DNA from: Diprion similis
Taxonomy: Eukaryota > Arthropoda > Insecta > Hymenoptera > Diprionidae
NCBI RefSeq assembly: GCF_021155765.1
Contig: NC_060112.1
Location: 4,216,001-4,280,000, forward strand
Length of the DNA: 64,000 nt
Direction: 5' to 3'
The position numbers and the translations under genes are program-made. Shown one piece after another: positions 1 through 64,000 of this stretch. The notes below the pieces were generated by a model. That model worked only from the letters and a program-made list of their open reading frames with translations, was not told where the DNA came from and made no database searches. The stretch's first letter is position 1. Every line of letters begins with the position of its first letter.

Positions 1-235
1 TCCCGAAATAAAAATTAATAACACAAATTAAAATACAGATGAAAGAATGCAAATAAGAGTCAAACATGCAATTCATCCTTGAACTCGCGTTCATCAATTA
101 CTAACTCGCATCGTCCGTCTTCAAAATTTATCAAATCTTGAAATTCTAAGAAATCGATTTTACAGCGGCTGAAATCTTAGCAAGAATCCATCTCCCTGTT
201 AAAACGCCTCCCTCCAAGAAGAGGTTACCACCAGG
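1..235 (+). promoter_or_regulatory. ClpX upstream / 5' UTR region
   Basis: This stretch precedes the ClpX start codon at 236 and holds no supported gene. It is AT-rich up to about 180 and then becomes pyrimidine/purine mixed just before the ATG, which fits a short 5' UTR. No TATA box or other core promoter element could be assigned with confidence. The transcription start may lie outside the window. Confidence 0.4.
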
Positions 236-3200
236 ATGAGCTGCGTTCGATGTTGTTTGGTCAGTGCTGGTCGCTTAGCTTCTTCCAACCACATGACCAA
301 TCATCGTAAGTTATCGCTTCCTAAATCTAATTATCCTAAAACATCTATTGTACTGTTTCCTTTGATATCCTTTTGGTAATGACACATCATTGCTTGCCGT
401 TTGACATTTGTCAATCTGGTAAGCAAGAGCAGTGACTAACATCCAATAAAGTGTTCACCATGTCTCAAAGTTCCTGAGTACCATAAATACATCGTTGATT
501 CTTAGTTGATACTTTCCACAGTACACAAAATTGTTAGAGTCGTCACTATCAGGTCGATAGTCACGACTAGTCCTCTTGCCAAATCACCAAGTGATAGTCC
601 ACCGCCGCCGAGTAAAGATACTGAAAGTAGCAATCCTCCCTCGGGAACATCGGCAAACAACGGGACTAGCGGAACTGGCGGAGGAAAAAAGAATACTCTC
701 ACCTGCCCAAAGTGCGGAGATCCTTGTACTCATGTTGAAACATTTGTCTGTAAGTACGGACATTTATTTGTGTATTACCTGCTTATTCAAGGCTTGGCAG
801 AGCAGCTGCACAGCGTAATATTTTTAAAAGGAATGACGTGTTATGAGTAATGAGGTAATTGCTCCTTTCAGCATCAACGAGGTTTGTAAAATGTGAAAAG
901 TGTCATCATTTCTTTGTTGTTCTGTCTGAAATTGACTCCAAAAGAACTCTGAAAGAGGCATTGAGGCCTGAAGAGCCAAAGCAAGGATTTTATAGGAAAC
1001 CACCACCACCACCCAAGAAGGTTTGCATTTGTTTGATATCTTTGGATGTTTTATTTAATTCGATTATCAACCAGTGTTTATATGCAGCTATTTATAAATC
1101 TCGTTTGTTTCGGAATGTTTATGTTGTTATTGAGATGTCATTATAGTAGCTCTACGTACAGTCTAGGAATAACTTATTGAATCTTAGCCAAGTGGCAAGC
1201 TACCTTGATGTATAAACTTATAATAATGCTTTATAGGGATGACGACACAAAATTTGCTAGTTGGTCGAGTAGATTTAAATCTTAATTATACTCTTTATCA
1301 AACATTCATGAACTGTTATAGGCGTTTTATTTATTCTAGATATTCGAGTACTTGAACAAGCATGTCATTGGTCAAGAATATGCAAAAAAGGTTCTCAGTG
1401 TTGCTGTGTACAACCACTATAAACGGATACATAACAATCTGCCGATGCAGAATGCAACCCCAGTCAGTACTACCCAGGCAGCGACGCAAGAATCCAATCA
1501 CCCGTTTACACATAGAGGTCTCAAACCACGTAATTATTAATTGCAAAGTAACCCTTTAAGTAGGTGTATCTTAGTGTTAGTTTTGTGTTTTTTCCTTTCC
1601 GAAAATAGTAAAAACTTTCCAATAAATCGTCTGTGCATACGTCAAGATTCACGTTTCAATCTAACAGTGGTATTCTTTCATCTAATTTGAGGTGGAATTT
1701 TGATTCCAAGTTGAATGCCTTAGGCATTATGGAATGAAATCGCTTCTTTGAGCAAATAAGAATATTCAAATACACTGAGGTGTAAGTTATAAGTCAACGT
1801 GAAGTCCCCGGGTTCATATTATTAAAAGATGATGGTTCAGCATTGATCAAGTAATTTTTCTAAGGTTCATTTAATTTTTTCACAAAATGGTCAATCAAGT
1901 CACCTCGATACTTGCTATTCTAAAATTGCTGAGCATTTGCAACAGAGTGCATATTGTGAAACCACCAAACAGCTCTTCTCACTGATCTGAGAGAAATGTT
2001 CTGCCACTGGCGCTGACTGCATAAGAGAAATGAACATGAACTTTATGAAGTTGCATATTTTTGTTTTGCAGACCTTCTTCATATATCGAGTATAGGAAAC
2101 TCACTTGGGGTAGGATTCCAGCACGTTGCTCCAGGTGCCGATCAGCAAAAATCATCCGGCAGCCAGTCGAATACTGGGTCGGACATCCTAGACAGCAAAC
2201 AGCATCAATTGAAATTGGAGAAAAGTAATATACTCCTGCTGGGACCAACTGGTTCAGGAAAGACCCTGTTAGCCCAGACAATTGCTCAATGCCTTGACGT
2301 TCCCTTCGCCATCTGTGACTGCACCACGCTAACCCAAGCCGGTTACGTTGGAGAAGACATAGAAAGCGTTATTGCAAAGCTTCTTCAGGATGCAAACTAT
2401 GTTGTCGATCGAGCACAAATGGGCATTGTTTTCCTCGACGAAGTCGACAAGATCGGAGCTGTTCCTGGTATTCATCAACTCAGAGATGTCGGAGGGGAAG
2501 GTGTGCAGCAGGGCATGCTGAAGATGTTGGAGGGAACGATTGTCAATGTTCCGGAGAAAAACAGCTCTAGAAAACTGAGAGGAGATACTCTTCAGGTGGA
2601 TACGACAAATATATTATTTGTCGCATCGGGGGCGTACAACGGACTTGACAGGCTCGTATCGCGTCGGAAAAACGAAAAATACTTGGGCTTTGGTGCTACA
2701 CCGTCGTCCGAAAGTCCAGGACGCAGAGCAGCGAGTCTTGCCGACGTTGCAAATATGTCTCCTTCGACCGAAGATGACAATAAAGAGAAAGACGTTCTGC
2801 TCAGACAAGTTGAAGCTAGAGATCTTATCGACTTTGGTATGATACCAGAGTTTGTTGGACGCTTTCCAGTTCTTGTTCCTTTCCATACCCTCAACAGAGA
2901 TATGCTTGTAAGAATCCTCACCGAACCAAAGAACGCGATGGTACCTCAGTACCAAATGCTTTTCTCTATGGACAAGGTAAACGCATAAATATACTTGACA
3001 ATAACTTTGCTAATATTATTACCTATTTAATATTAAGTCAATCGATATAACATTGCATAATGAATAGATCATTACCGCAACGAGAAGAAATTAGTACGTT
3101 AAATGGACTTAATCACGTATTACGGTATGTAATGTTGTAATTTATCAGGTGGATCTCACTTTTTCGCCTGATGCACTGGCTTCTATCGCGGACCTTGCTA

Positions 3201-3403
3201 TGGAAAGGAAAACGGGGGCTCGAGGTTTGAGGGCGATAATGGAATCCTTGTTGTTGGAACCAATGTTTGAAGTTCCGGGAAGCGACGTACTGTCTGTCCA
3301 CGTTACGGATGCCTGTGTTCGCGGTGATGATAAACCGCAATACATGCGTCGTGGTGAAACTAATGAAGATGAACTACCACAAGCACAGCACGTTCAGAAT
3401 TAA
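236..3403 (+). CDS. ClpX: Mitochondrial ClpX, AAA+ unfoldase of the ClpXP protease
   Basis: ClpX unfolds matrix proteins with ATP and feeds them to the ClpP peptidase. Exons read from GT-AG sites: 236-305, 522-749, 872-1020, 1340-1517, 2072-2976 and 3149-3403, 594 aa in all with consistent phases. The N-terminus (about residues 1-45) is basic and Ser/Thr-rich and looks like a mitochondrial presequence. A C4 zinc-binding domain uses Cys85, Cys88, Cys107 and Cys110. The AAA+ module shows Walker A GPTGSGKT (266-273), pore loop GYVG (299-302), Walker B VFLDEVDK (about 328-335), the LGFG stretch near 413-416 where ClpX carries its ClpP-contact loop, and the sensor-2 GAR motif at Arg535. It is a little shorter than the human protein, mainly in the linker after the zinc finger. 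It converges on SLC25A46. The start is the first ATG of the frame that splices into the zinc-finger exon. Family assignment is very secure; the exact N-terminus is less so. Confidence 0.95.
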
Positions 3404-3759
3404 CCCAAGAGTAAAACACAGTTTACCTAGGATTCTCACGTACGAGTTTCTGTAATACGGATACAAACACGATCAGAAAATATTGCACGTGAATTTTTCA
3501 TTAGTGCGTACGTATGTTTTATCCATGTAAGGATACTGGTGCGGGAATCTAAATATAAACCGTGAATAATTTATAATTTTTGTTTATATTAAATTCGTTT
3601 AGATTGAGAATCGCGGCGGGTAGATTGATGAATTGTCAAAAGTACAATACTTTTTTCTTTTGTTTCGAGAAAGGTATCAGAATTTTAATCTAATAGGTAA
3701 ACAAATTAAAAAATTTTAGTTAATTAAATTTATGCAGGAATGCGTATGACATTAACGGA

Positions 3760-3765
3760 AATAAA
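3760..3765 (+). promoter_or_regulatory. Candidate ClpX polyadenylation signal
   Basis: This is the first clear AATAAA after the ClpX stop codon, about 360 bases downstream on the same strand. A T-rich stretch follows at about 3,785-3,797. The assignment rests on position only. Confidence 0.4.
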
Positions 3766-3835
3766 GCGATACTATTGTTAAACGTATTTTTTTTTCATCT
3801 ACACAGTCAATATCATCTACATAGTATATAATATA

Positions 3836-4186
3836 CAGGGTGTCCCAGGACTATCGCCCCGTAGACTACCAATGTATTCCTCGTACAAATCTACGAGTGA
3901 AACCTTTTTAAAACTCATACGAAATTCTTCAGTCTCGAATTACAGTCGTTTCAAATTGGCCAATCTAGTAGCATCTGACGGCTCAAAACATAACGAGAAC
4001 AGGGCTAGCCGATCGTCATGCACTCGACAGCTGCCCTAAGCCATCAGATGCAATCTGATTCGGCAATTTCGAACGGTTGTAATTCGCAAACGACAAATTT
4101 CCTATCGAGAGTGAAAAATGTTTCAAGCGCAGATTTTTCAAGAAAGATATTAGTAGCTTATGGGACGACAGTCCTGGGCCACCTCG
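3836..4186. mobile_element. Fold-back MITE (351 bp) flanked by TA
   Basis: The two ends are inverted copies: the left end starts CAGGGTGTCCCAGGACTATC, and the right end read on the minus strand starts CGAGGTGGCCCAGGACTGTC. By eye 22 of the outer 27 positions match, counting the TA. Both ends are bordered by TA (3834-3835 and 4187-4188), as expected for a Tc1/mariner-type insertion. The similarity carries inward: for example AGCATCTGACGGCT near 3,970 is matched by an inverted TGCATCTGATGGCT near 4,045. The whole element is therefore a degraded long hairpin. It has no transposase and must be non-autonomous. The family is inferred only from the TA flanks. Confidence 0.75.
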
Positions 4187-4188
4187 TA

Positions 4189-6295
4189 TTATAACTGTCG
4201 ACCACCGTGAGCACATTCAAAATTCGCTATGATGTAAGCGTACGCACTGTATTCTCGTGACGGAGGTTCTCGGAGATGGAGGACGGTAGAAATAATTAAA
4301 AGCTTTGAAACTTAGTACGAGTACAAACTCCGTTTATTTACGAAGTAAAGTTCTCATTTCGGTTTTTACGTGTTTTTTTTTTTTTTGACAACCAAATACT
4401 GCGTATCAGGTGCGATTGATTTTCATACTACATATTCGCCTATGTGATCAAATCAAAAAAGAACTAATACCAGAATTGTAATGCACGTATAAAGTTCAGT
4501 GTTTTTAACAGATTATTAAAATATAAGTTACTTATGGTAAAAAAAAGAATTTTCTCTACACAGTTACAAAACTGTGGATCGCAAACATCTGTGTACCTTT
4601 ACGGATAGAAATTCAATTTCAATCTACGAGTTCAACTACTGTCATAATGACCGTTCATAGAGATGTGATGATAAAGATTTTTTGTAATATATTGTACATA
4701 GTGATAGCTTATCCTTAGTTCAAACGAAAAAGAGAGAGGAACGGAAAAAAAGAAAGAAAAGAGTAGTGATAAAAACTCTGTGTACAGTTTAGTGGCATTC
4801 AAATTTATTGGCTACACATTGACTCAAATTAATCAAACGGTTCTTCTTTATATACAGAGGGTCACGCATTGTTCGTGTAAATAAATGAAATATATTCGTC
4901 TAGGATACATTGAGAAGCTGCACCACATGTCCCTCATTGAAAGCCATAGGATTCAGGGATTCAGAATCAATGACTATTGAGGTAATACTTAAAAATTGAA
5001 GTTGGGGTAAAAGCTCATCAAAGAACAAAACCTTGTTCTACGTTGAAGCTGTTGGCAAAGAAGAATCGCGTGGCTTAATCTAAATATTCAACCCTCGCAA
5101 TTTATTTCGCTTATGATGATAAATGATAAATGTTACATAAGAATTTATGTAGATTTCGAATTCTCTTAGTCGAACAAGTAACATGGTCAGGACCATATGG
5201 CACTCAGAATGAACATGTTGGAAGAGATAGCATATTACATTAAAGCCAATTTATATTGTACAAGGGTATATTTATAATAAACCAAGAATTAAATAAGTAT
5301 TTATCATCAACGTTTTATTTTATGTGATAGATTTTTAATTATGCTATAATTATTCCGCATATGCACTTTCTACTTTGTAATCACGACGACTAAATGTTGC
5401 TCTACGCGTAATCACGACCTAGCTACGATAAAATTCTATACACGTTATTTCGAAATATTTACAAAACCGTTGTAAAATATTCAAGTCCCTACAACCAGCA
5501 ATCTATCGATTTATGGACGATTTAATTATTAACAGAATATTTCCGCGGTTTCAATATATTACTAGCCTAAACACTTTCCTATTTCAAAGAATCTACATAA
5601 TCTATTAACCTTGGCCAAGAGTATTTTAATAGATATGTAAGAGACAAAGTTGCCAGAATAATTTACTTGTGTGTCCACTACAAACTTTAAAATACAGCCT
5701 ACGATTTACTGAATAGACACGATTTGAGTCACTTCGATGTCTGGAGTTGTAGTTCTAGCGCAAGCGTTCAACTAATTTTTACAGAAAACTGCGATAGAAT
5801 GATTTCTTCCCGGCTGGTTATCCAGTGATAAAAAAAATGAACCTCTGATTAAATTTCAAAATAAATCACGTTTCATACATTCGATGAAAAATTCATAGTT
5901 ATTTATCAAATCGATCATTGTATACAATTATATGTCGTAGGGTTTTTAATAAATAGGATTTTTGAATAATTGATAACCACGCGCCACACTCACATGTCAA
6001 TGTATATCTACATGCACATAATATGTTTACGTCATTATCACTTGACTCGAAGGAACTAACTTATTTGTTAGTACGTGGTATACGGTATACTCGTTGGTAA
6101 TCGTTGATAATTAATTCAACCGACAACTTATGAACGATTACAAACGTAATATGATCCTTGCTAACAATTTTAGTCGTTGCAAAGTAAAATAAAATAAATA
6201 AATAACAACGGGAGAAAAATTCTTACTAGTAAAATGTTTCATACAAAGTTATATTACTATAAACTTGTTCAAAATCTCAAAGAAAAATATCCGGC
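4189..6295. other. Intergenic, no gene seen
   Basis: AT-rich sequence between the convergent ClpX and SLC25A46 genes. It probably contains the SLC25A46 3' UTR next to 6,295; a plus-strand TTTAAT at 5945-5950 reads ATTAAA on the minus strand and could be its polyadenylation signal. There is a T10-11 run near 4,380 and a purine-rich stretch near 4,725-4,765. No coding frame with family similarity was found. Confidence 0.6.
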
Positions 6296-7881
6296 TCACA
6301 TATCGTTGTAGTAATTGAGTGGTGGTGGTTTTATGGGTTTTACTTTTGGCCTCATTACCCCAGTCAATTCGGTGAGTATCCATTTAGTTGCTCGTATAAC
6401 TAATACATGAGCTGCGAATTGCAGGATCAGTGCACCGAACCCTTTGTACAATCCGAAAGGACCCTCTGTAGATATAATCGTTCGATAACAGTCAATGGCT
6501 CCACTATATCCTGTCAGCAACGGTGTAACGCTTCGTCCCGTATCAAGGTTATCTATTATAGTTCTTGTGCCCTGCAAGTGTAATCGGTGAATCACCGTCT
6601 CCAGAGGGTAAAAAATTATGTCAGCTGCACACATAGATACGAGTATAGAGTGAAGTTCTATGTCTTGAACCACTGATTCAGAGACCAAATCTCTGCTGTA
6701 AGCACCCTGAAAATGAATTTTGAATATTTTTAATTTATTAGAATTTTCGTTGAACCTGTTTTAGTAAAAGAAATGTACAAAATGCAAACCCTCAGTTGTT
6801 GACTATGCTTGTGTCTAACGTGCATTATTCGGCTGGTGACTCCTCTCACAATTAGAGTGAAAAGGTACTTCGTCACTCCATAGGCAATCGTTGGTGGTAA
6901 AAGAGCATAAATTGGAATCAATCTTCCTTTATTTCCTACTTCAAGTAGCCTGATAGCTCCGTCTCTGAATACATCCAAGATTCCTGGACGTTCGGAAGCA
7001 ATTTCTGATTGAACTGTTTCTACTAATGACGCAGAGTAGAACGGTGTTACTATCCCAATCGACACACTACAAGAGTCATCAATCAATGAAACGAAGAAGA
7101 TACAATGACACTGGTGACTTTCATCACAGAATCACACAACAAAAACAATATCTAATTATGTAATTACCACTTGAGGAGTAAATGCTGTCCAAAAGACCTC
7201 AAAGAACTATTGCAAGTAATCTCCCTGTAATATGAAAAGTATAACGCTACAATTTAGAAAGATTCAACATCAAATAAAGGAACTTGTTTACAGTAAACTC
7301 ACTTGGGCCAGGGTGTGATTTTAGACACGAGGTCTTCGACAGCGAGAGTCAAACCCCTAACAAGAAGTGCGGAGCCAATTCCTTTCCAGAGAGTGTTCAA
7401 GCCCTGGGTTTGATGGAGCCGTATGATGACAGGCACCAAAGTTATCGGAACTAAATGGTACTTGATAGCGCTAGGGTTCACTTGGCACTGTCTTCGAAGT
7501 ACAATGAAGGGGTGTATCAGTAGATTCTCTGTAATCAGGCTTGCAAGACCGCAGCCCAATCCGACGTATCTTTTTACGGTCAGATCTGAAATGACATTTA
7601 TGTGAACGAAACGATTTTTACACTCGACTCAAAGACTGAAGAGTGCAAGCGAGCGATATCGTGCGACATTACCACTCGCGAAAAAAGTGCGATGTGAGCG
7701 AAAGAGGTGTCTCACCGTCTTCTGGGGGCGGACTGTCTTCTGCGAGGGGGTGAACCACGGGGACGTCTAGGGGACGTATAACCTCCCGCCCGTGATATTT
7801 GCTCGGGAACGCAGCACCGACCTCCCACGGCTCGATCTGACGAGTTCCGTAATGTCTTTCGTACCCCTCGAGTCCCGCCAT
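6296..7881 (-). CDS. SLC25A46: Solute carrier family 25 member 46-like, mitochondrial outer membrane
   Basis: SLC25A46 is a divergent member of the mitochondrial carrier family that sits in the outer membrane and acts in mitochondrial dynamics and lipid handling rather than as a classical inner-membrane carrier. Minus-strand exons in order: 7716-7881, 7303-7585, 7168-7224, 6790-7066 and 6296-6706, giving 397 aa with matching phases. After a hydrophilic, Pro-rich N-terminal tail (1-55) come the carrier repeats. The first helix region has GLASLITENLLIHPFIVLRR (69-87), where the acidic residue of the carrier signature is missing. A later repeat keeps the signature as YPLETVIHR (294-302). The stretch FYSASLVETVQSE is typical of this subfamily. 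The start is the ATG at 7881; an in-frame GTG just upstream is not a eukaryotic start. The gene is head-to-head with mRpL39. The 57-base third exon is short but keeps the frame on both sides. Confidence 0.93.
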
Positions 7882-8763
7882 TCTGTCCACCAGCTATCAC
7901 CCTCAGCCACCGAAATCGACAGCTATCTCCGAAATACGATACAACCCTTCTTCTGCCCCGGTGACGAGCATTCGAAGTTTTACCTTTCTGTCTCACACTA
8001 CATACATACAAATGGTGAGCTCATCTCTCGCTTTCTCTTGCGCTTGTGTTGCGTTTGCCAATCGTAGAACCTCTCTCGATCAGCTGTAATCGTCAGTTTT
8101 GCCACCTGCTTAAATTAACATCACGAAAGAAGAACTACCCCCCTTATCGAGGGTGTATTCCTCGCGACATTACCAATTGTTGGTAACTGCAGATATTACA
8201 GTTTTTGACAAGAGAATTAAAAATGAAGTTGAATTTTTTTTTAATGCAGTACAGTTTGTCTCTTTGATTTAAGCGGTTGGCGAGAGTTCAAACTAATGTA
8301 GAATGGTCTGTTAAACATTGTTGGAGCATTGTATTTCGTGATATGAAGCTTTACATTTTAGGTGGCACTTGGCAGCACTGCTTCAGGCTCGACAAATCAT
8401 GCGCGTGAGAGCGTAAAGTTGTGTCAGTGCGCTCTATCCGTGATTGTTGACTGAAGAATGCCGTGATGCAAGTTGCATGTGCGCACGAAGAATAGTGATA
8501 CGAATTATTGAAACGAATTAACAAACGAAAAGCTTGCAGTGAAGAGAAAGAACTGTGGTATTGAAAAAAAACAAGTGTCTGAGAGCCAAGCATCAGACAG
8601 CGTCGTTCGTCCAGAGGATTCCAGACCGTGTCGTTAATGTGCGGTTTCATTGATAAAAAACGGTAGCTTTATAATCGAAGCACCGGTGGCCAGCGGTAAA
8701 AGCTGATAGCAATTGTCTGGCTCGTGCTAACCTCAAAATCGAAAATCTACTACAAGCCACAAG
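7882..8763. promoter_or_regulatory. Shared upstream region of SLC25A46 and mRpL39
   Basis: These 882 bases separate the start codons of two divergently transcribed genes for mitochondrial proteins, so they must hold both promoters and both 5' UTRs. The part near SLC25A46 is richer in G+C than the surrounding intergenic DNA. No TATA box stands out. A non-coding 5' exon and intron for either gene cannot be excluded, since GT and AG sites are present on both strands. Confidence 0.55.
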
Positions 8764-9750
8764 ATGATAAATTGGACCAGTTTACGACTGCAGGTACCGA
8801 TAATGAGACGGTGCCTGAGCACGCTGACCAAATCGGAGGCGAAGAAAAAGCGAAACGAGTTATTCGACAGCGAGGCGAAGCGTCAGAGGGCCGCGGTGGG
8901 TCGCGTCGAGAAAATAGAGGTTAAGTACTCTGGACCGTCAGACGACATCACGCTCATAATGAACAAGGATTTATCCACACCCTTCGATTGCGCTAGGCAC
9001 ATTTCGGAGGGCATGACGAAGGTCGCCGCCCTCGCCGAAGTCAACGGGACCCCCTGGGACATGCACAGGCCAATCAACTCCGAGTGCGAGTTGAAGTTCA
9101 TTACGATGTCGTCACCGGAAACGCATGTTGTGAACAAAGCCTTCTGGCGGTCCTGTTCACTGATGATGGGTGCCGTAGCTGAAACTGCATTCAAGGACAG
9201 TATCAGCGTCCACCTTCATAGTTTCCCGATACCAAACATCAGGTCGGGTAGTTTTGTGCACGACATTTCCCTCGGCTTCGAAGACTGGAAGCCAACAGTC
9301 GCAGAGCTGCAGTCCTTGTCCGCTCTGTATATAAAACTTAGTCAGAAGAAATTACCATTTGAGCGTCTGGTCGTCGGGGAAAGTATAGCGCTCGAAATGT
9401 TCCAGGATAATCCCTACAAGAGTGAACAGATACCAAATATTGCAAGGCACAGTGAGGACAGCATCACTCTCTATCGCATTGGCGATCACATTGACATTAG
9501 CAAAGGACCTATGATCGGCAACACTGGGATCGTGGGTAGGTGCACCGTCGCTTCTGTCCACAAAATGTCCACCGACGAGTACGGAACCTTGTACAGATTC
9601 CAGGGAATCGCACTTCCCGCTGGAATTCTTCTGAATCATTTTGCATATGGAATTTTGGAGGAACGTGCCAGAAAGTTGAACAATTCCGTTTGGGTTCCTA
9701 CCAAAATTATCGAAGATTCGGAGGAACAAATTGCTGCTGCTGTTAATTAG
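8764..9750 (+). CDS. mRpL39: Mitochondrial large ribosomal subunit protein mL39
   Basis: This 328 aa protein is a component of the large subunit of the mitochondrial ribosome and is related to the N-terminal part of threonyl-tRNA synthetases. Recognisable family stretches include RNELFDSEAKRQ near residues 30-41, KIEVKYSGPSDD, MNKDLSTPFDCARHISEG, GTPWDMHRPI, NKAFWRSCSLMMG, LPFERLVVGESIALEMF and LYRIGDHIDISKGPMI. The basic N-terminus (SLRLQVPIMRRCLST) looks like a mitochondrial targeting sequence. Length matches the animal family. The ATG at 8764 has A at -3; a second in-frame ATG at 8803 would remove 13 residues. The whole reading frame is one exon, which could reflect intron loss or retroposition; there is no frame damage. 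It is head-to-head with SLC25A46, and an AATAAA lies 33 bases after the stop. Confidence 0.95.
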   Translation: MINWTSLRLQVPIMRRCLSTLTKSEAKKKRNELFDSEAKRQRAAVGRVEKIEVKYSGPSDDITLIMNKDLSTPFDCARHISEGMTKVAALAEVNGTPWDMHRPINSECELKFITMSSPETHVVNKAFWRSCSLMMGAVAETAFKDSISVHLHSFPIPNIRSGSFVHDISLGFEDWKPTVAELQSLSALYIKLSQKKLPFERLVVGESIALEMFQDNPYKSEQIPNIARHSEDSITLYRIGDHIDISKGPMIGNTGIVGRCTVASVHKMSTDEYGTLYRFQGIALPAGILLNHFAYGILEERARKLNNSVWVPTKIIEDSEEQIAAAVN

Positions 9751-9782
9751 TTCCATAGATGTCATGTAATTTAAAGAATGTA

Positions 9783-9788
9783 AATAAA
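9783..9788 (+). promoter_or_regulatory. mRpL39 polyadenylation signal
   Basis: AATAAA lies 33 bases after the mRpL39 stop codon on the same strand, giving a very short 3' UTR. A GT-rich stretch follows at about 9,810-9,825, as expected downstream of a cleavage site. Confidence 0.7.
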
Positions 9789-11099
9789 GAAAGAACCGAT
9801 TTCTCGAAATGTTGTTTCTGGTATGAAGGTTCCGCTATCAATTCTTTCAGAATCAAACTCATTGAATTTGCCCATTCTCCTACTTAAATTAGATTACCCA
9901 TTTACTCCAGTTTGTATATAACAATCATTCTATGTTTTATCATCAATACTAATATGCTTGTACCTCAACGATGTGGTTACAGAATGATAAATTTGCAACA
10001 AAACAGAAGATAAAAACGGAAAGGAAATTCTGAGATTTTCTAATATACAGAAGTAAAGAGAAACCAATTTCAGAGATGAATATAGAAAATTCTGGTTAAA
10101 GTTCAATAATGCATGAGTAATACGAAACAATATATGTGTGAGATGTATATAAGTGATCTGTTTTATGTAATCTATTTTCATGTCAAATGAATTGCTAGCA
10201 GCCTTAACGGAGTACATATATGTATAGAAATAATGAATCCAAAATGAAATTCATTAGCGTAACAAGGATCTCATGGTAGAATAGTTTAGCTATAGTTTCT
10301 TAAATTATGGATGACCAGTTGCAGGATCAAGAAACATTCTCTAGGGTCCATTCAGTTGAGGTATTGATTGAAAATCATTGAAAATCACTGGAATTCAAGC
10401 TACATTTCAACACTGAAAATTATGTGGAAATCAGTAAGATGTCAAAAAGCTTTGAACGTTTAGGAATCACTGGGAGATTAGTCGCGTTCAACCTATCTTT
10501 GATAATCGGAAATCACATGGGAATCGCTAGTGATTTCGCAGTGCGTGGCCCTTTTGAACATCATTGTAGAATCTGACCACAGAATTTTTTGTGCAACTTT
10601 ATAGTGCATCGAAAGTAGTTTTATATTTTCGCTTTAGTAAGATTTGAAGTTTGTACTTTTTCAGGATTTGAAATCTAGTCTTTCTGCAATATTATAGTAT
10701 AATACCAATGCCACTGCAAATGAATATTGGTCACTTCGAAGTAAGAGTTCGAAAGATGGTAAATCTCTTGCAATTAATGTTGTGTAGCTTTCTACCATCG
10801 GAACTTGTGCAACGCGACGTTTGTCATCGAAATCCTTTGTTTCGAAGTACCTCAGCCCTCAAGTAGAAGCGAGATTTACCTGGGATTCCGATCAATAAAC
10901 TTCGGTCGAAAAGGTAATTCTGTGGTGATACCGAGATTCCATGATAAGTATTTGAATAGATCGAAGATCGAAACTTTATGTACATGAAGCATGGTAAGTA
11001 GCATTGATTATTCCGTGTATCGGAAGTAGTTAGCTGGCAAAAATCGAACGAGCTAAGTATATCGTGCCACTTATAACTGATCATGCGAGACGCAACGCA
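9789..11099. other. Intergenic, no gene seen
   Basis: AT-rich sequence between mRpL39 and the satellite array. Around 10,365-10,390 the phrase TGAAAATCA is repeated twice in tandem. No coding frame with any family resemblance was found on either strand, and no larger inverted repeat was noticed. Confidence 0.55.
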
Positions 11100-14000
11100 C
11101 TTTTGATGTGTCTTCTGAGTTACTGAGCGTCTAATTATTGGAAAAAGCGTCACATGAATCGTTTCCGAGACGGAAGATTTTTCGGCCGGAAAAAATTCCA
11201 GGGCTAACCCCTTTGGGTTTTTGGCGAAAATTTCGACGACTATGGGGAGTGCTGCGATTGATTCGTTGAGGCACTATTACCACGTAATTATGCGAAAGAA
11301 ATCGATCAAGCGCAGACCCAATACAGTGCGAGTAACAAATCAGAAGTCACAGCCAAAAATGAATGGGCGCATTTTCTCAATTTTTCTGCTGCTGGTCCAA
11401 TGCTTTTTTTGTTGTGTTTTCTGAGTTCCTGAGCGTCCAATAAATCAGGAAAGGGTCACAAAATCGATTCCGAGACGAAAAATTCTCAGCTGCAAAAATG
11501 ACCAGAAAAATGAGGCTAACCCCTTTGGATTTTCTGCAAAGATTTCGACGACTCTGAAAAGTGTTGCAATAAATTCTTTCGGGCACTATTCGGACGTAAT
11601 TTTGCAAGAGAAATCGATTGGGCGCAGTCCCAATACGCTGCGAGCAACTGATCAAAAGTTACAGCAAAAAACTGCAGATTTTCATGGTCACTTCTCTGCT
11701 GTTGGTCATACGCTTTTTTTAATGTGTTTTTTGAGTTCCTGGGGTTCCATTCAGCCTAAAAACGGTCATACAAATCAATTCAGAGACCAGAAATTTTAGG
11801 CTCCAAAAACTGCAAAAAAAGTAAGGATAACTCCTTTGGATTTTTTGCGAAAATTTCGACGACTTTGAAAAGTGCTGCAATTGATTCTTTAGGGCACTAT
11901 TCCGACGTAATTTTGCAAGTGAAATCGATTGATCGCAGTCCCAATACGCTGCGAGTAACGGATCAAAAGTTACAGCCAAAAAACTGCAGATTTTCATCGT
12001 CATTTCTCTGCGGTTGGTCCTACCCTTTTTTCAATGTGTTTGTTGAGTTCCAGGGGTTCCAATTAGCCGAGAAACGGTCATACAAATCAATTCGGAGTCG
12101 AGAAATTTTCGGCTCCAAAAATCGCAAAAAAAGTAAGGCTAACCCCTTTGAATTTTTGGCGAAAATTTCGACGACTTTGAAAAGTGCTGCAATTAGATCT
12201 TTAAGGCACTATTCCGACGTAATTTTGCAAGAGAAATCGATTGATCGCAGTCCCAATACGCTGCGAGTAACGGATCAAAAGTTACAGCCAAAAAACTGCA
12301 GATTTTCATCGTCATTTCTCTGCAGTTGGTCCTACCCTTTTTTCAATGTGTTTGTTGAGTTCCAGGGGTTCCAATTAGCCGAGAAACAGTCATACAAATC
12401 AATTCGGAGTCCAGAAATTTTCGGCTCCAAAAATCGCAAAAAAAGTAAGGCTAACCCCTTTGGATTTTTAGCGAAAATTTTGACCACTTTGAAAAGTGCT
12501 GCAATTATTTCTTCAGGGCACTATTCCGACGTAATTTTGCAAGAGAAATCGATTGATCGCAGTCCCAACACGCTGCGAGTAACGGATCAAAAGTTACAGC
12601 CAAAAAACTGCAGATTTTCATCGTCATTTCTCTGCAGTTGGTCCTACCCTTTTTTTAATGTGTTTGTTGAGTTCCTGGGGTTCCAATTAGCCGAAGAACG
12701 GTCATACAAATCAATTCGGAGTCCAGAAATTTTCGGCTCCAAAAATCGCAAAAAAAGGAAGGCTAACCCCTTTGGATTTTTGGCAAAAATTTCGACTACT
12801 TTGAAAAGTGCTGCAATTAATTCTTTAGGGCACTATTCCGAAGTAATTTTGCAAGAGAAATCGATTGATCGCAGTCCCAATACGCTGCGAGTAACGGATC
12901 AAAAGTTACAGCCAAAAAACTGCAGATTTTCATCGTCATTTCTCTGCAGTTGGTCCTACCCTTTTTTTAATGTGTTTGTTGAGTTCCTGGGGTTCCAATT
13001 AGCCAAGAAACGGTCATACAAATCAATTCGAAGTCCAGAAATTTTCGGCTCCAAGAATCGCAAAAAAAGTAAGGCTAACCCCTTTGGATTTTTGGCGAAA
13101 ATTTCGACGACTTTGGAAAGTGCTGCAATTAATTCTTTGAGGCACTATTCCGACGTCATTTTGCAAGAGAAATCGATTGATCGCAGTCCCAATACGCTGC
13201 GAGTAACGGATCAAAAGTTACAGCCAAAAAACTGCAGATTTTCATCGTCATTTCTCTGCAGTTGGTCCTACCCTTTTTTTAATGTGTTTGTTGAGTTCCT
13301 GGGGTTCCAATCAGCCAAGAAACGGTCATACAAATCAATTCGGAGTCCAGAAATTTTCGGCTCCAAAAATCGCAAAAAAAAGTAAGGCTAACCCCTTTGG
13401 ATTTTTGGCGAAAATTTTGACCACTTTAAAAAGTGCTGCAATTATTTCTTCAGGGCACTATTCCGACGTAATTTTGCAAGAGAAATCGATTGATCGCAGT
13501 CCCAATACGCTGCGAGTAACGGATCAAAAGTAACAGCCAAAAAACTGCAGATTTTCATCGTCATTTCTCTGCAGTTGGTCCTACCCTTTTTTCAATGTGT
13601 TTGTTGTGTTCCAGGGGTTCCAATTAGCCGAGAAACAGTCATACAAATCAATTCGGAGTCCAGAAATTTTCGGCTCCAAAAATCGCAAAAAAAGTAAGGC
13701 TAACCCCTTTGGATTTTTGGCGAAAATTTTGACCACTTTGAAAAGTGCTGCAATTATTTCTTCAGGGCACTATTCCGACGTAATTTTGCAAGAGAAATCG
13801 ATTGATCGCAGTCCCAATACGCTGCGAGTATCGGATCAAAAGTTACAGCCAAAAAACTGCAGATTTTCATCGTCATTTCTCTGCAGTTGGTCCTACCCTT
13901 TTTTTGATGTGTTTGTTGAGTTCCTGGGGTTCCAATTAGCCAAGAAACGGTCATACAAATCAATTCGGAGTCCAGAAATTTTCGGCTCCAAAAATCGCAA

Positions 14001-15639
14001 AAAAAGTAAGGCTAACCCCTTTGGATTTTTGGCAAAAATTTCGACTACTTTGAAAAGTGCTGCAATCAATTCTTTAGGGCACTATTCCGACGTAATTTTG
14101 CAAGAGAAATCGATTGATCGCAGTCCCAATACGCTGCGAGTAACGAGTCAAAAGTTACAGCCAAAAAACTGCAGATTTTCATCGTCATTCCTCTGCAGTT
14201 AGTCCTACCCTTTTTTTAATGTGTTTGTTGAGTTCATGGGGTTCCAATTAGCCGAGAAACGGTCATACAAATCAATTCGGAGTCCAGAAATTTTCGGCTC
14301 TAAAAATCGCAAAAAAAGTAAGGCTAACCCCTTTGGATTTTTGGCGAAAATTTCGACTACTTCGGAAAGTGCTGCAATTAATTCTTTAGGGCACTATTCC
14401 GACGTAATTTTGCGAGAGAAATCGATTGATCGCAGTCCCAATTCGCTGCGAGTAACGAGTCAAAAGTTACAGCCAAAAAACTGCAGATTTTCATCGTCAT
14501 TTCTCTGCAGTTGGTCCTACGCTTTTTTTAATGTGTATGTTGAGTTCCTGGGGTTCCAATTAGCCAAGAAACGGTCATACAAATCAATTCGGAGTCCAGA
14601 AATTTTCGGCTCCAAAAATCGCAAAAAAGTAAGGCTAACCCCTTTGGATTTTTGGCGAAAATTTTGACCACTTTGAAAAGTGCTGCATTTATTTCTTCAG
14701 GGCACTATTCCGACGTAATTTTGCAAGAGAAATCAATTGATCGCAGTCCCAATACGCTGCGAGTAACGGATCAAAAGTTACAGCCAAAAAACTGCAGATT
14801 TTCATCGTCATTTCTCTGCAGTTGGTCCTACCCTTTTTTTGATGTGTTTGTTGAGTTCCTGGGGTTCCAATTAGCCAAGAAACGGTCATACAAATCAATT
14901 CGGAGTCCAGAAATTTTCGGCTCCAAAAATCGCAAAAAAAGTAAGGCTAACCCCTTTGGATTTTTAGCGAAAATTTTGACCACTTTGAAAAGTGCTGCAA
15001 TTATTTCTTCAGGGCACTATTCCGACGTAATTTTGCAAGAGAAATCGATTGATCGCAGTCCCAATACGCTGCGAGTAACGGATCAAAAGTTACAGCCAAA
15101 AAACTGCAGATTTTCATCGTCATTTCTCTGCAGTTGGTCCTACCCTTTTTTTAATGTGTTTGTTGAGTTCCTGGGGTTCCAATTAGCCAAGAAACGGTCA
15201 TACAAATCAATTCGGCGTCCAAAAATTTTCGGCTCCAAAAATCGCAAAAAAAGTAAGGCTAACCCCTTTGGATTTTTGGCAAAAATTTCGACTACTTTGA
15301 AAAGTGCTGCAATTAATTCTTTAGGGCACTATTCCGACGTAATTTTGCAAGAGAAATCGATTGATCGCAGTCCCAATACGCTGCTAGTAACGAGTCAAAA
15401 GTTACAGCCAAAAAACTGCAGATTTTCATCGTCATTTCTCTGCAGTTGGTCCTACCCTTTTTTCAATGTGTTTGTTGAGTTCCAGGGGTTCCAATTAGCC
15501 GAGAAACAGTCATACAAATCAATTCGGAGTCCAGAAATTTTCGGCTCCAAAAATCGCAAAAAAAGTAAGGCTAACCCCTTTGGATTTTTGGCGAAAATTT
15601 TGACCACTTTGAAAAGTGCTGCAATTATTTCTTCAGGGC

Positions 15640-18600
15640 ACTATTCCGACGTAATTTTGCAAGAGAAATCGATTGATCGCAGTCCCAATACGCTGCGAGT
15701 AACGGATCAAAAGTTACAGCCAAAAAACTGCAGATTTTCATCGTCATTTCTCTGCAGTTGGTCCTACCCTTTTTTTAATGTGTTTGTTGAGTTCCTGGGG
15801 TTCCAATTAGCCAAGAAACGGTCATACAAATCAATTCGGAGTCCAGAAATTTTCGGCTCCAAAAATCGCAAAAAAAGTAAGGCTAACCCCTTTGGATTTT
15901 TGGCGAAAATTTCGACGACTTTGGAAAGTGCTGCAATTAATTCTTTAAGGCACTATTCCGACGTAATTTTGCAAGAGAAATCGATTGATCGCAGTCCCAA
16001 TACGCTGCGAGTAACGGATCAAAAGTTACAGCCAAAAAAGTGCAGATTTTCATCGTCATTTCTCTGCAGTTGGTCCTTCCCTTTTTTTAATGTGTTTGTT
16101 GAGTTCCTGGGGTTCCAATTAGCCAAGAAACGGTCATACAAATCAATTCGGAGTCCAGAAATTTTCGGCTCCAAAAATCGAAAAAAAAGTAAGGCTAACC
16201 CCTTTGGATTTTTGGCAAAAATTTCGACTACTTTGAAAAGTGCTGCAATTATTTCTTCAGGGCACTATTCCGACGTAATTTTGCAAGAGAAATCGATTGA
16301 TCGCAGTCCCAATACGCTGCGAGTAACGGATCAAAAGTTACAGCCAAAAAACTGCAGATTTTCATCGTCATTTCTCTGCAGCTGGTCCTACCCTTTTTTT
16401 AATGTGTTTGTTGAGTTCCTGGGGTTCCAATTAGCCAAGAAACGGTCATACAAATCAATTCGGCGTCCAGAAATTTTCGGCTCCAAAAATCGCAAAAAAA
16501 GTAAGGCTAACCCCTTTGGATTTTTGGCGAAAATTTTGACCACTTTAAAAAGTGCTGCAATTATTTCTTCAGGGCACTATTACGACGTAATTTTGCAAGA
16601 GAAATCGATTGATCGCAGTCCCAATACGCTGCGAGTAACGGATCAAAAGTTACAGCCAAAAAACTGCAGATTTTCATCGTCATTTCTCTGCAGTTGGTCC
16701 TACGCTTTTTTTAATGTGTTTGTTGAGTTCCTGGGGTTCCAATTAGCCAAGAAACGGTCATACAAATCAATTCGGAGTCCAGAAATTTTCGGCTCCAAAA
16801 ATCGCAAAAAAAGTAAGGCTAACCCCTTTGGATTTTTGGCGAAAATTTCGACGACTTTGAAAAGTGCTGCAATTAATTCTTTTAGGCACCATTCCGACGT
16901 AATTTTGCAAGAGAAATCGATTGATCGCAGTCCCAATACGCTGCGAGTAACGGATCAAAAGTTACAGCCAAAAAAACTGCAGATTTTCATCGTCATTTCT
17001 CTGCAGTTGGTCCTACCCTTTTTTCAATGTGTTTGTTGAGTTCCAGGGGTTCCAATTAGCCAAGAAACGGTCATACAAATCAATTCGGCGTCCAGAAATT
17101 TTCGGCTCCAAAAATCGCAAAAAAAGTAAGGCTAACCCCTTTGGATTTTTGGCGAAAATTTTGACCACTTTGAAAAGTGCTGCAATTATTTCTTCAGGGC
17201 ACTATTCCGACGTAATTTTGCAAGAGAAATCGATTGATCGCAGTCCCAATACGCTGCGAGTAACGGATCAAAAGTTACAGCCAAAAAACTGCAGATTTTC
17301 ATCGTCATTTCTCTGCAGTTGGTCCTACCGTTTTTTTAATGTGTTTGTTGAGTTCCTGGGGTTCCAATTAGCCAAGAAACGGTCATACAAATCAATTCGG
17401 AGTCCAGAAATTTTCGGCTCCAAAAATCGCAAAAAAAGTAAGGCTAACCCCTTTGGATTATTGGCGAAAATTTCGACTACTTTAGAAAGTGCTGCAATTA
17501 TTTCTTGAGGGCACTATTTCGACGTAATTTTGCGAGAGAAATCGATTGATCGCAGTCCCAATACGCTGCGAGTAACGAGTCAAAAGTTACAGCCAAAAAA
17601 CTGCAGATTTTCATCGTCATTTCTCTGCAGTTGGTCCTACGCTTTTTTTAATGTGTTTGTTGAGTTCCTGGGGTTCCAATTAGCCAAGAAACGGTCATAC
17701 AAATCAATTCGGAGTCCAGAAATTTTCGGCTCCAAAAATCGCAAAAAAAGTAAGGCTAACCCCTTTGGATTTTTGGCGAAAATTTCGACTACTTCGAAAA
17801 GTGCTGCAATTAATTCTTTAGGGCACCATTCCGACGTAATTTTGCGAAAGAAATCGATTGATCGCAGTCCCAATACGCTGCGAGTAACGAGTCAAAAGTT
17901 ACAGCCAAAAAACTGCAGATTTTCATCGTCATTTCTCTGCAGTTGGTCCTACGCTTTTTTTAATGTGTTTGTTGAGTTCCTGGGGTTCCAATTAGCCAAG
18001 AAACGGTCATACAAATCAATTCGGAGTCCAGAAATTTTCGGCTCCAAAAATCGCAAAAAAGTAAGGCTAACCCCTTTGGATTTTTGGCGAAAATTTTGAC
18101 CACTTTGAAAAGTGCTGCATTTATTTCTTCAGGGCACTATTCCGACGTAATTTTGCAAGAGAAATCAATTGATCGCAGTCCCAATACGCTGCGAGTAACG
18201 GATCAAAAGTTACAGCCAAAAAACTGCAGATTTTCATCGTCATTTCTCTGCAGTTGGTCCTACCCTTTTTTTGATGTGTTTGTTGAGTTCCTGGGGTTCC
18301 AATTAGCCAAGAAACGGTCATACAAATCAATTCGGAGTCCAGAAATTTTCGGCTCCAATAATCGCAAAAAAAGTAAGGCTAACCCCTTTGGATTTTTAGC
18401 GAAAATTTTGACCACTTTGAAAAGTGCTGCAATTATTTCTTCAGGGCACTATTCCGACGTAATTTTGCAAGAGAAATCGATTGATCGCAGTCCCAATACG
18501 CTGCGAGTAACGGATCAAAAGTTACAGCCAAAAAACTGCAGATTTTCATCGTCATTTCTCTGCAGTTGGTCCTACCCTTTTTTTAATGTGTTTGTTGAGT

Positions 18601-21600
18601 TCCTGGGGTTCCAATTAGCCAAGAAACGGTCATACAAATCAATTCGGCGTCCAAAAATTTTCGGCTCCAAAAATCGCAAAAAAAGTAAGGCTAACCCCTT
18701 TGGATTTTTGGCAAAAATTTCGACTACTTTGAAAAGTGCTGCAATTAATTCTTTAGGGCACTATTCCGACGTAATTTTGCAAGAGAAATCGATTGATCGC
18801 AGTCCCAATACGCTGCGAGTAACGGATCAAAAGTTACAGCCAAAAAACTGCAGATTTTCATCGTCATTTCTCTGCAGTTGGTCCTACCCTTTTTTTAATG
18901 TGTTTGTTGAGTTCCTGGGGTTCCAATTAGCCAAGAAACGGTCATACAAATCAATTCGGAGTCCAGAAATTTTCGGCTCCAAAAATCGCAAAAAAAGTAA
19001 GGCTAACCCCTTTGGATTTTTGGCGAAAATTTCGACGACTTTGGAAAGTGCTGCAATTAATTCTTTAAGGCACTATTCCGACGTAATTTTGCAAGAGAAA
19101 TCGATTGATCGCAGTCCCAATACGCTGCGAGTAACGGATCAAAAGTTACAGCCAAAAAAGTGCAGATTTTCATCGTCATTTCTCTGCAGTTGGTCCTTCC
19201 CTTTTTTTAATGTGTTTGTTGAGTTCCTGGGGTTCCAATTAGCCAAGAAACGGTCATACAAATCAATTCGGAGTCCAGAAATTTTCGGCTCCAAAAATCG
19301 AAAAAAAAGTAAGGCTAACCCCTTTGGATTTTTGGCAAAAATTTCGACTACTTTGAAAAGTGCTGCAATTATTTCTTCAGGGCACTATTCCGACGTAATT
19401 TTGCAAGAGAAATCGATTGATCGCAGTCCCAATACGCTGCGAGTAACGGATCAAAAGTTACAGCCAAAAAACTGCAGATTTTCATCGTCATTTCTCTGCA
19501 GCTGGTCCTACCCTTTTTTTAATGTGTTTGTTGAGTTCCTGGGGTTCCAATTAGCCAAGAAACGGTCATACAAATCAATTCGGCGTCCAGAAATTTTCGG
19601 CTCCAAAAATCGCAAAAAAAGTAAGGCTAACCCCTTTGGATTTTTGGCGAAAATTTTGACCACTTTAAAAAGTGCTGCAATTATTTCTTCAGGGCACTAT
19701 TACGACGTAATTTTGCAAGAGAAATCGATTGATCGCAGTCCCAATACGCTGCGAGTAACGGATCAAAAGTTACAGCCAAAAAACTGCAGATTTTCATCGT
19801 CATTTCTCTGCAGTTGGTCCTACGCTTTTTTTAATGTGTTTGTTGAGTTCCTGGGGTTCCAATTAGCCAAGAAACGGTCATACAAATCAATTCGGAGTCC
19901 AGAAATTTTCGGCTCCAAAAATCGCAAAAAAAGTAAGGCTAACCCCTTTGGATTTTTGGCGAAAATTTCGACGACTTTGAAAAGTGCTGCAATTAATTCT
20001 TTTAGGCACCATTCCGACGTAATTTTGCAAGAGAAATCGATTGATCGCAGTCCCAATACGCTGCGAGTAACGGATCAAAAGTTACAGCCAAAAAAACTGC
20101 AGATTTTCATCGTCATTTCTCTGCAGTTGGTCCTACCCTTTTTTCAATGTGTTTGTTGAGTTCCAGGGGTTCCAATTAGCCAAGAAACGGTCATACAAAT
20201 CAATTCGGCGTCCAGAAATTTTCGGCTCCAAAAATCGCAAAAAAAGTAAGGCTAACCCCTTTGGATTTTTGGCGAAAATTTTGACCACTTTGAAAAGTGC
20301 TGCAATTATTTCTTCAGGGCACTATTCCGACGTAATTTTGCAAGAGAAATCGATTGATCGCAGTCCCAATACGCTGCGAGTAACGGATCAAAAGTTACAG
20401 CCAAAAAACTGCAGATTTTCATCGTCATTTCTCTGCAGTTGGTCCTACCGTTTTTTTAATGTGTTTGTTGAGTTCCTGGGGTTCCAATTAGCCAAGAAAC
20501 GGTCATACAAATCAATTCGGAGTCCAGAAATTTTCGGCTCCAAAAATCGCAAAAAAAGTAAGGCTAACCCCTTTGGATTATTGGCGAAAATTTCGACTAC
20601 TTTAGAAAGTGCTGCAATTATTTCTTGAGGGCACTATTTCGACGTAATTTTGCGAGAGAAATCGATTGATCGCAGTCCCAATACGCTGCGAGTAACGAGT
20701 CAAAAGTTACAGCCAAAAAACTGCAGATTTTCATCGTCATTTCTCTGCAGTTGGTCCTACGCTTTTTTTAATGTGTTTGTTGAGTTCCTGGGGTTCCAAT
20801 TAGCCAAGAAACGGTCATACAAATCAATTCGGAGTCCAGAAATTTTCGGCTCCAAAAATCGCAAAAAAAGTAAGGCTAACCCCTTTGGATTTTTGGCGAA
20901 AATTTCGACTACTTCGAAAAGTGCTGCAATTAATTCTTTAGGGCACCATTCCGACGTAATTTTGCGAAAGAAATCGATTGATCGCAGTCCCAATACGCTG
21001 CGAGTAACGAGTCAAAAGTTACAGCCAAAAAACTGCAGATTTTCATCGTCATTTCTCTGCAGTTGGTCCTACGCTTTTTTTAATGTGTTTGTTGAGTTCC
21101 TGGGGTTCCAATTAGCCAAGAAACGGTCATACAAATCAATTCGGAGTCCAGAAATTTTCGGCTCCAAAAATCGCAAAAAAGTAAGGCTAACCCCTTTGGA
21201 TTTTTGGCGAAAATTTTGACCACTTTGAAAAGTGCTGCATTTATTTCTTCAGGGCACTATTCCGACGTAATTTTGCAAGAGAAATCAATTGATCGCAGTC
21301 CCAATACGCTGCGAGTAACGGATCAAAAGTTACAGCCAAAAAACTGCAGATTTTCATCGTCATTTCTCTGCAGTTGGTCCTACCCTTTTTTTGATGTGTT
21401 TGTTGAGTTCCTGGGGTTCCAATTAGCCAAGAAACGGTCATACAAATCAATTCGGAGTCCAGAAATTTTCGGCTCCAGAAATCGCAAAACAAGTAAGGCT
21501 AACCCCTTTGGATTTTTAGCGAAAATTTTGACCACTTTGAAAAGTGCTGCAATTATTTCTTCAGGGCACTATTCCGACGTAATTTTGCAAGAGAAATCGA

Positions 21601-21879
21601 TTGATCGCAGTCCCAATACGCTGCGAGTAACGGATCAAAAGTTACAGCCAAAAAACTGCAGATTTTCATCGTCATTTCTCTGCAGTTGGTCCTACCCTTT
21701 TTTTAATGTGTTTGTTGAGTTCCTGGGGTTCCAATTAGCCAAGAAACGGTCATACAAATCAATTCGGCGTCCAAAAATTTTCGGCTCCAAAAATCGCAAA
21801 AAAAGTAAGGCTAACCCCTTTGGATTTTTGGCAAAAATTTCGACTACTTTGAAAAGTGCTGCAATTAATTCTTTAGGGC
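15640..21879. repeat. Tandem duplication of a 10-monomer (3,120 bp) block in the satellite
   Basis: The block 15,640-18,759 is followed directly by a copy at 18,760-21,879. Rare variants recur at exactly +3,120: the G in AAAAAAGTGCAG (16,038 and 19,158), GGTCCTTCCC (16,072 and 19,192), CGAAAAAAAAGT (16,179 and 19,299), TATTACGACG (16,579 and 19,699) and CTACCGTTTT (17,326 and 20,446). By eye the only differences are three substitutions near 18,358-18,370 versus 21,478-21,490. Identity continues to about 18,820/21,940 and then breaks. This is a young higher-order repeat. Confidence 0.85.
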
Positions 21880-24059
21880 ACTATTCCGACGTAATTTTGC
21901 AAGAGAAATCGATTGATCGCAGTCCCAATACGCTGCTAGTAACGAGTCAAAAGTTACAGCCAAAAAACTGCAGATTTTCATCGTCATTTCTCTGCAGTTG
22001 GTCCTACCCTTTTTTCAATGTGTTTGTTGAGTTCCAGGGGTTCCAATTAGCCGAGAAACAGTCATACAAATCAATTCGGAGTCCAGAAATTTTCGGCTCC
22101 AAATATCGCAAAAAAAGTAAGGCTAACCCCTTTGGATTTTTAGCGAAAATTTTGACCACTTTGAAAAGTGCTGCAATTATTTCTTCAGGGCACTATTCCG
22201 ACGTAATTTTGCAAGAGAAATCGATTGATCGCAGTCCCAATACGCTGCGAGTAACGGATCAAAAGTTACAGCCAAAAAACTGCAGATTTTCATCGTCATT
22301 TCTCTGCAGTTGGTCCTACCCTTTTTTTAATGTGTTTGTTGAGTTCCTGGGGTTCCAATTAGCCAAGAAACGGTCATACAAATCAATTCGGAGTCCAGAA
22401 ATTTTCGGCTCCAAAAATCGCAAAAAAAGGAAGGCTAACCCCTTTGGATTTTTGGCAAAAATTTCGACTACTCTGAAAAGTGCTGCAATTAATTCTTTAG
22501 GGCACTATTCCGACGTAATTTTGCAAGAGAAATCGATTGATCGCAGTCCCAATACGCTGCGAGTAACGGATCAAAAGTTACAGCCAAAAAACTGCAGATT
22601 TTCATCGTCATTTCTCTGCAATTGGTCCTACCCTTTTTTTAATGTGTTTGTTGAGTTCCTGGGGTTCCAATTAGCCAAGAAACGGTCATACAAATCAATT
22701 CGAAGTCCAGAAATTTTCGGCTCCAAGAATCGCAAAAAAAGTAAGGCTAACCCCTTTGGATTTTTGGCGAAAATTTCGACGACTTTGGAAAGTGCTGCAA
22801 ATAATTCTTTGAGGCACTATTCCGACGTCATTTTGCAAGAGAAATCGATTGATCGCAGTCCCAATACGCTGCGAGTAACGGATCAAAAGTTACAGCCAAA
22901 AAACTGCAGATTTTCATCGTCATTTCTCTGCAGTTGGTCCTACCCTTTTTTTAATGTGTTTGTTGAGTTCCTGGGGTTCCAATCAGCCAAGAAACGGTCA
23001 TACAAATCAATTCGGAGTCCAGAAATTTTCGGCTCCAAAAATCGCAAAAAAAGTAAGGCTAACCCCTTTGGATTTTTGGCGAAAATTTTGACCACTTTGA
23101 AAAGTGCTGCAATTATTTCTTCAGGGCACTATTCCGACGTAATTTTGCAAGAGAAATCGATTGATCGCAGTCCCAATACGCTGCGAGTAACGGATCAAAA
23201 GTTACAGCCAAAAAACTGCAGATTTTCATCGTCATTTCTCTGCAGTTGGTCCTACCCTTTTTTTGATGTGTTTGTTGAGTTCCTGGGGTTCCAATTAGCC
23301 AAGAAACGGTCATACAAATCAATTCGGAGTCCAGAAATTTTCGGCTCCAAAAATCGCAAAAAAAGTAAGGCTAACCCCTTTGGATTTTTGGCAAAAATTT
23401 CGACTACTTTGAAAAGTGCTGCAATCAATTCTTTAGGGCACTATTTCGACGTAATTTTGCAAGAGAAATCGATTGATCGCAGTCCCAATACGCTGCGAGT
23501 AACGAGTCAAAAGTTACAGCCAAAAAACTGCAGATTTTCATCGTCATTCCTCTGCAGTTGGTCCTACCCTTTTTTTAATGTGTTTGTTGAGTTCCTGGGG
23601 TTCCAATTAGCCGAGAAACGGTCATACAAATCAATTCGGAGTCCAGAAATTTTCGGCTACAAAAATCGCAAAAAAAGTAAGGCTAACCCCTTTGGATTTT
23701 TGGCGAAAATTTCGACTACTTTGAAAAGTGCTGCAATCAATTCTTTAGGGCACTATTCCGACGTAATTTTGCAAGAGAAATCGATTGATCGCAGTCCCAA
23801 TACGCTGCGAGTAACGAGTCAAAAGTTACAGCCAAAAAACTGCAGATTTTCATCGTCATTTCTCTGCAGTTGGTCCTACCCTTTTTTTAATGTGGTTGTT
23901 GAGTTCCTGGGGTTCCAATTAGCCAAGAAACGGTCATACAAATCAATTCGGAGTCCAGAAATTTTCGGCTCCAAAAATCGCAAAAAAAGTAAGGCTAACC
24001 CCTTTGGATTTTTGGCGAAAATTTCGACGACTTTGAAAAGTGCTGCAATTAATTCCTTT

Positions 24060-26519
24060 AGGCACCATTCCGACGTAATTTTGCAAGAGAAATCGATTGA
24101 TCGCAGTCCCAATACGCTGCGAGTAACGGATCAAAAGTTACAGCCAAAAAAACTGCAGATTTTCATCGTCATTTCTCTGCAGTTGGTCCTACCCTTTTTT
24201 CAATGTGTTTGTTGAGTTCCAGGGGTTCCAATTAGCCGAGAAACAGTCATACAAATCAATTCGGAGTCCAGAAATTTTCGGCTCCAAAAATCGCAAAAAA
24301 AGTAAGGCTAACCCCTCTGGATTTTTGGCGGAAATTTTGACCACTTTGAAAAGTGCTGCAATTATTTCTCCAGGGCACTATTCCGACGTAATTTTGCAAG
24401 GGAAATCGATTGATCGCAGTCCCAATACGCCGCGAGTAACGGATCAAAAGTTACAGCCAAAAAACTGCAGATTTTCATCGTCATTTCTCTGCAGTTGGTC
24501 CTACCCTTTTTTCAATGTGTTTGTTGAGTTCCAGGGGTTCCAATTAGCCAAGAAACGGTCATACAAATCAATTCGGAGTCCAGAAATTTTCGGCTCCAAA
24601 AATCGCAAAAAAAGTAAGGCTAACCCCTTTGGATTTTTGGCAAAAATTTCGACTACTTTGAAAAGTGCTGCAATTGATTCTTCAGGGCACTATTTCGACG
24701 TAATTTTGCAAGAGAAATCGATTGATCGCAGTCCCAATACGCTGCGAGTAACGAGTCAAAAGTTACAGCCAAAAAACTGCAGATTTTCATCGTCATTTCT
24801 CTGCAGTTGGTCCTACCCTTTTTTTAATGTGTTTGTTGAGTTCCTGGGGTTCCAATTAGCCAAGAAACGGTCATACAAATCAATTCGGAGTCCAGAAATT
24901 TTCGGCTCCAAAAATCGCAAAAAAAGTAAGGCTAACCCCTTTGGATTTTTGGCAAAAATTTCGACTACTTTGAAAAGTGCTGCAATTAATTCTTTAGGGC
25001 ACTATTCCGACGTAATTTTGCAAGAGAAATCGATCGATCGCAGTCCCAATACGCTGCGAGTAACGAGTCAAAAGTTACAGCCAAAAAACTGCAGATTTTC
25101 ATCGTCATTTCTCTGCAGTTGGTCCTACGCTTTTTTTAATGTGTTTGTTGAGTTCCTGGGGTTCCAATTAGCCAAGAAACGGTCATACAAATCAATTCGG
25201 AGTCTAGAAATTTTCGGCTCCAAAAATCGCAAAAAAAGTAAGGCTAACCCCTTTGGATTTTTGGCGAAAATTTCGACGACTTTGAAAAGTGCTGCAATTA
25301 ATTCTTTTAGGCACCATTCCGACGTAATTTTGCAAGAGAAATCGATTGATCGCAGTCCCAATACGCTGCGAGTAACGGATCAAAAGTTACAGCCAAAAAA
25401 ACTGCAGATTTTCATCGTCATTTCTCTGCAGTTGGTCCTACCCTTTTTTCAATGTGTTTGTTGAGTTCCAGGGGTTCCAATTAGCCGAGAAACAGTCATA
25501 CAAATCAATTCGGAGTCCAGAAATTTTCGGCTCCAAAAATCGCAAAAAAAGTAAGGCTAACCCCTCTGGATTTTTGGCGGAAATTTTGACCACTTTGAAA
25601 AGTGCTGCAATTATTTCTCCAGGGCACTATTCCGACGTAATTTTGCAAGGGAAATCGATTGATCGCAGTCCCAATACGCCGCGAGTAACGGATCAAAAGT
25701 TACAGCCAAAAAACTGCAGATTTTCATCGTCATTTCTCTGCAGTTGGTCCTACCCTTTTTTCAATGTGTTTGTTGAGTTCCAGGGGTTCCAATTAGCCAA
25801 GAAACGGTCATACAAATCAATTCGGAGTCCAGAAATTTTCGGCTCCAAAAATCGCAAAAAAAGTAAGGCTAACCCCTTTGGATTTTTGGCAAAAATTTCG
25901 ACTACTTTGAAAAGTGCTGCAATTGATTCTTCAGGGCACTATTTCGACGTAATTTTGCAAGAGAAATCGATTGATCGCAGTCCCAATACGCTGCGAGTAA
26001 CGAGTCAAAAGTTACAGCCAAAAAACTGCAGATTTTCATCGTCATTTCTCTGCAGTTGGTCCTACCCTTTTTTTAATGTGTTTGTTGAGTTCCTGGGGTT
26101 CCAATTAGCCAAGAAACGGTCATACAAATCAATTCGGAGTCCAGAAATTTTCGGCTTCAAAAATCGCAAAAAAAGTAAGGCTAACCCCTTTGGATTTTTG
26201 GCAAAAATTTCGACTACTTTGAAAAGTGCTGCAATTAATTCTTTAGGGCACTATTCCGACGTAATTTTGCAAGAGAAATCGATCGATCGCAGTCCCAATA
26301 CGCTGCGAGTAACGAGTCAAAAGTTACAGCCAAAAAACTGCAGATTTTCATCGTCATTTCTCTGCAGTTGGTCCTACGCTTTTTTTAATGTGTTTGTTGA
26401 GTTCCTGGGGTTCCAATTAGCCAAGAAACGGTCATACAAATCAATTCGGAGTCTAGAAATTTTCGGCTCCAAAAATCGCAAAAAAAGTAAGGCTAACCCC
26501 TTTGGATTTTTGGCGAAAA
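24060..26519. repeat. Tandem duplication of a 4-monomer (about 1,249 bp) block in the satellite
   Basis: Sequence from about 24,060 to 25,270 recurs at +1,249 (four monomers plus one base). Shared rare variants include ACCCCTCTGG, CAATACGCCGCGAG, ATTTCTCCAGGGC and the GATCGATCG form, each seen in both blocks. By eye there is one internal difference, GGCTCC near 24,904 against GGCTTC near 26,153. The extra base comes from an A-run change. Confidence 0.75.
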
Positions 26520-28896
26520 TTTCGACTACTTTGGAAAGTGCTGCAATTAATTCATTAGGGCACTATTCCGACGTAATTTTGCGAGAGAAATCGATTGATC
26601 GCAGTCCCAATACGCTGCGAGTAACGAGTCAAAAGTTACAGCCAAAATACTGCAGATTTTCATCGTCATTTCTCTGCAGTTAGTCCTACGCTTTTTTTCA
26701 TGTGTTTGTTGAGTTCCTGGGGTTCCAATTAGCCAAGAAACGGTCATACAAATCAATTCGGAGTCCAGAAATTTTCGGCTCCAAAAATCGCAAAAAAGTA
26801 AGGCTAAACCCTTTGGATTTTTGGCGAAAATTTTGACCACTTTGAAAAGTGCTGCAATTATTTCTTCAGGGCACTATTCCGACGTAATTTTGCAAGAGAA
26901 ATCGATTGATCGCAGTCCCAATACGCTGCGAGTAACGGATCAAAAGTTACAGCCAAAAAACTGCAGATTTTCATCGTCATTTCTCTGCAGTTGGTCCTAC
27001 CCTTTTTTCAATGTGTTTGTTGAGTTCTAGGGGTTCCAATTAGCCGAGAAACAGTCATACAAATCAATTCGGAGTCCAGAAATTTTCGGCTCCAAAAATC
27101 GCAAAAAAAGTAAGGCTAACCCCTTTGGATTTTTGGCGAAAATTTTGACCACTTTGAAAAGTGCTGCAATTATTTCTTCAGGGCACTATTCCGACGTAAT
27201 TTTGCAAGAGAAATCGATTGATCGCAGTCCCAATACGCTGCGAGTAACGGATCAAAAGTTACAGCCAAAAAACTGCAGATTTTCATCGTCATTTCTCTGC
27301 AGTTGGTCCTACCCTTTTTTTAATGTGTTTGTTGAGTTCCTGGGGTTCCAATTAGCCAAGAAACGGTCATACAAATCAATTCGGAGTCCAGAAATTTTCG
27401 GCTCCAAAAATCGCAAAAAAAGTAAGGCTAACCCCTTTGGATTTTTGGCGAAAATTTCGACGACTTTGGAAAGTGCTGCAATTAATTCTTTAAGGCACTA
27501 TTCCGACGTAATTTTGCAAGAGAAATCGATTGATCGCAGTCCCAATACGCTGCGAGTAACGGATCAAAAGTTACAGCCAAAAAAGTGCAGATTTTCATCG
27601 TCATTTCTCTGCAGTTGGTCCTTCCCTTTTTTTAATGTGTTTGTTGAGTTCCTGGGGTTCCAATTAGCCAAGAAACGGTCATACAAATCAATTCGGAGTC
27701 CAGAAATTTTCGGCTCCAAAAATCGAAAAAAAAGTAAGGCTAACCCCTTTGGATTTTTGGCAAAAATTTCGACTACTTTGAAAAGTGCTGCAATTATTTC
27801 TTCAGGGCACTATTCCGACGTAATTTTGCAAGAGAAATCGATTGATCGCAGTCCCAATACGCTGCGAGTAACGGATCAAAAGTTACAGCCAAAAAACTGC
27901 AGATTTTCATCGTCATTTCTCTGCAGTTGGTCCTACCCTTTTTTTAATGTGTTTGTTGAGTTCCTGGGGTTCCAATTAGCCAAGAAACGGTCATACAAAT
28001 CAATTCGGCGTCCAGAAATTTTCGGCTCCAAAAATCGCAAAAAAAGTAAGGCTAACCCCTTTGGATTTTTGGCGAAAATTTTGACCACTTTAAAAAGTGC
28101 TGCAATTATTTCTTCAGGGCACTATTACGACGTAATTTTGCAAGAGAAATCGATTGATCGCAGTCCCAATACGCTGCGAGTAACGGATCAAAAGTTACAG
28201 CCAAAAAACTGCAGATTTTCATCGTCATTTCTCTGCAGTTGGTCCTACGCTTTTTTTAATGTGTTTGTTGAGTTCCTGGGGTTCCAATTAGCCAAGAAAC
28301 GGTCATACAAATCAATTCGGAGTCTAGAAATTTTCGGCTCCAAAAATCGCAAAAAAAGTAAGGCTAACCCCTTTGGATTTTTGGCGAAAATTTCGACTAC
28401 TTTGGAAAGTGCTGCAATTAATTCATCAGGGCACTATTCCGACGTAATTTTGCGAGAGAAATCGATTGATCGCAGTCCCAATACGCTGCGAGTAACGAGT
28501 CAAAAGTTACAGCCAAAATACTGCAGATTTTCATCGTCATTTCTCTGCAGTTAGTCCTACGCTTTTTTTCATGTGTTTGTTGAGTTCCTGGGGTTCCAAT
28601 TAGCCAAGAAACGGTCATACAAATCAATTCGGAGTCCAGAAATTTTCGGCTCCAAAAATCGCAAAAAAGTAAGGCTAAACCCTTTGGATTTTTGGCGAAA
28701 ATTTTGACCACTTTGAAAAGTGCTGCAATTATTTCTTCAGGGCACTATTCCGACGTAATTTTGCAAGAGAAATCAATTGATCGCAGTCCCAATACGCTGC
28801 GAGTAACGGATCAAAAGTTACAGCCAAAAAACTGCAGATTTTCATCGTCATTTCTCTGCAGTTGGTCCTACCCTTTTTTCAATGTGTTTGTTGAGT
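26315..28896. repeat. Duplicated satellite segment at +1,871
   Basis: About 26,315-27,025 and 28,186-28,896 share rare variants: GAGTCTAGAAATT, AATTCAT in place of AATTCTT, CCAAAATACTGC, CAGTTAGTCCTACGC (which creates a stop in the open frame), TTTTTTTCATG and GGCTAAACCC. The offset is six monomers minus one base. A few single-base differences separate the copies. The material between them resembles the block near 15,590-16,720. Confidence 0.65.
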
Positions 28897-30254
28897 TCCA
28901 GGGGTTCCAATTAGCCGAGAAACAGTCATACAAATCAATTTGAAGTCCAGAAATTTTCGGCTCCAAAAATCGCAAAAAAAGTAAGGCTAACCCCTTTGGA
29001 TTGTTAGCGAAAATTTCGACCACTTTGAAAAGTGCTGCAATTATTTCTTCAGGGCACTATTCCGACGTCATTTTGCAAGAGAAATCGATTGATCGCAGTT
29101 CCAATACGCTGCGAGTAACGGATCAAAAGTTACAGCCAAAAAACTGCAGATTTTCATCGTCATTTCTCTGCAGTTGGTCCTACCCTTTTTTTAATGTGTT
29201 TGTTGAGTTCCTGGGGTTCCAATTAGCCAAGAAACGGTCATACAAATCAATTCGGAGTCCAGAAATTTTCGGCTCCGAAAATCGCAAAAAAAGTAAGGCT
29301 AACCCCTTTGGATTTTTGGCGAAAATTTCGACGACTTTGGAAAGTGCTGCAATTAATTCTTTAAGGCACTATTCCGACGTAATTTTGCAAGAGAAATCGA
29401 TTGATCGCAGTCCCAATACGCTGCGAGTAACGGATCAAAAGTTACAGCCAAAAAACTGCAGATTTTCATCGTCATTTCTCTGCAGTTGGTCCTACCCTTT
29501 TTTTAATGTGTTTGTTGAGTTCCTGGGGTTCCAATTAGCCAAGAAACGGTCATACAAATCAATTCGGAGTCCAGAAATTTTCGGCTCCAAAAATCGCAAA
29601 AAAAGTAAGGCTAACCCCTTTGGATTTTTGGCAAAAATTTCGACTACTTTGAAAAGTGCTGCAATTTTTTCTTCAGGGCACTATTCCGACGTAATTTTGC
29701 AAGAGAAATCGATTGATCGCAGTCCCAATACGCTGCGAGTAACGGATCAAAAGTTACAGCCAAAAAACTGCAGATTTTCATCGTCATTTCTCTGCAGTTG
29801 GTCCTACCCTTTTTTTAATGTGTTTGTTGAGTTCCTGGGGTTCCAATTAGCCAAGAAACGGTCATACAAATCAATTCGGCGTCCAGAAATTTTCGGCTCC
29901 AAAAATCGCAAAAAAAGTAAGGCTAACCCCTTTGGATTTTTGGCGAAAATTTTGACCACTTTGAAAAGTGCTGCAATTATTTCTTCAGGGCACTATTCCG
30001 ACGTAATTTTGCAAGAGAAATCGATTGATCGCAGTCCCAATACGCTGCGAGTAACGGATCAAAAGTTACAGCCAAAAAACTGCAGATTTTCATCGTCATT
30101 TCTCTGCAGTTGGTCCTACCCTTTTTTTAATGTGTTTGTTGAGTTCCTGGGGTTCCAATTAGCCAAGAAACGGTCATACAAATCAATTCGGAGTCCAGAA
30201 ATTTTCGGCTCCAAATATCGCAAAAAAAGTAAGGCTAACCCCTTTGGATTTTTG

Positions 30255-33200
30255 GCGAAAATCTCGACGACTCTGGAAAGTGCTGCAATTAATTCTTTAA
30301 GGCACCATTCCGACGTAATTTTGCAAGAGAAATCGATTGATCGCAGTCCCAATACGCTGCGAGTAACGGATCAAAAGTTACAGCAAAAAACTGCAGATTT
30401 TCATCGTCATTTCTCTGCAGTTGGTCCTGCGCTTTTTTTAATGTGTTTGTTGAGTTCCTGGGGTTCCAATAAGCCAAGAAACGGTCATACAAATCAATGC
30501 GGAGTCCAGAAATTTTCGGCTCCAAAAATCGCAAAAAAAGTAAGGCTAACCCCTTTGGATTTTTGGCGAAAATTTCGACTACTTTGGAAAGTGCTGCAAT
30601 TAATTCTTTAGGGCACTATTCCGACGTAATTTTGCGAGAGAAATCGATTAATCGCAGTCCCAATACGCTGCGAGTAACGAGTCAAAAGTTACAGCCAAAA
30701 AACTGCAGATTTTCATCGTCATTTCTCTGCAGTTGGTCCTACGCTTTTTTTAATGTGTATGTTGAGTTCCTGGGGTTCCAATTAGCCAAGAAACGGTCAT
30801 ACAAATCAATTCGGCGTCCAGAAATTTTCGGCTCCAAAAATCGCAAAAAAAGTAAGGCTTACCCCTTTGGATTATTGGCGAAAATTTCGACTACTTCAGA
30901 AAGTGCTGCAATTATTTCTTGAGGGCACTATTCCGACGTAATTTTGCGAGAGAAATCGATTGATCGCAGTCCCAATACGCTGCGAGTAACGAGTCAAAAG
31001 TTACAGCCAAAAAACTGCAGATTTTCATCGTCATTTCTCTGCAGTTGGTCCTACGCTTTTTTTAATGTGTTTGTTGAGTTCCTGGGGTTCCAATTAGCCA
31101 AGAAACGGTCATACAAATCAATTCGGAGTCCAGAAATTTTCGGCTCCAAAAATCGCAAAAAAAGTAAGGCTAACCCCTTTGGATTTTTGGCAAAAATTTC
31201 GACTACTTTGAAAAGTGCTGCAATTATTTCTTCAGGGCACTATTCCGACGTAATTTTGCAAGAGAAATCGATTGATCGCAGTCCCAATACGCTGCGAGTA
31301 ACGGATCAAAAGTTACAGCCAAAAAACTGCAGATTTTCATCGTCATTTCTCTGCAGTTGGTCCTACCCTTTTTTTAATGTGTTTGTTGAGTTCCTGGGGT
31401 TCCAATTAGCCAAGAAACGGTCATACAAATCAATTCGGCGTCCAGAAATTTTCGGCTCCAAAAATCGCAAAAAAAGTAAGGCTAACCCCTTTGAATTTTT
31501 GGCGAAAATTTTGACCACTTTGAAAAGTGCTGCAATTATTTCTTCAGGGCACTATTCCGACGTAATTTTGCAAGAGAAATCGATTGATCGCAGTCCCAAT
31601 ACGCTGCGAGTAACGGATCAAAAGTTACAGCCAAAAAACTGCAGATTTTCATCGTCATTTCTCTGCAGTTGGTCCTACCGTTTTTTTAATGTGTTTGTTG
31701 AGTTCCTGGGGTTCCAATTAGCCAAGAAACGGTCATACAAATCAATTCGGAGTCCAGAAATTTTCGGCTCCAAAAATCGCAAAAAAAGTAAGGCTAACCC
31801 CTTTGGATTTTTGGCAAAAATTTCGACGACTCTGAAAAGTGCTGCAATTAATTCTTTGAGGCACTATTCCGACGTAATTTTGCAAGAGAAATCGATTGAT
31901 CGCAGTCCCAATACGCTGCGAGTAACGGATCAAAAGTTACAGCCAAAAAACTGCAGATTTTCATCGTCATTTCTCTGCAGTTGGTCCTACCCTTTTTTTA
32001 ATGTGTTTGTTGAGTTCCTGGGGTTCCAATTAGCCAAGAAACGGTCATACAAATCAATTCGGAGTCCAGAAATTTTCGGCTCCAAAAATCGCAAAAAAAG
32101 TAAGGCTAACCCCTTTGGATTATTGGCGAAAATTTCGACTACTTTAGAAAATGCTGCAATTATTTCTTGAGGGCACTATTCCGAAGTAATTTTGCGAGAG
32201 AAATCGATTGATCGCAGTCCCAATACGCTGCGAGTAACGAGTCAAAAGTTACAGCCAAAAAACTGCAGATTTTCATCGTCATTTCTCTGCAGTTGGTCCT
32301 ACGCTTTTTTTAATGTGTTTGTTGAGTTCCTGGGGTTCCAATTAGCCAAGAAACGGTCATACAAATCAATTCGGAGTCCAGAAATTTTCGGCTCCAAAAA
32401 TCGCAAAAAAAGTGAGGCTAACCCCTTTGGATTTTTGGCGAAAATTTCGACTACTTCGGAAAGTGCTGCAATTAATTCTTTAGGGCACTATTCCGACGTA
32501 ATTTTGCGAGAGAAATCGATTGATCGCAGTCCCAATACGCTGCGAGTAACGAGTCAAAAGTTACAGCCAAAAAACTGCAGATTTTCATCGTCATTTCTCT
32601 GCAGTTGGTCCTACGCTTTTTTTAATGTGTATGTTGAGTTCCTGGGGTTCCAATTAGCTAAGAAACGGTCATACAAATCAATTCGGAGTCCAGAAATTTT
32701 CGGCTCCAAAAATCGCAAAAAAGTAAGGCTAACCCCTTTGGATTTTTGGCGAAAATTTGGACCACTTTGTAAAGTGCTGCAATTATTTCTTCAGGGCACT
32801 ATTCCGACGTAATTTTGCAAGAGAAATCAATTGATCGCAGTCCCAATACGCTGCGAGTAACGGATCAAAAGTTACAGCCAAAAAACTGCAGATTTTCATC
32901 GTCATTTCTCTGCAGTTGGTCCTACCCTTTTTTCAATGTGTTTGTTGAGTTCCAGGGGTTCCAATTAGCCGAGAAACAGTCATACAAATCAATTCGAAGT
33001 CCAGAAATTTTCGGCTCCAAAAATCGCAAAAAAGTAAGGCTAACCCCTTTGGATTTTTGGCGAAAATTTTGACCACTTTGAAAAGTGCTGCAATTATTTC
33101 TTCAGGGCACTATTCCGACGTAATTTTGCAAGAGAAATCGATTGATCGCAGTCCCAATACGCTGCGAGTAACGGATCAAAAGTTACAGCCAAAAAACTGC

Positions 33201-33930
33201 AGATTTTCATCGTCATTTCTCTGCAGTTGGTCCTACCCTTTTTTTAATGTGTTTGTTGAGTTCCTGGGGTTCCAATTAGCCAAGAAACGGTCATACAAAT
33301 CAATTCGGAGTCCAGAAATTTTCGGCTCCAAAAATCGCAAAAAAAGTAAGGCTAACCCCTTTGGATTTTTGGTGAAAATCTCGACGACTCTGGAAAGTGC
33401 TGCAATTAATTCTTTAAGGCACCATTCCGACGTAATTTTGCAAGAGAAATCGATTGATCGCAGTCCCAATACGCTGCGAGTAACGGATCAAAAGTTACAG
33501 CCAAAAAACTGCAGATTTTCATCGTCATTTCTCTGCAGTTGGTCCTGCGCTTTTTTTAATGTGTTTGTTGAGTTCCTGGGGTTCCAATAAGCCAAGAAAC
33601 GGTCATACAAATCAATGCGGAGTCCAGAAATTTTCGGCTCCAAAAATCGCAAAAAAAGTAAGGCTAACCCCTTTGGATTTTTGGCGAAAATTTCGACTAC
33701 TTTGGAAAGTGCTGCAATTAATTCTTTAGGGCACTATTCCGACGTAATTTTGCGAGAGAAATCGATTAATCGCAGTCCCAATACGCTGCGAGTAACAAGT
33801 CAAAAGTTACAGCCAAAAAACTGCAGATTTTCATCGTCATTTCTCTGCAGTTGGTCCTACGCTTTTTTTAATGTGTATGTTGAGTTCCTGGGGTTCCAAT
33901 TAGCCAAGAAACGGTCATACAAATCAATTC
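30255..33930. repeat. Duplicated satellite segment at about +3,118
   Basis: About 30,255-30,812 and 33,372-33,930 share rare variants: ATCTCGACGACTCTGG, GGTCCTGCGC, CCAATAAGCC, CAATGCGGAG, CGATTAATCG and ATGTGTATGTTG. The offset is 10 monomers less two or three bases, caused by A-run and C-run changes. A similar pair of variants (CAATAAGCC, CAATGCGG) also appears near 35,147-35,177. Confidence 0.6.
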
Positions 33931-36900
33931 GGAGTCCAGAAATTTTCGGCTCCAAAAATCGCAAAAAAGTAAGGCTAACCCCTCTGGATTTTTGGCGAAA
34001 ATTTTGACCACTTTGAAAAGTGCTGCAATTATTTCTTCAGGGCACTTTCCCGACGTAATTTTGCAAGAGAAATCGATTGATCGCAGTCCCAATACGCTGC
34101 GAGTAACGGATCAAAAGTTACAGCCAAAAAACTGCAGATTTTCATCGTCATTTCTCTGCAGTTGGTCCTACCCTTTTTTCAATGTGTTTGTTGAGTTCCA
34201 GGGGTTCCAATTAGCCGAGAAACGGTCATACAAATCAATTCGGAGTCGAGAAATTTTCGGCTCCAAAAATCGCAAAAAAAGTAAGGCTAACCCCTTTGGA
34301 TTTTTGGCGAAAATTTCGACTACTTTGAAAAGTGCTGCAAATAATTCTTTAGGGCACCATTCCGGTGTAATTTCGCAAGAGAAATCGATTGATCGCAGTC
34401 CCAATACGCTGCGAGTAACGAGTCAAAAGTTACAGCCAAAAAACTGCAGATTTTCATCGTCATTTCTCTGCAGTTGGTCCTACCCTTTTTTCAATGTGTT
34501 TGTTGAGTTCCAGGGGTTCCAATTAGCCGAGAAACAGTCATACAAATCAATTCGGAGTCCAGAAATTTTCGGCTCCAAAAATCGCAAAAAAAGTGAGGCT
34601 AACCCCTTTGGATTTTTGGCGAAAATTTTGACCACTTTGAAAAGTGCTGCAATTATTCCTTCAGGGCACTATTCCGACGTAATTTTGCAAGAGAAATCGA
34701 TTGATCGCAGTCCCAATACGCTGCGAGTAACGGATCAAAAGTTACAGCCAAAAAACTGCAGATTTTCATCGTCATTTCTCTGCAGTTGGTCCTACCCTTT
34801 TCTTAATGTGTTTGTTGAGTTCCTGGGGTTCCAATTAGCCAAGAAACGGTCATACAAATCAATTCGGAGTCCAGAAATTTTCGGCTCCAAAAATCGCAAA
34901 AAAAGTAAGGCTAACCCCTTTGGATTATTGGCGAAAATTTCGACTACTTTAGAAAGTGCTGCAATTAATTCTTGAGGGCACTATTCCGACGTAATTTTGC
35001 AAGAGAAATCGATTGATCGCAGTCCCAATACGCTGCGAGTAACGAGTCAAAAGTTACAGCCAAAGAACTGCAGATTTTCATCGTCATTTCTCTGCAGTTG
35101 GTCCTACGCTTATTTTAATGTGTTTGTTATGTTCCTGGGGTTCCAATAAGCCAAGAAACGGTCATACAAATCAATGCGGAGTCCAGAAATTTTCGGCTCC
35201 AAAATCGCAAAAAAAGTAAGGCTAACCCCTTTGGATTTTTGGCGGAAATTTTGACCACGTTGAAAAGTGCTGCAATTATTTCTTCAGGGCACTATTCCGA
35301 CGTAATTTTGCAAGAGAAATCGATTGATCGCAGTCCCAATACGCCGCGAGTAACGGATCAAAAGTTACAGCCAAAAAACTGCAGATTTTCATCGTCATTT
35401 CTCTGCAGTTGGTCCTACCCTTTTTTCAATGTGTTTGTTGAGTTCCAGGGGTTCCAATTAGCCGAGAAACGGTCATACAAATCAATTCGGAGTCGAGAAA
35501 TTTTCGGCTCCAAAAATCGCAAAAAAAGTAAGGCTAACCCCTTTGGATTTTTGGCGAAAATTTCGACTACTTTGAAAAGTGCTGCAATTAATTCTTTAGG
35601 GCACCATTCCGGTGTAATTTTGCAAGAGAAATCGATTGATCGCAGTCCCAATACGCTGCGAGTAACGAGTCAAAAGTTACAGCCAAAAAACTGCAGATTT
35701 TCATCGTCATTTCTCTGTAGTTGGTCCTACCCTTTTTTTAATGTGTTTGTTGAGTTCCTGGGGTTCCAATTAGCCAAGAAAGGGTCATACAAATAAATTC
35801 GGAGTCCAGAAATTTTCGGCTTTAAAAATCGCAAAAAAAGTAAGGCTATTCCCTTTGGATTTCAGGCGAAAATTTTGACCACTTTGAAAAGTGCTGCAAT
35901 TATTTCTTCAGGGCACTATTCCGACGTAATTTTGCAAGAGAAATCGATTGATCGCAGTCCCAATACGCTGCGAGTAACGGATCAAAAGTTACAGCCAAAA
36001 AACTGCAGATTTTCATCGTCATTTCTCTGCAGTTGGTCCTACCCTTTTTTTAATGTGTTTGTTGAGTTCCTGGGGTTCCAATTAGCCAAGAAACGGTCAT
36101 ACAAATCAATTCGGAGTCCAGAAATTTTCGGCTCCAAAAATCGCAAAAAAAGTAAGGCTAACCCCTTTGGATTTTTGGCAGAAATTTCGACTACTTTGAA
36201 AAGTGCTGCAATTAATTCTTTAGGGCACTATTCCGACGTAATTTTGCAAGAGAAATCGATTGATCGCAGTCCCAATACGCTGCGAGTAACGAGTCAAAAG
36301 TTACAGCCAAAAAACTGCAGATTTTTATCGTCATTTCTCTGCAGTTGGTCCTACCCTTTTTTTAATGTGTTTGTTGAGTTCCTGGGGTTCCAATTAGCCA
36401 AGAAACGGTCATACAAATCAATTCGGAGTCCAGAAATTTTCGGCTCTAAAAATCGCAAAAAAAGTAAGGCTAACCCCTTTGGATTTTTGGCGAAAATTTC
36501 GACGACTTTGGAAAGTGCTGCAATTAATTCTTTAAGGCACTATTCCGACGTAATTTTGCAAGAGAAAACGATTGATCGCAGTCCCAATACGCTGCGAGTA
36601 ACGGATCAAAAGTAACAGCCAAAAAACTGCAGATTTTCATCGTCATTTCTCTGCAGTTGGTCCTACCCTTTTTTCAATGTGTTTGTTGAGTTCCAGGGGT
36701 TCCAATTAGCCGAGAAACGGTCATACAAATCAATTCGGAGACGAGAAATTTTCGGCTCCAAAAATCGCAAAAAAAGTAAGGCTAACCCCTTTGGATTTTT
36801 GGCGAAAATTTCGACTACTTTGAAACGTGCTGCAATTAATTCTTTAGGGCACCATTCCGGTGTAATTTTGCAAGAGAAATCGATTGATCGCAGTCCCAAT

Positions 36901-39900
36901 ACGCTGCGAGTAACGAGTCAAAAGTTACAGCCAAAAAACTGCAGATTTTCATCGTCATTTCTCTGTAGTTGGTCCTACCCTTTTTTTAATGTGTTTGTTG
37001 AGTTCCTGGGGTTCCAATTAGCCAAGAAACGGTCATACAAATCAATTCGGAGTCCAGAAATTTTCGGCTCCAAAAATCGCAAAAAAAGTAAGGCTAACCC
37101 CTTTGGATTTTAGGCGAAAATTCTGACCACTTTGAAAAGTGCTGCAATTATTTCTTCAGGGCACTATTCCGACGTAATTTTGCAAGAGAAATCGATTGAT
37201 CGCAGTCCCAATACGCTGCGAGTAACGGATCAAAAGTTACAGCCAAAAAACTGCAGATTTTCATCGTCATTTCTCTGCAGTTGGTCCTACCCTTTTTTTA
37301 ATGTGTTTGTTGAGTTCCTTGGGTTCCAATTAGCCAAGAAACGGTCATACAAATCAATTCGGAGTCCAGAAATTTTCGGCTCCAAAAATCGCAAAAAAAG
37401 TAAGGCTCACCCCTTTGGATTTTTGGCGAAAATTTCGACTACTTTGAAAAGTGCTGCAATTAATTCTTTAGGGCACTATTCCGACGTAATTTTGCAAGAG
37501 AAATCGATTGATCGCAGTCCCAATACGCTGCGAGTAACGGATCAAAAGTTACAGCCAAAAAACTGCAGATTTTCATCGTCATTTCTCTGCAGTTGGTCCT
37601 ACCCTTTTTTCAATGTGTTTGTTGAGTTCCAGGGGTTCCAATTAGCCGAGAAACAGTCATACAAATCAATTCGGAGTCCAGAAATTTTCGGCTCCAAAAA
37701 TCGCAAAAAAAGTAAGGCTAACCCCTTTGGATTTTTGGCGAAAATTTTGACCACTTTGAAAAGTGCTGCAATTATTCCTTTAGGGCACTATTCCGACGTA
37801 ATTTTGCAAGAGAAATCGATTGATCGCAGTCCCAATACGCTGCGAGTAACGGATCAAAAGTTACAGCCAAAAAACGGCAGATTTTCATCGTCATTTCTCT
37901 GCAGTTGGTCCTACCCTTTTCTTAATGTGTTTGTTGAGTTCCTGGGGTTCCAATTAGCCAAGAAACGGTCATACAAATCAATTCGGAGTCCAGAAATTTT
38001 CGGCTCCAAAAATCGCAAAAAAAGTAAGGCTAACCCCTTTGGATTTTTGGCGAAAATTTCGACTACTTTGAAAAGTGCTGCAATTAATTCTTTTAGGCAC
38101 TATTCCGACGTAATTTTGCAAGAGAAATCGATTGATCGCAGTCCCAATACGCTGCGAGTAACGAGTCAAAAGTTACAGCCAAAAAACTGCAGATTTTCAT
38201 CGTCATCTCTCTGCGGTTGGTCCTACCCTTTTTTCAATGTGTTTGTTGAGTTCCAGAGGTTCCAATTAGCCGAGAAACGGTCATACAAATCAATTCGGAG
38301 TCCAGAAATTTTCGGCTCCAAAAATCGCAAAAAAAGTAAGGCTAACCCCTTTGGATTTTAGGCGAAAATTCTGACCACTTTGAAAAGTGCTGCAATTATT
38401 TCTTCAGGGCACTATTCCGACGTAATTTTGCAAGAGAAATCGATTGATCGCAGTCCCAATACGCTGCGAGTAACGGATCGAAAGTTACAGCCAAAAAACT
38501 GCAGATTTTCATCGTCATTTCTCTGCAGTTGGTCCTACCCTTTTTTCAATGTGTTTGTTGAGTTCCTGGGGTTCCAATTAGCCAAGAAACGGTCATACAA
38601 ATCAATTCGGAGTCCAGAAATTTTCGGCTCCAAAAATCGCAAAAAAAGTAAGGCTAACCCCTTTGGATTTTTGGCGAAAATTTCGACGACTTTGGAAAGT
38701 GCTGCAATTAATTCTTTAAGGCACTATTCCGACGTAATTTTGCAAGAGAAATCGATTGATCGCAGTCCCAATACGCTGCGAGTAACGGATCAAAAGTAAC
38801 AGCCAAAAAACTGCAGATTTTCATCGTCATTTCTCTGCAGTTGGTCCTACCCTTTTTTCAATGTGTTTGTTGAGTTCCAGGGGTTCCAATTAGCCGAGAA
38901 ACGGTCATACAAATCAATTCGGAGTCGAGAAATTTTCGGCTCCAAAAATCGCAAAAAAAGTAAGGCTAACCCCTTTGGATTTTTGGCGAAAATTTCGACT
39001 ACTTTGAAAAGTGCTGCAATTAATTCTTTAGGGCACCATTCCGGTGTAATTTTGCAAGAGAAATCGATTGATCGCAGTCCCAATACGCTGCGAGTAACGA
39101 GTCAAAAGTTACAGCCAAAAAACTGCAGATTTTCATCGTCATTTCTCTGCAGTTGGTCCTACCCTTTTTTCAATGTGTTTGTTGAGTTCCAGGGGTTCCA
39201 ATTAGCCGAGAAACGGTCATACAAATCAATTCGGAGTCGAGAAATTTTCGGCTCCAAAAATCGCAAAAAAAGTAAGGCTAACCCCTTTGGATTTTTGGCG
39301 AAAATTTCGACTACTTTGAAAAGTGCTGCAATTAATTCTTTGGGGCACTATTCCGACGTAATTTTGCAAGAGAAATCGATTGATCGCAGTCCGAATACGC
39401 TGCGAGTAACGAGTCAAAAGTTACAGCCAAAAAACTGCAGATTTTCATCGTCATTTCTCTGCACTTGGTCCTACCCTTTTTTAAATGTGTTTGTTGAGTT
39501 CCTGGGGTTCCAATTAGCCGAGAAACGGTCATACAAATCGATTCGGAGTCCAGAAATTTTCGGCTCCAAAAATCGCAAAAAAAGTAAGGCTAACCCCTTT
39601 GGATTTTTGGCAAAAATTTCGACTACTTTATAAAGTGCTGCAATTGATTTTTTAGGGCACCATTCCGACGTAATTTCGCAAGAGAAATCGATTGATCGCA
39701 GTCCCAATACGCTGCGAGTAACGAGTCAAAAGTTACAGCCAAAAAACTGCAGATTTTCATCGTCATTTCTCTGCAGTTCGTCCTACCCTTTTTTTAATGT
39801 GTTTGTTGAGTTCCTGGGGTTCCAATTAGCCAAGAAACGGTCATACAAATCAATTCGGAGTCCAGAAATTTTCGACTCCAAAAATCGCAAAAAAAGTAAG

Positions 39901-42830
39901 GCTAACCCCTTTGGATTTTTGGCGAAAATTTCGACTACTTTGAAAAGTGCTGCAATTAATTCTTTAGGGCACTATTCCGACGTAATTTTGCAAGAGAAAT
40001 CGATCGATCGCAGTCCCAATACGCTGCGAGTAACGAGTCAAAAGTTACAGCCAAAAAACTGCAGATTTTCATCGTCATTTCTCTGCAGTTGGTCCTACCC
40101 TTTTTTCAATGTGTTTGTTGAGTTCCAGGGGTTCCAATTAGCCGAGAAACGGTCATACAAATCAATTCGGAGTCCAGAAATTTTCGGCTCCAAAAATCGC
40201 AAAAAAAGTAAGGCCCTTTGGATTTTTGGCGAAAATTTCGACTACTTTGAAAAGTGCTGCAATTAATTCTTTAAGGCACTATTCCGACGTAATTTTGCAA
40301 GAGAAATCGATTGATCGCAGTCCCAATACGCTGCGAGTAACGGATCGAAAGTTACAGCCAAAAAACTGCAGATTTTCATCGTCATTTCTCTGCAGTTGGT
40401 CCTCCCCTTTTTTCAATGTGTTTGTTGAGTTCCAGGGGTTCCAATTAGCCGAGAAACAGTCATACAAATCAATTCGGAGTCCAGACATTTTCGGCTCCAA
40501 AAATCGCAAAAAAAAGTAAGGCTAACCCCTTTGGATTTTTGGCGAATATTTCGACCACTTTGAAAAGTGCTGCAATTATTTCTTCAGGGCACCATTCCGA
40601 CGTAATTTTGCAAGAGAAATCGATTGATCGCAGTCTCAATACGCTGCGAGTAACGGATCGAAAGTTACAGCCAAAAAACTGCAGATTTTCATCGTCATTT
40701 CTCTGCAGTTGGTCCTACCCTTTTTTCAATGTGTTTGTTGAGTTTCAGGGGTTCCAATTAGCCGAGAAACAGTCATACAAATCAATTCGGAGTCCAGAAA
40801 TTTTCGGCTCCAAAAATCGCAAAAAAAAGTAAGGCTAACCCCTTTAGATTTTTAGCGAAAATTTCGACTACTTTGAAAAGTGCTGCAATTATTTCTTCAG
40901 GGCACTATTCCGACGTAATTTTGCAAGAGAAATCGAATGATCGCAGTCCCAATACGCTGCGAGTAACGGATCAAAAGTTACAGCCAAAAAACTGCAGATT
41001 TTCATCGTCATTTCTCTGCAGTTGGTCCTACCCTTTTTTTAATGTGTTTGTTGAGTTCCTGGGGTTCCAATTAGCCAAGAAACGGTCATACAAATCAATT
41101 CGGAGTCCAGAAATTTTCGGCTCCAAAAATCGCAAAAAAAGTAAGGCTAACCCCTTTGGATTTTTGGAGAAAATTTCGACTACTTTGAAAAGTGCTGCAA
41201 TTAATTCTTTAGGGCACTATTCCGACGTAATTTTGCACGAGAAATCGATTGATCGCAGTCCCAATACGCTGCGAGTAACGAGTCAAAAGTTACAGCCAAA
41301 AAACTGCAGATTTTCATCGTCATTTCTCTGCAGTTGGTCCTACCCTTTTTTTAATGTGTTTGTTGAGTTCCTGGGGTTCCAATTAGCCAAGAAACGGTCA
41401 TACAAATCAATTCGGAGTCCAGAAATTTTCGGCTCCAAAAATCGCAAAAAAAGTAAGGCTAACCCCTTTGGATTATTGGCGAAAATTTCGACTACTTTGG
41501 AAAGTGCTGCAATTAATTCTTTAGGGCACTATTCCGACGTAATTTTGCGAGAGAAATCGATTGATCGCAGTCCCAATACGCTGCGAGTAACGAGTCAAAA
41601 GTTACAGCCAGAAAACTGCAGATTTTCATCGTCATTTCTCTGCAGTTGGTCCTACCCTTTTTTCAATGTGTTTGTTGAGTTCCTGGGGTTCCAATTAGCC
41701 AAGAAACGGTCATACAAATCAATTCGGAGTCCAGAATTTTTCGGCTCCAAAAATCGCAAAAAAAGTAAGGCTAACCCCTTTGGATTTTTGGCGAAAATTT
41801 CGACGACTTTGGAAAGTGCTGCAATTAATTCTTTAAGGCACTATTCCGACGTAATTTTGCAAGAGAAATCGATTGATCGCAGTCCCAATACGCTGCGAGT
41901 AACGGATCAAAAGTTACAGCCAAAAAACTGCAGATTTTCATCGTCATTTCTCTGCAGTTGGTCCTACCCTTTTTCCAATGTGTTTGTTGAGTTCCAGGGG
42001 TTCCAATTAGCCGAGAAACAGTCAAACAAATCAATTCGGAGTCCAGAAATTTTCGGCTTCAAAAATCGCAAAAAAAGTAAGGCTAACCCCTTCGGATTTT
42101 TGGCGAAAATTTTGACCACTTTGAAAAGTGCTGCAATTAATTCTTTAGGGCACTATTCCGACGTAATTTTGCAAGAGAAATCGATTGATCGCAGTCCCAA
42201 TACGCTGCGAGTAACGGATCAAAAGTTACAGCCAAAAAACTGCAGATTTTCATCGTCATTTCTCTGCTGTTGGTCCTACGCTTTCTTCAACGTGTTTGTT
42301 GAGTTCCTGGGGTTCCAATTAGCCAAGAAACGGTGATACAAATCAATCCGGCGACCAGAAGTTTTCGGCTCCAAAAATCGCAAAAAAAAGTAAGGCTAAC
42401 CCCTTCGGATTTTTGGCGAAAATTCTAACGACTTTGAAAAGTGCTGCAATTAATTCTTCAGGGCACTATTTTGACGTCATATTGCGACAGAAATCGATTG
42501 ACCGCAGTCCGATTGCGCTGCGGGCTACGGATCAAAAGTTGCAGCCAAAAAACGAAAGACGCAATCTCTTCACTCTTCTACTGCTGATCCTTGCGTCGTC
42601 ATTTTTCTGCTGTAGGTCCTCCGCCATTTTTGATGTTTTCTTTCGAGTTTTCGCGGGTCACATCAGACGAAAGAATTGAGACCTACAAAAAGAAGTTATG
42701 CTCTCCCCTTTGGATATTTGACGAAAATTCCGACAATGTTGATTATTGCTGGAATCAAACAATCTCCTACTATGTCAACGTAACTATGACGAAGAAATTG
42801 GTCGCGTGCAATTCTAATTCTGCATCGTTG

Positions 42831-44560
42831 ATATCAGCTATTTTACATAAATTTCAGCGATGAACTGACTTCTGTTATCAGGAACTCATTCGAGCCAAAA
42901 AGGTAGCTTAAAGACAGAGATTCAGTAATCGATTAATTTCATTTTGATGGCGTGTGCGTGCGTGCACGTTTGCTTGCTTGAGCAAGCATACGATCGCCCT
43001 CTAACATGCTACTCTCAGTCATAGTTGAAATAGCAGACAAATTCCAGAGTCAAACTACTTCTGGTATTACGGAAACATCTGAGTAGTCAAAGTAACACAA
43101 AAACAATTTTCTACTGATTATTTGTCGTGCCGATGAAATGTATCGAAATCATAATAGAAGGATTGTCCAAACGCACGCCTTGCAGAAAGATTTAAGTGGT
43201 CAATGTTGAGCTGGTTGTTCAAGATCAGGAACTTTGATAGTTTTTGCGAGTAGGGGTTGGGCGTCTCCAAAATGATCAGTAATGGCTTATATCATCCACG
43301 CTTTCATTACTCCATTACTAATTCAGAATTTTTCGGAAATTTAGGTACGCATGCGGAAGGGACCGGAAACTGATGAGTATCTGAATTCATAGTCATTCAC
43401 ATGTTTATTCTGACTCTGCAGACATTTCAATAACAAATATTTTTTCGGACGTAGTATCTCTACATAGTACTCTGATGTTAAGTATTGCAATTTAATTCAA
43501 TTCCGTAATCACTATCATGGTTGTCGAGTTCTTGCAAGGCATAATTGATCCGCAGAGCCTTTCGATGACCAATTGGATCTTGAAAAAGCAAAAAAAAAAA
43601 AAACGTAGAACATCGTCGAATCAACAGTTGATGAAATAATCAGAACATACGAACAGGTACTCGTACATACCTTCAATTGTACAAAAACATTCTATAAGTA
43701 AAGCTCATTAAGACATGCTACATATTGCTACATACGTGAAACAGAAACGATATAATTTGATTCATTTCTGAATGTATTTTTACGCAAAGGCTTGTTTAGT
43801 CCAACTAACTACTAATTTTTCATTCGGACCTTAATTCTTTAATTTTCGTGTTGATTTTTCATTTTTGCAAAGAAGTTTCATACTTGGCAGTACGGATTCT
43901 TGTTTGAAAACTTCCAAGAAGTACGGGCATCGCTGCTCGTAGTTATTTGAATTTATAGTGTCATTTTGATAGTTTATAAGTTGCAAACTAACATTAGTTG
44001 GTTTCCACATCAACGTACTTGGCGCAAGATTTTTGTACCAGCTGAGATGTTTTTGGGTGATTCGAGTATGTGCGTGTATACACAATTACACAAGTATTGC
44101 TATTTACAAGTATACACGTGTACACCCTAGTATAAGAGGAATTAAAAATGTGTAGTACAAGAAATAATAATAAACGATAAAACCAAATAAAGCCGTTTAC
44201 AAGAACAAGTTTACACAAGTGGGACCCATCCCAACGGGGTATAGCCAGCACCACACTTTATGAATCATTTTAGCGTGAATGAATAAATTGCATTACCACT
44301 ATGTCTGAGGTTAACATATATCGCTCATCGCATGTTGCAGGCAATTTCCATGTCAGTCGTGTACCGTAAATTGCCTCTAATCAGGCGCAGGCAAGCCCAG
44401 TCGTATTGCAGATGCAACGTACCAGGCGCATGGAGAACGGTAAATACTGAAACCGCGCTCCAAGCTATTGTCGCTTTTTAAATCAGAGTAAACACTGCAG
44501 TCTCCATATAACCTCAAATTATATATCTTGTTACATGTGCATTATATCTACATATTTGCC
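42831..44560. other. Intergenic region upstream of RAD18, no gene seen
   Basis: AT-rich sequence between the decayed end of the satellite and RAD18. It contains a short alternating G/T/C stretch near 42,953-42,970 followed by an 8 bp perfect hairpin (TGCTTGCT, 2-base loop, AGCAAGCA near 42,971-42,988), and an A12 run near 43,590. The RAD18 promoter must lie in its right part. No coding frame with family resemblance was found. Confidence 0.5.
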
Positions 44561-47500
44561 ATGGGACAATCTCCGGATGTTGCTTGGCCATCGGAGTATA
44601 TAGAACTAACGGTACGTTATACACAATTTTCAAATTTGTACGATGTATTCGTCTTTTGTTATGGCTTACTAATCTGCTTGGCTATACATCTAACTCAACC
44701 TGAGGTGGGTCTTAGAAATCTGTAAACAAAATTCAGAAAATTGAATCAAGCTTCAAGCTGAAATAAATAAAGTGACTCGATTCTAAGTTAATAATAACCT
44801 ATGCTATTCGATCTAATGAAAAATTTACATTTTCATAATCTTCGCAGAGGATCGACGAGCTCCTGCACTGTAGGATTTGCTACGAGTACATCGAGACTTC
44901 GGTTGTTACCCCATGCTCTCACAATTGTAAGATATTTTCTAGCAATTGATTTTGCCTATGATTTTTGTTGCTGATTTGCTTTTTAGTCTGTCCTATTATT
45001 TTGACTGTCTGTTTTTACAATTCTGTTCATCTTTCAGATTGTTCGATATGCATAAGAAAATTCTTGCATTACAAAACTCAATGTCCGGTATGTTTCGAGA
45101 ATGTGTACGAAAAAGATTTGCACCCAAATAGGATATTAGATGAATTCATGGAGTGCTATTCATCTCTGAAAGTAAAGCTCATCAGCTGTATCGATGGGGT
45201 TAAGATCAACATAAATCAAACACATCCACCTTCGTTACCCTGTGGGAAACCAGTTGCTACTAACAAGCCGGTTGAAACTCCAAAAAAGTTGTTTTCTATA
45301 AGAGTAAGGGATGAGGCTCAGCTCATGGAGACACCCAAAAAAAATATCGCTACAAGCACGAGCGAAAATACGCCAAAGATATCTTCTCTCTTCGTACCAA
45401 AAAGTGCGGACAAAAGTAAAGCCGAAACAAGCGCTGAGAGGGTGCTTTGCCCTATCTGCAGCATAGATATATTGGCAACAAAAATCAATAGGCATTTGGA
45501 CGACTGTTTGAAGAGGCAAGGATCCATGTCTCCCCCGAGACAGTACGTAGCATCTCCGTTGATTAATTAAGACTGACCATTTAGCCTGGGATCCCAGAAA
45601 GTGAACATAAATCATTGAAATATTTTTCTCATTGAAAGTCAACTGACCATTATTGTATTTTTTCTTGTTTTCAATGTCAAGTACTGATATCCTTATGCAT
45701 GGTTCTGGATTTTCATTATTTAGCACGTTGTTCTAGATCTCGTCAGAACACCTTAGAGCCAATGCCAAAATATGTTATGAATATACTGAAGGATACTCAA
45801 CTCCGCAAGCTGTTGAAGGAATATGGTTTATCAACTTCGGGAGTGCGTAAAGTGCTAGAGAAGAGATTGCAGAAATTTTCCACACTCTACAATGCAGAGA
45901 GAGACAAAATTGTTCCTAAATCTCTTCCCGAGATCGTCAGACAATGTGAGGAAGAAGAAGACGCTGAAAAAAGTGTGCAGCGGATGAACTCTTCTGGATC
46001 TGTACTTGAATCTAAGTTTATTATATCAATTTTCCATGGAGCATGAAGATTTTGTGAAATATAATCTATGTGCCAATATTTTTCTGTGTAAAAGAACAAT
46101 TCAAGTTATTTTTTTATCTCAATTTTGAGCAACAAAAGAAATAACCTTGTTCAGCTATTTGATGGTCTACTTTTAGTATCTAATTGAAATTTTTTGGACC
46201 TTGCAGTTGCTGAACATCGATCGGAAGTCAGACCCAAGCTCAATTGAAGAAGCGCAGAAGCAATATCGTACGTTTAATTTGATCCTGGGTTTTATTTTTA
46301 TTTTCTTATTGGTTTTTACATCTAACTGCATACTAAATTTCAGTGAATAAAAACAAGGATGACTATCAAAAACTGATACAGTCTATAAACAGACGTGAAA
46401 AGTCGCAAAAGAAAAAGGGAAGGTCGTTATTCAGTCGGCAGTTAGACGAGGAGAGTATGGCGACGACGTCATCGACTCCGTTGACGACTACTAGCCAGAG
46501 TCTGTTTAGTGAAAGCAACGAAAAATACGAGCCAAACTCGTCGAGCATAGATTTGAGTCAATATCTTCGGTCTGATTCAGACTCGAACATATCGTACCCG
46601 TTACAGCATTATTCACGGGATGATCCGATGCGGTTCTTAGCGTTGGAAGTATCGTCGGACAGTCAGAATTCTCCTGTTAAAGTCGAAAGCTCATTGTTGC
46701 CAGAAAGGAAACTCCAAACCCCGGTAGATCCGGACTGGAAGAGACATTCAGCGTCTGAAAATTCATGTGCTATTGTCTCGTCAAATCCGTCCTGGATCAG
46801 TGGCTCACCAGTATTTCAGTCGAGCCGCAACGAGAACAACTTGATACCAACGACGATAATCAAAGAAGGCGGTGGGTCGAAAAGCGACATTTTTGATGCT
46901 AGCACCGAGGACAACCTCAGCGACAATTGCAATGATGAACACAGAAGTGCAATGATCAGATCGAAGAAGTTTATTCGAAAATCGCACAAACAGTGGAAGA
47001 GAACAAAGACTGGTATCGGAGGCCAATCTGAAACGGATTCTGAAACCGATGTGGAGACCACGAGACAAAGGTCTTCTGCAAAAATTCAGAAGGGAGTATC
47101 GCCAGAAACTGATAACGGTGCGTAGGCAGGAGAAAATTTACACGGTTAAATGATCTAAAAAAATGACGTCTTGAATTCTCGCACTTCTTCAACTTTCAAT
47201 CCCATTTTTGTATCCTGGTAAAATTTATTGAGAATCTGTTTCGCAGGAAGCTTTGATAGCGATATTACAAAAACGCGAGACGTGATTCTGGATGTCGGCG
47301 AGCCGAGCTACGACGGCGGAAATCTGAGTAGCTCAAAGATGGACAAAGAAAATTCGGAAAAAACTGAGGTCGAAGTCGTTCGACGGTCATCTAGAAAAAG
47401 AAGCCAGATTTCGTATGCTACTGTTTCAAAAGTTCCTAAGATACTCGAGAAGAAAGGCAAACGAAAGAAAGTGCTTGATGAACAACGATCCAACGTTGTT

Positions 47501-47623
47501 GATGACGTTAGTGACACGTTGGATGTTCCCATTCCAACGAGTGCAGATTCTAAAACTGAGAACACGGTCGATCAGTTGGCAATTGCTCCAAAAAGATCGC
47601 TGCGAAAACGAACTAACCGGTGA
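44561..47623 (+). CDS. Rad18: RAD18 E3 ubiquitin ligase (DNA damage tolerance)
   Basis: RAD18 pairs with the E2 RAD6 to mono-ubiquitinate PCNA at stalled replication forks and so opens the way to translesion synthesis. Exons: 44561-44611, 44848-44926, 45038-45542, 45737-46001, 46207-46267, 46344-47117 and 47247-47623, 703 aa with consistent phases. A C3HC4 RING uses Cys25, Cys28, Cys40, His42, Cys45, Cys48, Cys59 and Cys62. A UBZ4 zinc finger uses Cys181, Cys184, His196 and Cys200. A SAP-type DNA-binding motif lies at about 224-262 (LRKLLKEYGLSTSG). The region after 330 is long, Ser/Thr-rich, acidic and low in complexity. The C-terminus is basic (RRSSRKR, KKGKRKK, RSLRKRTNR) and probably holds nuclear signals. 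The chosen ATG has a strong context (GCCATGG) and fits the family N-terminus; an upstream in-frame codon at 44,528 would add residues with no family support. The exon 4 donor (GTACTT) is the least certain splice site. Confidence 0.93.
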
Positions 47624-48409
47624 AGTTTAAAAGATAGGATGTCTAGTTTGTGTGACGTGTGTTTATAGTAATATATTTATAATCAAGATAAGGTATTCAA
47701 ATTCAAGTAAATAAGTAAAAGGACTGTAAAATAACGGAATTAAATTGGTTACTTCGATATTCGACTGACCTATTCATTCTTTCTGAAAGATTTACTTACA
47801 TATATGCTAACTGGTTACAATTTCCTAAAAAATGTGGCCGCGAACTAGAGCAACATGGTATTTCGCTAATTTCTTATTTCGTCGTATGAAGTCGATATAA
47901 CGTAAAATATATTACATGATAAAGACTTTATTTTATAGTTAAATCCGATCACCACTCAGATTTTGTGACCAGCTATATATGGCGTTATTAAATGAAATAA
48001 ACTATTCCGAATTCCAAGCGTCCTAGTTAAATCCAATTCCTCTTCCGAATCACTGCGATATGTGAATTCAGAAAAAAGTCAATAGATCTAATTGGATCCA
48101 AATTTTGGTAATTTCGAGTATGCGCGTCACAGGACCTTTAACATAGGCCTGTGTATAAGTTACAGCTCGAAAAAAAGTCGACCGACAATAAGGAAGACGG
48201 AAATATCGGAATGCAAGCAGGTATATATGCACAATGTCCTATGATACGCGTACTCGAAATGATTGGTGTAATTTGTAGATCTTAATTGAATCTATTAGTC
48301 ATATTATTAAAAATTCAGAGATTTAAAAATTGTCTGAAAAAATTACCTTTGGAGTTGGTATAATTATACTGGAATTAATTACTTTATTGAATATATATAT
48401 CTGAAGGGT
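47624..48409. other. Intergenic between RAD18 and Spag1, no gene seen
   Basis: AT-rich DNA that should hold the RAD18 3' UTR in its left part and part of the Spag1 promoter in its right part. No further open frame with family resemblance or larger repeat was noticed. Confidence 0.5.
47996..48001 (+). promoter_or_regulatory. Candidate RAD18 polyadenylation signal
   Basis: AATAAA about 370 bases after the RAD18 stop, on the coding strand and the first exact match seen there. Assigned by position only. Confidence 0.4.
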
Positions 48410-48528
48410 TCTATGAATCTGATCGCTCAGCGCTTGCAGATAGGCAACCGGAACTGTATTTTAAATATGTTGGGATGCAGATGCGATTTCGGTTGCCTAT
48501 TTGCTGGCGCTGAGTGGCAAGGTTCAAG
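48410..48528. other. miRNA-like hairpin upstream of Spag1
   Basis: The left arm 48426-48453 (CTCAGCGCTTGCAGATAGG then CAACCGGAA) pairs with the right arm 48487-48515 (TTTCGGTTGCC then TATTTGCTGGCGCTGAG). Folded as RNA the stem has one mismatch and a few G-U pairs. The loop is about 33 bases (48454-48486). Weaker pairing extends outward on both sides for about 12 more positions. The size suits a pre-miRNA, but a small fold-back element or a regulatory palindrome would look the same. It lies about 250 bases upstream of the Spag1 start codon. Confidence 0.45.
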
Positions 48529-48774
48529 TATCCATCCATACAGGTAGTTATATAGATGAGACTAGATAGAGATAAAATTTGGATATAACTAGATATACTC
48601 ATTTCTTCCCGGGAATTGCTGCTGGCTATCGAACAAACGTGTCCGAACATCGTGCACGAGCGATAAACAAGTTCGGGGTAGTCATAGAAACGCGGGGTAA
48701 TCAAAAGCGGTAGAAATCGAGTAAACGCGGAAATCTTGGCGCAGTTTAGCGCAGAAAACGACGGTGTTGAAATA

Positions 48775-51700
48775 ATGGGAAAAGAAGAGGTGGACCTCGT
48801 GACTGTGGTCAAACCCGAGGAGAAGAGATCGCTGTTACAGAAGTATGACATCCCGGTAGAGCATCTATCTTACGAGTACGTAACCGGCTGCTCAAACGTC
48901 AAGGAGCTCGAACGAATTGTTTTGATCCTGAGGTACAAATTTCAATATAGACAGAGAAGAAAAAACAATCGCTGGACCAATGAATTTTAGTGTTATAGAG
49001 CATAAATTTTGCAAGTATTGCCAAGTGGGATCCTCAATAGTTAAACTTGTCAAATTCTAGTATTTATAAAAAATTTCTCGTGTTGTCTCGAATTGTAGGG
49101 ATAGTAACACTAAAATTTGTTGGTCCGGCGAATTATTTTTTTTCGTCAAAACAGTTGAATCCGAGCCTACATGCCAAAAACAGATAATCATTCTGTCGTT
49201 AATCGTGACCCCGAAGATCTGGCGAGGAGGGAATATTTCCGGACTTAATAAACCGCGCCGAAGAATGTCTGGCTAAGATCAGCCCCAAAAGCCGCGTGCT
49301 TCGGGTCGAAGAACCGGTCGTAACTCGGGCGATGTTGGATCCCGAGGACCGCAGACTGATCGACGACGACATGGCGAGATGGATGAGCGAGATGCAGGGC
49401 AGAGAAAAGGACCTTGATGAGGGAAAAGCGTTTACGGCGACACCGCTGCTCCCACAGCCGGAAATCCGGCAGGTGCCGGAAACGGGATCAGCGAAAGTAC
49501 GACACCCTGTCGAAAATCTTTTCTGCAAATTTCCGAGCATGAATCCGTAAAGTATCTAATTCTATGCAAAAATAAGGACTTGAAAAATGAAAGAAAATAT
49601 CGGATAAGTTTGATGCTTTGTAAAAGTTGTGATGATTTGCAGAGAATATTTTCACCATGATGACCCTCTTTGCGAAAAAGTATCAATATCACCATGTAAA
49701 TTTTGCGATTATGTGTCTTCCAGAGAAACTCGCAGAGCGGAGCGAAACGGGGTAAACCGAAGTCGATTGCCTCTTGCGATTACGCAGGGTGGGACAAATT
49801 CGACGCCGATGCCGAAATTGACCGCATCGACTTACAGGATGAAAGGATGCAGGTAGAGGCAAAAAACGCGCAACAGAGACAGAGGGAAAAACATGAGGAG
49901 GCCAAGAAATTTTCAAAGGAATCGATAGTGAATAAATGTGAGATATTATCAATATTCAAACTGAGTTCAAGTGTCGTAGAATTATCGAGAACCAGCTTAT
50001 TAACGCCATTTTATCCCAGGAAGAGCGGTATTCAAACCGGGTCGTATTTAGTTATGAAAGTCATTTTTTATCGCAGAAATTATTCTATATTTACTGACCG
50101 TGACAAATTGGAAGTCTGACAGCTTGCGCGAACCATTTTGTGCATTAATGTTCTTACAAAATACACGGCCAGCCAAAACGGGCAGCTGTTAACCAAGTGC
50201 AACGCCATGTTGCTTCAGTCATGTTCATTTGGAAACTAATTAGCATAGAACCTATTTATTTTCCAGTATCGTTGACGGCGACGGAACTGGGCGTGCTGGC
50301 TGAGCACGAGAAGAATATGGGAAACGAGGCATACAGGGTTGGCGATTACGAGGAGGCTTTGATACGTTACAATTCTAGCATCACCATCAACCCGAGTGTG
50401 AACGCGTACAACAACCGGGCAATAACAAGTAGGCGATTTTTTCAATAACAAGAATGATTGTTCCTTCAAGAATTGAGAATTTGAATAAAAATATTTTTGA
50501 ACGATTGACTCGATCCAAGAAATTTTTAAGCAATAAAAATTAATAAAAAATTGATAAAACTTGAAAAAATATAATAATTCGGACGATTTGGAGGGTACAT
50601 TTCGAGTGGGATAAAAACCATAAAATGTGTGACGACTTAGGGAATTTCGCCAACGAAATTTGTATGATAAACTTTTAAATCAAATTTTACACTTGTAGAC
50701 CTTCTTTTGTGCAGATATCAAGCTGGGTCGATATCAGGAGGCTGTTAACGATTGCAACATCGTGTCGAGCATGGAGTACCACAACGTAACGGCTTTGATG
50801 AGGCGAGCACTGGCTCTGGAACATCTGGAAAAAAATTCACAGGTGAGCACAATCAGGCTATTACGTACAGTTAATTAATTCATGACTGATATGTAGAAGA
50901 AAACAATGAACAATAGGAAAAGTGCAATTCTCTCACACAGCAATTTTGTCTCACATAAAAAATCAGGCGCTCATGGATTATCAGACGATCTTACAACTCG
51001 AACCAAACAACAAACTAGCCATAGCAGCTGTTAACAGATTGAGGAAACCATCCGATTCCAAGAAAGTAAGGTAATACTAAGTAAAAAAAAAGCAAATCCA
51101 AAATGCATATTTATTTGAATAGTTGCGACTTGGTAGATATTTCTAGTTTGAAAATACTCACTACTATCCCACGTGGGACTTGAAATGCATATAAAATAAA
51201 TTTAACCCTAACAGGTCACATCTTGTTAAAATTGCATAACGGTCAGACGGGGTGGAATTCATCCCAAACGTGATATTTTGCTTCGAAAAGGAGTTCTAAA
51301 AATTCCCAAAAATATATCTAGGTTTTGCTTAAGGATTGCAGAAAGAGCTCTCTCAGTTTTCATAATCAAAATTGACTGTTTTAACATCGTAAAGTGTTGC
51401 CAAAGTCAAAGAAAGTGCCAAAAATGTGAAAAAAGGCCTTCATTTCGTATGAAGAATGGGGCCAAGAGGCCCGTTTCCACGACTGAGAGACGCTACGAGG
51501 AGTTTGAGAAATGTTTGGAGTGAAATTCACCTCCAGTGACCTAGTAGCGTTAGTTGCATGCAAAATAAAATCAAAAAGGGACAGCGGAGTTTCAACGGTA
51601 AATTACTTATCGAAAACTGTTCAAACAAAAAATTAAATTCTTGGATATATCATATTCTCATTCCACAAGTAAATCCTGTATCAAATTTTATTCAATTCTG

Positions 51701-54039
51701 AATCTGCGATAGAATGAAAATCGAAGAAGAAATTATTCCGGCAGTCATTTCTGAGACGGAAGCAGTTAAAACAGACGAATTGAATAACGTCATTAAGGAG
51801 CGATCGACGGTAAAAGACGCTGACGATTTAGCCCAAGAAAAAAAGGATTCCTATCCGAGTTCGAACGCCGTACAGTCTGAGATTTGTTTCTGCGACAGAG
51901 CACCGGGTTTTTCGCAGAGTCCAAAACCGCCCCCGCACTACAAAAGCAGCTATTGTTTGCCGCCGCCTCGCAGAACGCCGGCTTCGCGGCCAATGGCCGC
52001 TAGATCCGTTTGGGAAAATCGGAAGGTTGATTTTTCCGGGGTAAAAACGGGCTGTGCAGATGCAGAATCGTCGAAGTTGATGATCGAGGAAGTGTCCGGT
52101 CATAACGAGTACGAATCGACGTACAGCCGGCCACCAGCGATCTCTAAGCTGACTAAGAAGGAAAGTAAGGAAAGTAAGGAAAACGGTGAAAAAACAGTGA
52201 CGAAAGATGGGGATGAAAAAGTGAAGAAGTTACAAACGCAGAAGAACAGAGATAAGCTCACAGATAAAAAACTACAGGAAATCCAAAAACCGAGGGTAAA
52301 AATTCTGTCCCCTGACACCATGACTCACAAGAAAGTCGAGGTTGCTAGTAAATACGAGAAACCCATTTCCAAGGAGCAGAAAGTTGCGATGAAGGTTGGT
52401 TAGAGATCGCATTGTTATAATTAGTTTTATAGGAACTTGATTTTTCAAATTAATTTTTAAGTTGGCTAACCAAAAATTAATGCTTTTAATTAATTTTATC
52501 ATGACATAGTCGTACATTAAGTATTTGTCAAATTGTCATATAACACTGTTTTTCCAGTTTCCCGCGGAATCAGAATTATCGAATAATATGAATCATAATT
52601 CGTAAAAATTGGAAAAATTTTATGCATTCAGCTATCAAAATTTGGTAGAATGATGTGATTTCAGTGAACTGTTGACAACCAAGCTTTTACCCATTGCATA
52701 AAACGATACACGAATTTCCTCAGTTTCCGCAACCGAGGTTTTTTTCTTGAATAGTTCTTCAACCGAATATTGTTATCAATTCCAGGACCTCGACTCGATC
52801 GAATCGCCGTACGAATTTCTCCGTGTATGGCAATCGCTGAAAACCGATGTTGACTTGTCGCTCCACGCGAAACTTTTGCGATCCTTAGCGCCGGAGGACT
52901 TTAATGCCGGTGAGTCAAAAATAGTTTGTAATTCGAATTATCATTGATTTTTCAACAACCAATCAGCATTCTCCTACCGTTTTCCCCAGTCATCGGAAAT
53001 AAACTAGACGGAGGTATGTTCACCATTTTGTTGCGATGCCTTGAGAGACATTTCTGCAAGGATCGTAAGGACGTTCTCTTGGTTTGCCGGTATCTAAACG
53101 CCTTAACTAAGCTGAGCCGGTTTTCCATTGTACAATCCTTCATGGACTCGGTCGACAAAAAAGGTACCCTGACAGAAAATGAAAAAATATGTATAAATAA
53201 ATTGATTAAATTAAGGATACAGCATCGGGTGTACAGTTCAGTAAAAAAGCGGAAAGAAAAAAAGGTACAATGATTAAGGACACACTTTATAAAAATAATC
53301 TATCATCAGCGCGCGGAAAATATAATACCGTAGATTCAAATCAGGAACGCTCACTTGTTGACCAAATTTTCAAAGATTAGATTCACGTCTTAGCTATTTT
53401 TTTCTCAATGTGGATAATGGAGGTCGATTGTCTTGACGAACGAATTTTCTAAATGCAACAATACCATCACGTACGTTTTTTGGTTAACCAACTTACCTGA
53501 ACAATTGGGCGTTGTACTCAAAATTTATCGACTTGAAATTTTATTTTAAACCCATTAAACTTTATCGGTCAAGTCAAACTAAAGCAACTATACCTTGTAT
53601 GCGATTTCTTTTTTCTTTTATCATTCTTGTGTTTAGTCTGATACTATACTTGTTTGATTAGATTGTAAATCTTCTTGGGAAATAATAAACTCCGGACTGA
53701 GATTAGAATTTTTTAATTTTTTTGTTCCTCCAGGGCAAAATACCTACGAATAGCCGGTGATTTTCCGGGTACTACGATTTCCCAATTACCTGATAAAATT
53801 CTATATCTATATCAAAGTTTTCGTTGCACGACTGCAATATTTTACCGTTATAGCGGTTGACTAATTGATTAGATAACCCTGTAGATGTATCGGAAGTTAT
53901 TTGCGACATATTTTTTTTCTGAACTATGGAGATTTTATGTTTCATCAATTTTACAGTTCTCCTCAAGATGTTCGACTTCGTCGAGGAACATAACTCGCCT
54001 TCGGCTGCCGCAGAATTGCGTCACGCCTATAACGTATGA
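48775..54039 (+). CDS. Spag1: Sperm-associated antigen 1 / dynein axonemal assembly factor 13
   Basis: SPAG1 is a cytoplasmic co-chaperone that works with HSP90 and R2TP-like complexes to pre-assemble axonemal dynein arms. Exons: 48775-48932, 49217-49496, 49724-49937, 50267-50428, 50715-50842, 50967-51070, 51713-52394, 52786-52909, 52990-53163 and 53957-54039, 702 aa with consistent phases. The N-terminus keeps the family motif (IPVEHLSYEYVTGCSNVKEL, residues 27-46) and DYAGWDKFD (165-173). One TPR array covers about 225-345 (GNEAYRVGDYEEALIRYNSS, then two further helix pairs). Residues about 350-575 are a charged and Pro-rich linker. The RPAP3_C domain covers about 577-700 (SPYEFLRVWQSL to ELRHAYNV). 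The final exon was placed from similarity to the family C-terminus, using the GTACCC donor after 53163; without it the frame would read on to 53273. The exon 2 acceptor has a weak pyrimidine tract. In insects such genes serve sperm and ciliated sense organs. Confidence 0.9.
48959..49143. repeat. Short inverted repeat in Spag1 intron 1
   Basis: The left arm 48959-48996 (with GCTGGACCAATGAATTTTAG and TGTTAT) recurs inverted at 49101-49143 (minus strand: GCCGGACCAACAAATTTTAG then TGTTAC). About 105 bases separate the arms. It looks like a decayed fold-back MITE or palindrome; no clear target-site duplication was seen. Confidence 0.5.
51167..51178. other. 12 bp perfect palindrome with an E-box core
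   Basis: TCCCACGTGGGA lies in Spag1 intron 6. It is a perfect palindrome around CACGTG, the core bound by many bHLH factors. A single short site in an intron may be chance. Confidence 0.3.
51241..51541. repeat. Degraded inverted repeat in Spag1 intron 6
   Basis: The left arm near 51241-51271 (GGTCAGACGGGGTGGAATTC then ATCCCAAAC) resembles the minus-strand reading of 51512-51541 (GGTCACTGGAGGTGAATTTC then ACTCCAAAC). Together they enclose about 240 bases. The outer flanks share weaker matches around TTGCAT. Probably a remnant fold-back element. Confidence 0.4.
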
Positions 54040-54848
54040 ATTGCCCAAGTATATAAATACAAATAGGTAGGTGTGCCCACGTGTAGATCGTGTAGTACTT
54101 TCGAGCCAACTCGTCGACGTTCCAACCCTGACCATCTTGGGTCTGATCCCCGATTTTTTAATTTATTTTTGTCATTATTCCAACTCTGAAGGCGCTCGCA
54201 TTTCCTTTTAGTTTTTTCTTCTCAAATTGTTATTACTATTCATAATTCCTAGTAATTAAGAATGAAAAAAAATCCTCAAGATGCAATAAAATTAGTAGAT
54301 ACTCTTGGAAACTACGATTTTTTTATACAAATAAATAGTTAGTAAATAATGTTTTTTTTTTCAATATTTTGAATGATGAAATTAATCATTTTGCTAAACA
54401 CTTTTATCGGTACAAGCTTTCGAACACTTCAGATTTTGAAAATTCCTGGGGCTCTCTGAATTAAACTGAAAATTGGCTTAACGTATAGTGAAAAAAATAA
54501 TTTCACTTCGAAAAGCCTCTATATATTGTAGTCGTTATGTACCAAGAAGGTATTTTTTTCTCTTCGGTCTAAAAACTGAAAGTGTTGAGAAAAGTGTACG
54601 TGTTTTCGAATTAGCAGAATGGTTTAAAAAAAGAATCAAATCCGAGTGGATCAAGGTTAGTCGCCACTCGAGTTGGCTCGGAACGCACCATACACTGAAG
54701 ACGAAATTGAGTTACTGTTGTATTCATAGCATTTAATGTATACATATATTTCAATAATTGACTTTCTGTACTTATGATCAATAAAATATTATTATGAAAA
54801 ACAGTTATAACGTAGATTCAATTAAATTCTCCAATAAACGATTTAAAC
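54040..54848. other. Spag1 3' UTR and intergenic DNA
   Basis: This holds the Spag1 3' end, with an AATAAA at 54285-54290 about 245 bases after the stop codon, followed by AT-rich DNA with T and A runs. An 82-codon open frame at 54,488-54,736 shows no family resemblance and is not supported as a gene. Confidence 0.5.
54285..54290 (+). promoter_or_regulatory. Candidate Spag1 polyadenylation signal
   Basis: AATAAA on the coding strand about 245 bases after the predicted Spag1 stop codon, the first exact match after the last exon. Assigned by position. Confidence 0.45.
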
Positions 54849-55488
54849 AGGGTTTCCAGCAAAAGTGTTGACAAATTTTTGCCACCCCATCCCCCAAATC
54901 AACTTCAAATAATTAAAAAACAATTACCTATTTTTTTCAGATCTTTACCTCAACTCTAAGGTATTCCGTTTTGTGGTGGAAGTTTCTTGTGGAAACAACA
55001 TGAGAAAAACTCTATTTCTCAGTATATATTTTATTGTAAAAGTAATGATGTTGAAAAAATTTTTGACTGTGAGGTTTTAGTTGGCATTAGTGCTACTGTT
55101 TGGTAAAAAATTCACATAATCGTACCACGCAATCTCGACGAATTGCACTCCATCGAAATCTGAACTTCTTTTTATTTAAAGGAAATGCAATTCGTCTAAA
55201 TTTGCTAGTATCATGATGTAAATTTTTTTACAGATAGTAGCACTAATGCCCAGTAAAAACTCGCAGTTACAGATTTTTTAAAATATTATTACTCTTGCAA
55301 GAAAATATATACCAAAGAAACAATTTTTTCCTATGTTATTTACATAATAAATTTCGATCACAAAGCGAACTATCCTAGAGTTGAGGTAGAAATCTGAAAA
55401 AATTAGGCAATTGTTTTCGAATTATTTGAAGTTGATTTGGGGGGTGGGGCAGCAAAGATTCGTCAACACCCGAAACAAGGACCACCCT
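54849..55488. mobile_element. Long fold-back MITE (about 640 bp)
   Basis: The left end begins AGGGTTTCCAGC and the right end, read on the minus strand, AGGGTGGTCCTT. Similarity then runs through both arms: CCCCCAAATCAACTTCAAAT (54,892 on) is found inverted near 55,420-55,440; TCAGAT..TACCTCAACTCTA (54,938 on) near 55,375-55,400; GGCATTAGTGCTACT (55,083 on) near 55,235-55,250; and CGAATTGCA near 55,138 near 55,190. The symmetry point at about 55,168 is the middle of the element. There is no coding capacity. The target-site duplication is unclear, so the superfamily is open. Confidence 0.75.
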
Positions 55489-55886
55489 AATGCATAAAAA
55501 TCACGCGTAAGGATTGACAATTATCCTGTTAACGTGACTCCGGCTGATCCATCACTCACACATTGATAAACCCAATGATAATTTTGCTTAGTGCACAGGC
55601 GTCGATATCGTTTATTTTCAGTCTGCACACGCGATTCATAAAAGTATAAAATATGCATACGACCTTCGTCGATTTGTCATCGCATTACGATGGGTTTGAC
55701 ATTCTGATTGCAACCTGAGACTTGTGAGAATACTGAGAATACTGAGAATAATTTTAGTTTTGTGACACAGAAGAAAAATTAGTTAATAACGTCACCTACA
55801 TCGGATAATACTAATTATACTTTATGAAATCAAGCCGTACTGGCTCGACATTTTTGTCCAACTATACTTTTTTTCCCTCCTTTTAA
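55489..55886. other. Spacer between two MITEs, no gene seen
   Basis: About 400 bases with no supported gene. Near 55,724-55,751 the unit GAGAATACT is repeated in tandem about three times. The TTAA that borders the next element is at 55883-55886. Confidence 0.5.
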
Positions 55887-56467
55887 GGCCCCGCTGATCT
55901 GGCATGTCATATATATATTTCGTGACGTCAGAAGCGGGGAAAACGCCATTACGAATCCTGCGAGAACGGAAGCACGAATCTTACTCGGGAAATTTTTAAA
56001 TTGAAGCTTGAATAAAAGTGTACGTGGCTAACTCAGTCACTGGTCATGCAAATCGCTGATAATGTTTATAATAAAGAATAATGAAGTGAATAAAATCACG
56101 CCAAAGCAAACATGGCCGATCGGAGCTACCGCATGTTGAATATTCACTGATTGCACTGTTTCACAATTTCTTTCACTCTCGCCAGACAGTTAGCCACGTA
56201 CAAAAGCACTCACTTTATTCGGGAAAACTTATACTGTCAGTTATTTTATTGTAAATATGGCACGATTCGTAACGGCGTTTTTCATGTGACAGCAGCACGT
56301 TCATGGTCCACAAGAAGTATGTCTCGATCTGTAATTGACATCATTGGTTGGATCTAACAGAACAAGCCAATGAAATCAGCGGCCTTAGTTCACCGTTCAA
56401 CGTTCAGAGGCGCTGCACGCATTTATGACGTCACGATTTGATATTTTCAAGTCAGGTCAGCGGCGCC
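55887..56467. mobile_element. piggyBac-type fold-back MITE (581 bp) flanked by TTAA
   Basis: Both ends are bordered by TTAA (55883-55886 and 56468-56471). The left end starts GGCCCCGCTGATCTG and the right end, on the minus strand, GGCGCCGCTGACCTG (13 of 15 match). The arms stay similar inward: CGTGACGTCA at 55,921 and inverted at 56,426; AAAACGCCATTACGAATC near 55,939 and inverted near 56,262; GTACGTGGCTAACT near 56,020 and inverted near 56,191. It is non-coding and non-autonomous. The TTAA target is characteristic of piggyBac transposases, so that superfamily is inferred. Its arms carry two palindromic TGACGTCA sites (cAMP-response-element type), which follow from the hairpin symmetry. Confidence 0.75.
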
Positions 56468-56869
56468 TTAAATAAGATTTTATGTATCGGCGATAAAAAT
56501 ACATTAAATAAAGGGATAATATACTGCCGACAAAACCTGTCTCCAAATAAAATTATGATTCTTTCCGCGAGTAACAAAAGGAAACGAAGCAAAATGAAAA
56601 AATACGATAACTTTAAAGCTGAATCAAGTACAAATAACATATTATAATATAATTGTTTGTTTCCGTACAATGATACCTAATATGTATAGTAAAATATTCT
56701 TAATAAATGAATAATTATTGTGTATATGTGTTTTTGTGCAATATATTTACAATAAACGTGTTTACAATTAACTTTTGTACAGTATTTTAATTTTGATCTG
56801 TATAAAAATAAAACATTTCACATATTATAAATGAAAAATGATGATAATATAACAATGATAATATTAATA

Positions 56870-56871
56870 AT

Positions 56872-56902
<31 letters not shown>
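56870..56902. repeat. Microsatellite (AAC)n
   Basis: An imperfect AAC trinucleotide repeat, about ten units with one TCA interruption, preceded by an AAT-rich stretch. Confidence 0.85.
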
Positions 56903-56903
<1 letters not shown>

Positions 56904-57867
56904 ACATATGCGTATGCATATAAATGTGTTTTAACAAATTGTAGCTAGTAAGTTATGTTTCTTTACGTTTCCTCGTTTTTCGATCAAACGCGCATGATTA
57001 TCACACTAACAATAAGTATATTGAATTGGCAATGCTATTACATATCCGTAATGATGAGATCGGATTGTGCTTTACGGGTAAAAAAACACTACGATTATTT
57101 TTTCACCGTGTGATCATTCGTTATCGTATTACATAAGAGACTAGAGCAGTATGATGGGAACCAATGTATATTGGAGAACGCGATCTGCTGGTAGGGTATA
57201 CGAAATTCTGGATGTTCGTATTTAAAAATAAAGCTTGACGCTTGTTGCGTTTTACGCGCCGACTCGATGCGAAATGACGAAATAAAGGCTTACTAGCTTG
57301 CACGAGGCTTACGCCCCTTCGTTTCGGCGTAAATAACATGAAACCCTGACCTAACCTAACTCAACACGAGTTCACTTCCATTCTACATCGGATCCCAAAT
57401 ATTGACATAATGAAAGACACGTTTGTGGTTGAAAGAGGTCAATGAAAGGAGGGCTGTTCGTACAAGGAGGAATTTTCGAAATCTTCACTCTCGTGCTCTT
57501 TCTATAGCATAAATTCGAATCTTTTGGCTTAGGTATATACAAGTAAATTTGGTTAAGTGCACGTTGCGCGGTTGGAATATCCGCAGACTGTATGGCATAC
57601 GGTCAATTTCATTGATCCCAAAATGTGCTCGAACGATTGACTGCCCAAAACCGTTGGCAGCTATTTATAGACAATTGAACGTTCTTTGCGCTGTCGGTAA
57701 TGCAGGCTGATTGTACTTGCAGATTCTTGAACGATGCCTTACAAGTATATCATCTTACATAAAGTAAATTGTACATTCAAGTCAAGTTGTGAACGGCTCT
57801 CGTCGGACAAGTAAATCAACGTTCTTGCCGTGACTGTTCCATGGATCGCCCGTTGTCCTATCCGTTC
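56903..57867. other. Intergenic region 3' of the serine protease, no gene seen
   Basis: AT-rich DNA except for a block of higher G+C at about 57,235-57,345. That block ends in CCTGACCTAACCTAACTC, two units of the insect telomere-type CCTAA motif. A 72-codon minus-strand frame at 57,121-57,339 covers it but has no family resemblance. The sharp composition change suggests a dispersed repeat, which cannot be named from this window alone. Confidence 0.4.
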
Positions 57868-60301
57868 CTAGGACGGCGGTTCACTCTCGACTCTCTCACG
57901 GTCCGTGTAGGTAAAGAGGAACACCAGGCACCCGAGAAAGACACCCCAAGCTGCTGGACTCCAGCCCTTATTGTTAGCCGAGGTTGGAGAGGAGGTGCTG
58001 GTCACTATGGTCTCAACGATCCAGTCGCTGAAGACGTAGACGTTCGTGTAGATTCCCGGGAAATTGGCGAGTCCACACTCCTTTCCCCATGACACGACCC
58101 CCGTCAACATGTCGTCGCATATCATTCCGCCACCCGAGTCACCCTGGAATATTTTGTATCTCTTGAATTTTACTTATAATTTACCAAGGGGCTAATGTCA
58201 AGTTGCCCCTTGGCAAGTTGCAAACCTGTTTTGATTACAATCGCACAGAGATCGAATGAAATTGCATCAACTTCTCTCAGTGCGTTAATCTACTAAGGGA
58301 CAATAGAGTGCAAAAGTACTTGCATATGAGAGATTTTGAACATCCGAAGATCAATTTGAACGTTTCTTCTGTGATAAAATTTTTACGAAACAATAAACTG
58401 ATGATTTAACATTGTCTCGATACGGCTAAGAATCTGAATCATCATAAAGGATGATTAAAAAGGAAGAAACTTTGCCAGAATAAATGGTAAATCAATAAAG
58501 TCTTGACGAATTCCAAGTGATTGCATCAATTGGGACTAGATCGCATGGATCTATAATGATTCGTCGAATTACCTGACAGCTGTCAAACCCGCCTTCGATG
58601 TATCCGGCGCAGATCATCACTTGAGGAATGTCGGAAAAGTTGACCATCAGTTCTCTGCACAGTGTTCTATCGACGACGGGTATGTCTACGTAGAGTAGCT
58701 CGTTACTGAGTGCGGCATTTTTCTGCAACATGAGATGAAAAGTGATAAATTCATTGTTAGTCACTTTATTTCTCGATCCTATTGCACTCTCTGCAGTCGT
58801 CATTTGTTGCACACGGTGAGTGACATCAGCTATTGTTCGGTGACAAAAATATATGACTATATTGAAACGCCCAGAGTGACAACTCGTTCTAGTTTCAAGG
58901 GTCAGATCAATTTGACGACTATCATACATTCTACGTACGCGCAGCAAGAAGTCACGCGACCGTACAGAGTAGTTACCCAGCAACAAACAATTCGAAACGT
59001 TTTTTTTTTGTTACGAAAGCATCTACTTGTCTAAATTAAATACTGAATATACATATATTACAACAAATTCTGGACGAAGCTGGGTGTAAGAGAAAAGATT
59101 TATCTCCTAAACTTCTTAGCTCATGATCACTGATCGCTATAAACACCTCATAGTCATTTAATGACGCGTTGACAACGCGCACAATAGTAAGTCAGTTCAA
59201 TGAGGTTCCAACTTGCGAAGCTGAACTGGAATGATGTCAACCGCTGGGTCGTTTAAGTCTTTAAATAAAAATCCTCATCGTATGAACGAAGAAAATTTTA
59301 ATGAAAAATTTACCGGTTAAGTTCCTTAGATTTCAACACAATCACTGAAACATTCGTCACAATTAGTTCCTCCATTCATACGACATATAGTACAGTGACT
59401 TACATCCCAATGAGTGAAGATACTGGTAATATGAATTAGATCAGCTTCTAAAATATGGGAATATGTCATGTAGACCGAGAGATCAGATGTTTTGGCATAC
59501 GGTCATATCGTCATTCTGTCCAACTATCGTCAATTTTTAAGGATCTAACAGATCAGACGAGTTTGTAATACTTGATTCACTGGTTTTGTGATCGTTGTAA
59601 TATAATGACACTATGATCATTAGTAAAAATGATACAAGGTGAGTGACCGTTTCAAAGCCGACAAATGACAGTGGTCACCTTGGGGATAAAAAAATCCAAC
59701 CAGACCTCAAATTACTTACGTATTTAGCAACGCCCCATCCAGAAACTTGGCAGGGTGTTCCATCAGCGACGGTTTCATTCCTAAGCGCCTTTGCAGCAAC
59801 AGCTTCATCGTCCAGGGTCAGCTTAGACCGGAGCTGCATGTAAGAAAGCCTGGATCAGTTATCAATATGGGCCCTACACTTACAGCATGGAAAGCAGAAG
59901 GTCTTGCGGCTGGTATCCGCTTGAATCAACGCCAGGACAGTACCTTTAGCAGCGCAATGTCGTTCCTGAGCGTATTGACATCGAAATCCTGGTGCACTAC
60001 AATTTTCCTGACAGTTCTCGTCTGGGATGTGGAAGACGGCTCGTTGAGCAACAGGTCACCGGCGAAAACCTTGATGGTGGAAGCCGCTATGAGTTTCCTG
60101 TTGCTGGAATAAGAGGTAATGGTCGGTACAGTGGCTTCGAGGATCAATGTGGAAACGATGAACTTCCTTTTGGTAAGCGGCATGATTAGCTGGAAAAATT
60201 ACCAACCTGTACAGACAGTGGGCGGCAGTGACGATCCATTCTTCATCGATGATGCTGCCACCGCAAAAGTGGACTCCAGTTTTCGACCGCCTGAGAGAGA
60301 C
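57868..60301 (-). CDS. Trypsin-like serine protease (S1A), 5' end missing, membrane-tail C-terminus
   Basis: A chymotrypsin-fold protease that should cut after Lys or Arg. Minus-strand exons: 60207-60301, 59944-60103, 59720-59833, 58573-58722 and 57868-58143, giving the last 264 aa in one consistent frame. The catalytic triad is complete: His in [18 protein letters not shown], Asp in RNDIALLK, Ser in GDSGG. The Asp six residues before the Ser (FDSCQGDSGG) defines trypsin-like specificity, and [17 protein letters not shown] completes the pocket. After the domain come a Ser/Thr linker, then [17 protein letters not shown], then a short charged tail, which looks like a type I membrane anchor and is unusual for a digestive trypsin. 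The first exon here starts at the VSLR strand, so the signal peptide and the IVGG activation site must be on exons further upstream that I could not find up to 64,000. Confidence 0.85.
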
Positions 60302-63300
60302 CTAGAAATATGCACACGTATATATGTGGATCCAAGTTATTAATACAGCACGGATTTAGATAATCTAGTTCAGGATGGTTTTATACTAGTCCACACGCTC
60401 GCCGTGAACACATTGCAGTCTTGACTGTCTTAAAGAACGAGTAACTCGGAGAAAAATATATTCACTACATCCGCAATCTCGTTTCTCTCCCTACGTCATG
60501 TGCTTGAAAAATAAAGCATGCGATTTCAGGTTCACCAGACTTTTTTAAGTTTTCATCATTGAGGATTCGGATTTAATATAACCCGGAAAATTATCTAACT
60601 GTTTTTGGTGGCAGTGCAATTATTGGAAGAAATGTTGCTATGAATGAATTCAGAATAATATATATAACTTCTTGCTAAATTTAATACTAAACAGAAATGT
60701 GTTTGTTTGAAAAAAAATGACAAGTAGGTACTTGGGATGGATTTGGCATAGGAACTTACTGAAACAACATCCCAGTTGCTGTTTTACAAATGTTCCAATT
60801 CACGTGCCAACTATTTGCCCCCAGAAGTAACAGCACTTTTTGAAATACCTCGTAATTCTGAGATTTCTTTCAAATTTAAGTAATTTTTTACCTTCTCAAG
60901 GCTTCAGAATATCGCAATGACAAATTTGTTTGTCACATTTTTCAAATCTACTGAAAATTCGTGTGATTATAACATAATCTTGATGGAAGCTTAGATAAAT
61001 TTCAGTCTCTCTGAGAAACCACTCAAGAAGATTTTGAATACATTGAGCCAGAAAGGTATTTGATAAATTTTTTGACACGCATATGTATATTCTATGCTTT
61101 TTGAAACTCTTTTGTTAAGCCTTCGAAGAATCATCGAAGGAAGTTTGAAATTTATTCGTTAATATTTTTGAGGTGTAGAACACGCATGATTGTGGACGAT
61201 AATTTTGTAAAAATTGGCCAGAGAGTTTTGAGCTGAGTTTAATAACGATTAAATATATGACAAGCAGCTGTATATTATAAAATTAGAAATATCTCGGACA
61301 TTCCGACGTCTGAAACATGAAAAGAAATCAAAGTATTTGATGGAAATGTAAGTATATTTTAAGTGCACGTTTATATCGAAACGATTTCGAATATCGGCCA
61401 GCGTTGATCGCGGCTTACACTGCATACAATGATATCTATAGGCGAGGGAAAAACATTAACTAGAATATCCCATGACGCAATTTCCCCCGTAGTATCGAAC
61501 TGCAGATTCCGTACTTACGCAATTCTGTTCGTTAGACTTTCGCTTATCAGGTTGATATATATCTTTGCTTATCATCGAACGATAACAGAGCGCACAAACC
61601 ACGTCGATAAACGATTCAACCCTGCACGTACAATTTATATCGGTTATAGGATGGAAAATTTATTTTTCTAGTCACCGATTTGGCTTCCTTTCTTCTTTCT
61701 TTTCTCCCCATTTAATCCACTTCATTGATACTAACAATGAGGCGTACGAATTAAATTGCGTATATTCGTATGCGCAAATACTAATACGAACAAACGATTT
61801 TAAGCCTTGTATGTAATATGAATGTACTCATAACATTCTCCGTCAGACTAGAATTTTTTTCATAATATACGTTCTTGTCTATATCACAGTTGAATCATAC
61901 ACGAAATTCTTGGTCATTCAAATGCAAGTGTAAACTATAGCGTAATGTCTCGTGCCACACATGCATATTGTGACACGCATGGACATAAATCGTGGAATTA
62001 CGTAACCACGTTTTTGGCGTTCCTGAAAACGTGCCTAAATAATTCTAGATAAATGTGGACCTGTGTCAGATTCACAAAAAAACTTCATGGAATACAGAAT
62101 GGATGAACCATAAAAATCTGATTGATTGAAATAACACAAGAATGAAAAAGTAGATCAAGGCTGATAGTTGTTATTGATTTCCTCAAATAGAAGTCTATCT
62201 TATATGGAAACTCATTTGCGAAGGAAGTACCTGATGATTCACTTACATATCGTTCTGCAAACATTTGCAATTAGTGCACATATATCACGTCATCCTCAGA
62301 TTGCTGAAGGGAACGGATTTTCTAGCTGTGCTTACTACGTCAATCTTGAGCTATAATCATTTTTCAGCATAAACATTAATCGAAAAATATAGTTCAAGGT
62401 GCAAAATGGAGAATTAGTTTTCCTGCTGCAACCAACAAAATACAGTATACAGTAATTTGTTATCGGCGGAGTAATAAATAAATTTTTGCCTTATTTGGTT
62501 GAAAAATGTAGTCAACTGAAGAAACATATTTAATGTTAGAATAATTAGGAAATTTAATGTTGATAACTATAATCGAGTTACATAGTTGCTTGTATCAGAT
62601 TTTCGTGTTGCTTTAACAATACACAAACCGTTATTGTAAAGATACCTATTTGACTATGATTTTCCATCAAATATAACAAATTCAATGTTTCTCATTGTAA
62701 CGGCTCGATTGAATCATTCATTCGAGAGATTATTGTGTACGAGCGGTTGACCTGCGGCAGCTTACACGAATAATCCCAATCTCCTGACAATGATAACATG
62801 CCTCATAGGCTTGTGAAACGTCGAACAAAAGTACGATATCACTCACCTTGTATAAATTACAATGACGAAAAACAATGTATTCGAAATGTTTAGGTTGTTG
62901 CGATAACCGCGGTAGAAGTGCGAAAATTGAATGAAACCAAAATCTTATCGAGGGGAAGGCACCGGTTCGATTGCTTCGAACGTCAAGTTACGCTGATTGT
63001 GCTGCTGCACAAGTAAACTGGAGTTTGTATAAAGTGCAGCAATCGTGGAAACAAATGGTAAGAATGAAAAATGTGAAAGACCCCTCCAGCAAAAAAGTTG
63101 AAAACGCCATTAAACCAATTACTCTCTAACGGGGAAAAATATAAAAAATTGCAAAGTCGAATAAATAGAATTCAAGTAAAGTAAAATCTAGGGAAAACAC
63201 TATCATTTTATATTACGATTTCAATTTGATTCGCGTGTATTCACGTTTATATCACTTTACTTTTTTGTTTATTTAAAGTATATTTTTACGTTTAGCTCAT

Positions 63301-64000
63301 AAATGATATGTTAAAAATCGTAGAATGCGTGTAATCAGAAACAAAAACTGTCATAAACGTATGAAATCTTCACAATTAGCGACAAGCCATAAGAAATACA
63401 AAACCAAGGTCGTTACTGCAAATCATTCAATCACAATATTAATTTGTGGTAACATTAAAGTCGTTGCAAAATGATTTCTCTCAATTTTGTACAGGTTTTG
63501 TTAGAAAAAAATTTCCGCAATACGTCAATTTTATTACCATGTATGTGTAATGCAATGATGTCATCTTTTCTGTGAGTTAATGTGAGTGCTTTTTTAAGTA
63601 AAATCTACTCAGTTCAGATTATTAATGACACACTCATTATCAGTTTTAAAACCTTTCGACGTAAAATTCTCCCCAACAATTCAGTACGAAAGTTAAAGTT
63701 AAGAAAGTCAAAGTACGAAAGTGTTCATTCGAAAGTTAAAAAAGTTTCAAGCGACTGTTTTCATTCACAACGGCAAAACTATGCATCGTATGCAACTAAT
63801 TCACCTTGCAACCGTTGTATCTAAAAATAACTGAATCGAACAATCGTGCTTGCTCAACGTGCCGAGGAGATGCAACGGAATAATCGGACCAAACCTCAGT
63901 CATACACACCAGTCGGAACTATATAAATGTTTGCGTAATAACACTTATTACCGAATGACACAGCTGATCTGTAAACCTAACCCGACCAGAAAACGTGCAA
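60302..64000. other. Upstream of the protease, no further exon identified
   Basis: AT-rich DNA in which the missing 5' exons of the protease could lie if they are in this window. I looked on the minus strand for an IVGG-type activation motif followed by a phase-0 donor and found none. A 7 bp hairpin (CCTTCGA..TCGAAGG) lies at about 61,121-61,141. Several open frames of 60-80 codons have no family resemblance. The last 700 bases are plain AT-rich DNA. Confidence 0.4.

Follow-up and report, generated by a model that had tools for sequence, protein, structure and literature searches.

A major 312-bp satellite of Diprion similis in dispersed, gene-neighbouring arrays

The window analysed here, a stretch of 64,000 nucleotides, contains one array of a major satellite that occurs in dispersed, gene-neighbouring arrays, a kind of organisation already known. 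Our preferred reading, to which we give a probability of about 0.78, is that of a long-lived family of 312-bp monomers with some 26,000 copies, residing in dispersed arrays with homogenised centres and transfer between arrays, and selfish or neutral in nature.

Tandem Repeats Finder (TRF) identified in the window a repeat of period 312 with 100.5 copies at 11202-42553 (95% matches, score 56451). A profile search added partial decayed monomers at 11100-11194 and 42700-42819, and the profile had no match at E <= 0.01 in the rest of the window, in agreement with the limits of 11100-42830 given in the preliminary description. Monomer starts were located by one conserved 15-base anchor with at most 3 mismatches. 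This yielded 101 starts; 80 of the 100 spacings between them equal 312, eleven equal 311, seven equal 313, and the remaining two are 620 and 305. The earlier estimate of about 100 head-to-tail copies is thus borne out, and the array has the tandem structure of a non-coding monomer that characterises satellite DNA. Its length is given as assembled. The monomer alignment includes 99 of the 100 intervals, the 620-bp interval at 39900-40519 being omitted. The mean identity to all other monomers is 95.2% for the middle monomers, compared to 74% and 88% for the first two and 62% for the last one. Therefore the edge decay is real, and the array indeed has a homogeneous centre and two decaying edges, as originally described. 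The TRF score and the absence of genome-wide matches to the control pattern (see below) exclude chance as the origin of the array.

Table 1. Features of the window (all coordinates are positions in the window)
Feature	Coordinates	Strand	Details
Left neighbour, mRpL39 (mL39)	8764..9750	+	mL39 in PDB, E 7e-67
Entire satellite array including decayed edges	11100..42819	+	TRF and profile hits
Left decayed edge	11100..11824	+	partial monomer (profile 204-297), then monomers 76% and 90% identical to array consensus
Homogeneous centre	11825..42393	+	aligned monomers 94.6-99.7% identical to array consensus; 39900-40519 unaligned
Block duplication	15635..21477	+	15635-18357 repeated exactly at 18755-21477; length 2723 bp, shifted by 3120 (10 monomers)
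Second duplication	24057..26156	+	24057-24907 repeated exactly at 25306-26156; length 851 bp, shifted by 1249 (4 monomers + 1 base)
Right decayed edge	42394..42819	+	one monomer over profile 1-250, one over profile 2-122
Right neighbour, RAD18 frame with RING and UBZ	44965..45570	+	E 2e-10 (RING chain) and 9e-5 (UBZ chain)

Blocks of monomers are duplicated within the array at offsets of 10, 37, 4 and 27 monomers. The copies of the longer exact duplication in Table 1 are displaced by precisely 10 monomers, which suggests that unequal exchange, the process invoked in the preliminary description, took place recently.

The placement of the array between mRpL39 and RAD18 in a gene-dense setting was confirmed by sequence matches of both neighbours, and genes encoding ClpX and a mitochondrial carrier were found further left. 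The site itself may be intergenic or lie in a 5' intron of RAD18. Gene-like frames are present within 6 kb of three other arrays, that is, all three whose flanks were read. Two of the five frames scanned from these flanks have Pfam matches, SNF/SLC6-type (PF00209) and PH (PF00169), whereas a 1090-aa frame has none. Judged by these genes and gene-like frames, the window array and three others lie among genes.

The genome of 269 Mb contains 26,374 matches (13,577 on the plus strand and 12,797 on the minus strand) to a 30-base core pattern with up to 3 mismatches, whereas the reversed pattern, used as a control, has none genome-wide. This is the high copy number expected of satellite DNA, and the core matches correspond to approximately 8.2 Mb, or 3.06% of the genome. 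The preliminary description had suggested that the monomer may occur elsewhere, and that many large arrays, as opposed to a single locus, would indicate a major satellite. Indeed, at least 43 places were found on 10 of the 60 contigs (24 in the plus and 19 in the minus orientation), although these were located via rare variants and form neither a random nor a complete sample. Twenty-four of them span 5-69 kb, four span 0.3-1.9 kb between matches, and 15 are represented by one match each. No exact match to a core 21-mer was observed in viral contigs. On contig C45, COX1 has an open frame of 437 residues when translated with the invertebrate mitochondrial code.

No RNA family at Rfam gathering scores and no tRNA by ARAGORN (bacterial code) was found in the window that could be the origin of the monomer. 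Ancestry from a 156-bp half-monomer is unconvincing, as a shift by 156 yields 25% identity; the highest value, 35%, is obtained at shift 149 (P 0.04 against 500 simple shuffles). Among the satellite papers listed, the titles and abstract openings contain no 312-bp insect satellite.

Sequence was sampled from eleven arrays, with an overlap of about 560 bp between two of the loci. The mean divergence is 4.6% within the window array and 6.3-10.1% between it and the ten other arrays, so that likeness within the array exceeds that between arrays, as in concerted evolution. However, in four of the ten others (C1_3.55, C7_2.68, C4_13.4, C4_17.6) the internal divergence is not clearly lower than that to the nearest array. 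Overall, the sampled arrays have internal divergences of 2.7-7.4%. The window array has private bases at positions 109, 132, 188, 218 and 274, where at least 95% of its monomers carry one base and at least 97% of the monomers of other arrays carry another.

The edges behave differently from the centres. Fifteen monomers with identity below 85% were collected in eight edge sets from six arrays, both ends being used for two arrays, so that not all sets are independent; two of the ten sampled edges (C7 and C4 at 13.4 Mb) contain no such monomer. The edge monomers are 18-38% diverged, suggesting long residence, and are about equally far from their own and from other centres (0.764 and 0.772, respectively, for the left edge of the window array). 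This refines the original claim of edge decay, as the window edges are no closer to their own centre than to those of other arrays. In four columns a non-consensus base is common to at least seven edge sets, whereas the model of strong rate variation predicts 0.49 such columns and gave at most 3 in 300 simulations. At column 233 the shared edge base is present in all eight edge sets and in none of the 324 centre monomers; in the other three columns the edge base occurs in 10, 6 and 27 of these 324, so that the older consensus persists in part. The result depends on the threshold. At six edge sets there are 8 columns, above the milder model (at most 5) and not above the stronger one (at most 10); at five sets the 14 columns stay within the simulated maxima (14 and 19), and at three sets there is no excess over simulation (58 columns against a mean of 61). 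Since the edges are roughly equidistant from their own and other centres and some of their common bases are rare or absent in centres, the array centres look homogenised across chromosomes.

Several other explanations were considered. An assembly artefact or false expansion is very improbable: an exact duplication of 2723 bp might conceivably have arisen by misassembly, but a chimaera is made unlikely by the near-fixed private bases throughout the window array and by the occurrence of comparable arrays at many loci. Still less credible is an array coding for a repetitive protein. The monomer length is 3 x 104, one frame is open across monomers in the window consensus, producing ORFs of up to 1003 aa, and it remains open for one lap in eight of the 11 array consensuses, whereas among 5000 shuffled monomers just 26 are fully open in any frame. 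Moreover, the 1003-aa frame matches five Pfam families at E < 1e-5, three of them above the curated whole-protein score. However, these families are mutually unrelated and no single stretch passes alone, a pattern that arises when weak scores add up across repeats. A stop interrupts the frame in three of the 11 consensuses, and monomers of 311 and 313 bp shift it. Finally, the changes show no selection at the codon level, either in the window (41 synonymous changes observed against 42.0 expected, 9 stops against 7.9) or across the 11 arrays (268 against 270.5 and 62 against 51.2, respectively), and the coding hypothesis was rejected. The misleading open frame of the monomer calls for caution in genome annotation.

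A mobile element of Helitron-like or fold-back type might also have spread the arrays as tandem repeats in its interior. This is improbable, although tandem repeats carried by mobile elements are known in oyster and Drosophila from the available text of PMC10048060, PMC10218199 and PMC4079207, and three array edges have a common repeat of about 110 bp in their vicinity. The ten edge flanks (164-2467 bp) are otherwise unrelated, with only short or weak common matches, and the monomer phases at the starts and ends differ at the eight of ten edges where they can be read, the exact ends being blurred by decay. With so little sharing of flanks and with differing end phases, no carrier element is apparent, nor were the common flanks or termini of transposon-borne repeats found at these edges. 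Transposase families have no match in seven non-satellite frames of the window or in six further frames, one from the window and five from the three other flanks. Slightly less improbable, though still unlikely, is action of the arrays at their sites by recruiting heterochromatin, seeding small RNAs or regulating neighbours, as has been proposed for Drosophila 1.688 and Tribolium TCAST. The gene-rich setting of the window array, the gene-like frames near three others and the long residence suggested by the diverged edges are consistent with such a role. On the other hand, there is no conserved block beyond chance. The region around columns 112-140 shows some of the lowest variability, and a CpG change in it was found a single time in the genome, compared to 58 and 50 occurrences of two other single changes and 332 of an alternative of two bases at a fourth site. 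As a candidate protein-binding block, however, this region was rejected, since the least variable 20-base window is not significant in a permutation over the monomer (P = 0.37). No exact CENP-B box is present on either strand of the consensus monomer derived for the genome. A holocentromere-like role, in which the dispersed arrays would jointly serve as chromosome-attachment units, an animal counterpart by analogy of the Tyba-based holocentromeres of beaksedges, is very unlikely.

Under the preferred reading of a long-lived, dispersed family, the satellite would persist in arrays that range from a few to 69 kb and are spread across chromosomes, some at least lying among genes. Unequal exchange or conversion inside the window array would produce the observed duplications of whole-monomer blocks and keep the centre alike. 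Array ends would rarely pair out of register, leave the exchange and decay, giving the pattern seen. Between arrays, excised circles or conversion tracts would most likely recombine by homology with existing arrays. The sampled centres would thus acquire a young common consensus, the edges retaining some older bases, and afterwards an array may gain private variants, as observed for the window array. The satellite can be explained without invoking a function and most probably represents selfish or neutral DNA.

Dispersed euchromatic satellites were known before, the published examples, as far as the available text of the sources goes, being mostly short or diverged arrays. Here many sites carry arrays, the largest with hundreds of copies and some beside genes, and the edges preserve remnants of an older family version. 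They would suit as a natural system for measuring satellite transfer between non-homologous chromosomes.

The family resembles several known systems by description, as given in the available parts of the cited papers. Like the 1.688 (359-bp) satellite of Drosophila, for which both heterochromatic and euchromatic copies are reported (PMC7642928), it has a complex monomer of similar length and arrays among genes, a likeness of organisation. However, euchromatic 1.688 copies are highly diverged (mean 23.7%, PMC7642928), and in D. melanogaster their arrays mostly have up to six repeats (PMC10048060), unlike the 24 places of 5-69 kb and the internal divergence of 2.7-7.4% of the sampled arrays here. 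The satellites of Tribolium castaneum reside mainly in euchromatic regions, each mostly constituting at most 1% of the genome (PMC10218199); the gene-neighbouring arrays are similar to these moderate-copy satellites in their setting, whereas here one family occupies about 3%. Many short arrays scattered genome-wide are also typical of Tyba in the holocentric plant Rhynchospora (mean array length 18 kb, mean spacing 374 kb; PMC10954556), where Tyba associates with CENH3. In contrast, the present case is an animal, with an estimated density of about one array per Mb. Finally, in the Drosophila simulans complex Rsp-like has inserted into existing 1.688 arrays (PMC7919458). The entry of new satellite sequence into existing arrays, suggested here by the edges, is analogous, but there two different satellites are involved, whereas here these would be successive versions of one family.

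The window array is made of 312-bp monomers arranged head-to-tail. TRF reports 100.5 copies with 95% matches, and an anchor search finds 101 monomer starts, spaced by exactly 312 bp in 80 of 100 intervals. A monomer profile search moves the limits outwards by one decayed partial monomer per side and finds no further copy in the rest of the window (E <= 0.01). The coordinates and copy number of the preliminary description are upheld.

Features of the window and of other contigs of the same genome (handle G000)
Feature	Position	Location	Observation
Window array, TRF	11202-42553	window, between mRpL39 and RAD18	
Window array, profile limits	11100-42819	window	
mRpL39		left neighbour of the array	match to mL39 chains, E 7e-67
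ClpX		window, left of mRpL39	
Mitochondrial carrier		window, left of mRpL39	
RAD18		right neighbour of the array	RING chain E 2e-10, UBZ chain E 9e-5
Likely old dispersed repeat	43798-44060	window, right of the array	similar (65-79%) to 11 further places in the genome
Array with 312/936-bp recurrence	12600601-12656475	C3	
COX1 fragment	G000:C7:8182164-8182700	11-Mb contig	profile positions 71-236, 5 TGA codons
Mitochondrial contig		C45, 25,279 bp	COX1 open in invertebrate code

It had also been suggested that the monomer may be found elsewhere in the genome, and this is indeed the case. With up to three mismatches allowed, the window version of the core, a 30-mer pattern from the monomer, has 15,928 genome matches, and the genome-consensus version has 26,374 in the whole genome (13,577 forward and 12,797 reverse); the reversed control of the latter has none. 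Counting 312 bp per copy, the satellite amounts to 8.2 Mb (3.06% of the 269-Mb genome), a figure that omits copies with more than three mismatches in the core. The matches listed, together with the array edges, define at least 43 satellite places. Ten of the 60 contigs carry them, with 24 in plus and 19 in minus orientation. They extend over at least 5 kb in 24 cases and over 0.3-1.9 kb between matches in four, and 15 are represented by one match only. The longest spans are 69 kb (contig C12) and 56 kb (C3), span lengths presupposing unbroken satellite from match to match. Were the typical array to hold about 100 copies, we would estimate some 260 arrays, about one per Mb. Among the matches listed for the array at 12.60-12.66 Mb of C3, core variants are spaced, by eye, 936, 936 and 312 bp at many points, and this regular recurrence suggests a higher-order repeat.

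The longest exact internal repeat of the window array measures 2723 bp, with its two copies offset by 3120 bp (exactly 10 monomers), followed by repeats of 898, 851 and 747 bp at offsets of 37, 4 and 27 monomers. Blocks of monomers were therefore duplicated recently, as would be expected for unequal exchange or conversion. Private positions of the window array are 109, 132, 188, 218 and 274, each with one base in at least 95% of window monomers and another in at least 97% of monomers of ten other arrays. This comparison took in 100 monomers of the window array and 230 of the others; two of the loci sampled have about 560 bp in common. All 85 exact matches of the window-version core, among the matches listed, lie inside the window array. 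Divergence inside single arrays is 2.7-7.4% (11 arrays); in four of the ten non-window arrays it is not clearly lower than divergence to the nearest other array, and this is in keeping with exchange between arrays.

The decayed edges were compared with the homogeneous centres. Ten edges gave 21 scored stretches, of which 15 were kept as less than 85% identical to the grand consensus; they fall into eight edge sets, which represent six arrays (contigs C1, C3, C4, C6 and C8). Exclusion of the six closer stretches removed the C7 edge and the C4 edge at 13.4 Mb. The kept stretches are about as identical to their own centre as to other centres (for example, 0.764 and 0.772 at the left edge of the window array, 0.804 and 0.816 at its right edge, and 0.823 and 0.811 at C6, respectively). 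Pairs of edge monomers agree on average at 64.1%, versus 57.8% expected under independent decay from the present consensus. Non-consensus bases common to at least three edge sets show no excess (58 columns observed, 61 simulated). In 300 simulations each at gamma shapes 1.0 and 0.5, sharing by at least five sets (14 columns observed) has means of 6.49 and 10.53 and maxima of 14 and 19; by at least six (8 observed), means of 1.36 and 2.79 and maxima of 5 and 10; by at least seven (4 observed), means of 0.20 and 0.49 and maxima of 2 and 3. Column 233 is non-consensus in all eight edge sets and column 177 in six of eight, both in 0/324 centre monomers. For columns 163, 209 and 243, likewise shared by at least seven sets, the edge base occurs in 10/324, 6/324 and 27/324 centre monomers. 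We read the edges as keeping traces of an older family sequence, the centres having probably been homogenised across chromosomes later.

At E <= 0.01 the ten edge flanks (164-2467 bp) share only short or weak matches, besides a roughly 110-bp repeat close to three edges and further diverged monomers at one. The 110-bp repeat, a candidate for a small dispersed element, is 67-74% alike at C1 5.59 Mb, C6 4.85 Mb and C4 13.42 Mb. Arrays start at profile positions 204, 152, 78, 105 and about 167 and end at 122, 22 and 144, phases legible at eight of the ten edges and approximate owing to decay. As the flanks share little and the end phases differ, no carrier element with fixed ends is apparent. The most likely transfer route would be movement between arrays as excised circles or by conversion. 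PMC7919458 provides a precedent for a new satellite joining old arrays, the Rsp-like satellite entering 1.688 arrays.

The monomer contains an open frame of 104 codons running on across monomers. A fully open frame occurs in 26 of 5000 shuffled monomers, and hence is uncommon by chance. A coding role was rejected: synonymous changes number 41 versus 42.0 expected and stops 9 versus 7.9 in the window, with no constraint, and 268 versus 270.5 and 62 versus 51.2, respectively, in 11 arrays. The consensuses of 3 of 11 arrays have a stop in the monomer frame. The 1003-aa frame has weak matches to five Pfam families that are unrelated to one another; three exceed the whole-protein cut-off, and none passes on any single stretch. 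Variability across monomer sites is uneven (variance to mean 1.93); a search of the monomer for an unusually conserved 20-base block found none (P = 0.37). The exact CENP-B box is absent from the consensus monomer. In the window no RNA family reaches its Rfam gathering score, and ARAGORN predicts no tRNA.

For the RAD18 frame, Pfam alone gives weak matches at best. Stretches of about 8 kb flanking three further arrays, one each on C7, C6 and C3, contain no satellite copy by the monomer profile. Two of five frames scanned there have Pfam matches, PF00209 (sodium:neurotransmitter symporter) and PF00169 (PH domain), and a 1090-aa frame has none; by coordinates, each of these three lies within 6 kb of an array edge. 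The PH-domain frame presumably resembles anillin, and we take the 1090-aa frame to resemble claspin.

On the COX1-sense side of the mitochondrial contig, ARAGORN places the tRNAs in the order K, D and G, followed by a gap that presumably holds ND3 and then by R-A-N-S-E, with F on the opposite strand; the usual insect order is A-R. The C7 COX1 fragment is probably mitochondrial DNA that was copied into the nuclear genome.

No 312-bp insect satellite was recognised by title or abstract opening in literature searches, which included hymenopteran euchromatic satellites. The family is new only as far as these searches reached. In the size and scatter of its arrays the satellite resembles Tyba of Rhynchospora, and a holocentromere-like reading was proposed for this reason; it is very improbable that the scattered arrays jointly serve as dispersed chromosome-attachment units. 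The satellite is of a kind already known, euchromatic satellites being reported in Drosophila and Tribolium.
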